A stretch of 62,383 nt of DNA, taken from Globomyces pollinis-pini. Its lineage: Eukaryota > Chytridiomycota > Chytridiomycetes > Rhizophydiales > Globomycetaceae. Location: the NCBI GenBank assembly GCA_025399215.1, contig MU621174.1, positions 1 to 62,383 on the forward strand, read 5' to 3'. How positions within the stretch are numbered: the stretch's first letter is position 1; every line of letters starts with the position of its first letter. A program made the translations under genes and the position numbers. This document shows, piece by piece, positions 1 to 62,383 of the stretch. The notes under the pieces were generated by a model, which had not been told where the DNA came from, searched no databases, and worked only from the letters and a program-made list of their open reading frames with translations.

Positions 1-732
1 CGTGAATATCTGCTTTTTGTCAGTGTGTCGATCACTGGACGGGTACAAATCACTGACATCATCACGTTGAAAGTGACATTTGGAAGCGTGTAAAAAAATG
101 AATTTTGTCATTTATACCCTTTACTGTTGGTGTGATTTACCACTAAGAGTCATATTTGCTGAGTGGAGACCAACATTTGTATCAATATTGTCCACCATCT
201 ATTTGGACAAGACTAGTGCCAATGAAATTGTGTTGTTTGATGATGATATCGTAAACTGCGAATGATATTAATACTGATCACAGTCACGAACAGACAGATT
301 GCGACAATTCATTGTTATCACACTAATAATATCAGTCTCATCTCGTCTCAGTCGGAGGTTATGGTACATTGCCGATCATTTGGTTGGTTTATTCAGAATG
401 TCACGAATCGCGTTGTTCCGACTTGAGGGTATGGAAACATGACATTCATTGTTAAAGCTCTGCTTCTGTTCATTGACGATCTTGGATTCCCTTATGCTTC
501 GAGACACACTTTTAAGGATCACATACTGGCCAATGGTATCAAAATGTTTCTTACTTGCTTGGTTATATTTAACCCGTATTTGATTATATAGTTGCGATGG
601 CCTCTTCTTTCATACCCAGAAGCCAGGTTAAGGGTGATTAGGAAACTTTAATGGATATGTCGAGATCCGGCAGACTTGATTGAAGTTTTAACTGATTAAA
701 AATAACAAATGATTCGTATTATGCATTATATT
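1..732. other. intergenic, no gene recognised
   Basis: No convincing coding exon, tRNA or repeat is visible. The longest open frame (80-265, plus strand, 61 codons) has no recognisable motif and no plausible splice partner. It lies downstream of the stop of the minus-strand Cwf19 gene, so its right end is 3' flank of that gene. Confidence 0.5.
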
Positions 733-2836
733 TTATTCATGTAGCATTTTTGTCCAATTAAAAGGACTCCAAATTTTCAGAAACTTTCTAATTCGCTGTG
801 AATTCTCATTTGGTTCAACCAACTTTGGTTTTCTCCATTTACTTGTAGATAAATCCATTGGCCCAGCAATAACTTGCTTGAAAAGTTAGTAATATTAAAG
901 GCATACCTTTCCAAACCACGGTTGCCATTCATGGGGGTCTTCAATTATATGTCCTAACCCTTGATCAGGATCAAACCATATATGAAAATATGGCAAGTTT
1001 GGTACTAATGATTTTCGAAATCCACGTTCACGACTGGTTGGAATAAGTTTCTTGTGTTGTTGTGAAAATTCCCCTTCGGCATCCAGTAAGGCTTCCTGAT
1101 ATTAATATAAATTGAAGTACTTTAAAATATGCAGGTGCATCATCATATATGTCTCGTGGGACGGGGATACACTCAATGTACGTGTGATGATGCTTTTTCA
1201 ACTTTATCACTTGCTCCATGAACAATACTCCCATGTCTTGAGCATCAAACATCCTGATGACGCATTTTTTGAAATTCTATTGATTAGAGCTTGATAATGT
1301 ACCCTAATTTCATCCCAGGTGTCATCCTCAAGTTCAAGGGTGGTAATAGCATGTTGCATCGGAACAATCAAACAGTGGTAAGGTACCATATCAACTGTTT
1401 CTGGTAATGCTAGGTATGTTTTCGTTGCCACGGCTACCACTGATACCTTTGGTTTAGAACCTTCCTGGTAACAGAAATGACAATTTGCCAAGATATCTTC
1501 TACTCGCTTAAAATCTATCATGATTAGCAAACGAAATAGTACCGTTGATTGAATGCTGATTTTTGTGTTCTTTCCTTACAACTTTCTTTTTTGCAAAGTT
1601 ATCTGATCGATCATCCATATAATCCAGATTATCTCGAAAAGTGGAATCTTTAGCAATCTGATTAGCCATTTCTTTATCAAATTGGAAACTTTTATTGATT
1701 TTTTCTTGTCGAACCAGATCATCCAAACTTTGTTCATTCTCATCGAGGTAGGATATTCGGTTCCCAGCGCTATCATGTGTCTTTTGTTTTGTCAATTTGA
1801 TTCTTTTGTTGGATTCGTTTCCAGAGTTGGTATCGGATGGAACAACAATAATCTAATGTTTAGTAGGATATTCTTACTTGTGCGTTGGCAGCATCTGCTC
1901 GCTGTTTTTCATAGACATATTCTTCTTCTAATTCTTCAAGATTTGCAGCTTTCATCAGTTTAGCTTTAATCACTTTTGCATTTAACCTATTCAATTGGTC
2001 ATTTGTCATAACTGGTTCAGTAGGAGTTATCTTGATGACTTGAGGGGTTGTGAAATTCATAGTACCCATGGTATTGATTTTTTGCTCGGATTTATTTTCC
2101 GATCCTGCTCTGTTTATGGTTTCTGGTTTTTGAGAGTCTTTAGGGATGGTTTCCGGATCGTTTCTGGTCCTCCTATAGGTATCCTCCTTTCTACTATCCC
2201 GTTCTCTGTTCTGAGATTGATCATATCTATCTCGTCTATCATCTCGACTCCTTCGATAATTATCATCATTCCTAGATCGATCATCTGAAATGTTTCGATT
2301 CGTGTCCCGATCAGGAGCTCTAAAATTCGATTTTCGAAAACTAGGACGATAATTTCGTTTGGAATCTTCATCAGGAATACGATTATCATCTAAATATTTT
2401 CGTTCATCCAAAGCCAATTGAAAATCCTTCAAATTCTAATATATTAATAATACAACATATTTACCCCAAACCTCTCTACTGCGACTTGTTCAACAGGTAA
2501 TTGATCTTCTTTTGCAATCTCAAATACTCTTTTCAATTTCATCATTCTCCAACTTGAACCTTTATCACCAAATTCAAATTTCTTTGAATCTGTATTAACT
2601 GGTTTAATTGTTCGTTCGTCTACAATAGCTTTTCGTTTTGCTTCCTCTAATTCTCGATCAATGACTCGTTGTTTTTTATCCACTTTCTTTTCAGAGTTGA
2701 AGATATCTTGAATAATGTTTTTAGAATCACTCATCCATTCAGCTCTTGATTCTGGTTGTTTTTTGTTATCGGATATACTATCTTTTTCTATCCATTCATC
2801 TTCAGATTCTGATTCAACTTTTTTTGTTTTTTTCAT
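733..2836 (-). CDS. cwf19: Cwf19/CWF19L2 family pre-mRNA splicing protein
   Basis: Spliceosome-associated protein related to S. pombe Cwf19 and human CWF19L2, acting on late spliceosome and lariat complexes with the debranching machinery. Seven exons joined by six introns of 25-30 nt (for example 2436-2464, 1853-1877, 1515-1542, 1277-1302, 1096-1120, 877-906) give about 646 residues. The N-terminal half is charged, with an Arg/Asp-rich stretch. The C-terminal half has both CwfJ C-terminal domains: CHFCY and the histidines of VPYHCLIVPMQH and HHHTYIECIPVPRD in the first, then FRKSLVPNLPYFHIWF, GLGHIIEDPHEWQPWFGK and a closing SPFNWTKML in the second. All splice phases agree with the family alignment. 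The start is the first Met of a Lys-rich opening. Family assignment is secure; exact intron ends are my reading. Confidence 0.93.
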
Positions 2837-3219
2837 AGTAAAGTTCTAAGAACCTAAAGGAATGTTACACCTGGTTGTTTATGGGATAAATGGATCTGAA
2901 TCCAGAATCCAGAAAAAAATTAATGGCAACAAAGTATCACTTTTCTTTTCCTTACTCTTACAAACCAATTCAATCGCGTGGATTATTACTGAATAGATGA
3001 ACGATATTTGAGAAGTAATGTATGCTGAATACATTGGGTTGTTCTGATCATAAAGAGGATTACACTATCTTGTCACACCAAAACAAAAACAATCTTTTCA
3101 GGGTAATAGATTCGATTCGTATAGAAACTGATTGATTTAAAGACATTTCACGTAAAGAAAATGATGTAGTTGGCAAAGGCTATATTAAAAGCAAATGGTG
3201 AATTTTTATTGAATCAAAT
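2837..3219. other. intergenic between two minus-strand genes
   Basis: Nothing coding is visible. The stretch should hold the 5' flank of the Cwf19 gene and the 3' flank of the H-type lectin gene. It is AT-rich with no clear TATA box. Confidence 0.4.
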
Positions 3220-3729
3220 TCAAGAACTATGAACATCAGATGAGGTATCCAAACCAGAATCTTCACTAAACTCCACATCAAGAGTATACAAACTATCATC
3301 AGCAATATCACCTTCTCTAGCTTCCCAACCAATCACAATTTCAAAAGTTTGTGAATCCCACCAACTTTTACCAACAATTTCAAATCCATTTTTAGTGATA
3401 TTGACAGCTGATACATCAACTCGAGTATTTCTATCTTTATCAATATCCAATTTTTTTATCCAACAATTGACGATAGGTATTGATTTGAATGGATTAGTGA
3501 AATCAATTGATTTAGTTTTAGTTAATGTTGAACCAGAACAAAATATTTGATGAAATTGAATTTCACCAGATTCAATATGAGATAATAAATTGATTTTTGA
3601 GTTTAATTGTTGATTTTGTTTTTCTAATTCCAATACTTTTGATGAAAGTAAGGAAAGTTTTTCTAAAATCATATCCTTGAATAGTTGATCTGAAGTGAAT
3701 AAACTTGGACGGGAAGACACTCTTTTCAT
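3220..3729 (-). CDS. H-type lectin domain protein with N-terminal coiled coil
   Basis: Single-exon protein of 169 residues. Residues about 18-50 form a short heptad-like coiled coil. Residues about 50-135 match the H-type lectin fold known from discoidin I and snail agglutinin: a GEIQF strand, a PFKSIPIVNCWIKKLDID segment, an AVNITKNGFEI core and an EIVIGWEA closing strand. The family binds sugars such as GalNAc and often trimerises, which would suit the coiled coil. There is no signal peptide, so the protein is either intracellular or exported unconventionally. The acidic Ser-rich tail is not part of the fold. Sugar specificity cannot be read from the sequence. Confidence 0.75.
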   Translation of the reverse strand: MKRVSSRPSLFTSDQLFKDMILEKLSLLSSKVLELEKQNQQLNSKINLLSHIESGEIQFHQIFCSGSTLTKTKSIDFTNPFKSIPIVNCWIKKLDIDKDRNTRVDVSAVNITKNGFEIVGKSWWDSQTFEIVIGWEAREGDIADDSLYTLDVEFSEDSGLDTSSDVHSS

Positions 3730-3920
3730 TGTTTAATGAGGTAACTTTTGTTTCCTTAAATATCATTAATTTTTTTAACTTAAGCCATCTTCCTAATTGG
3801 GACATCATTAATGATAAAAAAAATACTTTTGGAAACTAAATATAAACAATTCAATCAATTAGAATTTAGGTACAGAGTTGAAAATATTCAACAAAGTAAA
3901 ATATATTTTATAGATTCAAA

Positions 3921-4611
3921 TCATTCTTCAACCATCATATCTCTCTTCTTATTCATACTTTCTTGAATTTGCTGCTGGCGACGATGTTCATTGGCAATAT
4001 GATGAACTTTGAATCCAAAAATGCGAGGTATATACCTCTCTGTCGTTTTTTGAGGCATAAGAGATGGAAACATTTGTAAAATTAAGTGGGGTAATGATGT
4101 GGTAAAAAATGCACCATCAATTTGAGAATGCTAATACTCGTTAGATTCTTAATCTTACCTTCTTTGATGGAGGCACATAAACATCTTCACATTTAGGACA
4201 GTACAACTTTACCCCTTTCAATCCAGCAATATCAGTGAGACCAACAGGTATAACAGATTGATCTTCACATAGTACTCTTGGACATTTACCGAATTCCTTC
4301 CTTTTCATTTTTTCTGCCATTCGTGTTATTCCTTTGTTGGTTAAAACCCATCGAGCATGTATGAGACCATATAAATGTCTTGCTGATCTATCCACAATAT
4401 TCCAAGTATTTTCATCCAGTTCATGGTCCATACAATCAGTGATTAGATCCACAGCTAACTGATAATGTTCAACTTCCGAAACAAGGCCAGCCAAATTAAA
4501 TCTATCTAGAATATAATCATCATCAATAGCACAAAATAATTCATTTCCTCTTTGTGACAAAAACCAGTCAATCCAAGAAGTACCCGATTCTGAATCTTCC
4601 TCACTTGACAT
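3921..4611 (-). CDS. CKB1: Casein kinase 2 regulatory (beta) subunit
   Basis: Regulatory subunit of the CK2 Ser/Thr kinase tetramer. Two exons split by a 28-nt intron (4131-4158) give 220 residues, the usual size. It opens with the classic acidic start MSSEEDSESGTSWIDWF, followed by GNELFCAIDDDYI. The zinc ribbon that forms the beta dimer is complete: CPRVLC, then CPKC 30-odd residues later, followed by the YVPPSKK linker. After the intron the peptide continues with HSQIDGAFFTTSLPHLIL and PRIFGFKVH, the conserved segment that contacts the alpha subunit. The intron carries a CTAAC branch site and a TTAG acceptor. Confidence 0.97.
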
Positions 4612-4772
4612 ATACTTTAATTAACATATGACTACTTACTTGTCTGTCCATTTCCATCCTATTTGATGGGTTTATATTCAAAAATGAGAAAATGTTGAGG
4701 AAAAAAAAATTAATGGATTTGAGGACACAAACACATTGAATTATAAAGAATAAGAGTATGAAAATGGTTCTA

Positions 4773-5351
4773 TTAGAGAAAGGTAGTAACAAACGCCAAG
4801 ATACATAAAAGGCAATATAAAAAACTATCACTAATATCAATACTTTGGTCATGTTGAGGTCGTTCCATTCTGGTTTGAAAGGTACCATTATAAGGTTTAC
4901 ATACAACTTCAATTTGTCTGATATACATGGGTTGATACATGGGGGAAATTCTTTCTAAACTTAAACCATGAATTAAATAATCATCATTCGGTAAAGGTAT
5001 TCCAACTGTGATCCATTCATTAGAATTTAAAACCATGGAAAGATCAGAGGAATGAATGTAATGGTTTTGAATATCACTGTGTTGACATCGATGAACAGTT
5101 TGAATATTTACATAAAAAGATATGCATCGTAGGCCTTTATAAGTCAATTGTAATCCATGTTGGTTGGTAATAGGGGCATTACACAATCCTGATTCTGTAT
5201 AAATGCTCTCCCATTTTGGGACGATTTCCAAATAACTTTTATGATAAACGAGTGATTCCATGGTAGACATATCAGTAGACATTCCATTCAAATTATTGAT
5301 TCCATTTGAATTATTGAAATTATTAACTACAAATGATTGACAATTGTCCAT
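4773..5351 (-). CDS. hypothetical protein with C-terminal hydrophobic tail
   Basis: Single open frame of 192 residues; the family is not recognised. The N-terminus is Asn/Ser/Gly/Met-rich and low complexity. The middle (residues 40-165) looks like a beta-rich globular domain with several Cys (GLCNAP, LRCISF, VHRCQH, VVCKPY). The last 15-18 residues (FLYCLLCILAFVTTFL) are strongly hydrophobic and end at the stop, as in a tail-anchored protein or a GPI-attachment tail. No signal peptide is visible, which favours tail anchoring. It lies 160 bases upstream of CK2 beta on the same strand. Confidence 0.55.
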   Translation of the reverse strand: MDNCQSFVVNNFNNSNGINNLNGMSTDMSTMESLVYHKSYLEIVPKWESIYTESGLCNAPITNQHGLQLTYKGLRCISFYVNIQTVHRCQHSDIQNHYIHSSDLSMVLNSNEWITVGIPLPNDDYLIHGLSLERISPMYQPMYIRQIEVVCKPYNGTFQTRMERPQHDQSIDISDSFLYCLLCILAFVTTFL

Positions 5352-5966
5352 TCAGGGATGAGATTGAAGCGCCTACTTTTCAAGTTTCGTTGGGTTTCAA
5401 ACATTCAGATCTAGTATAAAGGAAATTCCGATCTAGTTGTAGAGATAGAGAATTTGATGCTTTTTGAATATGTATCTTTTAATTGGTCAAAGGAAAGAGA
5501 GAGATAGAAAGTATGGTGTCTGGTTAAAGATACTCTACTATTAAAGCTACCTTCAAAGTGTCATTTAAAGCAAGAATGAACCAGTACCCATTTCATCTCC
5601 CCCTCAATCAGCGGAAAATAAATTGCCTTTAGACGTCATGCGACTATTTTGGATAAGACAAGAGTGTCAATTTCTGCAATTCTAACAGATAACCAAGTAA
5701 TATACCGGTATAGATACAAATGCCTAAACTATACTAAAGATGATCTCATTCACAGTTTTCGAACGGTAATGATCCCCCATGTCGCGTCCCATACCAAGTT
5801 ATTTCACATTCCCCCACAATCATAACACTCATTATCATCTACAAAAACACGAGACATCCTAAACCATAACGAACGTCAGTTCTCTAGGAATGTATTCAAG
5901 AATTCATTGTTTACTTTCACATGTCAATAAACATGATCAAAAATAATCCGCGACCATTTTCTCTGT
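5352..5966. other. divergent intergenic region
   Basis: Lies between the minus-strand tail-anchored protein and the plus-strand START gene, so it should contain two divergent promoters. No motif with a clear function is seen and no tRNA. Confidence 0.4.
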
Positions 5967-7544
5967 ATGCCATTTGATTCAGAAAGACCAAAACTACCAT
6001 GGGTTTTACTTGCTCTGACGTGGGGTTATTTCACTGCTCCAAAGGACTCAGGAACAGTCATCATCAATTCAATCTTCAAACAACGAGGAGTCCCTTGGAT
6101 TCTACTATTCCTATCATGGACCTATTTCAATTACTCTAATGCTATCAAACAGGTTTACATTCTCTGTTTTTATTCAGTAGTTTTTTCGTCCCAGAAAAGT
6201 GATTCAGTATACTGCTAAGCTAAAACGTAAAGAAATTGCTCCAGTAACTCTTCCTGCTCAAATTCCAAATGTAAAACCACAAACAGCAGCTGAGGAAACT
6301 ATTGAGGTAGTAAAGGATAAAGCGGAAACACAAGAACTAGTCAAAGCATCATTAAAACCAGTCAATGAAATGACATTTACAGAGTTTCTTGATGATATAA
6401 ATGCGAAAGTGAAAACAATGACTCCACCAAATCATCGATTTAAATCTACTTTGCGAGCTATTGCTATCATGGATAAGGTATTGCCAATAAACGTATGGGC
6501 ACATCAACAGGAATCAAAAGGAATCAATATTTCGTTGTTAAATTTCCCTGGATTGGATTTAGGATTTGTCAGAGGAGATGGTTTGATTTCAGGAAATTGG
6601 ACTATTCAAGAAGTATTATCAGTCATCAACAATGCCCATTGCCGAAAGACTTGTAATATCTTATATTGATTCATGATGTAGGGGATGCAAGATTTGATGG
6701 AGCGGATACAATCGAATTTTTATCTTTTGCTGATGTTTTGGTCCATTCCGTACAGAAAGGGACATTTCCAGTTTCAGCTAGGGATATTGTCAGTTTTAAT
6801 TCGTTGACTGAATTATCGGATTCCTCATTGACTTTTGTAATTAGTTCGGTAACGGATCCAAAAGCACCAGAAGAAGGTGCGAACGGGAGAGTCCGAGCAG
6901 ATATCATGATTGCTGGCTGGAAATTAGAGCAAAAGGAAAATGGTGTTTATACAACTTATTTGGTTCATGTTGATCCTAAAGGATATATCCCAACCTGTAA
7001 TACACCCCCAAAAAACTAACGTTTCATAGCACTTATAAAAACGATTCAATTCCAAACACCTATGTGTATCAAAAACATAGGAACTTATTTATCGGAAACA
7101 GGGTCTGTTCCATTTGTACTCTTGGGTGGTAAATACCAACCCACCGAAGGCATTTCAATTAGTACACGAAATAGTACACCTTCCACTCTGCACCTCGAAT
7201 ATACTTTAGTCGGATCCGATAAAGAAAAATACTTTTATATAGCCCTTCCTGGCGTCAACTACAAGGGTGTCAAAGTTTCACTGACAGTCAATACTGGTGA
7301 TGCTGGTAACCTCGAGATTGTGGACACAAAAGATGTGGGACCTATTATTTCCAGCAATACAAAATGGGTTCTTAAAGTATCACACGCTGCCAACACCGCG
7401 GAACAAAAATTGGTATTAAAAGCTATTCCAGGACCAGAAGAAAAAGTGGAATTAAACGGCACTCTTTTGGAGCAGAAATTGGTGTTGAAACCTGACACTG
7501 TACCCGATGCGAAAGTGGATGTTGATGGCAGTCTTTTAAAATAA
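5967..7544 (+). CDS. START-domain lipid-transfer-like protein with N-terminal membrane hairpin (copy A)
   Basis: Four exons (5967-6152, 6208-6652, 6682-6996, 7030-7544) give about 486 residues. The N-terminus has two near-identical hydrophobic segments, PWVLLALTWGYF and PWILLFLSWTYF, likely a membrane hairpin. Residues about 125-345 form a START-type lipid-binding domain: TWDARFDGADTIEFLSFADV, LVHSVQKGTFPVSARDIVSF, RADIMIAGWKLEQ, YLVHVDPKG. The remaining ~140 residues look like a beta sandwich and end in a duplicated EQKLVLK...LNGTLL unit. START proteins bind lipids or sterols in a closed pocket; the ligand here is unknown. The first intron (55 nt) is the least certain join. The gene below (7716-8788) is a tandem paralogue with one intron at the same Trp codon. 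Confidence 0.8.
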
Positions 7545-7715
7545 ATCATTTTTTATTCGCGTAATTTGTGTCTATTTTAATGATTGTTTTCCGACTGGAC
7601 AACACATGATATTCGAACCCCTTTTTGAACACAAAGAAATCACATTTCATTTACAACACAAGTGGCGCCAATATATAAACTACAAAAGCAAATGAAATAG
7701 TTAGTAAAATTAATA
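7545..7715. promoter_or_regulatory. spacer with TATA box of START copy B
   Basis: Only 171 bases separate the tandem paralogues. A TATATAAAC element near 7672-7680 lies about 40 bases before the ATG at 7716, a good TATA-box position. Similar elements precede the small gene at 15257 and the trypsin gene at 56708. Confidence 0.45.
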
Positions 7716-8788
7716 ATGGATTTAGCGGAATTAGAACGAGTCATGAGTGAAGGTGCAGCAAACCTACCCCAACCAGAACATCGTATCAAAGACCATTTGA
7801 AAGGATTGGCGGGTTTTAATTTTGTATTCCCATTAACTCGCTGGAATCCACCATCCGTTAGTGATGGAGTGAAGGTGTCTTTCTTGGACGTAAAAGGAAT
7901 GGATATCCTTCCAGTACGTGGGGATGCTGTCATCCAAGGCGATTGGTCCATGAGTGAAATCCTGTCCATCATCAATAACATGGAACCACGAAAGAAATGT
8001 TTGATATTTACCTTGTTTTTAATACTGTAGGGGATGATCGTTTCGAAGGTGCAACTCAATTGGAATTATTGAATTTCAATGATATGCTTGTACATTCTGT
8101 TCAGAAAGGAGCATTTATGGTATCAGGAAGAGATTTCCTTACTGTCAACAGTATCCCAGAAATAACTGAAGAATCTTTGTTGGCGATGGCAGCATCTGTG
8201 AATGATTCAAAGGGGCCAGCGGCAAACACCAATGGAAAAGTTCGTGGTGAAATTATGTTTGCTGGATGGAAGGTTGCTCGAAAAGATGATGGATTACACG
8301 TCACTTATATTGTGAAATTTGATCCCAAGGGTAGTATTCCATCATCATTAGTGAAAATGGTACAAAGTCAAACTCCTATGTGTATCAAGACTGTTGAAAA
8401 GTGTCTGCAACAACATGGACCAACACCTCATGTTTTACTCTATCAATCAGTAAAGCCTACTGAAGGAATCTCGTTGACAGACAGGGAAGTTGATTTCAAC
8501 AAGTTGGTATTAGCTTACACAATCAAACCAGACGTTGAAGGTAAACTTCACATTGCATTACCAGCTGCCAAGTTCGCTGATGGAGCTAATGTGACCATGG
8601 AGGTTGAAGGTGGTAATATGGGTACAGTCCAAGTCATTGACAGAGCTACTCTTGGTGGTTTGACATCGACTCACACAAAGTGGATTATTGCTTTAAATCA
8701 TTCATCTTCCAGCACTACTCAGCATATCAAGGTCAACATCAAACCTGGAAAAGGAGGTAAGATCCAGTTGAATGGAAGCGATTTGTAA
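7716..8788 (+). CDS. START-domain lipid-transfer-like protein, soluble paralogue (copy B)
   Basis: Two exons (7716-7998 and 8031-8788) give about 346 residues. START signature residues are clear: WDDRFEGATQLELLNFNDM, LVHSVQKGAFMVSGRDFL, KVRGEIMFAGWKV, YIVKFDPKGSIPSSLV, QTPMCIKTVEKCL. A C-terminal beta-rich domain of about 140 residues ends GKGGKIQLNGSDL. Compared with copy A it lacks the N-terminal hydrophobic hairpin and starts directly at MDLAELERVM, so it should be soluble. Its single intron interrupts the same Trp codon as an intron of copy A, showing tandem duplication; copy A's last intron is absent here. Confidence 0.88.
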
Positions 8789-9888
8789 AATTACTCTTTT
8801 CAATAAATGTGTCCTAATACATCAAAGAAATGTGTAATAATGACAAGATTGAGACTTATTGAACATGATTCCTAAGATTACATTTCGATGTATACGCAAA
8901 CAATTATAATTCAGCTACGGCCGAATGAAATCTTGGTGTTTTAACAAACACTATTTGGCTCTACATTTATACCAATTATTATTTTCAAAGGGAAGAAATA
9001 TTATGTATCGATTGAGATGAATTGCTCCGCCGATCAGCAAACCTTCCACCAAAACTATCACCACCAACGAGCAAAACAAAACAAAACAAAACCCATTCAA
9101 GACCCATTCCAGATACATTTAATTTCCGAAGACCTTGATAAGACTGATTCTTGAGAAATGGTTCGTTGACATATGTAAAGATATAATACGGTTCGTACAA
9201 AGTAAAGTATCCCTTTTAATCAAGTTCTCATCTCATACCATCTTTTGTATTTCGAAAATATTTCCAAAAAGGTGTTAAATGATAAGGAGTACAAAGGAAA
9301 TTTCCCACCAAAGTGGTATTATGGAATAAAACTATCGGACAAGCAATTATAGTTAGTATTCCAAACTAAGCATGAATTGAATAAAAAGGGCGAAGATTTG
9401 AAGTGATGGTATAGGCAAGTTCCTTTGTTATTTCTGATGAGGTTACCCTTTTAGGACTTTTGGCAGGACCCCATATTTTGTTCAATCAAAGGTTCTAGTT
9501 TCGTCTCTTTCTGCAACGATTTTTTCTTTACAAAGAAGTCCCTCTTTAAATATAATCTGTGGGGTCGATATACTGCAAAGATAAATTCCAGAAACCACCA
9601 ATATAACTGGTCCACCTGTCCCGCATTTGTGAATAACTGTCGTGTAATAGTGGTTCCTAGGATTTAACGAGCACAATAAAATTCATCCTAGTTAGTTTTC
9701 CTTTATAACTCCACCTCATGGTTGCGATTCATGCCACTTCTGCTTTTCATCGGATTTAAAGTCAGATTTGGGAAAGTGTGTAACATTTTTTGAGCACACA
9801 AACGGTTAAAGTTGGACAGTGGGTCACAGATGTTTTTATTTAAACGTTTAGAATCATTGGCCAAAATCACTTAGAAAATCATTAGATT
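8789..9888. other. 1.1 kb intergenic region
   Basis: No coding exon supported on either strand; short frames at 8985-9200 and 9482-9676 (minus) have no motif. An AATAAA-like signal near 8802 probably ends the START transcript. A short AAAAC tandem run lies near 9071-9092. The right end should hold the promoter of the large lectin gene (TTTATTTAAAC near 9836-9846). Confidence 0.45.
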
Positions 9889-12800
9889 ATGAAGCTGTTG
9901 CAAAGTGCTGCCATCTTGGTTGCAAATGTCCTGGCCGCTTCCAACTCTACCACAGCCGGTATTTTCTGACCATTGTGCTAACATTTCCATAGAATTCCCT
10001 CATACATCAATTCATGCCGCTTCTACCACTGCAATTGCTCATCATTCAACTGGTATTCCATCATCCGTTATCGCGACACATACCGTGTCCAAAAATGCTA
10101 CTGTAGTGCCTACTGCAACACAATCCACTACTACTGCTACAGCCACTGTTACTCCAACCTCAAACAATACTGTTCCTGAAAATTGTGATTTTTGCAGTTA
10201 CAAGGATGGAACTGAATTCCGTCTCGTCCGACCTGTGATTGACACTAAAACAAACACAAACATCACCCAATTAGATGATTTTGTTCGATACATGGGACCT
10301 TCGTGGAGAGGTCATCGTATCTGTTGCAAAGAAATTGAAATGAGTTTCAATATCACCAATTTTGCAGGTACTGTTTTCCCCAGTTTTAACTGTTAGGACA
10401 AAAACGACTTATGAAATTGGTACCAAGAACTACTATCCATCCTCTTTCAAGACGTAACTTTCAGAGACGTGATGTTAGTGTTCCTCAAAAGAAAGTATCA
10501 GCCAATGCTTTTATCAAAGAACGTCCTATATGTTTACCTTTGATCAGTTCCAATCCTGTTGCTAACCCGTATCACCCTTCCATTGCTGCTGCAGGATCTG
10601 AAGCTCGTAATGTTCTTGGATTTCCAGTCCCAGTCAAAGGGGATGCATTGGTCTGTACCCAACCTCCATGCAGTATCGCTGTAGCATTTACCGTCAGTTT
10701 CTCATCCACTCAATCGTACTCTGTGTCGGATGGAACTTCCATTATGCACTCTAATACTCTTGGACAAACAACCTCTGTAACGGATTCTTCCAGTGTATCT
10801 CAAAGTATCACCAAGGCTATGGAAGTATCGCATAGTATGGCTCGAACTACAGAAACTGGTGGGTCTCAGGAAGTCAGTGTTTCCGACACTTTGACCAAAA
10901 TGCATGAAGTGTCATCTTCTCAAACACACACTGAAGGCAGTGAAACAACCAATTCCGAAACCAACTCTTCTGAACAGTCGCTGTCTAAAACTGATGGAAC
11001 ATCAAGCTCATCTCAAAGTGGATGGGAGAATGGAAGTTCATCATCAAGATCCAGTCATGACGATTGGAATCAATCGAATGAAGCGGGAGGTTCTGCAACT
11101 GTTAGTGCCAATGGATTGTTTGTGTCTGGATCAGCTACTGTGGACTACCATCACACTTGGGGATCATCTGGTGGAACTGCCCGAGATGACACTACTACCA
11201 GTGGTCGTTCAGGCTCCAATACTAGTGAAAACAGTTCCAGTCAAACCTCCAACAGATCTACTTCTAAATCTCAAATGCGTCAACAAAGTCGAAGTAGTTC
11301 AGATGCATCTACTAGTGGTGTCAGTGATAGTATTTCAAATGCTTTTACTAAATCCAAAACCGACTCTTCACATTGGTCCAACTCTGCAACTGATACTGTT
11401 GGTAACAGTGTCACTGATACTTTTGGAAGCACCACTGAATACTCCAAGAGCAAGAGTTTATCTAGTGAACTATCCAAGACTGAACAACTAGCCAGAACTG
11501 TTGACAAAACCTCTTCTCAAACAACTGGTGAAGAAACAACTCTTCAAACAACAAAGACTTTCAATGCTAATGTTGCAGGGTCATATCAAGTTGTTTGTCT
11601 GTTTGAATTCCCATCTCGTCAAATTCCTTGGGCATGTATTGATGATAAAAATGTCCGATCAGTGATTTACACCGACTTTGCGTTAAAGTCAGTTGGACCA
11701 ATATCTTCAGATGAATGTCGACCTGCATTATTAACTACTGAACAAATTGACAATTATATGGTGATTGATGATCCTGGTTTCTCCAAAGCTGTTGATATTT
11801 CTGTTAGTGATATTGGAAACTCTATCCGTGACAGTCAACCTTACGTATTTGCCAACAAAGGTAGTTCCGCCATCAAGCCGGTTACTGTAGAAGCAACTAT
11901 TCTCAAAAGTTTAAATACTGATCCAGCGGGTGAATCCAACTATTTCTTGAAGATGAGTTACACTGGTAACATGTACATCACCAACAAGAAGGGTCAAGTA
12001 TTCTGGAAGACTGATACTGTGATCACTGGTGAATTCAATACCAATACTCGTTTGATTATCAATCAAGAAGGTCATATCCTTCTTCAAAAAGAAAATATGT
12101 TTATGAAGCAGCCTGTGCCAGCATTCCAACAAGTCACTTCTGACATTATTACTGGTGATGATGTTATTTCAAACTATACTACCATCTGGTCTAATGTGCC
12201 TAAAAATATGCGATTCACTATCGGATCTCGCCGAGCAGGGTACAGACTTGTTTTGGTAGAGAAGTTGATCAACTTCCAAAGTCAAGTGGATTTAGTACTT
12301 TATGATGGAGGTGGTTCCAAGGTGTGGTGTGCACGTAACATCATGTGTAAGAGTCCATTGGTCAACATTCTAAAACTCGATACTGCCGAATACAGTGGTT
12401 TCCGTTTCCCACTTGACTATGTCTGGCCAACAGATACTCGAACTGACTTGAAACAAACGATTTTTGATAAAAGCGATCCTCACAATTTCTTTGATACTAC
12501 AAAGTACACATTGGCAGCTGGTAACACTTTTGATTCTGAAGCTTCCCGTTGTGGACCGATCCTTCAAGCAAATCAATACATTCAATCCCCAAACAAGCGA
12601 TTCTCATTGATCTTGGAAGAGACTGGTAATTTGATTTTCAAGGATGGTATTCGTACCATGTGGGAAACCTACACTTCTAAATTAAGCTATTTGGTTGCAC
12701 CTGTATCTTTACATTTATCTATCGAAGGATTCATGTATATCAAGGACGCTCATAATGCTTTGATATATTCCACCTTTTCTGGCATCCCATTGGGTAAATC

Positions 12801-14850
12801 AATTCAATCCCAATTATCAATTACTGATGGTGGTGATTTGGTCATCAAGAATTCGACAAATACTATCTGGAATCAACTTGCTTTAACTGGAGCAAATAAC
12901 AAGTACACCTTGTTTGAAAAACGTCGTGTGTATTGTGATAGTCCATGTCATAAATGTCTTCCAAGATATCCACAACCTTTAGTCGCCTTAAACTCTGATG
13001 GATATGAATTTTCTCCTAAAGTGAGTGGTTATCTCAACAGCACCCAACTCTGCTCAAAATCAGGTCAGTTCTGTGTGTACACCAACACCAGTCGTATTGC
13101 ATTAAATGACAATGTCATATTCCCTGTTGTCAAGCCTGGCGAGACTGTTGATACTACCGAGAATGGTCGAACTTACTTGTTGGATTTATCTTATGATGGT
13201 AATTTACGATACTTTGATTTGAACAACAATAATACTCAAGTATGGAAATCAGATAGTAAAAAAGGATTCGGACCATTCACATCCTCTGTGTCTGATAGTG
13301 GGCTGTTTGGTGTATACGATTCTGACAATAAGTTGGTATGGTCATATCAATGGTATGATAAAAGTGTCGTCAATTGGAAGACGTCCGATAATGGTGATTG
13401 GGCAGCCAAATGTAACAGTATTGGAGATGATTTTCAAACTGTCAAGGCAAGCTCTCCGCAAGATTGTCAAACCCAATGTTTCAACACTGGTAACTGTAAT
13501 GCATGGGGATTGGAAGGAGACGTTTGTTATTTCAAGTATAAATTGAACGCTTCCAGGGATACTTTTAAACCTGCCGCCAAGACCGACTTTTGTGGGTTAG
13601 TCAAACCCAAGATCATATGGTTCACTTCACCAGAAGGAGATTGGGGAGATCATTGTGATTGGCCAGGAAATGATAACAGTATGGTATTTGCCAACAACGT
13701 AAAAGACTGCCAGGCGAAATGTAATGGTGATGGACTCTGTAATTCTTGGGCTTTCTTTGGAAATAACTGTTACTTGAAGAACAAACCAGAACCTACACGG
13801 GCCAAGTTTGAAGCAAGAACTGGTATTATCTCTTGTGGAATAGCCAAATCAAAGATTCTTTGGCATGGGTCTGCTGAAGGTGACTGGGGTGAATATTGTG
13901 ATTGGCCAGGTGATGATTACAAGAATGTGCCAGGTAATGATCCTGTTGCTTGCCAGTCTGTATGTTTTGGGGATGGAAACTGTAACGCTTGGGCAATAAC
14001 AGCGGGTACTTGCTACTTGAAAATTAAACCTCAACCAACACGCGCTGGTTTCCAGGTACGAAGCAGTCTACAATATTGTGGAATGGTCAAGAGCAAACCA
14101 CTAGCACTACCATACTATTCCATCAGAAGTATCCAAAACAAGAACTATTGTATTGATTATGCTGCTAGAAACCTTGCTGTGACAGTCTATGACTGTAATG
14201 ACTCTAGTCCGCAGAAATGGGCATTCAAAAGCAATGATAAGATCGAATCCTTATTTGATGGTACGGGAATTTCTTATAGGGATAATTCAAATCCACTGGA
14301 AGTTACTTCAGAAAAAGCTTACTATAAACTTCAATATAGCAATTCCCGACTTATTCAAATGTCGGCCAATCAATGTATTGGTGTACCAAAGGGTGAATAC
14401 AGCAATTATGCTAAACTGATCTACGAGACTTGTAACGGTGGTGACAACCAAAAATGGGAGTTGGTTGGTCCAACATTCACGAGTTACTATATGCAAGTCA
14501 GAAATCAAAAGAATAATGTATTCTGTATGAACCTTGATGAAGGGCGTAACATTCTCACCATCTCCTCATGTAACACGGTCGACACTCAACGATGGAATTT
14601 CTACGGTTCTAATAACTCTGTTTATTCAGTCAAGGGTAAATCTTTAACTTATGCCGCTGTCGATGGCAAGTATATGCTTATTGGGGGTGGTGCTTATCTA
14701 TCAGTTCGACTAATTGGCGGCAAAATCCAAACTTTGGATGGCTATTGGTGCGTCACAGTACCAGGTGGTAACTTTGTTGAAGGACAACAGTTGGCAATTG
14801 AAGTTTGTAATGGGGATGAGCACCAAAACTGGACAGTTGCCAATATTTGA
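9889..14850 (+). CDS. secreted giant multi-lectin protein (Ser/Thr-rich, B-lectin, PAN x3, ricin-B)
   Basis: Three exons (introns 9959-9992 and 10368-10396) give 1632 residues. The start at 9889 gives a signal peptide (MKLLQSAAILVANVLA). Order of parts: Ser/Thr-rich linker to about residue 85; a Cys-containing head (CDFC, ICCKE); a Ser/Thr/Gln-rich low-complexity region at about 240-520; beta-rich segments with bulb-lectin-like pieces (FLKMSYTGNMYITNKKGQVFW; later LDLSYDGNLRYFDLNNNNTQVW); three PAN/Apple-like repeats of about 74 residues (GDWAAKC, GDWGDHCDWPG, GDWGEYCDWPG, each with C..QC, CNAW or CNSW and CY.K); and a ricin-type beta trefoil (CNDSSPQKWAF, CNGGDNQKWEL, CNGDEHQNWTV). There is no membrane anchor at the C-terminus, so it is probably a secreted or wall-bound adhesin. 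Sugar ligands are unknown. Confidence 0.9.
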
Positions 14851-15256
14851 ATTGAAATAAAATGGCGTTCATTTAAAATTTAATCTTTGGTCAGACTATT
14901 AAGGTCCAATTAAGGTTGTAAAAGTAGAGACATTGGATTGATGTCATGCAACCAAACTAAATACATGATATCGTTATCAAACTTATAATAACTGAATAGT
15001 ATCTCCAAATCTATGATATTTCGTAGTTCGCTCCAGTTCTTTGGATTTTGCAAACTTAACGTTCGAGTTTGTAAAAACTCTTGCCTGTTTTACTCATCCA
15101 TTCTCGAATTACTCCACTGTTCACTGAAAATATGGTAGAAGATTAACGTGTCATTTGAACAATAATAAACTAGTTTGAACAATGAACTTCATTCTTTTCA
15201 TACTATATAAACAAACATGTTGTTCACTTTGAATTCATTGAATATTTTCTTTTCTG
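14851..15256. promoter_or_regulatory. intergenic with TATA box of small gene
   Basis: Holds the 3' flank of the lectin gene (AATAAA near 14855) and, at about 15204-15212, a TATATAAAC element roughly 50 bases before the ATG at 15257. Nothing else is seen. Confidence 0.4.
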
Positions 15257-15561
15257 ATGTCTTTCTTACTAGATGGATTACCAAAACACAATTCAAAACC
15301 ATCCAAAATCATGGAATTAATAGAAAAAGGACCGATATCTTACTATGCTCAATGTCCTAATAGTAACCCGGAGAGTAAATGATTTATTGACTCACTCTAG
15401 AAATTAGATATAAAAAAGATTCCCCATTATTTCGACAATTAAAACAACAACCAGCAGTAATTTTATAATATATTAATGTATAGATTAATGTCAACTTTAA
15501 ACTTTCAAAGAAACGTAAATCGGATGGGTCCACTACTGAACCAACCAACAAACGAAGATGA
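15257..15561 (+). CDS. small basic, probably nuclear protein (83 aa, two tiny introns)
   Basis: Three exons separated by introns of 26 nt (15375-15400) and 27 nt (15457-15483) give an 83-residue protein too short and too split to appear as one open frame. It contains ELIEKGPISYYAQCPN, an aromatic and basic middle (RYKKDSPLFRQLKQQPA) and a nuclear-localisation-like tail (KLSKKRKSDGSTTEPTNKRR). The family is not recognised; the LIEKGPI segment followed by a basic tail is faintly like Mediator subunit Med19, but the match is too weak to name it. Both introns have standard ends and keep phase, and a TATA element sits upstream. Confidence 0.5.
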
Positions 15562-15757
15562 TTTTAAATCCAATGAATGGAAATGTAACAATAAATGCAA
15601 TTAAATATAAAACTAATGGTATCCAAGTTTTTAAAAGTCCATGATTATTTTTGAGTCATTTTGATTCTATTTTCATGTCCATTGTTCTAGAAGGTTCGTA
15701 AAACTTTGAAGGCTTTTAAAACCCAAAATTCTTTACTAATTCAAAACCTTATTCGGA

Positions 15758-16324
15758 ATGAGTAGCATTGGTCAAAAACGATATCAGGATCAATTGGATT
15801 TTAATGATCCTCACAAATCGAAACGAATTAGAACTTATTCAGGTCTTTCTCCTAAACGTCCAAGAATGGATAATCAATTAAATAATTTTACTCAAACTAT
15901 CGACAAATCTTGGAATAATATGGAGTATTCTAATGACTATACCAATAATCAATATCAATCCAATTCCATTCCAAATAATCATTGTACAACTGATACCTAT
16001 ATGGATGATCATCCTGTAAAGAGAGTATGTCAATCTCTCACTTTATATACCAATCCTACTCAACCAGAACCTAACGTTACTACAGTTTTGCCAATTCTTA
16101 ATCAATATTCATACGAAGATACTGATATGGCAGTTGATTCTTTTGAACCTAAACAATCTGTGTTGAATGAAGATAATGAAACTCCAATTATGAATGTCGA
16201 TACCAATTTACTACTACATTTTAATGGGCAATTACCCTCAGATCCTTACTTTCCTTTACTCAAGCCAGTCCAAATGCATCATAATCAAAACTCTATGGAA
16301 TTGGTTTTGTGGAAGAAACCATAG
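15758..16324 (+). CDS. hypothetical Asn/Gln-rich protein with basic patches
   Basis: Single-exon protein of 188 residues, family not recognised. It has two short basic patches near the N-terminus (HKSKRIR and SPKRPRM) that could act as nuclear localisation signals, then a disordered Asn/Gln/Thr/Pro-rich body, and ends with a short hydrophobic motif, MELVLWKKP. It is convergent with the RPAC2 gene, whose stop lies 150 bases away. Confidence 0.5.
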   Translation: MSSIGQKRYQDQLDFNDPHKSKRIRTYSGLSPKRPRMDNQLNNFTQTIDKSWNNMEYSNDYTNNQYQSNSIPNNHCTTDTYMDDHPVKRVCQSLTLYTNPTQPEPNVTTVLPILNQYSYEDTDMAVDSFEPKQSVLNEDNETPIMNVDTNLLLHFNGQLPSDPYFPLLKPVQMHHNQNSMELVLWKKP

Positions 16325-16475
16325 ATTTAGTTCCTTCTATTGAATATTTGAATATAGTTCTTAAAATTTGAAATTATGATTGTTAGGCAGTTGATTATTC
16401 AAGAGAAATTTAGGTTCAAGGAATCCAGACCAAAGAAATTATATTGAAATACCCATATTTGACTTGCTAAAATTC

Positions 16476-16939
16476 CTATTCCATTTCAACATCACCATTA
16501 GCATCCAACCCACTTTCTTCCACTTTTTGATGGAAAGTTGTCTTTACATGTTCACATAAATCACATAAATCATCCAATCCTTTATGTAATGCATCCACAG
16601 CCGATATCGTACCGTCTGTTTGTATTCTAAAATTCACCATATATTCAGAAGGATGTGGTAATGAATATCCACAAAATGTTACTGCTGGACTAATATTTAA
16701 TCAACTTTTAATATACTTTTTCATCACAATATATCGTAATGCATTTCCTAAAGTATGATCTTCTTCTGAAATACAAAAAGTTGCAACACCTGGATCAGCA
16801 TCATTTGATGCAATCTACAAGTATTAAAATTTCGTAACATTACGATTCTTATTTTAGGACCGGCAGCCTTTGGAACACCGTTGTTGATATAAGTTTCCAG
16901 GCCATTCTCGCCTGTCACTGCTGGTTCTACCATTGCCAT
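16476..16939 (-). CDS. RPC19: RNA polymerases I and III subunit AC19 (RPAC2)
   Basis: Small alpha-like subunit shared by RNA polymerases I and III, partner of AC40. Three exons (introns 16814-16842 and 16690-16716) give 135 residues, the expected size. Diagnostic segments are FCISEEDHTLGNALRYIVMK and NPAVTFCGYSLPHPSEYMVNFRIQT, followed by a helical tail. The Met at 16939 is preceded on this strand by a poly-A-like run, so longer starts are unlikely. Confidence 0.96.
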
Positions 16940-17232
16940 TTTGAAGAGTTTAAAAAAAAAACAAAAAAAAATCAATTTGAAATTTTGACTTGACAATTAG
17001 AATACCAAATCCATTTGATTCCAAGATGCCATTTGGCTGCATAGGTTCCCAATCCTAATAAGGACTTGAACGCGTAAGATTGTATATAATTCAGAACCCG
17101 AATCACGATCACATATAAAGTACCTAATACACAGTTTTATTGAAATAATATAGAGGTTTATTGTTTAATTATATTTTTCCCGTTTATATTTGTTGATATA
17201 ATTCCACATTAATATTAACACTATAAATTAGA

Positions 17233-18211
17233 TTAGAATGGGATACTTGAAAGAGCAATTAATGCCATATTAAAAAAGAATCCCAATGTATCTGCGATAC
17301 AACCAACCAATGGTGTCCCAGGCTAAAATATTCAGATATTATAGTTTAAATTACCAAATTATTTCGTAATTGAGGTAATGCAAATAGTAAGGATCCAATA
17401 AATCCAATCGTAGGTGGTTCAACTTTACGATCACGAAACCAAAGGGTGACTGACAGTGTCAATGCTGTAATGGATAATGCCCACATTATCAAAATAATTG
17501 CAACAGAAAATATTTTGGAATTGGTAGATCTTCTGAAAATTAAACTAAACACTATAATGGTGTTGTCTGGTAGTAGACTGGTGACTTCATCAACATGCGC
17601 GAACCTTGAATTAATATTCATAGTTTTACCATCCATCTACAGTTCCAGAGAATCCAAGTGCAACTGGTATCAACTGTCCACTAGTCAAGGTTAACTATCG
17701 CAAAATGTTACTCTTTCAGATTTACAGATGATACAATAACAGTGACATTGTACTGATCGTAAGGATAAAAATTTGGACTGGCATCTGGAGTTGAAAAAGA
17801 CCCTTCTAATTTTGGTTGGACATCATTTGTAGTAAAGTTTACTATATAGTTCCCAGCTTTCACATCATAATCAGTATTTGGTGGTAAATTCACAGGAGTC
17901 ATCAAAAAATAAATCTAGGAAATTCAACTTGGTTTGGTCTTACCTGGGACATTGCTTGTTTCTGGTCAAACGAACTAGCACTTGCACGAATAACCAAACC
18001 TTTAAAATCAGAAGGTAGATTGTCAACATCTATGTTGGACACAGTTTTGACAGCCTTATCAATTAGAAATTCATTGAAATACCTTTTCTTCTGCCCTATA
18101 AATATTGTAGAAACTAGAGAGTGGCATTCCAATGGCCACCAATAAAATGAGGGCAGTGACCCAATAACTCTTGTATCGTTCTGGACCTGTAAACCATTTC
18201 CCAATCATCAT
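17233..18211 (-). CDS. DUF4436 family integral membrane protein (copy 1)
   Basis: Multi-exon gene with introns of 25-33 nt. It opens MMIGKWFTGPERYKSYW followed by a membrane segment (VTALILLVAIGMPLSSFY). A luminal or extracellular beta domain follows, with NFYPYDQYNVTVIV and QLIPVALGFSGTVDGW. Then come three C-terminal membrane segments, including VAIILIMWALSITALTLSV, the motif WFRDRKVEPPTIGFIGSLLF, ALPQLRNNLPGTP and TLGFFFNMALIAL. This order matches DUF4436, a fungal and bacterial membrane family of unknown function. It is transcribed head-to-head with a paralogue starting at 18525. Confidence 0.82.
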
Positions 18212-18524
18212 TTACAATATTAATAATTAGAAAATTTGGTAATTGATGACTTACCAATGATGTGGTGGCGAGGGTGGGCACTTGAAATCTCCCCTAACTT
18301 TACAACACCCTAAGTTGGGTCTGATGAATTTAACCATGAACCAAGTTAGCATCCATGTATTTGAATGAGACTTTGATAGATTTGGCCATTTGGACGATTA
18401 TTGTGTATTTCTACACCTAAATTCGTGTAATCCAAGGTCAAAAGTGTACAGCATCACAGATGTGGCTGGTTCCTCCATAAAGCTTTTAACGTTACAATTG
18501 TTTTGAAAGGATTTCATTATTGAA
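18212..18524. promoter_or_regulatory. shared promoter region of the DUF4436 pair
   Basis: 313 bases between the two divergent DUF4436 starts. No coding exon is seen. It should carry both promoters; no clear TATA element is visible. Confidence 0.45.
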
Positions 18525-19631
18525 ATGTTAAAATTATCAACAAGAAGAATCGTAGTCATAGTGAGTTCTGTGTTGTTGGTCCTGATGGTCATTCTCACGT
18601 CTTATGTAAACTACAAGGTATTCAACTAGCTCTAATGGTAGGGTGTCAAAGAAAAGACAAATTCATCATTGACTTCTTCAAGGTTCAATATCGACAAGTC
18701 TCCAGAGACGTTCAAAGGGGAACCTGGAGTCATTGTGTTTGCTTCAGCAACAAATTTCAATACCCAATCCATGAAATTAGATTTAAATCTGGGTTATTTT
18801 TTGGATTCCGATGCATTCCCAAATGTGACTAGTTTTAGTTCAAAAGTGGGTAGTAAGGTCACTACATACTCTATTCGGGATATAGTACCACAATCAGATG
18901 CATCCTTCACAATCACCAATGGTACTATCATATTTGCTTAATTCATATCTTTAGCTCATCCAAACAATTATCCTTTTGATTCTTATACCACTAATGTCAC
19001 TATATCTGCAATGGATTCTACAACGTATCATTGTGTTATTGACTCCTAGTAAAAAGCCATTACATATTGCTTTTGGATTTTTTGGTGGTTTAACGTATCA
19101 TTTGCTCTTTTTAACAATTAGCGGATGGGGTATTGCCTTGGAAGTGTTTGATATTGGAGACAATATTTTGATGACTATCCAATTGACCCGAAGTAACACC
19201 ACCATCTTATTTTCTCTTTTTATCATGTTGATCATGTATTGGAACCATTTTGTTGATGATTAGGTGGGCTTTATCCATTACCGTGGTTAGTTTGGCATTT
19301 TCGGTCTGGTTTAGAGATCGTACAGTCGAACCACCTACAATTGTATTTTTCTATTTCTTTTTTAATATCAGGCTTTTACTGGTGCATTACTGTTTGCATT
19401 ACCAGCAATTAGAAATATCCAGGTAAATCCCATCTTTCGGTTAACTTGTAGCCTGGAGGTAATTGAATCTATTGATTGAAACATTAGCACCCCAAATCGG
19501 CTGTATTGCGGACACGTCGTCTTTCTTTTGGTGTATGATGCTGGTTGCTCTATCAAGTAATCAAATAATTTCTAATTTCAGTGTTGATGAACATGTGGAA
19601 CTATATTCAGAAACATCCAAGAGGATCTTAA
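18525..19631 (+). CDS. DUF4436 family integral membrane protein (copy 2), ten exons
   Basis: Nine introns of 24-34 nt break this gene into ten exons, one only 7 nt long (19452-19458). The joined protein starts MLKLSTRRIVVIVSSVLLVL (membrane anchor), continues with a beta domain (NNYPFDSYTTNVTISAMDS, KKPLHIAFGFFGGLTGWGIA), then three membrane segments containing IMWALSITVVSLAFSVWF, RDRTVEPPTI, ALPAIRNIQPGAPQIGC and SSFFWCMMLVALSMLMNMW. The match to copy 1 runs end to end and supports each junction. Function is unknown. Several introns here are missing from copy 1, for example after PPTI, so intron content changed after duplication. Confidence 0.8.
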
Positions 19632-20039
19632 CTTTATAGATATTAAAACATTTATTTAATACTATGTAAACTTTAAGAGTTCAAGTAAAATTGTAAAGTG
19701 TTTTGTGATCAACTAAAATTGTAAACTGCTTTGTGGCATATAAGATTGAATTGAGTAACATTTTAAACTAACTGAATTGTGAATTGCGTTTAAGGACTAT
19801 TTTAACGTTGAGCTTAATATTTAGTATTGGCAATTTTAAGATAAAGCGTGTTAAATGGCGAACCAGGTGAGAAACCTAAACAATTTGGTTAGATATCCAA
19901 CCAAATTTCCCCCAAAATTCGCATAATGAAGCTCTCCAATTCTCCCATTTATTGAATGTTGGCGTACTGATGACAGCTGATTGATGAGTCACCAAACCCT
20001 AATATTTAATGTAAAATTTTGACATAACATTCTTACCAA
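19632..20039. other. intergenic, nothing recognised
   Basis: About 400 AT-rich bases between the DUF4436 copy 2 stop and the next plus-strand start. It contains a loose direct repeat (GTAAAGTGTTTTGTG / GTAAACTGCTTTGTG near 19694-19735). No gene is visible. Confidence 0.4.
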
Positions 20040-20454
20040 ATGCATTTCAAACTAGTACCAGAAACTAAATCTTTGTTGATTGAATTATCAACAATGAACA
20101 AACTTGCAACCGTACGACTAACAGATGTTACTATTCCACTATCTGATATTGAAAGTATCATTGCTGCTCCTCCACAAGCTCAAGTACTCTTCAAAGGATT
20201 AAGAGTTGGGACTGAATTACCAGGTGTCATTACTGCAGGTTTATAGTTTGATTCAACTGATCTGATTAGGTACATTTTATCATTACAAGGATAAAAAGGA
20301 CTTTTATTTCATTAGTTCTGGTGAACGATCTATTGGGTTTAAATTAAAACCTACGGCTGAGTTTGGTAATGTGATACTTGATGTTGGAACAGAGGAAACT
20401 CCTGAAGTTGCAAAGGAACGTTTACAACGCGAAATTGCTGAAATTTTACAATAA
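20040..20454 (+). CDS. hypothetical 127-residue beta-rich protein
   Basis: Two exons (20040-20238 and 20270-20454) around a 31-nt intron give 127 residues. The body alternates short hydrophobic strands (KSLLIELSTMNKLATVRL, AQVLFKGLRVG, FYFISSGERSIGFKL) and ends in a charged helix (PEVAKERLQREIAEILQ), a layout like a small PH-like or other beta fold capped by one helix. No family is recognised, and there is no signal peptide or membrane segment. An additional upstream exon is possible. Confidence 0.55.
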
Positions 20455-20643
20455 AACTGTTTTAACTGTTTTCAATTTAATATGAAGAGCTGGTTGGTAA
20501 TCTAATCATCAAGTTCATGTCATTTGTTGGAAAGTAATTAGATCTATGGATACTAATTATTAACTTAAATGGAATTAAAAAGAGAAGTTAATGCAATCAA
20601 TTGTTTATTCAATACTTGATCGTGATCAATATCATAATTGGTA

Positions 20644-21321
20644 TCAATTATGATACTTGATATTGAAATTAACCATTTTAAGTTGTTCATGAAGGGCAAG
20701 TTTTGTCAAACAATAATCCAAATTCGAAGAGATCACAGCATCTTCTTGATCCGAAAGAGGTTTATCTGTAAACAGACCAATGAAGCGAGACATCATTCGG
20801 TTTAACTGAGTATCATAAATAGATATGAGCGCGTATTGAATATCTTGACCAGCAGGAGTTAACAATTTATCTAAATTCGCACCTCGATCGATTGAATTGA
20901 AATGGTTAATTTGAAAATCTAAATATTTGAAATGAATTGAATTTGGAATGTTTTGGACTTGAATGACAACATAATCAGAAGTCGTTAAAGCCAATTTTTG
21001 ATGGACTCGAGATAACAATACCAAGATAGTTGGATCCTCTATCAACCAATTGGTAATTTTCTTGTCCATGTATGGAAACATGAGATTTTGTTGAATCATT
21101 TGAGTACAAAATGTCTCATGGTGTCTCCAGTCCAAAGCTTGACATTCAGATGAACAATAGTAGACGGTCCAACATCCAGAACAGATTCCCAGAAGTTTAT
21201 CAGAGGTAGATGAGGTACATGATTGACAGAATAATCGTTGGATTAGACTCATTGAAAATATTTCGGTAAGATTTTGATGACACCAAGGAGACATTTTTTT
21301 AGCAATTACAATGATAGCCAA
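20644..21321 (-). CDS. MYND-type zinc finger protein
   Basis: Single open frame; the MYND finger is complete near the N-terminus: CQSC, then CSGC, YYCSSECQALDW, and a final H...C (HHETFC), the C-C-C-C-C-C-H-C pattern that binds two zincs and Pro-rich peptides. The rest (about 150 residues) is helical and unrecognised. The open frame starts at 21321, but the Met 23 residues later (near 21252, MSLIQRLFCQSC) is as likely a start. Confidence 0.8.
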   Translation of the reverse strand: MAIIVIAKKMSPWCHQNLTEIFSMSLIQRLFCQSCTSSTSDKLLGICSGCWTVYYCSSECQALDWRHHETFCTQMIQQNLMFPYMDKKITNWLIEDPTILVLLSRVHQKLALTTSDYVVIQVQNIPNSIHFKYLDFQINHFNSIDRGANLDKLLTPAGQDIQYALISIYDTQLNRMMSRFIGLFTDKPLSDQEDAVISSNLDYCLTKLALHEQLKMVNFNIKYHN

Positions 21322-21526
21322 TCAATACATGACTGTAATTAAGAAGTTTAAGGTAAGATTTATAGTAGCTGTAATTAAGAAATTCAAACTAATAACAACA
21401 AATACCCTAAATTATGGTAAGATTCTACAGTAGTAAGAATGTCATTGCTTTCAATCTTGTCCATACGTTGGGATCTATTGGAAATGTTGAAGAATTTTAA
21501 ACTAATTTTTTACTTGATAAACAAAC

Positions 21527-23754
21527 ATGAACATGGAACAGGAAAAGTTTGAAATGACAGCTGAAGTATCACAACCTTAACGATATTGATATTAGGAAAT
21601 GGAGAAATTCAAAAAGTCTCTCAAGAATCCAGAATTTAAAAAATTGTTCTTTGATTATGTTACCGAATTACAAGATCCAGAGAATAAAAGAGTAACCTAT
21701 TTCAATCTAATAAGCAAGATATATGAGGAAGAACTAGCAAAGTTGGAGGCAGAAAAAGGAAATAATGTTCGTTACGTCAAACCAGAACCTTGGTGTGTTA
21801 TCAAAACTAAACAATTGAATATCGAACATCAGATTGATAAATCAAATCCAAATGAAAAAGTATTCATCAATATCTGCTCCTCTCCTGAAATACAAGAATC
21901 CAAATTTAATCAACAAAACAAAAGTTGGTCAATTCCTTATAGTTTAGCAAAAGGAAGAGAAGATTATGATAAAGGTTCGATTGGATCTACTTGTTGATTT
22001 TAGAAAAAAAACCTTGTTATGTATACGATTGTATTTTTCATCCTACTACAATCAAACTTGGAGCTAATCCCAAATTTCAAAATTTAATCTTTACTACTGC
22101 AATTGAAGGCATTGAGAAGCAATTCAATTTTGAATTAAAAAAAGGTATTTAAATCTTGTATTTCATTAAATTTCAGGTACACAATTTCATTTGACATAAT
22201 ATACAGACTTTAAATTATTGAAAATGAAATCTAAAGGAACTCCTTTAATGACCATTATTAGAGAAAAAATGGAAGGGAAGCCATTACCTAAAGAAACCAC
22301 CTATGACTTTTTAAAATCATTACAACAACAAAAGATGGAGGAAGATGCAAAACAGTCTATCCCCAAAGCACCAATTATTGAAGAAATCATAGAAAGCAAT
22401 GAAAATCAAAAACCTATTCAACCGATCTTGGAAATTCCTTCATTTACGATTGTACATCAAAGTTCGTTTTCTGATTATCAAAAATATACTAGCGAAAAGG
22501 AACGGCAATATGGTGCAAGACCAGATGCACTAGTTATACGAATTGTTTTACCAAAAATAGTACATGTAGAATTGTGTTAACATACTTAGAATTCTGCCAA
22601 ACCTGTTGAATTGGATGTCACTGAAAATGCTTTAGATCTGTTTGTACCAAACAAATATAAACTGCATTTGGATTTACCATTTCCTGTAAATGATGATAAA
22701 GGTACTGCAAGGTTTGAAAAGAACACATCGACATTGATTGTGACTGTACCTGTTGTACCAGTAGTGGTTCCAGTGGTAACCATTCTATTGATTATTTACA
22801 TATAGCCTGAGGCTGATGATTCCAACATTGAAATAATCAAAGACGATGAAGAAAATGAAGAAACTCTTGATTCAAATGAAATCAATCATAACTCTTTACC
22901 TGAATGCACCAATTCAGAGTCTGTTGTTGATTTGACAGAAGAATCAGGAAGTACTGAGCAGAATATTCTTGCAACCGTTCCTCAATTGGAAGATAAAAGT
23001 GGTGGCGAAGTCTCTGTTTCTGACACTGATGCTGTAGTAGAGAATGAAAGTGTTGATCCCACAAATGATTTGTTGGAAGCTCTTGAGAAAATGGATAACC
23101 TTCATATTTCGTTGACGGAACGTGGATCAGAAGAAGAAATCATAGCTGACACAACAGCAAATGCTGCTGTAGAAGAAATGTCTGAGCAATTCACAAAAGT
23201 AGATATTAATACAGAGAACGCATCCGAAACCATCAATCCTTCACCACCTTTCCATTGCTCTCAATCATCAAAGACTATTACAATAATTGTGGACCTTGAA
23301 CACATTGATAATGATTCAATTGTAAAAGTAGAAAGCTCACATACTCTAAAAATTGACATGTCAGCCAAAAATACACCATACACATTGGGCATCCAGTTCA
23401 AAAATGCTATTAGTCATAGTACTTTGGATGTAAGTGATAAAAATCTTTGTATTGTGATTCACAAAATTGAAGAAGATATTTGGGATGATATGCAAGTACT
23501 GACAAATGGAGAATACCAAACCCAAACATTTTTAACATTGCAAAATATCCATCAAGTTCATCAATCTGTTGAGGTAATGATGATTGGTTTTGATACTTTA
23601 GGATGCCAATGTAACTTTGGAAATCTCATCGAAGCAAAGACCTGGGGAAGTTGTTTTGGATGTGGATGTCAAAACAGCTGTTGATAAAAATGAACAATTA
23701 GACAATATTAGGAAAGCTGTGTTTGTCAACAGTCTTTTATACGATTTGGATTAA
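21527..23754 (+). CDS. PIH1-domain protein, Kintoun/DNAAF2-like dynein arm assembly factor
   Basis: Eight exons joined in phase give 656 residues. The N-terminus (NPEFKKLFFDYVTELQDPEN, IYEEELAKLEAEKG, VKPEPWCVIKT, KVFINICSSPEI, SWSIPYSLAKGREDYDK, KPCYVYDCIFHP) follows Kintoun rather than short PIH1D1 proteins, and the C-terminal half has a second beta region (SKTITIIVDLEH, VTLEISSKQRPGEVVLDVDV) like the CS-type domain of that family. Kintoun helps HSP90/HSP70 pre-assemble axonemal dyneins in the cytoplasm, so the gene implies a motile flagellum. One intron (21692-21718) is 27 nt and stopless, and one (22145-22206) looks like two fused introns. The start at 21527 adds the conserved first helix. 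Confidence 0.82.
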
Positions 23755-23896
23755 ATCTTTCTACTATTTTAATATTTTTTTAAAAGTTTAATAAACAAAT
23801 ATTTAATTGTCATTGATTTTCGATCAATTAGTTAGGTTACATTATGATATGATAAAGATTAGTACAATAATAAGCGGCGATATATTTTTGATATAG

Positions 23897-24936
23897 TTAA
23901 GTATCAGTATGATGGATAACTAAAGTTAGATGAATCCAAATTTTACCTTCAAAAGGCATTCCCCAACATTTATAACCCAAAGACTTTGCTAAATAACATA
24001 ATCCTTCAGTTTCAATTCCATCATAACCTTCTGATAAGTCCCAATCTGTTCCAACAGCATGAAATGGAGGAAAGTTGATTCCTTTTCGAAATATTTCAGA
24101 TTTGACAAATAACATTGTTCCACCTACTGAATCTAATTCCACATATTCTTTTCCGAATTTCGAAAGTTCTGATACAAATAGAGTACCAACGGCATGGTAG
24201 GGTATAAAAGTTGATTTTCCCTGTAAAAGTTGTTGATATTCTAGTGCAGTTGGTTTGGTTCGTTGACCTTTCCAAGCATTTTGATCATAATCGATCTTTT
24301 CGTTACCAAGTACACATGCAGGAGTAATTATATCTAAAATGATTAGTAATCAAAATATTACCATGTCCAGATAAAGTCATTTTTTGACTTAGATAAACAG
24401 GAACTTCATAAATATCTGCATCTAACCATATGGTAACTTCTTCATCTTCTAAAGCAGTGTAAAGTAACATATTTCGTAATGTAGCCATATGTTTTCGTCG
24501 ATTTCTCTGAAATTCATCTAATTTACGATCTTCACGACTGATCTCACCATCACGACTAACATTTTCCAATATCAAAGTGATTTGATTAAATGGTAAATTA
24601 TGAAAATGATCTTCCAAATATTTCCAAATGACATCAAATTCACTGTTTGTTGACACCAATAGAGCTAAATTCTTTTGACCTTCATAAAGTTGATTGATTA
24701 ACAATAGAATTAAAGAATGGAAATTTCTACCATCCCCATACGATAGATGATCTTGAATCAGATCCAAATATAACAATTTCGGTAATTCTTTTTCTTTTGG
24801 ATTATTTACATTTGTTTTAAAGGATTTAAAAACTGCTTTCTTCATATTCCCAATTCTCTTTTTTGTTACCAATATTTCTTCAGATGATTTCAACTTTAAA
24901 GAACTTTCACATTCAAAGAAACGAGCAGCACTGAAT
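23897..24936 (-). CDS. Anp1/Mnn9-family (GT62) mannosyltransferase
   Basis: Golgi mannan-type alpha-mannosyltransferase family found in fungi. Core motifs are in order: TIWLDADIYEVP (metal-binding DxD), HDIITPACV, YDQNAWKGQRTKPT, VELDSVGGTMLFVKSEIFR, FPPFHAVGTDWDLSEGYDG, IETEGLCYLAKSLGYKCWGM, ending EVIHHTDT. Introns of 27-28 nt lie near 24337-24363 and 23924-23950. The 5' end is unresolved. A further open piece at 24976-25161 (FLNTNGKTTTFIEYHLNWN) may be an earlier exon, but no short intron joins it in phase. The usual N-terminal membrane anchor was not located with confidence. Confidence 0.85.
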
Positions 24937-24975
24937 TTGTTAACAAATGAACTTGATTACGGACTGATGGATTCC

Positions 24976-25161
24976 TTAAACAATAGCAATAACTGTATCA
25001 ATATGATTCCAATTAAGATGATATTCAATAAACGTTGTTGTTTTGCCATTGGTATTCAAAAAAATTGGACAAATCCATGATTTTTTGACACTTTCAAATG
25101 GAGATGAACGATGGCATTGACAAGGAATCATAAAGTATTTCAAGATGAACAAAGAAACCAA
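24976..25161 (-). CDS. possible 5' exon of the GT62 gene or separate fragment
   Basis: Open for 62 codons with protein-like composition: a hydrophobic opening (NLVSLFILKYFMIP) and a segment TTTFIEYHLNWNHIDTVIAI that loosely resembles the start of GT92-type glycosyltransferases. It lies just upstream of the GT62 core on the same strand. Only a long intron beginning inside an ACG Thr codon would join the two in phase, so the link is unproven. Confidence 0.3.
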   Translation of the reverse strand: MVSLFILKYFMIPCQCHRSSPFESVKKSWICPIFLNTNGKTTTFIEYHLNWNHIDTVIAIV

Positions 25162-25222
25162 ATTCTTATTTTTTGGTGTCTTTATATCTTCATCTGTGAG
25201 TTGGTTTTAAATTTTTTTACTG

Positions 25223-26357
25223 ATGTTGAAGATTCAAACAAAATTCACTAGTAAACTGGTCTGTGACTTGAATAATAACCTTAGATTTCATCATTCGTTC
25301 CTTCTTGGTCGTTTAAATCCTTTGCTTCTGTTAATGGAACAATTGGTCTCATCAATAAATCACCAAGAGGTTTGATTCTATTGTTGATATCTTTTAGATG
25401 TTGCATTGAGAGCTGCATGTACTCAATTGCTTTTAACTAGATGGGCATTGGAATCTTCTCATAAATCATTACCAAAAACAGAAACACCAGATAGTAGAGG
25501 AATTGAAGCATTTAATACATTAAAGAAAACCATTGATGCAACTCAGATTCATAAATTTATGACAGCTAGAGTAAAGAATAAACATACGATTTCATGATTA
25601 GGAAAAATCATTATTTGAGAAAGAATATGGAACTTGGGATGTTGTGGAAGATTTGATTCCAGTAGAATCCAGATGGGAATCTTTTGGAATGTTATTATGG
25701 TAATCATTATCAATAGATTATTGACATTTATTGAAGGGCATTAAGAATATTCAGAGATTTACCGGATTTTTATTCTAGATTTCCGAATGAAGATATGTAT
25801 AAAGCGACTGCAATCATTCCAGCATTTCCACATACAATTGATTCCTTTATTGAAGTAGGAATATGAAAGTCATTCTCAATATTTAGTATTTTTCATCTGG
25901 AGAAGGTGTTAAACCAGATCATTTCGTTTCACAAAAAGAATTCGGTGAAGCTATTAATGTTGCCGAAGCTTGGTATTGGAGATCAAGATCTCAAATTGTA
26001 ATGGATTTAAAAACTTCTCTTGCTGATGGATCACCAGAATCAGAACAAGCAAAAAAGAAACTTCCACCTGGTTTAAAAAATGTCATGGAAAATATCGAAC
26101 AAGCTATTTCTCTTGCAACAGATAGAGCTTTGGCTGATAAATTGATTACTAAAGCTTCAAAAAATGATTTTGCCGTATTTGATGGAATTCCTTATTCAGA
26201 AATGGATGATCATTCCATGAGGGATGTTGCAGTCATTGCCGAAAATCGATTGGCTGCATTGGGATGGTTAACTGGATCCCATGAATGGGAATACGTTAGA
26301 GGAGAATTGACTTTCATCAACCCAATGGGATCATTGTTTAGCCCCGAAGAAGAATAA
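25223..26357 (+). CDS. DUF4272 family protein
   Basis: Six exons with introns of 26-37 nt give 326 residues. It starts MLKIQTKFTSKLISSF, basic and hydroxylated like a mitochondrial presequence. The DUF4272 core follows: VALRAACTQLLLTRWALESS, the WESFGMLLWALRIFRDLPDF segment, GEAINVAEAWYWRSRSQ, and the closing VIAENRLAALGWLTG plus WEYVRGELTF. The biochemical role of the family is unknown; it is common in bacteria and scattered in eukaryotes. The gene is divergent from the GT62 gene and convergent with SAC3, whose stop is 65 bases away. Confidence 0.8.
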
Positions 26358-26422
26358 AAAATTTGTCATTAACTCTAAATCACATTTTAAAAAGTTATCT
26401 TGTACAATGTATTTATTTCCTT

Positions 26423-29400
26423 TCAACTTTGAAGTAATTTTTCAATGGTTTCTTGATTAACCTTTGCTGCATTTTGGGCTGAAAGTAATGCAATACGATA
26501 CGCTTCTTTAACTTCTTTCATAGCTGGGGAATCAACAATACGTACTAATTCTTCCGCTTTTCGTTTCTTTTTCGATGATGGCATTGTAGATTCTATTTTC
26601 ATAAATGGTTGGGAATTTTTGAAATTCGAGTATATCATTTGTGATTTTTTATAAAATTTCATTTTATCTATTTCAGAACTTTTGAATGGTCTTTGATTCA
26701 ATTGAATAAAATCGGAAAATGATGTTAATGTCAAGTTGGTGATCCCTAAAAATATATCGGCAACTGATATGATTGGTTCATCTAAATCATTAATACACTT
26801 CAATTTACCAATTAACCCGACAAGGTGTTTTTTTAAAGATTCCAATGCAACTAAATCGATACTACATAAACTACTGAGTTGTTCAATGTAAGTTAAATAG
26901 ACAGTGATAACTGCTGATGTACTGAATGATTAATAAAAAGCGGATTATTACTTGGAATATACACTTCCAGAGAGTTTGATTGGAGGTAACATAGACTCTT
27001 GTAACGTATTTTGAAGAAATTGAAAGGATTCGGGACAATTCCAATCGATAGAGAAAGTAGAAAACTCTTCGGCTGGATATGGTATATTGAAAAGCGAGGA
27101 AGAACTAATGATGGACACCAATTCTTCCAATAGAGTATTATAAACTTCAATCATAGCATTGAGTGTCACTTCATGAACAATCGGTACTAATGAAAAGTTT
27201 AATGGTATCAGCTTTCCAATGTTTTCCGTAATTCGCATATATTGGTTAAAATAATCCGATGTAACTGTGAATATTAGTATCATAAGTAATAATTACGATC
27301 AAGCAATCCCGTATCTAATACTGGTTCTTGATCTATGTTTCTTAATATTGACTGTAACTTTGGTACAAGTTGGGATTCCGCCAGGTTTGAATCAAACTTT
27401 TCCAACAATACATCTAAAAACACTATTTCAATATGACAAAGGCAATCAGATCCAGAAACAATTTTCGAAATCTATAATCAGTCATTGACAATTACTTGAA
27501 ATTCTGCAGTAGATCTTGTGATGGATGAAGACGGCCAGAAAACAAGTAGGAGGGGGATAGAGGAAGAAAGTGGTATATTTGAAAGAAATGAATGAAATAG
27601 GTCAAATTGTTTTCTCCAATAATTGCTACCACTAAATATCACAAAAACTACTTACAATAACTCATTAAAATGACCATTGAAATACTCAAACTGAAAAACG
27701 GCAACGTTAAGTCCTGATAAGCAGGATCGGGAGTTATGCTAACTGTTAGCTTCATACACTTACCGGACGTTCAGGAAGTTGGGCAGTCGACACATTAAAC
27801 GCTTGAATCACTAATTTAAAGTTATTAGCAGACTCTCCATCAAATCCAACTTTCGATAACAATGTTGTGCCATTTTGTGTCTCAGGTTGATCCACTAATG
27901 TTTTGAATTTGGATATCAACCATCGATTTGTAAACCAAGGGATATCTCCTGGTGTTTTGTTTCCATTCTCACAAACGGCAACCACTAGCTTGACTCTATT
28001 GGTCTTCATAGGTGGTATAAATGGAATTAAATCACTATTAAAGTCCAAGTGATCATACCAATGTATTCTTTCTTGTGCCAACTAAAATAATCGTTAGAAT
28101 TAGATCGCAATTTACTTGTTTTGAAATATCAAATAATTTAGCTTGTAACAACCCGTTATTGATCGTGTTAGGCAATGCGCTCTTTGGCATTGCAAACCGT
28201 GGTATAATTGCTGATGTTTGTCGTAAACATGTCAACATATTTCTTTGCATCAACATCTTTTTTTGTTCTCGATAATTCTTTCTTAAAATACAATATCTCC
28301 ATCGGTCCCATCCATACTTTTCGTACCGGCCGAGGTGATAATTCTCACATTCTTCAAATATGGTTAATTTAACCATTTCTTCAACCACATCTGAAATAAG
28401 CTTATTCCCAGAGAATACCAAACTGGTACCGAATGCATGCAACATTTTAGATTTATCAAGTGTTTCTGTTGCAGTCTCCTCGATGATATCGTCGATCAGA
28501 GACTCAATACATTCAGTGACCAAAACATCGTTGTAGTTTGACACTATATGATGATGTTCTGTGACTACCAGTTGTAGTATTAAATCTTCAATAAGTCCAT
28601 GTAAGAATTTATTTGCCCATTCATTTTGAAATTGAGGGTATAGTGGTGATTTAATTGGAGTTGTAATTCTCAAAGATGAATGGTTCGGTGCTGCAAATTG
28701 GACTGGTTGCGTAACGATCTGAGGCTTTTCAAACGATTGTTTGATATTGGAAGGGCTTTTTTGCTTCAGTTGAAATTGTGGCATCACAGGAGCATTAGAT
28801 ACCACTGGTAAATATGTATTTTCTTTCAGCTTTGGTGTAAAATTGAGTGCTGGTTGTGGGTTGAATGTCGGTAATGGTGGTTGAAAAACCGGCGGCAATG
28901 GCTGCGTAAACGTAGATTCAACTGGCCTAAGTGGACTTGATTTGTGGGGTTTGTGCATAGTCTGGTTAGAGATGGGTATGAAGCTATTTGGGCTGGGTAT
29001 AAAAGTGGAAGTAACACTTTCGACAACTCTACTGGTGTTGGGATTGCTGATAGGAAATGAATTTGCGGCTGCAGTAAATGAAAAGTTAGTTTTGTTTGGT
29101 GTCCCAGCGGTAGAAAGAATAGTGGAAGGTATAGGATTTGAAAAGGTATTCAAGGTTTGATGCTGATTCGTGACTGGTAAAGTCAACTCTTTTTTAACAA
29201 ACGTTGGATTGGTTTTTTGTGGTGTAATGTTATTGTGCAGAGATTGAAATCCATTTTGAACTGACAAGGAAGGCTTCAGCTCTCCATTAGATAAGGAAGA
29301 TGTTGTAGATGATATTCCCTTTAATGTTGTTCTGTTTGACGATACAGATGTTGGTGGTATTGCTTTCGGGGGCATATTTGAAAAACTATCACTATGATTT

Positions 29401-31138
29401 CGTGATCCTATGTTATTGTGTGACTGGAGCAATAAATCCCCATACGAAACATCAGGTTTCTTCATCTCAACCAAGATTGACTGTTGTAGAGGAGGGTCAT
29501 CAATTAATTCTTTGACTTAAAAAGATTAGTCTTGCACATTTGTTACAGGGATATATGGGTGGATCGCCTTTTCCAGATTTTCCAACTTTTCGACCTATAT
29601 AAGCATATGTATCACTTTGATCATCGCTCATCTCGTTTAAATTAATCACATCGATTTTGTAATGTTGTAAAAAATTGATTGCCTCTGATTCATCATCAAA
29701 TCCCAAGAGTGAAACTATTTCAGGTAATCGGTGTCCACTTGTTGGTTCGTCATCTCTGTACCAGTAACTACGCTGCATGGCTCTGATAGCAGCTCTTCGA
29801 ATATCTTTGAAATGTAAATGTACACAACAGGCCATCAAGTAGGAGGTATTTGGCGATTTTAGTAGTCGAAATATTTTTGCAAATTGATTAATTGCTCCAT
29901 CTTCGCTTGGGATTTTATCATCTCCTTTTCTTGACATACTAAATCGTATTTTAAAAGCCAACTGTATTAAGGGATCAAAAAATAAACTTTCAGGAAGATC
30001 GCGCTCCAATTTGGCTCCCATTTCGGGATCCCAGGGTGATACTAATAGATTATATGCTTGAAATTCTGCTTCGTTTGGAGATTGTATATTTTGTCTCCGC
30101 ACTTCTTTATAAAACTCTGTTAAACTTTGTAATGCTGTATAAAGTTGAAATTAATAAAAAATATGGATACTTTTTTCCAGTTGCTCTACTTCAAGTCTGA
30201 TTTCATATCCTGTAGTTCCACATAATGCATTTGTACACATTATATGATATCTCGCTATAGGTTCGTGAATTTCTATTGCTTCAACTCCTCTATTATTTTG
30301 TAAAATGCAATCATTTCTGATTGCCCGTGTTCTAACAAGTTAGCTCAATAACTTTGATTACCTATCCCAAATGAACGCATTAGTTTCTTCCAATCCATAT
30401 GTCGATATCAAGTCATAGAATAAATATTTCAATGTCCTCTATGGTCAACAAAACAAAGCTACCTTTAGAACTAAAGGAGGGCGAACATCGCTTGGTAAAG
30501 GAGGAGGATCTCCTGCTCCGGAACGTTTATAACGCTTTACAGCTTTTTGGTGATCTACTCGAGGAGCATCCAACTTATTGTCTCTTGGTAGCTAAATTCA
30601 AGGTTAAAAGAGTATACCATTTCAAAAGGATCCAGCGTGTTTGAAAATTCTCTGTCCTCCCGCTCAAACTCGGGACACATATCTTGACATTCTGCGATAA
30701 AAGTGATTGCATTTTCCAACGTATAAGTAACAGTTGGGTCTGCCATTTTTTTGGCAGCAATATACTTTGCTTCCAATATTGGCCTTTCTTTTTGCATCTA
30801 TTTGGATGATGAAATCGATACAAAAATTACTTCCAAGTACTTATTTTCTGCTAATTGAGTTGCAAACCTCTGTTGTCTTTCTTCCTTTGAAACTCCATCA
30901 TCTAGAGACTCCAATGCAAATAAAGAATCCGTCTGATCAACATTTCCTACCATATATTAGTAATATTGCTGAGATGAAATCAAAAGATAGTATAGCTGGA
31001 ATTGAATACGCTTTTCAAGGACCATCTTGACCAAAAGTACCTTATATTAATTTATCAAAGTATACCTAACCAATCAATGATTTTGAATAAACCTTTCTGT
31101 TTGATGGCTCTTCTATCTGAAGGATTTCCTCTCTTCAT
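26423..31138 (-). CDS. SAC3: SAC3/GANP mRNA export scaffold (TREX-2)
   Basis: About 15 exons joined through short introns give roughly 1,440 residues in one gene that at first looks like several. SAC3 is the scaffold of TREX-2 at the nuclear pore, linking transcription to mRNA export. Signature pieces: CQDMCPEFEREDREF, VDHQKAVKRYKRSGAGD, PLPSDVRPPLVLK, RTRAIRNDC, the PCI-like SPNEAEFQAYNLL region, then a Ser/Pro/Phe-rich repeat-poor linker at 28700-29400 and a long C-terminal part containing IPLLLVFWPSSS. The start at 31138 adds MKRGNPSDRRAIKQKGLF through two further introns; 30953 is a shorter alternative start. The C-terminal pieces (26423-27283) were linked only because every splice phase fits. 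Confidence 0.85.
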
Positions 31139-31450
31139 CCAATTTTCGTTAGATTCAAGGTTGAAATTTTTTTACTTCAAATCGCGAAATGACTGAAGAA
31201 TAACCAACCAATGACAAACTCAGGGTTTTAAAAAATCATCAATTACATTGATCATCATCCTTGTCATATTTAACATGATCGTCTTGCGATTCAATAATTT
31301 CAATGGAGTTTCCTCAGTGTCCTAGATATTTTAAGAATTGCATATCAATCAACTATAGCATGTACCAAAAGAATGATATTCTAAACTTAAAGTCGCAATT
31401 ACTAAGGAAAATTTATTGGCTGTAATAATAAAAAAACGATAAATCTCTAC
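31139..31450. other. intergenic, possible extra SAC3 exon
   Basis: Lies between the SDR stop and the SAC3 start. On the minus strand a short acidic open piece (NSIEIIESQDDHVKYDK near 31245-31310) could be a further upstream SAC3 exon, but no start codon joins it. Otherwise nothing is seen. Confidence 0.3.
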
Positions 31451-32479
31451 TTAAAGATCGATTTTGGAAGCAATTGTCTTTTCTGTCCAATCCCACAACT
31501 TGACACTTAACTCTTCATCCAAAGCATTTGCGTGTAGAGATTCATTGTGTCGTTTGGCATGAGGAATAAAATATTCTCCAGTAATTCGTTCAGACGCAAT
31601 TTCTTCAGAAGTTGCACAATATAAAGTAGTGTAAGCACCTTGTTGAGGTGAAAGTGACACTAACCATGATCCAAAACCAACAATTGGGGTAAGTATTGGG
31701 GTAATCATGGACATGATACCATTACCATATGTTTGTACTGGACCATTGTTTATAAGTTCTGTATAGACTGCACCAGGATGTAAACAATTAACAAATACAT
31801 TTTGGTTGGCCAATTTCTTTGCCAAGTATTTTGTAAATAAAATATTTGCGAGTTTTGATTGACCATATCGTATCCAAGTATCCATGGCCTTCATTTTTTC
31901 AGGATCTTCCAATGCTTCGAAATCAATCCCACCTTTAGGATGCATAGTATGAGCATATGAAGATACATTGACGATTCTAGCACTAGTTTTGTTCAAAGTT
32001 GGTAAAAGTAACTTAGTAAATAACTAGTTGATTAGATAAAAGCAGATTACAAAATGGCCAACATGGTTTGTACCAATTTGAGTTTCAATACCATCCTTTG
32101 TGAGTGCGTATGGAGATGCCATGATACCTATCCATGTTAAAAACATCTACATACCAGCATTATTGATCAAGATATCAAGTGGGATTTTCTTTTCAATGAA
32201 GGTTGACGCAGCAGATTTTACATTATTCAAGTCTTGTAGATCCAATTGTAGAAAATGAACATCCTTTCCAGTTTCTACTTTAATTTTGTTGATGGCTTCT
32301 TGAGCTCTTTCTTTTGATCGAGAAGCCATGAAGACTTGACAGTTGTTTTTAGCAAAATTGAGGCAAGTTTCATAACCAATACCAGAGTTTCCACCCGTCA
32401 CAATTGCAGTTTTACCAGTCAAATCCGGGATTTCGTCAGGTGTGTATCCAGTAGAATAATAAGCAAAAGGTCCAAACAT
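31451..32479 (-). CDS. short-chain dehydrogenase/reductase (retinol dehydrogenase/WWOX type)
   Basis: NAD(P)-dependent oxidoreductase with a Rossmann fold. Three exons (introns near 32126-32153 and 32018-32044) give about 320 residues. Motifs: TGGNSGIG (cofactor loop), an LQLDLQD Asp that contacts adenine, NNAG, the IVNVSS catalytic Ser and YGQSKLANILF (YxxxK). The extended C-terminal region with HPGAVYTELI places it near the retinol dehydrogenase and WWOX oxidoreductase branch; substrate unknown. It begins with a short non-SDR N-terminus, MFGPFAYYSTGYTPDEIP. Confidence 0.92.
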
Positions 32480-32626
32480 TTTGTTTTAGGAAAAAGACTT
32501 TGGTGTTCAGATTTAAGATAAAGGTGGAAAAATACACATGTGAATGGGAAAGTATGGGAAAGGGACCTGAATGAGAACGTAACGTTTTACAACAGTATGC
32601 ATGCGTAATAGTTTATTTAAGAATGC

Positions 32627-33143
32627 TTAACAAAGATTTTGTTTGCTCAAGTGCTCCTCAAGCTCCTGTTCCAATTGTTTGATAATCTGTTGCACTTGAG
32701 TTCCTAACTTTTGAGCATGTACTAAATCTTGTAGTATTTCTATTTCTCGTTGTTGTTGAACCAAGAGCACAGAGGCATTTTTTGAGTCACCATGAAAGGT
32801 CTTGGAATTTTGTGGAACTGTATGTAAATGTAGTTCAGGAATAGTGCCGGACGATATCGGATCCTCAATCAACATATCGTGACCGGATTGTGGTACATTT
32901 TGATTGTCCATTGAATGTAACAAATGATCAACAGATTCCCTGTTGAAGAATAGCAATGGCATTCCTAATACAGATCAATAAAGAATGGTTACCAAAGTAT
33001 TTATCTTGTAGAATATCATACACTTCATTCCATAGTTGATCTGGAGACAATTTCTGGTTTCTACTATATCGATGAAGAATCATATCTGCCATTTCTTCTC
33101 TAACGTCGATATCGTAAGGAATTGCCTCTGACTTTAAATCCAT
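32627..33143 (-). CDS. coiled-coil protein of unknown family
   Basis: Two exons around a 28-nt intron (32965-32992) give about 162 residues. The N-terminal half is helical and well structured (VREEMADMILHRYSRNQKLS, LWNEVYDILQDKYFGMPLLF, NRESVDHLLHSMD). The C-terminal half is a coiled coil (LLVQQQREIEILQDLVHAQK, QQIIKQLEQELEEHLSKQ). The family is not recognised. It is divergent from EFHC1, and the shared spacer suggests possible co-expression, but that alone does not make it ciliary. Confidence 0.6.
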
Positions 33144-33491
33144 TGGAATTGAAGGATTCTTTCTGAAAATAAAATTTACTGGCTAGAGTTTAAAAATGCT
33201 ACACAAGAACTGAATTTGACTTTTACATCTCATAAACATAAAGAAAACAGAGTATAACATATCATATGCAATATGAAAGACTGCTAGTGGTACAAGGCTG
33301 TACTGTTAGGTTGATATTCAAAAACAATCAACTTTAATTAACATCAATAATTTCACAAAATAAAATGAAAGATTCATATCGCAGTACACTCTCTTAGTAG
33401 CAATTTTAAAATCAATGTTCAAAACGCGCGTCTGACGTCAGATTCATTGTGATAACCATCCCAAAGCAAAACATCTTTCTAAAATATATAA
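33144..33491. promoter_or_regulatory. divergent promoter of coiled-coil gene and EFHC1
   Basis: About 350 bases between divergent starts. An AAATATATAAATG sequence sits directly before the EFHC1 start codon. No other feature is seen. Confidence 0.4.
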
Positions 33492-35251
33492 ATGCTTGAA
33501 AAAGACGCCTTGCATCAATTACAGAAACAATTGCCATTCTTACCTGGCCATCAGTTTGATATTGGGAAAGTAAAGTTTGACATTCTTTAACAGTATCTGT
33601 TTTAGTCGAGAGCAAATGAAAGAAAATCTCATGCGTTTGATTATTGTAATCAGGTTCCAATTTTCAAAGGAGAAGCAAAAGGAATTGGTATTTTTTATTG
33701 TCAATGGTGTTTATATGCTTAGGAGGAAAACCATTAACAGGACAATTGGAGCAAAGAGTTCATACTTCGTTAGACTCATATCCACATACAAACGCATCTG
33801 GAGAGGCAGTTCCAGCTTGGGTCGCTTTCGACAGGAAAGTTCTTCGGTTTTATGGGTATTTTCAAGAATGTGTTCATGAACGTCGCGAAGAGAAATATCG
33901 TGTTAGAAGGTAATCTTGTGTTTCCTCTAAATCTGCAACAGAGTCAATGTATATTTTTATTTGGAGGATGATTCTGTTCATGTTAGTGAGCCTAAAACAT
34001 CAAACAGTGGTATTCCACAAGGTAATGAATACCGTCAAAATTGATTCAATTAGGCACTTTAATTAGAAGACATCGCATTCCAAAAGCAGGTGCTTTGAAC
34101 GGGCAGCATTTCGTGGTCTCCGATTTTAATGTTGGAAAAGAAATCACATTGTATTCACGAACGATAAAGTTGGTTGGTTGTGATCAATTTACAAGAGTAA
34201 GTACATTATTCAATTCATTTTCGTTAGGACTTTTTAACCAAACTTCATACTGAAGTACCTTCCAATGAGGCATTCCCACCAGATCCTTATGAAACCCACC
34301 GTAATGAAATGCTTTCCAGAATGAAAGCTACCAGGCCAAGTGTTCCAAATCTTAGTCTCAAACAATTCTTGGAAAACGACAGACACGTTTTACGATTCTA
34401 CTGTGTTTGGGATGACAGTACTTCAGTATTTGGTGATTTACGTCATATGGTGGTTCATTACTACTTGAGTGATGATACAATGGAAATTAAAGAATCCATC
34501 CCTGCCAATTCTGGTCGTGAATCTAATACACTATTTTTGAGAAGATGTAGATTACCTAAACGACCTCATGTCAACAGTTATTCTACTACAACTGAAAATC
34601 AATCAAATGATTACTTTACGGACGCAGATCTGATGCTTGGTAGTGTTATTCATTTGTATGGTCGACCATTTGTCATTTGCGATTGTGATGAATTTACAAA
34701 GAATTATTATAGAGAACATTATGATGTGTATGATTTTGATCCAGTCAGGATACAAGAGTTCCAAGATGATACGTCCAATGTACCATTCTTTGATGCAGCA
34801 GCACACCAACAAGTCGCACAAGCTAGTGAACCTAGTGCACTTTTAATTGGTGCTGATTCTCAAAAGAAAGATTTCAAAAAGTTGATGTCTTACGATGGTA
34901 TTACGCTACGTTTCCTAGGTCAATTGGTGTCTGCAAAACAAGTAGATCGGGACCGAAAATTCGTCATTTCACTCCATCTTGCTGATGATACCATCAGTAT
35001 TTTCGAACCAAGGGCAAGAAACAGTGGTATTATTGGAGGCAAATTTTTGGAAAACCGTCGAATCAAAAAAGGCAAGACAAACCAATACTTTGGACCAGAA
35101 GATTTCTATATTGGTAAACAAACTATAATTTATGTTAGGTGCTGAGCTTGTATTTTTCCAACACCATTTCTTGATTACTGGTGCAGATGAATATGCCGTT
35201 AAATTCATGGATCTGAATGCGAACTTGTTTCCATCGCATCAAAAGAAATAG
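33492..35251 (+). CDS. EFHC1: EFHC1/Rib72-like axonemal protein with three DM10 domains
   Basis: Microtubule inner protein of ciliary doublets. Seven exons (33492-33569, 33606-33687, 33723-33909, 33942-34021, 34054-34196, 34228-35113, 35139-35251) give 522 residues. The first exon gives the family opening QLPFLPGHQFDIGK, the second KSHAFDYCN. Three DM10 domains follow: FDRKVLRFYGYFQE with YFYLEDDSVHVSEP and NSGIPQGTLIRRHRIPK; LENDRHVLRFYCVWDD with VVHYYLSDDTMEIKE; and YDGITLRFLGQL with LHLADDTISIFEPRARNSG. The last intron (35114-35138, 25 nt) restores DFYIG to AELVFFQHHFLITGADEYAV. No C-terminal EF-hand is present, so it is shorter than animal EFHC1. It is strong evidence for a flagellated life stage. 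Confidence 0.93.
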
Positions 35252-35441
35252 GTTTTATATTTGTTTACATCTATACAATAAAAAGATTGGGTTGTTTTGT
35301 AATTGGTCACTTTGAACGTTTTGTGATTGTCTAATCATTGACGTAACTGGACTTCATTCATTCATCCAATTAATCAGTGCTTTCAACAAGCTGCTTCAAG
35401 TATTCTTTGTCTTGTATTTCTTTCGTGTTTTTTTCTAGCTG

Positions 35442-37530
35442 ATGACAACAAACCAACCATCGCTTATTCCTTTAGTAAAACAAAATCCCACTAACATTCG
35501 ATAGACTAGCAGGATTAGGCATTTGAAGCATTCGATAGATCAGGATGCTCATGATTGCAACCCTACAATACCTATATCAAAACGATTGAAGTTGAGGAAT
35601 ATTACCAATTCTATTCAACCATCCCAATTGAATACCGATGTTTTATTAGCTGCTAAAACAACTATTAAGGAACGGAATGTTAAAGATAGAAGGTTGAAAT
35701 CTACCACCCAGAAACTGTTAAACTCTTCAAAAAATAATCAATATCAGCATCATTATAATGATCAAGAAAATACTACACTTGTAACGTCATCTTTTTCTCG
35801 ATCAATCGATTCAAGGTTCTCAAAGTCAACTGATGGTTCCACAATGATCGAAGATACGATGGATTTAGATTTGACGGATAATAGTATGATGCAAAAACCC
35901 GGTCTTCAACGATCTCAACGATTATCAAAATCGAAAAGTGCGATAGTGAACAACAGTAATTACCAGCGGAAGTCAAACACAGATAAAATGGTAGTATTAG
36001 ATGCCAAGCATCAAAATACCACTATTCTAAGATCTCAAAGAGTTTCTACAGTATTGAATACAAATAAAGAACCATTGCAGATTAAAAAATCGCACTCAAC
36101 AACTACTTCGACACTTCAGAAACCCACTAGACCACCGCTTTCAGTTAGTCAATCAACCAATCATATCCCATCGACGATATATCCCCAGCCGCTTTTAGAG
36201 CATAAGAAATTACTGGATCATAACACTCAAAAATCGAGGACGGTGATTAAACCAACTCCAAAACCATCATTGCGTACCAGTAAAAGTGAAGAATTTAACA
36301 AATCAATCAATGTTAATCTGGAAAAATTAAAAAAATCACTTACTAAATCCAAATCCGAACCTGCAATTCGAGAAACGATCAAAAATGGCACAAAACCCAA
36401 TCCGATAGAACAGCTAAAAAGATCGCTTACACACAGCACAAGCTCCATCGTTTCTAGTGGTACGACGCTGTATCAATCGAGCCCACAAAGAACATTACTC
36501 GAAAAGAGTGCAAGTAAAAAGATCGGGACCAAAAATGTGAAGAAACAAAAACAACCTTTAGCTGATCGAACCAATTCTTTCGTGGATGATCCCATGGATA
36601 TTGACGAATTGAATGGAAAACCAAAAGTTTGGGAAAACTTTCTAGTGCCTTATCAGGACCCTATTGCAGCAGATGAATATCAAGATGAAATCTATACCTA
36701 CTGGAAAGAGCTAGAGGTATTTTGTATATTGGTTCTGAACTGTAGATGATTACGTTACCAAATGCGTCATATGCTACTTATCAACCAGAACTTGATTGGA
36801 CAATGAGGAAAACGTTGATATCATGGATAGTGGAAGTACATTCGCAATTCAAATTACTGCCTGAAACCCTTTACCTCACTGTGAATTTGATTGACCGGAC
36901 TCTATCTGCCAAGACTATCAGTGTGAGTAAACTACAGTTAATAGGGATTGCTGCACTTTTAATATCATCGAAATATGAAGAGATATTAAGCCCAAGTGTG
37001 ATGGATTTAGTGTATATGAGTGCCAATACATTTCACCAAGAAGAAATTCTTCGTGCAGAACGACATATGTTGATGATCATTAAATACCAAGTAAATTTTT
37101 TGCATCCTGACTATAGATTGGATATCCCAACCCTCTTAACTTTATACGAAGGCTATCAAAGGTGGAATATCTAGGAAAGATAGACAAGACATTATGGAAC
37201 CTATCAAACTATTTCCTGGAAACCATTTTATTGCACCATATCTTTATACAGTACCCTTCGTCTCATCTTGCAGCATCCTCGTATTTTCTATCGCTAAAAG
37301 TCATCTACGATACAACCTGGGTAATTCATGACAATCTGATTTTTTAGAATACAAAGCACTCTTTGGCTAGTGGATACACGGAACCACAGTTATTACAGTG
37401 TGTGTATACTTTGTTGGATGTTTTGAAACGCAAGGAACGAACAGCCGTCTATGAGAAATATACACATGATAGATTTGAACAGGTATCAATCAAGATGGAA
37501 CAATTTTTGAAAAGCAAAAACATGATATAA
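35442..37530 (+). CDS. B-type mitotic cyclin
   Basis: Regulatory subunit of CDK1. Five exons give 658 residues. The start at 35442 (MTTNQPSLIPL) joins a 420-residue basic, Ser/Thr-rich N-terminal region that may hold degradation signals; no perfect RxxLxxI/VxN destruction box was noted. The cyclin N box is clear: EYQDEIYTYWKELE, YQPELDWTMRKTLISWIVEV, KLLPETLYLTVNLIDRTLS, KLQLIGIAALLISSKYEE. The C-terminal cyclin fold starts after the intron at 37091-37116: IGYPNPLNFIRRLSK, YFLETILLHH, YPSSHLAASSYFLSLKVI. The unusually long N-terminus is notable. Confidence 0.92.
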
Positions 37531-37587
37531 TTTCTATTAATAAAACCTTTACTGATATAAAAGAAAAGTTTATTAAGAAAATAGAAT

Positions 37588-38331
37588 TTAGGAGTAATTG
37601 CAGGATACAACACAACAAGTAGATCCTGCCATTGCACAACCTGTACGAGCAATATTGACACCATTTTGACCCAGAATCATTGTGTAATGTCCGTGTGCTG
37701 GAAATGGACCTGGTCCTTCTGCAATCCAACTAGCCACCGCATTATCGATTGATTGGCTATTGCATTTAGTTGACGACATATATAGATTGGAAAACTTTAG
37801 ATGTTGTAGTTGACAACCTCTGTTAGCCAATGTATTAGCTTCCCATTGTGCATCATTTTCCAATCCTTTATCATAAGATAATGCTGATTTTCCATTTCTA
37901 GCACGTAAATTATTCATAGTTTGTAAACCACTATTGGTATTACCAACCACATTCCCAGGTTTACTATTATACTTGATGTACACATTCATCCAATCACCAT
38001 TACCATTACCACGTATCCACCAAAACCCATATGTTTTACCAAACCAAAGTCGACCATTAGATTTACCCATTTTCACAAGTCCATCAATCATTGTGTTACG
38101 AGCTTGCCAACCATTATACCAACCTTCGAATCGAATGGTGATACTATTACCAACATCCAATTCTACATTGTTGCAGTTACGTTCTTGACATGCATCCCAA
38201 CCTCTCCAAAGATAAGCTTCGATATTGTTTTGTCCAACATAAGTTTCGGAGTTTGCATTGAAAATATAATTTCTATCGCGGATTTCAATGGCGAGAGTAA
38301 AGATTGTTAGGTACAATACGGATAAGAACAT
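37588..38331 (-). CDS. secreted CAP (SCP/PR-1) domain protein with novel N-terminal domain
   Basis: Single-exon protein of 247 residues with a signal peptide (MFLSVLYLTIFTLA). Residues about 17-120 form a Trp/Gly/Asn-rich beta domain I do not recognise (AYLWRGWDACQERNCNN, IRFEGWYNGWQARN, LWFGKTYGFWWIRGNG). Residues 130-247 are a CAP domain: NNLRARNGKSALSYDKGLE, AQWEANTLANRGC, the HGHYTMILGQNGVNIARTGC signature, and paired Cys at the end. CAP proteins bind sterols or lipids and are common in secreted fungal and host-interaction proteins. The canonical CAP1 His is replaced in part of the pocket (LQHLKFSNLYMSS), so the divalent-metal site may be altered. Confidence 0.85.
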   Translation of the reverse strand: MFLSVLYLTIFTLAIEIRDRNYIFNANSETYVGQNNIEAYLWRGWDACQERNCNNVELDVGNSITIRFEGWYNGWQARNTMIDGLVKMGKSNGRLWFGKTYGFWWIRGNGNGDWMNVYIKYNSKPGNVVGNTNSGLQTMNNLRARNGKSALSYDKGLENDAQWEANTLANRGCQLQHLKFSNLYMSSTKCNSQSIDNAVASWIAEGPGPFPAHGHYTMILGQNGVNIARTGCAMAGSTCCVVSCNYS

Positions 38332-39313
38332 TTAGTATCTTGTTTTTTGAATTGCCAAAAGAATTTCTCGTGCATTAAATAAAGAGTACACGCCTCGTCA
38401 CTTTGATGGTGGCATAATGGATAGGGCTGTACCATTAGAATGATTTCTAATTGAAAAATCAATTAAGCCAAAGACCCACTGTTCAACTATTTGAGATGAT
38501 CGTTTGCTCTTATACTTGGCTGTGGAATAAAAAAAGGGCTGTTAACGTAATGATGACGATTATTGCAATAATAGGATTTAAAATAACCGATAGCAATTCT
38601 ATTTCTCACTATTTGTCGACTGATTACCGTTCCTGGTAAATATACACTTAGTCTGTCGAGTAATTTACAATACTCCAAAGTCAACTTTGTTGATAAAACC
38701 TTCTCAAACAATTTGTGACGCGAAGATGACTAACGATTGTAAGCCCATCAGTATATGTTAGATTCATATTCTATTGATACACAACATGGATCAATTAAGT
38801 GCTAATTAATATGCTATGTTAAAATTCGCACAATACATAAATGCAAATGAGTACTAAATTTTGTTGGGACAATTTAGTTATTATTCAATGTGAATGTTTA
38901 AGAACCTTCAGCTAGTTTATACAAAGAACAATGATATAGGTATGATCATACCCTTAATTACATTAACTGGTGAAAAGTTAAGTTTGTAAGTTTGGATCAC
39001 ATTACCATACGTTTACGGATAAGATTATCAGAAGATTTAGTATTAGATGATGAGTGAAGTGTAGTCAGTTGACAATTCAATTCAGATTGCTCGTGTGTTA
39101 TGTACATCATTCACCCACTAAACCGCCCTAACAACGTCTCAAAAGTTGCTTTGTGTTTTGGGAGCCTCATTAAAGGCACCCCAAAAAAAACACCTCAGTT
39201 TTATGAAATTCGAGTGTTTTTACTTGATGCAGAAGTAGCTGGGCCCTGAGCGTACGATATTGAGTTGTTTACATTCGCTATTCATTCCAGATCCATTCGG
39301 ATAATTTGCAATT
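38332..39313. other. 1 kb intergenic region
   Basis: No supported gene. Frames at 38451-38711 on both strands are short, lack motifs and overlap each other. The region is AT-rich and includes the CAP gene's upstream flank. No repeat or RNA gene is recognised. Confidence 0.45.
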
Positions 39314-39642
39314 ATGGAGTTATCGGATCAGTTTGTGGCTATGAGCACAAAATACCCGAACGTCCCACGTTTGTAAGTGCCCAACGATCGATCCAAATTG
39401 AAGCTAAAACAATCATACTATAAAAACCAAGGATAAAACGTCGAGTTTATTTTTTAGTTTATTTGTAAATGCAGTATAGTTACATTGCAGTTGCCCAAGA
39501 AGATCCTATGGATAAAAGTGTACAGAAACAACAAGTGATGTCAAGAGTTGGTTTGGATTTCGTGTATTATATTTGTATGGTGGTAGTGGTTGCCTTGACG
39601 TATATTTATGTGATGGGAAGAATGTCAGCAGTGTATCATTAA
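39314..39642 (+). CDS. small single-pass membrane protein (73 aa)
   Basis: Two exons (39314-39372 and 39480-39642) around a 107-nt intron give 73 residues: a soluble N-terminus (MELSDQFVAMSTKYPNVPRF), a linker (EDPMDKSVQKQQVM) and one membrane helix (VYYICMVVVVALTYIYVM) followed by a short tail. If unspliced, a 57-residue form starting at 39469 would still carry the helix. The family is not recognised. The intron is longer than the local norm, which lowers confidence in exon 1. Confidence 0.45.
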
Positions 39643-40280
39643 GGATTTGGATGTATATTGTACATTTTTATAGAATAGAATCAATTCAATTTATACAACT
39701 TGCCTATTGTTGAGTGTTAAATCTAGCCGGATTTCCTATGTAGTCCATTATATTTGGGAATCATGTAGCCTGATGTTTCGTTCACATTAGACTGTCTTTA
39801 ATAAATTGTACGTTATCAATAATATCCAAGTCCAAGTGACAGAACTATAAAGTCCATTTGGATGTGATTAATTATCAACTAATAACTGTAAAACTGTTTG
39901 ACTTTCTCGTTTAGATACTGAGAGAGTATGGTTATTAACAAGATAGTGTTTACTGAGTTGGTGGTACAACTAAATGTAAGGATTTGAGAACACTTTGACC
40001 AAGTGTCGGTGATAATGAACATTGCAAGGCATCATTTTGAATTGGTTAGGAATCAATTTGTACCAATAATCATGGATAAGGGTGACCCACTAAGTTCGTG
40101 TTTTTGCACAAGATGGACTAACACAACCCCAAGAGTACCAATACAACAAATCAACAGATGCTTCGTAACTTCATAAAACACTAGTGCTAGTATCTGGATG
40201 GCAAATTAGCTTCACCCTACGAGGCTTTCTGATTAGCCACTTGTATTAAACCTCTCCCTATTTCTCTCTCTTTTCACATC
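39643..40280. other. intergenic, nothing recognised
   Basis: About 640 bases without a supported exon or RNA gene. A pyrimidine-rich run directly precedes the ATG at 40281. Confidence 0.4.
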
Positions 40281-41670
40281 ATGACTTCCACTAAACACAT
40301 CTTGGTTTTTCCTACTTACGGATACTTGAAAACTAAATCAGATACCAAATGGACGTTGAATATTAAAGGATGGGCATTCGATTCAATGGAAAACTCTAAG
40401 CGAAGAAAGTTCTTATCCTCCGTTACCAGACGCATCTTGTCTCCAATTCATGGGAGTTCACAAGAGAATAAAGAGAAGTTCTCAGGTATCACTTTTATCG
40501 TTAATCTGTTAGAACGTACTGCTCCTTTCATGTCCGCTCCATTGGTTAATCAAACGGTGCGGGTGTCTATAGTTGGCATTGCACAACCTCCTCTGCCATA
40601 CTCGGAAGATGATGATACGTTAGATGATGCCGAATTTTCGAAATTGAATCAAGACGATTTGAAAAATGGAAAGGGATATGTTACTAAAACCTTCACTACC
40701 AATGCATCTGGTTTATTTGAAGGTTCATTGGAGATTTCTTTAGACGAGGTTGCTAAATTACTTCCTCCAAAAGAGATTCGGACCAGATTGCGTGTTGTTT
40801 ATTTCCTACCAGAAGAGTTGGGTAATTACCATTTCTTTAATGTTAGATACAAACTATTTGGGTATCATCCCTTTGATTGAACCAGAGGGTATATCTGTGG
40901 TCAGTGATGTAGACGATACTATTAAAATATCGGTATCTATTTATCTTATTAATGAAACAGCAAGTATATGATGGTTTATTGAAGGCCGCCAAAAAAGTAT
41001 TCTTTGGTGACTTGGCTGACGTTCCTGGAATGGCTGATTCATATAATTTGCTCGTAACTGTTCTACCTTTAACCCAATAGTATGCTAAAGGTGCTTCGAT
41101 TCATTATGTCAGTGCTGGACCTTTCCAATTACTCCCTCTGGTTTCACACTTTATCAAGTCTTTCAATTTCCCTGAAGGTTTTAATCCAGAGTCTAACCAT
41201 TAGGAACTTTGATTTTACGAAACACTTCTGAAATCCCAGACTCCTCTGATTATAAAGTGGGTGTCATAACTCAATATTTCAAGGTAACCGCTTATGTTTA
41301 ACTTTCTAGGATTTCCCACATCGTAAATTCCTTCTCGTTGGTGATAGCGGTGAACGGGATATCGAAACTTATGAACGAGTCCGACTTCAATTCCCTGACC
41401 AGGTCACCAAAGTGTTTATCAGGTAATCGTAATATCTGATATCGTAGGGACGTGGAATGTGGTCAAGATACCGAACAGTTAAAAACGCGGGCTATCAATA
41501 AAGCTAATGGTATTGATGCAGCAGGCAGTAAATGGTTTGGTAAAGATAAAAAGGAAGAAGCAACACGAGATGCTAGTAGTGTTGTAGATTTGGGACAAAA
41601 GTGGGATTTATTTACGGATCCGACCGTTCTCATTTCTGATGAATTAGTGAAGAGTACTATGGGGATATAA
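40281..41670 (+). CDS. App1-like phosphatidate phosphatase (DUF2183)
   Basis: Seven exons with introns of 25-28 nt give 410 residues. App1 family enzymes dephosphorylate phosphatidate in yeast actin patches. The HAD-type catalytic motif is present as VVSDVDDTIK (DxDxT), with downstream ADVPGMADSYNLL, ASIHYVSAGPFQLLPL and the second HAD motif KFLLVGDSGERDIETYERV. The N-terminal half has the family's GWAFDS opening and a beta domain. All junctions are in phase. It is shorter than yeast App1 because it lacks the long C-terminal SH3-binding tail. Confidence 0.9.
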
Positions 41671-41858
41671 ATTCTGATATAGTTTGTAATAAATGATGAT
41701 TTAGTACGTGATAAACAAAGACTCTTTACAAAGTACATTACTAGTACGCTTTCTAACATCATTCCACTTTATTGCTCTTTAGTTCTACTTCATCTCTTTC
41801 TACAAATCCATTGACTTTCACTCTTCAATGAAAATTGATTTTTCCTTTTTTTTACTTC

Positions 41859-43759
41859 ATGTCAGACTCACATATGAACAAAAAACCACTGATCTCTAGA
41901 AAGGCTCAAGAATCCGACGAAGAACTCATCATCGATATATCAGATTGCGATACCGTATCCTCTTGTTCAACTGACGACGAAACCCCGGAAGAACAAGTCG
42001 AAACCGATGCTTTTTTAACTGAACAACCTAGAACAAATAATCTTATTCAGTCGGATTGGGCCGATGAACCTGGTGATGATAACTATCAACCACCACTTTC
42101 AAATCCTGTTTATAAAAAAGAATCAAAAAGGTTTGATAAAAAAGAAGGCAAAAAACAATATCAGAATAATGATGAAAAAATTCATAAACGGTTTGATCGG
42201 GAGGATCGAGGTGGTCGACGATATCATGATGATCGACGTGAGAAGGATGAGAAAAATTATGATGAAGCAATGTCATCCAAATGGACTCACGATCTTTTCG
42301 ATCAAGACGATGATCAACCAGTTAGAACTAACACTAAGAAAAATCGAAATCATAAAAAGGTATATTTTCTATTAGCATATCAACACCTTTTTATATCATA
42401 TACTTTAACCAGAAAACTCTTTATTCGATTTTTCATATCATAATTACCTCCTAAATATCGTCACTCATTTTAAAAGGATATTGGGGTGAAAGACAAACGA
42501 CGAGACCGGGAGAGAAATGAACGACCAGGACATGAACGGGCAGTGTCTGATCGAACCTCCAATTCCAATTACTTGCAAAGAGATATGAAAAATATCAATG
42601 AATCTGTCAAAGCTATTGATATCAATAAACCAGAAGTGGTGGCTGAAGAACCTCCCAAAGTTCGTCGAATAATATCACAATTTGCAAAAGATCAACTAAT
42701 GACATCACTTCGAAAAGATGTAAAGACTAATCCAATCATCAATAGAGGTTTGATGTTTATTTGTATTTATTTGTAGTGAATAATAATCCATCTAACGACC
42801 CTAAACCGATCACTGTCGTTCGTAATGACGTTTCTCGTAATGAAAACGTCCGTGCTGAACCAGTGTTACAAACTCAAACCAAAGAGGTGACTGAGAGTCA
42901 AAATTCCAGTACTATTTCAATCACTCGTCAAAAATCTCAAAACTTCAATGAAAATCCTAAATCATATCCTTCAAAAAGTAATTATAACAACTCTGTGGCA
43001 TCCCATACAAATGAACGAACCAGTAAAAAACAGGAATATGTACATTCAGAAACCAAATCGAGATCACAACATGAAACTCATCAAAGCAGTCATAGCCAAT
43101 CCCATCATAATCGAACTGACAAGATTACAATTGAAAAAAAACCAAAACCGAAAAAGAGTCGAGAGACTTTAAAACCTAGAGTGGTATCTACTCCTCCGAA
43201 TGTAGTTGTTCATGCTTGGGAACAAGAATCCAGTGCAGCAGTGATACCCCACGCTTGGGAGCAGGAAACAACTACGCCAGTAATAGCTCATGCTTGGGAA
43301 AGTGAGCATACGGGCACCGCACAATTTATAGCCATTAATGATGGCAGTGAATTTGCTTTAGCAAATATTGAATCCGACCGCAAGAAAACTGTAAAATCTT
43401 ATGATGCCAATAGACAATCATCATCAGAAAATGGCAAGAAATATCAAAACAACCGAACACATAAACATAAAAAACCAACAAAATCAACAGCAATCATCAA
43501 TGATAACACCACCATGATCAAAGTCCAGCCGATGATGACACCCTCCGGACATATGGTCATGCGAACTGATAGTGGACAACTCATCCCCGCCACCCCTGAT
43601 ATGTTTAAATACCAGACATGGTTAGAACAAAATAACGGGACGCCTGTGGATAGATATGCAGCCAATGCATATTATCCCGATGGAGCTGTATACCCGGAAA
43701 GTGCAACCGTATACCCGGAAAATGGTGGTGGTACTGGACCATCAGGAGCATGGGATTGA
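41859..43759 (+). CDS. low-complexity protein with a Btz/CASC3-like segment and HAWE repeats
   Basis: Three exons; introns are roughly 42361-42476 (long) and 42746-42775. The protein is highly charged and disordered. A stretch with NPVYKKESKRF, RRYHDDRREKDEKNY and SKWTHDLFDQDDDQP resembles the Btz motif by which CASC3/Barentsz clamps eIF4AIII in the exon junction complex; the match is partial. Further on there are three tandem HAWE units (VVHAWEQES, IPHAWEQET, IAHAWESEH) and a C-terminal segment VQPMMTPSGHMVMRTDSGQL and YPDGAVYPESATVYPE. If real, this would be the RNA-binding partner for an exon junction complex in an intron-rich genome. The start at 41859 is preferred to an upstream Met. Confidence 0.6.
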
Positions 43760-43869
43760 TTGTGTAATAGCGTACTCTTTTTTTTACTCTTAAAAATAAA
43801 TAATATCAATCTAATCATTATGTTGTATGAATATTTAATGGAATTTAAAGATTATTGATTGAATAGAAA

Positions 43870-44503
43870 CTAGTCGGAGTCGGAATCATCCTGGACTACT
43901 TGGACCATACCAGATTCAATCAAATATCCAGCCAATTCTGATTGTTGATCCTCAGTCAATTGTTCGGGATCATTCAAGAGATATTGCAACCTTTCCATTT
44001 GAGACTCCTCATCCTCCTCACCTTCATATTCAACAAAATCGGGTGTAAATTCTATCGAATCTGAATCCATGAATACCATTACCTTTTAAATATTCAACTA
44101 TATCTAATTGTTGTTGTATAAAAGCATTTTCAATTGGCTATCCATCAAACCCAAAGATAACTTACCAAATGGGATTCATTATTCCGTAAATGTGGGTTAG
44201 CCCCTAATTCCATCAACAACTGTACCGTTTTCAAATCCAAAGCAACATGTAAAGGAGTATCACCTATGGATTAGAGGTTGGGGATGTACCTTCTTGGTCA
44301 ATGATATTGATATCAGCTTGATATTCTTTGATGAGTAATTCAATGAGGGAATGATGACCATAGGATGATGCTGCTGCTAGTGGACTGTAGCCGTTTTCGT
44401 CTTGGGTATTGGCTGATTGGGTTTGGAGGTATCGTTGTACATCCGATATTCTACCATCGGATGCTGCTATCCAAATATTGTCATTGTCTGTTAATGCTAC
44501 CAT
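43870..44503 (-). CDS. ankyrin-repeat protein with acidic tail
   Basis: Four exons give about 185 residues.  Ankyrin repeats: IWIAASDGRISDVQRYL, NGYSPLAAASSYGHHSLIEL, GDTPLHVALDLKTVQLL with LGANPHLRNNES, and PIENAFIQQQLDIVEYL. A strongly acidic tail follows (EYEGEEDEESQMERL and DDSDSD). The last intron (44061-44082) is only 22 nt. The layout of few ankyrin repeats plus an acidic end resembles small fungal ankyrin chaperones such as Yar1, but identity is not claimed. The start at 44503 avoids a poly-T-derived Lys run upstream. Confidence 0.78.
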
Positions 44504-44639
44504 GACTTGTATTTTTTTTTTTTTTTGGAAAAGGTTTAAATCTGTCAAAGATGATTCTATGAACGTCTTAATGTATTATGAATGTTATTGAATCAATGAA
44601 CAAAATTTTTAACTAATGAAAGCAAATACATGTATATTG

Positions 44640-45752
44640 TCAACTGGCAGTGTTATTGGCATTCTTCAACTTTCGATTTTTCTTCTACAACAATTAAATA
44701 TGATTTAGAATTACGTAATAAGCTAATCCACAAGCGTTACATAAAGTCTTTGGTCCTGATGGACCTGTTCGCCATTCAGGTGATTTATTAGTACCACACT
44801 GTAGACAAAATAGATCTACTGGTGCTCCTTTACGTTTTTTCTGTTGTTTGTAAATATGTTTTGAACAAGTTACCTTTTTATCATCCAGTCGAGCATCCAT
44901 ATCTTTTCCACTTACTTGTTCGGTAAACAATTTTATACCATCATTGGAACCGTTTAAAAATAGTTCCGGTATATCATTTGCTTCTGTACCCTCCGCTTCT
45001 GGAATCAATAAACTGTGAGTTGATGGATCCATTCCTTTCTGTATTAACAATTGTGTTAGTTTATTTTTTAATTGATAATTTTCTACTTGTAATTCCAACA
45101 CGGAATCCAATAATTTAGTTGATTTTGATATTGCTCTTCTAGCTGCAAGTATAACAAATATTTCTGAACTAAAGAATCAATATGAAAATTTGAAATTTTT
45201 GGATTTTTGGTTGGTGTGAGGTTGTAATGTAAAATGGTAATACCTTTGTGCATCAACACTGATATGAAAGTTGCCTCTCACTTCCAGTAATATGGAATCG
45301 TTTGTCTTTGTTTTATATCTACAATGAATGATGAAATCATCATTTGGGGTAAGAATATTTGCTAGATGATTCAACAAATTTGGTAGATCTGCTTCAATAA
45401 CAATATCAGACAAATTTTTTCCTATAATAAGATCAAATTTCGAATTTATACTAACCTGTGATTTCCTCTGATTTAAAACCAATCAAACTATGTGAAGACG
45501 GGGTAGCGAATAGTAAAGTTCCATTTGAATTGACTACATGAATGAAATCATCAATTTCGTTCAACAATCGACCATAACCTTTTATTGTAAGGAATCTTTA
45601 ATAAATTACCATCTTTTGAAGAAGTGAAATGAGAAATGACTGAGGTAACATGCCTACAATCACTAAGAAAGTTGATAATACCTTGATAATTGATTATTTT
45701 GAGGTTCATTATAATTTCCGTTTGTGTGTGATATAAAATTGTCTTGATTCAT
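44640..45752 (-). CDS. White-Collar-2-like PAS plus GATA zinc finger regulator
   Basis: Partner of the blue-light receptor White Collar 1 in fungi, controlling light-regulated genes. About 305 residues from six exons. The PAS domain spans [34 protein letters not shown] and EVRGNFHIS. It runs into the family-specific linker [20 protein letters not shown] and [19 protein letters not shown], as in WC-2. The GATA finger is [19 protein letters not shown] and [11 protein letters not shown] (C-x2-C-x18-C-x2-C), closed by KKNRK after a 29-nt intron. The start at 45752 gives an Asn-rich N-terminus. One intron near 45178-45240 is longer (about 70 nt). A WC-1 partner is not in this window. Confidence 0.88.
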
Positions 45753-45797
45753 TTCAATTGAATTTTTTTTGTAAAGAAGAGTTTAGTAATACAAAGT

Positions 45798-45938
45798 GGT
45801 TCAAATTAGACCAAAGTTTTCAAATTCAGGATTTTTTGATACCCGATGGTTTGGTAAATTTTATGGAAAAATACCACACAGCCATTGATGAATCGGAACG
45901 AGAAACCATTGCAAATGATATTAAAACCTTGTTTGTTT
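45798..45938 (+). CDS. unassigned open exon-like segment
   Basis: An open stretch with protein-like composition (KWFKLDQSFQIQDFLIPDGL, EKYHTAIDESERETIANDIK) between the WC-2-like gene and the Met/Gln/Pro repeat gene. The only ATG inside is late (near 45863). It could splice in phase to the next gene through an intron ending at AGAG near 46019, adding an N-terminal part, or be a separate short gene. Not resolved. Confidence 0.3.
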
Positions 45939-46030
45939 AAAATAATGATCCTCATGCCGATCCATTCATCGGCTGATAATCGTGGATGTGGAATAATAAA
46001 AGAAATTCATATTCAGAGTTTTCTATCAAA

Positions 46031-47378
46031 ATGTCAATGTTTGGATTCTCTGGTGGTAATTCAAAAGCTCTATGTGATCGAATGATTGCTGCTGAAGACC
46101 AAAAGTATTGTCTTATTGCTAATCTTGTAGATTTGAGGAAATGGAACAATTAAAACAACAGGTTTGAATCACTTGCTCATTAGATTATTACTCATCATTC
46201 TACAATTGACAGTCATTCTATTAGCGTACTCTTTCATACAATCATCACGTATCACATTCATATCATACCTCTCGATTTGTTTTTTACACATGAATCCAAA
46301 ATCACCAAACAGTCACTAATGAGTCATCATTATTAATCATTATGTAGGAGGCTAATGCTACCGTCACGTCCAATGCTCAGCTTAGTGGTCAACCTTCTAC
46401 CTCACGAGCAGTAATCTATACATTTATTCATTTAAAGGCATCCGGCACTCTATCAAATGCACAGATACAAAAGTCTGTCTCCGGTCAAGTTGCGGGTCAA
46501 CCAAATTTACCTATCCCAACGCCTATAGCCAATCAAATGCCTCAAGCAGTTAACCACCAATCCAGCCAGACAAATCTCCCAATCACTACCCAAGCAGTTA
46601 ACAATGTACCTGGCCATGCATTTGCACCAAACCAATCCATGGGCCAACCAGCTTACCAGCAAATGGGTCAACCAGGAATGAGTCAGCCAGTTTATCAACA
46701 TATGGGTCAGCCAGGGATGGGTCAACCAGCTTACCAACAAATCGGCCAGCCAGCAATGGGACAACAAGTTTATCAACAAATGGTTCAGCCAGGAATGGGC
46801 CAACCGGTCTATCAACAAATGGGTCAACCAGGAATGGGCCAACCAGTCTATCAACAAATGGGCCAGCCAGGGGTGGGTCAACCAGCTTACCAACAAATGG
46901 GTCAGCCAGGAATGGTCCAGCCAATGTATCAACAAATGGGACAGCCAGGAATGGTCCAGCCAATGTATCAGGCAATGGGTGCGGCCCCTGGAGGACAAGC
47001 TTATACTCAAATTCCACAGCAAATGATGGGGCAGGTTAACTATCAAGTAGCAGGTAGAACTACTTAACACATCCTAACTATTCAGGAGTGGGTATTCCAA
47101 ATCAAAGCGCTGCCGCTTACCAACCGCCAAATACTATCATTGACGATGGCAAACAATTTCCATCTGGTAATAGTTTAGCATTGTCTAAAACCAAATCGGA
47201 AGTAAAGAAATATGATGACGAAGAAGAAGAAGATGGTGGGTTTTTTGGTATTGGAAGCATGGGCAGCTCATTAAAACTTTCTCATGCATCACTTAAAAAA
47301 GAAGATTCTATCACAGGTCAATCGGCCGAAGACATGATCAAAGCTCGTGGGTTCGATTTGTCCAACCCACTTGCCTAG
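46031..47378 (+). CDS. Met/Gln/Pro/Tyr-rich tandem repeat protein
   Basis: Five exons (46031-46104, 46131-46161, 46348-46410, 46438-47053, 47086-47378) give 358 residues. The N-terminus is short and helical (GGNSKALCDRMIAAEDQK, FEEMEQLKQQEANATV). The middle carries about nine to eleven copies of a 12-residue unit of the form YQQMGQPGMGQP (46630-46980). The C-terminus is conserved-looking: an acidic run, GGFFGIGSMGSSLKLSHASL and AEDMIKARGFDLSNPLA. Such repeats are typical of prion-like or coat-adaptor linkers; the family is not recognised. One intron is 186 nt, unusually long here. Confidence 0.72.
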
Positions 47379-47435
47379 TATTCAATAAAGGCATGTTTGA
47401 AATTATACTTTGAATTCGAACTATTATTTTATTAA

Positions 47436-48088
47436 TTATTCACCATCATCTCCCACTCTTTCTGGTTCAAAGTATATGTTCAAAAATTGAGCGTAATCAA
47501 ATAGTCCATTGTCAGATTGAGGAGCAACCTAAAAGTAAGCATGCTGTTAAAAAAGTGATCATGACATCATTGGATTCCATTAGATTAGAAAATGAACTGA
47601 CCTGACGAATCAATTCAAGAGCATCTTCCGTCGATAAAGCTTGATTAGAGTAAACCGTGAACGCTTTCAACAAACTATCCATCAAAATTGTACCATCATG
47701 GCAATCATCGTAAGTGTCTATGACATTAAATGCACCCCTTAATTCTTTCAAAGTGATTGTGGTATTTGGTTTTTTGGTTACAATAGCAACAAATGCTACC
47801 ATTTTTAGAAATGATCCAACTCACATTCGAAATCAATCTCCCCTTTCTCGTTTGCAATTTCCTCCATCATCACATTCATATCATTCTATTATAAGTACTC
47901 GTGTTGTTTCTCGTTACTGTGTTGAAAGATATTCCAAGGGTTTGCATCAAAGATTCCAATTCGGTTCGAGATATAGTTCCACCTTTATCTGTATCTACTA
48001 AATGAAATATTTCTGCTAATTCTTGTATTTGTTCCAGAGTTTGTCCTGTTCGCTCAACTAAACCTTTATCTATTATGAACTGCCCCAT
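47436..48088 (-). CDS. EF-hand calcium-binding protein (calmodulin/centrin-like)
   Basis: Four exons give about 165 residues. The first EF-hand is canonical, DTDKGGTISRTEL, in a helix-loop-helix context (ELAEIFHLV...LESLMQTLGI). A second hand is degenerate (EIANEKGEIDFESFVAIV), and the third region (AFNVIDTYDDCHDGTILMDS) is also non-canonical. The last exon ends YFEPERVGDDGE. It belongs to the calmodulin superfamily, but with probably one working calcium site it is unlikely to be calmodulin itself. Confidence 0.78.
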
Positions 48089-48171
48089 AAGTCAAAACGC
48101 GTTCGTTTAAAAATTGTATTACAAATTATATTCAAACTTTCTAGTGACAAGTTTTGTTTATAAAAACTTCA

Positions 48172-49300
48172 TCACAAATCATCAGGTTCATCAGATAAAA
48201 TATCCACTTCATCAAAGTTTTCATCACTCGCCTCAGCACCTTCTTGAATTTTTTGAAGTTCCAAGAATATAGGTTTAAACAAACCAAGTGGTGGTGTGAC
48301 TCTATCAGGATAAACCAGATCACCAATATTAGGATCATAATACTTTTTTACAAACTTTTGAACTGCCATTTTTGTACGTACACCATATCCAGAGTCTTTA
48401 ACAAACTTTAGACACCATTCTCTCTCTGAACTAAATAAAATTGAGTAACTTTTAAACTATTTACTGTTTTTCAATAACTTGATATACATCATCCATCGTC
48501 TTACCCAAGATGTAATCAGTATATATTGGAGAATTGACTTTAATTCTCCCTAGACCGACGGAACTGATTGCTTCCTGTAGAATCATTTTTCGTTCAATAC
48601 TATTTGCAATTTTCTCTGGATTTGGTTGATCCATACTTTCAAATTCATCATCCACATCTTCGTTTGCAATAAATGCACTTGCATAGGCACTCTTCTCAAT
48701 TTCAGCTAATGCTCTTTTAGGTGTCATAGATAATGGTCCAGATATTAGACAATTGACTATTTCACGTTTTCGTTTATAGGTTAAACATGAGTAACAAAAT
48801 TGCCATCCATTCATATCCATTTCACTTGATGGTATACTATTTATATGCATCTCTAACTTACAAACACTACATATTCCATATCGAAGATCATAGATAAAAT
48901 ATGACCAAGTATCTTTTTCCTCCTTACAATATGAATTGTACCCTAATTCAATCGCTAAACGTTCAAACATGGATTCTAAAGACATTAATAACATTTCAAA
49001 TTGTGATTAAAATCTGTATTTTTCTAATGAATAGTGGTCTTACCTGATAACTCTAGATACTTTTTCGAGACTCCACGTAGACGATACCAATCAAATAAAG
49101 TCAGATAAGAGAATATCTTTGACTGGACTTTCTTTGGGGTTTCTAGTAGTTGAAACCGAGCGAGCTTCGTTTGTGGATTTCCATTCATAAATACAATAGA
49201 AGGAAAATGTCCAGAAGTGAGTGCAGTCTAAAAAAAATTCTGAAAAACTGATACTAAACTCAAGATGAAGCTGCGCTAAACCTACGTGATAACGCTCCAT
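48172..49300 (-). CDS. F-box-like protein with Cys-rich segment
   Basis: Five exons; the first has only 15 nt (49286-49300). The joined N-terminus contains an F-box-like helix set (LLETPKKVQSKIFSYLTLFD, WYRLRGVSKKYLELSESM), which would dock to Skp1 in an SCF ubiquitin ligase. A C-x2-C ... C-x2-C pair (GICSVCKLEM and WQFCYSCLTYKRKRE) could bind zinc. The remaining helical part (EREWCLKFVKDSGYGVRTKM, PDRVTPPLGLFKPIF) and the acidic tail are unrecognised. It begins 23 bases after the DNA polymerase delta stop on the same strand. Confidence 0.55.
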
Positions 49301-49323
49301 AATTATATCTGCACAAGTATTTA

Positions 49324-52300
49324 TTACCATTCAAAATCAAAACGATCTAAAATCAAATGTGCATCTCCTAAATCTTTTTGTACTTTCTTCCTCATATAAA
49401 ATATGGGACAATCTTGGGATGTACATAAAACTTCCTGGTGTAAAGATCCTTGACATCTCTGGCATTGAGTCCACAATTTTGAAAATTTCATTGATAATTG
49501 ATCATATTTAATAACATTCTTTGAATAAAGTTCTGGTAGTCTTGATGTACAGCTTTCACATACCGCCTCCGCTAAACATCAGATAAGTTTATATACTTGG
49601 ATTCCTTTTCAAAGGTGCTTTACATCCTAAACAGGTTGCAATTTTCACAGCAAACTTCATTAACCCACCAGTACTTCTAGCGGCTATTGACACTGTCCTG
49701 GTATGATTTCCTGCTACAAAATGTCAGTCGGATAAATGATTTTACATAATAGACTAGACGCTTTATCTCCCAACACAGGCTCAAAGATTCTCATCAAAGG
49801 CTTTGACAGTTGATTTTCAAGGTAGTACTTTGTATCAATCGGTAGATTATTTTCCAGTACGTAAATAGGATCTTCTGCTTTCTCATACGCAGCAGCATCT
49901 AAAAAAACGTCAATTCAACCAATTTAAACCTTTGGCCCCTTTTATGATAACATAGGATACACGATCACCAAGAGCAGGCGCAGAACCAGCGTCACGTTTT
50001 CTCATTCGATCCGCTAACTCACTATGTGCTTGTTTCCCAGCATATTCAGCTTTTCCTAGCGCCTTTGATATCACCAACTGAGATAAATCAACTTTGTTTT
50101 GCAACAAGTCGGAGATGATTCCTTTCACATAATCACAAGCTCCAGTTACATCTCTGTCAATCAATAATTTCCTTAAACTTGTTTCGATGACTGTGGAAAC
50201 CAATCGACAACTATCTCTTCGAACAGTCTAACGGTAAATACAAGAACGTAATTCACCTCAATCCCTTTTGCATCCATTTTGTCATGAATGGTTGGTCGTG
50301 TCCAATACAGACCAGCATAACGTTTTTTGTTTATCAGCAAATATGGATAGTACACTTTTTCGAATTCCAATTTAATCGGTCTTTGAAAGTCTTGTGTGAC
50401 AAAGTCGGCAGCTTCTTGACCCAGTTTCATTGCATCCGCAACACTATCAACACCGAATTTCACCATCACAGAATCAGTATCACCATAAATGACTTTGGCA
50501 TCATATTTATATCCATTTGCAATTGTAAAACGTTCCTCCGTCAGCTAAAAAGATCAATTTATGCTAGATTACTTGTTTTGTCCTTTCAATCATAACTCTT
50601 CCAAAAGAGGTAACACTTGACGAAATTGCCAATAGTGGCAGTTTTCCAATAGTAGCACCAGTAAACCCATAAACAGAATTAGCACTAATCTGATTATTAG
50701 TTCTAAAAACAAGGGCAAACCTTCAACGCCAATTGTCGCCCATCTAAAACAGCACGCTTAAATGGATCAGTTTCTTTTTTCAAATCTGCTTTAGCCTTTT
50801 TACGAGCAGTTAGTAAATCTTCCAGAATGGTTGGTAGTAAGCCTTTTCGTTTTGATTGTACCAAAAACAGATCTATAATAAAATAAAGGTATGTAAACCA
50901 TTGTTAGGAGTCACTTTGTAGTCAACATCTTGAACCAGTCCAAATCTAGCAGCATGCGCTTTATCTTGTAGCCAAGTAGAATAACAGAGATTATGAGCCA
51001 TCATAATAGATGGGTAAAGCGATGCGAAATCCAATGTAGCAATTGGTACTTCGTAGAAACCCTTTTCAGGCTCAATAACAGTGGCACCTTCATACTGTTC
51101 ATCTGTCCCCTCTATCTCCATTGCAGGAATTAACAAATCTTCTGTTAGTGCTTGCCGAAACAATTGGGACACTACTTTGATTTGTTGTCTAACAGTTGTT
51201 TAATTCCACTTACTTACCCTCTCGTTAATAGATAGTTGAAATTGACCCCAGTTACTCTGGCCATTTCAATGTAGTTAATAACACACATTAGTTTATCAAT
51301 CAGCCTTTGGGGCAAATAAGCATCCTTAAATTAAGCAAGCATACAGAATACCTTCAAGCAGTAAATAGCCAAACGTCGTCTAGTTTCATCATTACCGTTT
51401 TGTAAATCAGTAATAATCGAGTGATGGACATCCTCCTTCTGTTCGCCTACCCAATCAGTAAAAAAATAAAACCTAGAAAATGTGCAGAAACAGAGTTTAA
51501 AGTGTACGATCGAAGTTTATGATCACGTTGCATTATAGTCAACACATCCATCTGGATACGACCTTCAATATTCATGACTTTATTATTCCGTGTCCCAAAA
51601 GCCTTGGAAGAGAATTGTGAGTCTTTGGCTACCGTTCTACTAAGACCAATTCTACCCAAAAATGGAAATTTGTCTAACTTTAATGCTTTGGCCCGATCCA
51701 ACAAGTATGGGAAATCGAATCCATTAATATTGTATCCAATCTACTTATTAGGTTGAACAGTTTACAATTATATCTGGATCCGATTTTCGAATGAATTCAC
51801 TCCATTTTAAAAGTAAATCAGACTCTTTTTCGAAGCATAAAGTTTGAGTTCCAACAATATGTGAACATGTATTCAGAGTAAAGACATTCTGAATACAAGG
51901 CTTCGTTTCACCTAACAGTCAGTATTAATAATGTACCTTGAAGGGTAATAATATTGGCTATTTGAATAACGGGGTCAATGGTGGCCTACATATGTTAATA
52001 AAGAGCACAAACATCTGGAAAGACTCCTTTTCTTCCAGCGCATTCAATATCAAAGCTGAGAATTCGTAATGGTGCAATCTTTGACCACTCTCCATCTGGT
52101 TGATGGGCTGTTAGGTTTTCATAACTACAAATCAGGTTTTGCCAAATAAGTTTACGATATATCTACTTCAATTTGACAAGTCGATTCTTGATTGATTTCA
52201 CGGATGAAATACTTTGATGCAGCTAATTCAATCCAAGTAGCCCCTTGCATCTTGGAGTCAATCATATATCGCAAGGCCAAAGGAATATTGCTTTCAAATG

Positions 52301-53026
52301 TCTGAAAGCAACTAACATTTCCCAGTCCAGGAACATGAAATCCTTCTTTAAACACACGTTTACAAGTTGCTATAATTGATTGTAATCGAACTTTGATCTT
52401 TAAGAATAGAAATTTGCTTTCTCCTTGATAACCATATATACTGCTCTTGTTAGTCAATTCTACATCCAACACAGATTCACCACCAAAGGATTTTCCTTTT
52501 GGGATTCTACTAGATAGTACACTCTATAATACATTAGAAACTTGCAACTTACATTTAATGAAGCAATATATGGTCGAATATGTGCTTGATTAAATCCAGT
52601 TGGAGCTTGCACATATAGGTATGGATAAAATCCATGAACATGACACATTACACTGTTTCCACTCTATAAAATCATTAAAACAAATCATTACTTCCGTCAC
52701 TCCAAAGATTCTAATTAAACTTTGTTCTTTGACACCATAAGGGTTTGGAAATATAGCTGGTGATGATCCATAATAATCCTCAACATCAATCTGTTGGAAA
52801 ACTAACTGTAAGTCACAAATGCATTAACCTAATGGTAGTTTAGAGTCCAAGTGAATGGCTGGTCTTTCCCAAGATTCTTCCCCAAGAGTTACTAATCGTT
52901 ATTATCTATCTAATATCTAATACCTTGATCACTTGCATTATTCAGTCTTTCAAGTTCTTCCTCAAAAACTGATGGTTTAACCTTTTTCAAGGAATTCGTT
53001 GAATCTCCTGAACCTGTTCTTTTCAT
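49324..53026 (-). CDS. POL3: DNA polymerase delta catalytic subunit
   Basis: Replicative family-B polymerase for the lagging strand. The start at 53026 opens [20 protein letters not shown]. Many short introns divide the gene. Exonuclease motifs: [13 protein letters not shown] (Exo I), [20 protein letters not shown] (Exo II). Polymerase motifs: [20 protein letters not shown] (A), [18 protein letters not shown] (B), [14 protein letters not shown] (C), KKRYAGLYW. The C-terminus has the CysA zinc and CysB iron-sulphur cysteines, ending [20 protein letters not shown] and DRFDFEW. All expected motifs are intact. Exact exon borders in the middle were not all traced. Confidence 0.96.
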
Positions 53027-53229
53027 TTGGTAAAGATATCGGACAAGTTAATCTGATTTTCTGGATCAAATTCTCAAATGAACAACAGGATATCTGATCA
53101 ACTTAAAGTCACAGGTAAAGTCTTTATCTGTGTATGGTTGTTGGATTTGTTTGGTAAACTGATTTACCAAATCGCGTTGATATTCAATCCTCTGTAAATG
53201 CACCAAGTAGAAGCAATAAGAAATATATA

Positions 53230-54480
53230 TTAACGATTGTTTTTATTGATCTTTGTCAATAAGTCATTGATTCGAGTATCTAATGCAGCTATATTATCTG
53301 TTATCTGACTTTGATCCTTTGCTAAAGTTTTCTGAAGCAGAGATAAGCCTTGAGAATTATTACTTGTGACCTTTTTTAACTTCTCTTGATCCTCTGTTAA
53401 AATCTGAAGTTTTTCAACAGTTTGTGCTACTTCTGTGTGTAAAGATTGAAGAGCTTTTAATCGTAGCAAAATATTCGGGATCATGTTGCCAATAGGTTCT
53501 AATCTGGTCATTTTTTCATACAGATAATTGATTTGCTTTTCAAGTGTAACCGTGGATTGACTCTGATTTGATATCGACGCTTCAATTTTTTGTTTTCTTC
53601 TTAAATCGATCAAAGTTTCTAAAGATGCTGTTGCTTCTTTGACCCGCTTTAAAGATTCCGCCAACACCTCAGGTTGTGTCAGTAGAACTAAATGATGATC
53701 AATTCTTTCCAGCGATCCTATAAGTGTCCCTGAGGTAGAGAACAATGACTGACCATCTTCTTTACTCAAGACGGAATCAATAGGGTCAAGTGCGTGTAAT
53801 CCCACAATCCTTTCCAAGTTTGTAATTCTCGCTTCTAATTCAATATCCTTTTGATGTTTAGGTGAAATTGTCGAATCATAAACTAGTTCATATACTAGAG
53901 CATTTTTGGATTGTTGTTTAACATCCAAACTCTGATTGTCCACAACTTTTTCAGCTTGCTGAGTAAGATCTACTTTCTGATCCTTTTTGAGTTCAGCACC
54001 ATTTGTAGCATTAAACTTTCTATCAAGTGATTTGAATGATTGAATTTCTTTAATTAAACGTGATCGACTATCGTTATCAAAATAGATTTTTTCCAAAGGA
54101 TTAGTGTGAGATTGCTCCAAAGTCGAGAGCCTAGATTGTAAGATTGACACTTGCTCGCTTAATTGGATGTTATTTTGAATATTAGAATCCGTAGTTTTCA
54201 AATCCAATTCCAATTGATTACATTCGAACTGTAATCTATGTAACCTTTCCACGACTGATTCATCTTTAATGTATACATCTGGATCTCGCTTTGATTGCTT
54301 ACTATTATTCTTAAAGATGGCGGTAGAATCTGCAACAGCAATAGAATCAGTGACGATATCAGGATCTGTTTCTGGTTCGTCATCAGACGAATTCGTGAGT
54401 TGATAATTCGCAGCTAACATGCCTTCTGCTTCGTATACTTCTGGATAAGTATCCACTTCAACATCAAGGAAGGTTTTCAT
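53230..54480 (-). CDS. Dynamitin (dynactin p50 subunit)
   Basis: Dynactin shoulder subunit coupling dynein to cargo. Single exon of 416 residues. The N-terminus is typical: DVEVDTYPEVYEAEG-type opening (VEVDTYPEVYEAEGMLAAN), then long coiled coils (QLSEQVSILQSRLSTLEQ, EARITNLERIVGLHALD, LETLIDLRRKQKIEASI). The Leu-rich C-terminal heptads run to the end. The gene is head-to-head with TIP41, 62 bases apart. Confidence 0.93.
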   Translation of the reverse strand: MKTFLDVEVDTYPEVYEAEGMLAANYQLTNSSDDEPETDPDIVTDSIAVADSTAIFKNNSKQSKRDPDVYIKDESVVERLHRLQFECNQLELDLKTTDSNIQNNIQLSEQVSILQSRLSTLEQSHTNPLEKIYFDNDSRSRLIKEIQSFKSLDRKFNATNGAELKKDQKVDLTQQAEKVVDNQSLDVKQQSKNALVYELVYDSTISPKHQKDIELEARITNLERIVGLHALDPIDSVLSKEDGQSLFSTSGTLIGSLERIDHHLVLLTQPEVLAESLKRVKEATASLETLIDLRRKQKIEASISNQSQSTVTLEKQINYLYEKMTRLEPIGNMIPNILLRLKALQSLHTEVAQTVEKLQILTEDQEKLKKVTSNNSQGLSLLQKTLAKDQSQITDNIAALDTRINDLLTKINKNNR

Positions 54481-54542
54481 ACTCCAATGTCAATGAAAAA
54501 ATCTAAAACAAGAATTGAATCAAATCTTCACACTTTTCCAAC
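54481..54542. promoter_or_regulatory. 62-base bidirectional promoter, dynamitin/TIP41
   Basis: The start codons of two divergent genes lie 62 bases apart, so both core promoters and 5' leaders must share or overlap this stretch. Confidence 0.5.
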
Positions 54543-55668
54543 ATGGCTGCAACTGATCGTCAAGAGAATCTTATGAGGTTAAAGAAATCAACAGTAACGA
54601 TTCATGGTACACCAGCAGTGAATTCAGCGAATACTGGAAAGACTTTCAAGGTTCATGGTTGGACTTTTCAATCAAACAAATTACCCATTTATAATTCATC
54701 CGAGTTGGAGTAAGGACATATCTTAGATATGTTAATTGTAGGAATGCTGCTAAATATATCCAAGTCCCTTTCCCTGAAATGGTTGGTATTCATCATTTAC
54801 TCTGAACTGTTTATGATTATACATCATTCGATTATGATATAACATTTTTAACATAATTAGTTCTTTGGAAATAATTCCTTGCAGTTGGAGTCACCAAAAA
54901 ATGTCGCAATTTCATTTAATGCATTGGATGCTTTGGCAATGGTACTGAACACTGCAGATGCTGCGAATCGTATCAAAGTCAAAATGGCAGAGAGCTGGAC
55001 AAACGCTAGGTAAATGGCTTCGATGTTCAATATCCTAGTTTACAGTCTCATACACAGATTAAGGAAGTCATCAAACCGTATAACAAACTTTTCTGATTAC
55101 CAATAGCTACGATTGGACTTATACAACGTTATACAAAGGTACCCTCAGCAAAGACAAATTTGTCCCTTCTCAAAGAGCCATTAACATTGAAAAACTATTG
55201 AAACCAGATCCTATTCTATTTTACGATCATGTGCATCTATACGAAGATGAATTAGGTGATAATGGTTCTGGAGATTTGTCAATTCGAATTGTAAGTAAAG
55301 ATCTTTACTTCTTCCTCAAAAATTTACTCACTATTTTTGAATGTGCTAAATGAGTTTTAGAGGGTGATGAACGACTTCTTTCTGGTTTTGCAGAGATTCT
55401 TCCTTAGAGTAGATGGAGTACTGATCAAAACGATCGATACAAGGCTCTATCATGAATTTAACTCCAATGTCATCCTACGTGACTTTGAAATTAAAGAAAT
55501 ATCACATGATATCATTGCCAAGGTTAGTCTAATCTCATATTAAATAAATTTTAGAAACTTATTCCCGGTGTAGATGATCCAAGTAGACTTGCTGATATGA
55601 ATTGGGTGGCCTCACAAATGGATGCATCTTGTGTTGTAGAAAAAATTACTGAAGAAATGGAAGTTTAA
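54543..55668 (+). CDS. TIP41: TIP41-like (TIPRL) PP2A regulator
   Basis: Binds PP2A-family catalytic subunits in TOR signalling. Six exons give about 265 residues. Family motifs: VHGWTFQSNKLPIYNSSELE, YIQVPFPEMFFGNN, ISFNALDALAMV, YDWTYTTLYKGTL, ILFYDHVHLYEDELGDNGSG, RFFLRVDGVLIKTIDTRLYH. Introns here are longer than elsewhere (about 30 to 130 nt). The start is the first Met after the dynamitin start. Confidence 0.95.
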
Positions 55669-55901
55669 TAATTGTAATTAAATAATACATATCTACATAA
55701 TCTTGATTTTTTCGGTTTTCGTGAATTTCGAGTCTGCCCAATATTGAGAGTAAAGAATGCTGTATCACTTGTATTACTGTTAAAGGGAGTTAATTCAAAG
55801 TTTGACTATAAATTTTTTTGCCAGTGAGATCAGAGTTTCAGGTCTCACTTCACTTCAATCGGAAGTGGTCGGCGGTTCACACTGTCTAAGAAACTAAAAT
55901 T

Positions 55902-55973
55902 GCCCGTATAGCTCAGTGGTAGAGCGTCACTCTTGTAAAGTGAAGGTCTAGTGTTCAATCCACTATGGGGGCA
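55902..55973 (+). tRNA. tRNA-Thr (anticodon TGT)
   Basis: Cloverleaf reads cleanly: D arm AGCTCAGTGGTAGAGC, anticodon stem TCACT/AGTGA with loop CTTGTAA (TGT), T arm TAGTG-TTCAATC-CACTA, discriminator A. There is no intron and the CCA is not encoded. The acceptor stem has one G:G mismatch at the fifth pair plus a G:U, so it is either a slightly degenerate gene or one edited/tolerated. A poly-T terminator (ATTTTTT) follows within a few bases, as expected for RNA polymerase III. Confidence 0.9.
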
Positions 55974-56707
55974 TATTTTTTGTTTTTTCCCTTTTCAGAT
56001 TCGAATTATCGAATGTCCTGCAAATATAAACACATGAAAATCCATTTTATTACTTATAGTCAGTCCATCATGAGCGATCCTAAACTCCAACGTAATAATA
56101 TTAGGTATGCTATGGTGTTTCCTGTCATTAGGCAACAAAGCACACATCTATTTGTACGCTGAGTATAGTTTTGACCGCATGCCTTATCTTCTTACTAAAT
56201 GTTAAAGGTACTACTTCCCTTAGGTACATAGCCTTCAAAGAATATCTAAATCAAACGTTGCAATCACACGCCGAAAAGCAAAAGAGCAACACGTTGTGTC
56301 AATGCATGTTGGGCCAGGCATGTTTGCCATACATGTGGAGCAGAATTGGATTATTTGCACTTGTATGTAATAGAAAGACTCTAAGCTTAATAATTGTACT
56401 TTACAAATATTTCCACCTTTTTTAAAGCATAATTCTGTCCTAAAAACAAGGAACTATTTATGAATCTAGTGGATAAAAATTAAATCTAATGTCCATCACC
56501 TCAAACTCATGCTGTTACACAGTATTAGGTGTTTCTTTTGATCCATACGTTTAATAATTTAGATCAGAAAAAACGCGGGTCACCAATCATTTGCCATGCT
56601 AATCTTAAGGTCACGATAGCCATTAAAATCTACGCATTGCCATACATGTGTTTCCGAAAAGTATATAAACAGCGATATTGAAATGAAAAGATTATTCTAA
56701 AATACAA
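55974..56707 (+). promoter_or_regulatory. intergenic with TATA box of the trypsin gene
   Basis: A TATATAAAC element at about 56662-56670 sits roughly 40 bases before the trypsin ATG. Upstream, an ORF-like stretch at 56171-56425 and an alternative frame over 56228-56370 are open but contain no motif; a small unrecognised gene starting with MSDPKLQRNNI near 56070 is possible and unproven. Confidence 0.45.
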
Positions 56708-57475
56708 ATGAAACTTTCAACTGCTTTAATGACTGGTGCTGCATTCGCTGCTGCTGCCGATAAGCCTATCGTGAACGGAACTCCTGTTGGCTCTCCTGAT
56801 GTATATCCTTGGTTGGTAGCAATCCGTCGTACTGGCTACAATGGTTGGTGTGGTGGAACTTTAATCTCTCCAACCAAAATCATGACTGCCGCTCATTGTA
56901 CTATCGATAATGGAAGCTTATTCCCAAGAAAAGAATTCACCGTTTATGCTCATCGATACAATTTTGGAAAATCTGCAGCAACCGAGAAGGCTGTCACGTA
57001 TACTGTCACTAGAATGACACCACATCCAAACTATGTTAATGTTGATCAAGGTTATGATGTTGCCGTCTGGGATTTGAAACTCGTGTCTGGAACTCCACCA
57101 AAGACTGTTGTAAAGTTAGATGATGGTTCATTAACCCAAGCTGGACAATCATTGATTGTAGCTGGTTGGGGTGATAAATACGACCAATCTGGTGCTGGAT
57201 CTTCCATTATGAGAGAAGTAACCTTGCCAGTGACACCATCTAACACTTGTTTTGCAAGCTACCCAGAATTGCGAAGCGTTCCAAGTGCCTTCTGTGCTGG
57301 AACCACCAATGGTAAAGATTCATGCCAAGGTGATTCTGGTGGACCATTGTTTGGCTTGAACGAAGATGGTAGTGTTACCGTTGCAGGTATTGTATCTTAT
57401 GGAGGAGCATGTGGATCTGGCCCTGGTGTATATTCTAAAGTTAGTAAACTCTCATCATGGGTTCGTAGCGTATAA
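56708..57475 (+). CDS. secreted trypsin-like serine protease (S1)
   Basis: Single exon, 255 residues. A signal peptide (MKLSTALMTGAAFAAAA) is followed by a short propeptide cleaved before IVNG. The catalytic triad is intact: His in TAAHC, Asp in YDVAVWDL, Ser in CQGDSGGPL. The Asp six residues before the Ser (KDSCQGDSGG) predicts trypsin specificity for Lys/Arg. Four or more Cys could form the usual disulphides. Secreted digestive protease; expansion of S1 trypsins is known in animal-associated early fungi. It has no introns, unlike most neighbours. Confidence 0.96.
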   Translation: MKLSTALMTGAAFAAAADKPIVNGTPVGSPDVYPWLVAIRRTGYNGWCGGTLISPTKIMTAAHCTIDNGSLFPRKEFTVYAHRYNFGKSAATEKAVTYTVTRMTPHPNYVNVDQGYDVAVWDLKLVSGTPPKTVVKLDDGSLTQAGQSLIVAGWGDKYDQSGAGSSIMREVTLPVTPSNTCFASYPELRSVPSAFCAGTTNGKDSCQGDSGGPLFGLNEDGSVTVAGIVSYGGACGSGPGVYSKVSKLSSWVRSV

Positions 57476-57728
57476 ACATATTGGACATTCAATAAAACAC
57501 TTTCTTCATAACATGAATTTTTGTACGTAAAACTGGTACTCGGTAGTTGATGAAAATGCAAAAATCCTTTGAACAAAATTAAAGTTTTTTGAATGGGAAT
57601 GAGCGACATTTGAATATTCAACCGTTTACCAATTGAATTTGAAATTAAAAAAAGTTTGAATTTTGAAACCAAAACCTGCGACATTTGAACCTTGAGAATA
57701 ACTGAAAGCTTTAAAAGTTACCTTTCTT

Positions 57729-59228
57729 ATGGTCTTAAAGTTAATCAGATCTTGCTCAATTATCACCATACAAAAGAGAGGGTTATTGACTTCTCAAACA
57801 GTACCAAGAGGAATTCAAATTATAAACACTTCAAAACGAAATGTTCCTAAAACAACCAATGATTTAGAGTCCTTAGGAATATCAATCAAGTCAAATCATG
57901 AACAACCTATGCAAACAAATATCAGTTCAAAAGAATTAAAACAAATCCTCTTGGACGAAATAACCAATCCTAAATTAATCCCCTCAACTATTGGATATGT
58001 AGACCCTACGTTGTTTGATGTAACTTCACAGTTTGAAGTTGAATTGAAAGATGAAATTTCTTCAAATTTGCAAATGGAAAACATGAACGATCCATGGAGT
58101 TACTATCTTTGTATCCGACATGATAAACAAAAACTTCAAGAAATACCAAGAGAATTGTTTAGTTATATGATTCACTACATCGTCATGATCAACACCACTC
58201 CAACAATATTTTTTGATCAGATACAAACCATTTTACAAGATATGGATTTTGTCAAACATAAACTTGCAATAATAGATTGGAAGTTGATATTTATAGCATT
58301 ACAAAAATGTCATCTTGTAAATGATTACCAGTTGATTTTTACAGAGATGGACAGATGGGCATTATATCAAGAACCATACGAAGATAAAGAATTGAAATAT
58401 TCAACGATAGTGGATTATCTAATTGCCCATTATTGCAAGAATAAATCAATTGTGGTTTTATCGCAATTCCTACCCTTTTTAACCGAAAATTTTCCAAAAT
58501 TGTTTCTGCTTTTGAAAACTGATATAATGAATTATATTTCACAACACTCCACTTTTCGAAATGAATCGAATGGATCTCAAGTGCTAGAATGTACCAATCA
58601 CATTTTGAAATGTACCTTTCAATATCAAAGTTATTTGAAGTTACAGCATTATGTCGAATTGATCCATATTTTACATGTCAATCTCAAGTATGTAGATGAT
58701 TGTGAATGCAAGCAATATGAATTAACAAAGAGAAATGTATTGGAAATGGTCAAATATCAAATATCACATCAACCAATCAAAAATCCCTTAACAATAATGA
58801 TATATTTCAAAATACTGGACCATTTTCGTTTAATTGACTACATTGAAACACTATATAACCACATATTAGATCAAAAATTTAACTATTTTATACCATTAGA
58901 ACTGACATTCATGTATATTGATTTACTTTTGAAATTTGGATTACAAGATTCAGCAACGCATTATTTTCGCAGTTTTATCAGCAAGTTACCTCTAAAACAT
59001 CGGAGATTGATGAGACCGATTCAACCGGATTACCATGCACGATTTATCAAACTCTGTTTGGATCGTGATTGCATACCATCGGCATTTAGACATTGTCAAG
59101 TGATGTTTGATTGTAAGATAGGTTTAGATGATGATACTTTGAAGAGATTGGATACTTTTGCAAAGGATTCTCGGGAAAGACTCGTTGTTCGGAAAATGAG
59201 CAAGTTTAAAGAGTTACAACATAAATAA
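57729..59228 (+). CDS. predicted mitochondrial helical-repeat (PPR-like) protein
   Basis: Single exon, 499 residues. The N-terminus is basic and hydroxylated with no acidic residues for 40 positions (MVLKLIRSCSIITIQKRGLL), a likely mitochondrial presequence. The rest is all-helical with repeated paired helices of about 35 residues (KHKLAIIDWKLIFIALQKCH, YIETLYNHILDQKFNYFIPL, LTFMYIDLLLKFGLQDSATH, YHARFIKLCLDRDCIPSAFR), a pentatricopeptide-like layout. PPR proteins process organelle RNA. Sequence similarity to a named fungal PPR protein is not recognised. Confidence 0.65.
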   Translation: MVLKLIRSCSIITIQKRGLLTSQTVPRGIQIINTSKRNVPKTTNDLESLGISIKSNHEQPMQTNISSKELKQILLDEITNPKLIPSTIGYVDPTLFDVTSQFEVELKDEISSNLQMENMNDPWSYYLCIRHDKQKLQEIPRELFSYMIHYIVMINTTPTIFFDQIQTILQDMDFVKHKLAIIDWKLIFIALQKCHLVNDYQLIFTEMDRWALYQEPYEDKELKYSTIVDYLIAHYCKNKSIVVLSQFLPFLTENFPKLFLLLKTDIMNYISQHSTFRNESNGSQVLECTNHILKCTFQYQSYLKLQHYVELIHILHVNLKYVDDCECKQYELTKRNVLEMVKYQISHQPIKNPLTIMIYFKILDHFRLIDYIETLYNHILDQKFNYFIPLELTFMYIDLLLKFGLQDSATHYFRSFISKLPLKHRRLMRPIQPDYHARFIKLCLDRDCIPSAFRHCQVMFDCKIGLDDDTLKRLDTFAKDSRERLVVRKMSKFKELQHK

Positions 59229-59456
59229 TAGGATATATTTGGACATGTTTGAACTGTCAGTGTAAGCACGTTGTACTTCTCGTTGGAAGACAGCTTAGAT
59301 CACTAACTGAATCTTTATGTGGTTGAATGAATGCATAATAAATGCCAATGTAATCAATATTAATGTAACAGTTTGTGCATATGTAGACAAAGACACCTTT
59401 TAAAATCACAATAACATAATGGAATCGTATGATTTCAATTTAACAAATGAGCATCT

Positions 59457-60032
59457 TTATTCGTTCTTTTTGGCCTTTTTAGATTTAGGTTTTACCACTT
59501 GTTCATCCTCCTCTTCATCATCATCATCTTCTTCCTTATCAACCGAAGTTTGAATCAAGATTGTAAAAATAAGAGAACCTAACACTCCAGCATGATACAT
59601 TGCAATCGTAAACAAATATTCAATCAACTTTCCACCAGAATTTTTAGAAATCACTTTATCCAACAATGGTCTAGTAAAGATGATTTCTAAAACAGCAGCA
59701 ATGGTAACTAATCCAAAACTTAAGATATTGGCAATTTTCTTGTTTCCTTTATGTTGAACTGCACCTCCTACAAATGATGCTAATAGTAATACGGTAGATG
59801 CAAGTAGGAAATAATCAAAATTGGCTACTGATCCTGCAGCACTTCGATAGAAATTCTAAAATGTGAGAGATTTGTTTGATACAGCTGTATTGGCACGAGC
59901 AGTTAATGGGACTTTGGATTTCAGAGAGTCGATTGGACTTGCTAGGTGAGGCCACCATACGCTATCCACTCGAGCTTGGGATATAAAGTACCCTGTTAAG
60001 ATACCAAGTAAGATGTTGGGTAATGCTGGCAT
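59457..60032 (-). CDS. multi-pass small membrane protein with charged tail
   Basis: Two exons around a 27-nt intron (near 59858-59884) give about 183 residues. The start at 60032 opens MPALPNILLGILTGYFISQA. Further hydrophobic segments: FLLASTVLLLASFVGGAV, ILSFGLVTIAAVLEIIF and YHAGVLGSLIFTILIQ. The tail is acidic, then basic (KEEDDDDEEEDEQ and KSKKAKKNE), with a C-terminal KKxx-like signal that suggests ER retention. The family is not recognised. Confidence 0.6.
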
Positions 60033-60150
60033 GATTTTTGATGAAGAGAAAAATTATTTTTTAGGTTGAAGCTTAAGAAGATAAACTCAGAAGCGGATTC
60101 GTAAGTACAACCAGTATATTCATTAGATAAGCATCGTAGTTATTGGGTAC

Positions 60151-61865
60151 TCATTTCCATTGAAAGAATCGACATTTACTTTCTTTGCCAATCCCAACAG
60201 CTCTCTGGCATTGAAAAAAGTATTTCCCTTTATTGGGACCTGGTTTGGAGACTTGAACCATTCGCGTAATTTCATCATGATAGCATTTCGGGTTGGGATT
60301 CGTCTTCATTAGCTTAGACCAAGCCTGAACAGCATCTTCTTGTTCAATAATCTTCTCCTTCGATTCAAGGGGTATTGATTCTATTGGGGCTACGAGGATA
60401 TCTTCAGCATCTAAATCGATTGGTCTTGCTATGTGTGACCCATCCAAGTCGTTTGATATAGAAGATATTGGTGGTTGTGGTTTAACCTAGGTATTAAGAT
60501 CAATTGATTGAAATCTACCTTTAAAAATGATTTCAAGGAGCGCTGTTTTTTAGTGATTTTTGCTTTGTCCTTGGCTATCCCAATAACATTAGAACGACTA
60601 CAACCATTCTTTGCGCTGATTACTTTAACATTTTGGTGGATGATTTCTATATCTAGCTCATTTGAATCTACATGAACGTTCTCTGGTTTGGATGGCTGCA
60701 AGGCTAATGAAGAGGAAATAGTACAATCATTTTGACCATCACACTGCTCCATCTCGGAATTTTCCAATTTAGATTTTCGAAAGAATTGATTCATTTTTGC
60801 TTGCTTTCCCAAGTAATTACCCCAATAGTAAGTACAACCTTTTGCAGGTTTCTTCAAATGGGATTCCATGCATGACAACAATGATATATTTGACAGCGGC
60901 AAATGATCATGTAATGTGAGAAAGATTGGACAATGATCGGATCCAAGGACATCGGGTAATATATCTGACACATCGATCCAATCCCTTAATGATTCCGAGA
61001 CCAGGATATAATCGATTCTCGTACCATAATTAACCGATCTAAATTCATCAACAACCGAGTAGAAAAATACCGAGCATTGAGTTTCGTATTCCAAACTGTG
61101 AATGCATTTGTTCTATTAGGAAAACTAAATCTAAAGGTATCAATCATCAAGCCATTAGGGTATAACCAATCATTTAACCATATTCGTGAATCTAAATCCT
61201 CAAATTTTGCCAATCCATTATCTTTCATGCTTTGTTCTGGATTACAATGATCAATTTCCTGATGAGTAACATTCAAATCGCCAACTACCATCACCCGTCT
61301 ACCAGCCCTTACAAACGAATCAATTCGTATTTGAACAGCTTTTGAAAATATCATTTTGAATTCATGCCTATCATCTGTTTCTCCTGAGTTTGGGTAATAA
61401 ATCTTTACATGTGAATGAAATGAACACTTACATTGAATAAAATAAAGTATTGATGATCCGTGATCAGTACCCGGCCTTCTGAATCCAACTGTTTCAATGT
61501 ATCTGCTGTATAGTGTTGATGTAAATCATCTAAATGCCCCAAATTGGTAGTGGAAAGTAATCCACTGAATCCCTGTTCAACCATTACTGGGGATATATTT
61601 GATTTTACAAAAGTAGCAACTCCAGCATATCCTTTAGTCTATCCGTTATCAATTAAAATCATACGGGATGTAATGAATAAAAAACATCGTAACCTGGCAC
61701 ATGGTTGAATTCTGTTGGTAATGATTTAATGGTTCGTTTAATTTCTTGAAAACAAATGATGTCACTATGGAATGAATCTAATAGTTCTGGAAACGTTTTC
61801 GTTGTCCAAGGATGATAATTCTTTAAGGAAGTGATCCCATTGACATTCCAACTTACAATTTTCAT
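60151..61865 (-). CDS. APN2: AP endonuclease 2 (APEX2/Apn2 type)
   Basis: Base-excision repair nuclease. The start at 61865 gives MKIVSWNVNGI. Catalytic motifs: FQEIKRT (Glu), VVGDLNVTH (Asp/Asn), RIDYILVSESL and the GSDHCPIFL Asp/His. One intron inside (near 61052-61086) joins NTKLNAR to SVNYGTRIDY. The C-terminus has a GRF zinc finger (CYHDEITRMVQVSKPGPN, GKYFFQCQRA, CRFFQWK) as in APE2. Two PCNA-binding boxes are visible, QAKMNQFF near 60785 and QRSLKSFL near 60540. It is APE2, not APE1, because of the GRF finger and PIP box. Confidence 0.93.
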
Positions 61866-62383
61866 TCCCTTCTTGGTGTCTTTGGTTTTGTTCGTTTTCC
61901 AGTTGAATATCCTTCGTCCGATTGTATTTTTCAAGAGTGAAAATCGTTGGTCAAGTATTCCCGAAACGATGGAATGGACTACCAGCAGTCATATGGTTTT
62001 ATGTTATTTCCAATCAATGGTATGTTTGCATTCGCAAACAATTTATAGTAGTCATATCTCTCTTATCAATATTTGAATATCATTTTGACATGCAAATACT
62101 TTACGTCTAACCACTTGGTTGCCTTTAAACAGTGATATATTTAACAGTACGTTAATTGACTTCTTTCGGTGATTTATACTTTAAGGAAATACCCAAGTTC
62201 TTGCAGTAGACTTGAATGAATTAAATTCAATAGGAAAAAAAGGAATTAACTAGGGAGAAATCAAACTAAAATAAAGAAAGGAAGCTTTTATTCGAATGTT
62301 GGCCAAAAAACTTTTCAACGCGTCTTGAGCACTCTGAATCTATTCCAATCCCAGCCAATGTAATATTCGTTGAAAGTGTCTGA
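61866..62383. other. intergenic at window edge
   Basis: Upstream flank of the APN2 gene. Plus-strand frames at 61831-62110 are shadows of the APN2 first exon. No gene start or RNA is seen up to the end of the window. Confidence 0.4.

Follow-up and report, generated by a model that had tools for sequence, protein, structure and literature searches.

Evidence for genome-wide ultrashort spliceosomal introns in the chytrid fungus Globomyces pollinis-pini

Genomes with ultrashort introns are already known as a kind, with Paramecium as the described case. One account of Paramecium introns (PMC5014332) describes a single narrow length peak near 25 nt, GT-AG ends and the major type, and Globomyces pollinis-pini (Chytridiomycota) resembles it in these features. 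Paramecium is a ciliate, whereas Globomyces is a fungus, and its modal intron length is 28-29 nt. Intron density is about 4.2 per kb in three deposited Globomyces genes (30 in 7.15 kb), as against a quoted 1.6-2.3 introns per gene in Paramecium and Oxytricha. Nucleomorph and microsporidian introns measure about 18-25 nt and upwards. These belong to strongly reduced genomes with few genes, whereas Globomyces has an 18.5-Mb genome and many introns per gene. Among fungi, the nearest likeness is the intron-rich Cryptococcus neoformans, in which a size class of 20-40 nt exists, according to PMC11913375. Its main range is 40-100 nt and its mean, as given in PMC8476143, is 63 bp, whereas the whole Globomyces peak lies at 24-36 nt. 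No chytrid with such introns was found in the literature searched. How small an intron the spliceosome can process is a question of structure, and Globomyces offers a natural test case for it outside the ciliates. In the human B complex, roughly 31 nt of RNA helices are formed on the intron, and human cells need the RED factor for short introns.

The window is the whole 62,383-nt stretch analysed here (contig MU621174.1 of assembly GCA_025399215.1). Together with 20 stretches from elsewhere in the genome it formed a 262-kb sample from 21 contigs. A gene finder with a flat intron-length prior (14-400 nt), seeded with 20 POL3 and SAC3 introns identified by eye, returned one sharp length peak at 24-36 nt in this sample. 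The 22-37 nt bins held 316 GT..AG introns, compared with 14-50 for eight decoy dinucleotide pairs (GC..AG 14, CT..AC 31, AT..AC 32, GA..AC 34, TC..CA 39, CT..AG 42, TG..GA 43, GT..AC 50). The presence of ultrashort introns, far above chance, is confirmed, as are the GT..AG ends that a first-pass annotation had assigned to them. The AT..AC ends by which U12-type introns are judged gave no length peak, their 32 calls being at decoy level. The distribution as a whole lies below about 45 nt, as in Paramecium-type genomes. Above 38 nt, GT..AG was no commoner than the decoys in the 262 kb, and rare introns longer than this may exist in Globomyces. The 20 stretches from other contigs feed the same peak, and SF1, on contig C262, agrees with it; the genome-wide scope proposed in the first-pass annotation thus stands. 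Its range of 22-35 nt was right as to the short class and inexact in its limits, and its count of about fifty introns was too low, as the window holds 75 called introns of 22-38 nt. Calls of all lengths in the window number 110, the longer ones mostly at decoy level. The span it gave, 733..61865, runs from the outer edge of the first gene model to that of the last.

Cruder methods gave fainter pictures. A scan of the window for a strict GTANGT donor with CTAAY yielded no signal, the real donor being weaker. In a motif-pair count, the reversed-sequence control exceeded the forward count in most bins, so that the forward curve is informative in its shape alone. An early gene finder, limited to dinucleotide signals and a weak coding model, detected the peak faintly: its 22-36 nt bins held 24 GT..AG introns, and eleven decoys gave 1-10; its GTA..TAG subset numbered 17 and its GTA..CAG subset 1.

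Deposited proteins point the same way. The hand-spliced POL3 (DNA polymerase delta) is 100% identical to the deposited Globomyces pollinis-pini protein (P0001), which maps exactly to the window through 18 introns when lengths of 15-449 nt are permitted and GT-AG ends are obligatory. These introns measure 25-32 nt (mean 28.2), at 5.6 per kb of coding sequence. Against the human Pol delta structure 6s1m, POL3 scored 1267 bits, and structure-based alignments of the spliced proteins showed no breaks. The gene and its introns, the latter placed by the P0001 mapping, are as follows.

49324..53026, minus strand: POL3 gene with 18 ultrashort introns (exact P0001 mapping, 100% identity to the hand-spliced query, 6s1m match)
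52892..52923, minus strand: POL3 intron, 32 nt
52802..52828, minus strand: POL3 intron, 27 nt, 3n, in-frame stop
52664..52691, minus strand: POL3 intron, 28 nt
52524..52552, minus strand: POL3 intron, 29 nt
52125..52155, minus strand: POL3 intron, 31 nt
51986..52012, minus strand: POL3 intron, 27 nt, 3n, in-frame stop
51912..51936, minus strand: POL3 intron, 25 nt
51741..51765, minus strand: POL3 intron, 25 nt
51447..51472, minus strand: POL3 intron, 26 nt
51325..51351, minus strand: POL3 intron, 27 nt, 3n, in-frame stop, AAG acceptor
51189..51217, minus strand: POL3 intron, 29 nt
50873..50898, minus strand: POL3 intron, 26 nt
50690..50720, minus strand: POL3 intron, 31 nt
50545..50572, minus strand: POL3 intron, 28 nt
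50228..50256, minus strand: POL3 intron, 29 nt, without in-frame stop
49899..49929, minus strand: POL3 intron, 31 nt
49714..49745, minus strand: POL3 intron, 32 nt
49572..49596, minus strand: POL3 intron, 25 nt

The deposited SAC3 protein (P0241), also in the window, needs six introns of 24-36 nt, and the deposited SF1, outside the window, needs six of 25-31 nt. All 30 introns required by the three proteins fall within 24-36 nt, and the public annotation includes ultrashort introns in each of these genes. Further introns in the window were called by the gene finder in genes with Pfam matches.

30798..30830, minus strand: SAC3 intron, 33 nt (P0241)
30592..30617, minus strand: SAC3 intron, 26 nt (P0241)
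30439..30462, minus strand: SAC3 intron, 24 nt (P0241)
30332..30361, minus strand: SAC3 intron, 30 nt (P0241)
30135..30170, minus strand: SAC3 intron, 36 nt (P0241)
29516..29546, minus strand: SAC3 intron, 31 nt (P0241)
28082..28115, minus strand: SAC3 intron, 34 nt, seemingly overlooked in the deposited model (gene finder; homologue match of the continued protein)
32128..32154, minus strand: short-chain dehydrogenase intron, 27 nt (gene finder; adh_short gain)
32024..32050, minus strand: short-chain dehydrogenase intron, 27 nt (gene finder; adh_short gain)
24334..24361, minus strand: Anp1 gene intron, 28 nt (gene finder; Anp1 score gain)
40933..40960, plus strand: APP1-type gene intron, 28 nt (gene finder; junction within APP1_cat match)
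41054..41080, plus strand: APP1-type gene intron, 27 nt (gene finder; APP1_cat match)
41178..41203, plus strand: APP1-type gene intron, 26 nt (gene finder; APP1_cat match)
41284..41309, plus strand: APP1-type gene intron, 26 nt (gene finder; APP1_cat match)
41423..41447, plus strand: APP1-type gene intron, 25 nt (gene finder; edge of APP1_cat match)

Plain open reading frames do break up SAC3, as had been claimed. Its SAC3_GANP score rose from 124.4 bits for the best single exon tried to 303.9 bits when spliced, and the same comparison gave 38.2 and 136.8 bits for adh_short, 65.6 and 138.1 for PIH1, and 71.7 and 135.8 for Anp1. The spliced APP1-type model scored 135.3 bits with APP1_cat, and spliced DUF4436 scored 72.8 and 70.7 bits, the spliced score alone being taken. 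The PIH1 model also includes one candidate 62-nt intron called by the gene finder, and the provisional Cwf19 model still carries two calls, one of 73 nt and one of 207 nt, both probably mistaken. Intron removal restores conserved proteins by deposited-protein mapping, structure alignment and Pfam scores. An artefact of gene finding or of patched reading frames has one point in its favor, in that unconstrained self-training of the gene finder ran away to 2522 introns, invented some and was discarded. The decoy control, the exact mapping of three deposited proteins and the alignment to solved structures all speak against it, and it is contradicted for the 30 introns that these proteins require; its probability is negligible.

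Acceptors are TAG in 82% of introns, CAG in 10% and AAG in 9%; the first two had been named before, and the third had been left out. The proposed CTAAC or CTAAT 5-15 nt before the acceptor proved too strict, occurring in 46 of 317 introns (CTAAY anywhere in the intron, 51 of 317), whereas 221 of the 317 contain the looser YTRAY, for which shuffling predicts 113. With a fitted motif, the best-scoring branch A lies about 18 nt after the donor and about 9 nt before the acceptor, although some best sites come as close as 8 nt to the donor and single assignments are unsure. A G at donor position +5 occurs in 24% of introns, which is weak for standard U1/U6 pairing. Removal at another level, either by DNA elimination like that of ciliate IESs or by translational bypassing, would fit an overlap in length with the shortest IESs. 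The enrichment of GT..AG over eight decoys, that of TAG acceptors and YTRAY sites, and the canonical U2 and SF1 encoded in the genome make it very improbable. The supported reading is that a fungus carries ultrashort spliceosomal introns across its genome, and on the sequence evidence these are almost certainly real spliceosomal introns.

Two parts of the splicing machinery look canonical. U2 snRNA was found at 135 bits with its GTAGTA branch-pairing box kept, and the SF1 protein contains SF1-HH, KH and zinc-knuckle domains; the adaptation suggested for either is not seen. A branch site able to pair with U2 GUAGUA, and U2 itself, are both present, as YTRAY enrichment and the GTAGTA box indicate. 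As U2 and SF1 look canonical, the major spliceosome probably removes the ultrashort introns by intron definition. Overall, it is likely, from sequence comparison, that these are U2-type introns of 24-36 nt, genome-wide in the sample, intron-defined, cut by an ordinary major spliceosome and shrunk from older introns. Intron definition would recognize them, and the spliceosome would cut them from RNA in an arrangement tighter than the human B complex.

Size counts against removal by an ordinary spliceosome. At about 28 nt, Globomyces introns are among the shortest known and far under what human splicing needs; according to PMC6692369, human extracts require the branch site to lie about 50 nt from the donor, as compared with about 18 nt here. 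This counts in favor of real introns cut by an altered spliceosome with changed or missing parts, such as a B complex that lacks RED or an altered U6. Profile searches for RED_N and RED_C gave no candidates, though SF1, SNRNP27 and PF05971 genes were found in the same genome; the searches were silent in control genomes too, so that the absence of RED is not established. Three pattern searches of the genome found no canonical U6 core, nor did they support a suspected intron-split U6 gene, and a covariance search gave two weak matches without an ACAGAGA box on the strand printed. U1 had no match in the genome, and its control was also silent. Incomplete assembly may explain the missing U6 and U1. 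With U2 and SF1 canonical, an altered spliceosome is an improbable alternative. It is a tentative and rather unlikely proposition that a free-living fungus splices out about twenty thousand introns, each about 28 nt long and with its branch A about 18 nt from the donor (a shorter distance than the approximately 31 nt of human B-complex helices), perhaps without RED. If true, the B complex would have another geometry or one of these helices would be skipped, and the lower size limit of spliceosomal introns could be tested directly in a fungus.

The origin of the introns is addressed by POL3 of other chytrids, in which three of nine core indels fall at Globomyces junctions. In two chytrids, 24-residue inserts lie at most one residue from such junctions and look like the read-through of a longer intron at that site. 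These indels give a thin indication that the introns may have shrunk from older ones. Recent gain as short units, with no shrinkage, would agree with the narrow length peak; the inserts adjoining the junctions speak against it, and it is quite unlikely.

Introns of 3n length make up 7 of the 30 in the three deposited genes, and all seven contain an in-frame stop. The raw 3n share is 81 of 332 called introns under 45 nt. This deficit is not by itself a mark of selection, since stop-containing 3n introns (score of at least 8) are as common as expected (52 observed, 45 expected) and the gene finder misses those that lack a stop. Because a first null built on synonymous codons proved biased, a second one, preserving the first base of the following codon, was used instead; since this over-predicts at most lengths, both scaled and unscaled values are given. 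After correction, the ratio of observed to expected stop-free 3n introns is about 0.28-0.55 when the nulls are scaled and 0-0.36 when they are not. Avoidance of 3n lengths is weaker than in Paramecium, or unproven.

Introns of this size can escape notice. In a survey of more than 3000 genomes (PMC10639083), introns below 30 bp were excluded, and such a cut-off would lose 205 of the 318 called Globomyces introns of 22-38 nt. The deposited SAC3 model, which apparently reads into the 34-nt intron at 28082..28115 and stops there, seems to have been truncated by the loss of this one intron. Continued past this intron, the SAC3 protein matches homologues, with a best E value of 1.7e-33.

Ultrashort introns are really present in the genes of Globomyces. 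The deposited POL3 protein (DNA polymerase delta; P0001) was mapped with GT-AG ends imposed, intron lengths of 15-449 nt permitted and the fewest-intron solution taken. It fits 53026-49324 on the minus strand exactly with 18 introns of 25-32 nt (mean 28.2), a density of 5.6 per kb of coding sequence. P0001 is also identical to the hand-spliced minus-strand polymerase along the whole query (100% identity, 100% coverage), with Kappamyces and Boothiomyces, both chytrids, ranking next. Human Pol delta (6s1m) aligns with the part of POL3 read with 16 introns (residues 20-1000, 1267 bits). Past residue 106, no Globomyces stretch of at least five residues is absent from more than 3 of 12 aligned chytrid homologues, and therefore no extra intron is concealed there as an insert. 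Exact mapping with GT-AG imposed requires six introns of 24-36 nt in SAC3 (P0241, in the window) and another six in SF1 (P0121, on contig C262). Pooled over the three genes, 30 of 30 introns are 24-36 nt, the mapping having required GT-AG ends. AP endonuclease 2, as spliced by the gene finder, aligns with 6wcd across residues 1-329.

The gene finder extends this picture beyond single genes. Its input was 262,383 bases, namely the window plus twenty 10-kb stretches taken from other contigs. Twenty introns of POL3 and SAC3, identified by visual reading, served to seed its site models, and all lengths between 14 and 400 nt had equal prior weight. The finder called 490 introns. In the 22-37 nt bins, GT..AG gave 316 calls, as against 34, 31, 43, 32, 50, 42, 39 and 14 for eight decoy dinucleotide pairs under identical models. 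GT..AG gave 24 calls at 38-61 nt, where the decoys gave 39-72; the corresponding figures for 62-400 nt are 140 and 218-313. Since GT..AG lies below the decoys beyond 38 nt, no longer intron class shows, with the qualification that decoy runs cannot use true introns and their long calls may be overstated; rare longer introns may accompany the main peak. Recall on the deposited-protein introns was 25/30 (POL3 13/18, SAC3 6/6, SF1 6/6), which is optimistic because 16 of the 20 seeds sit among the recovered introns. The finder also fuses adjacent genes and makes erroneous long calls, such as 319 and 343 nt in POL3. The assembly (G000) holds 18,547,825 bases in 459 contigs, the window being one of them. 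Given about 36 false calls and the 25/30 recall, extrapolation from 1.4% of the genome yields some 20,000-25,000 such introns in all. A count of GTA..TTAAY..YAG motif pairs, made independently of gene models, peaks at 26-29 nt with 119 pairs versus about 40 in the 38-50 nt bins; the reversed-sequence control gives 83 in the 26-29 nt bin and is flat at 83-114 from 22 nt upward.

Among 316 introns of 22-38 nt, the donor carries A at +3 in 90%, A (51%) or T (38%) at +4, and G at +5 in only 24%; the last exon base is G in 53% and the acceptor is TAG in 82%. The median intron is 29 nt, with the best branch A 18 nt from the 5' end (range 8-33 nt) and 9 nt from the 3' end, individual distances being unsure because positions were picked by a fitted motif. 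YTRAY is present in 221 of 317 introns versus 113 for shuffled intron bodies. CTAAY occurs in 51 of the 317, and in 46 it lies 5-15 nt upstream of the acceptor.

The simplest account is that the standard major spliceosome would remove these introns through intron definition. According to PMC6692369, human splicing needs about 50 nt from donor to branch site (a 21-nt span and two helices make about 52 nt) and is helped by Smu1 and RED when this distance is short. The distance of about 18 nt in Globomyces strains this human picture. The two helices cannot both form fully on about 18 nt, and we therefore infer that the spliceosome arrangement must differ from the human one. The assembly contains a U2 snRNA (135.4 bits) carrying GTAGTA, an SNRNP27 gene (PF08648, 49.7 bits) and a PF05971 (METTL16 family) gene at 128.8 bits, whose METTL16 label is presumptive because PF05971 also includes a bacterial enzyme. 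SF1 has SF1-HH, KH and zinc-knuckle domains, and its own gene is split by the six tiny introns. RED was not found in the assembly by searches that were silent in control genomes too. Three pattern searches found no canonical U6 core, and Rfam, silent in its control as well, found no U1, whereas U2 scored 135 bits; U6 and U1 may be unassembled or unusual.

In ciliates, introns of 3n length are less common and bear in-frame stops, as described in PMC5014332. Among the 30 deposited-protein introns, the 3n class has seven members, each with a stop; of the remaining 23, 14 contain one. In the gene-finder set (score at least 8), stop-containing 3n introns number 52 versus 45 expected, and so are not rare. 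Stop-free 3n introns, including those inside called exons, reach about 0.28-0.55 of expectation with the null scaled by two baselines, and about 0-0.36 with the unscaled null. This suggests that they may be avoided to some degree. Called exons of the 262 kb contain 22 strong intron-like stop-free 3n segments of 24-36 nt (score at least 8), for example:

40486-40512, plus strand, stop-free 3n segment inside a called exon, score at least 8

Some of these 22 segments may be real introns taken for coding.

In POL3, inserts of 24 residues occur 0.3 residue (Rhizophlyctis, P0005) and 1 residue (Entophlyctis, P0015) away from Globomyces junctions, and the Boothiomyces protein (P0003) lacks 13 residues starting 1 residue off another. 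All three indels resemble annotation errors made at shared introns, which would be longer in Rhizophlyctis and Entophlyctis. Of nine indels in the POL3 core, three are no more than 2 residues away from a Globomyces junction, versus about 0.07 expected per edge; the other six lie farther off. The alignments point weakly to intron shrinkage as the origin.

No report of such introns in any chytrid was found in a literature search that covered few subscription papers. Deposited protein models already include the introns of POL3, SAC3 and SF1, and the facts are therefore partly public. In the portions seen of the following sources, a 644-fungal-genome study, whose table includes two Chytridiomycota, cites Cryptococcus neoformans for short introns (mean 63 bp) and Gonapodya as most intron-dense at 4.5 per kb (PMC8476143). 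A 20-40 nt size class exists in Cryptococcus (PMC11913375), introns below 30 bp were excluded from a survey of more than 3000 genomes (PMC10639083), and a Batrachochytrium paper gives intron counts and no lengths (PMC5364385). Amses et al. 2022 is given as the reference for the Globomyces genome (PMC13391722, in part).

A missed intron seems to have affected one deposited model:

28082-28115, minus strand, apparent 34-nt SAC3 intron; P0241 runs into it, then ends

Continued past this segment, and across a putative called 292-nt intron, SAC3 matches homologues, the best being Kappamyces P0248 (28.7% over 268 residues, E 1.7e-33). The deposited SAC3 thus seems truncated.

Other loci of the window were also noted. 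DM10 and PIH1 genes fit a flagellated fungus. A single intronless open frame of 1486 residues (10390-14850, plus strand) has a Ser/Thr-rich start and repeated cysteine-containing and QxW-like segments. Low-complexity MGQPxYQQ-type repeats occupy 46348-47067 (plus strand), where several overlapping frames are open on both strands. One tRNA was located:

55901-55974, plus strand, tRNA-Thr (TGT), the sole Rfam or ARAGORN gene of the window

Two similar consecutive START-domain units (61 and 48.5 bits) at 5967-8788 on the plus strand, linked by the gene finder via a doubtful 195-nt intron, are possibly a tandem gene pair.
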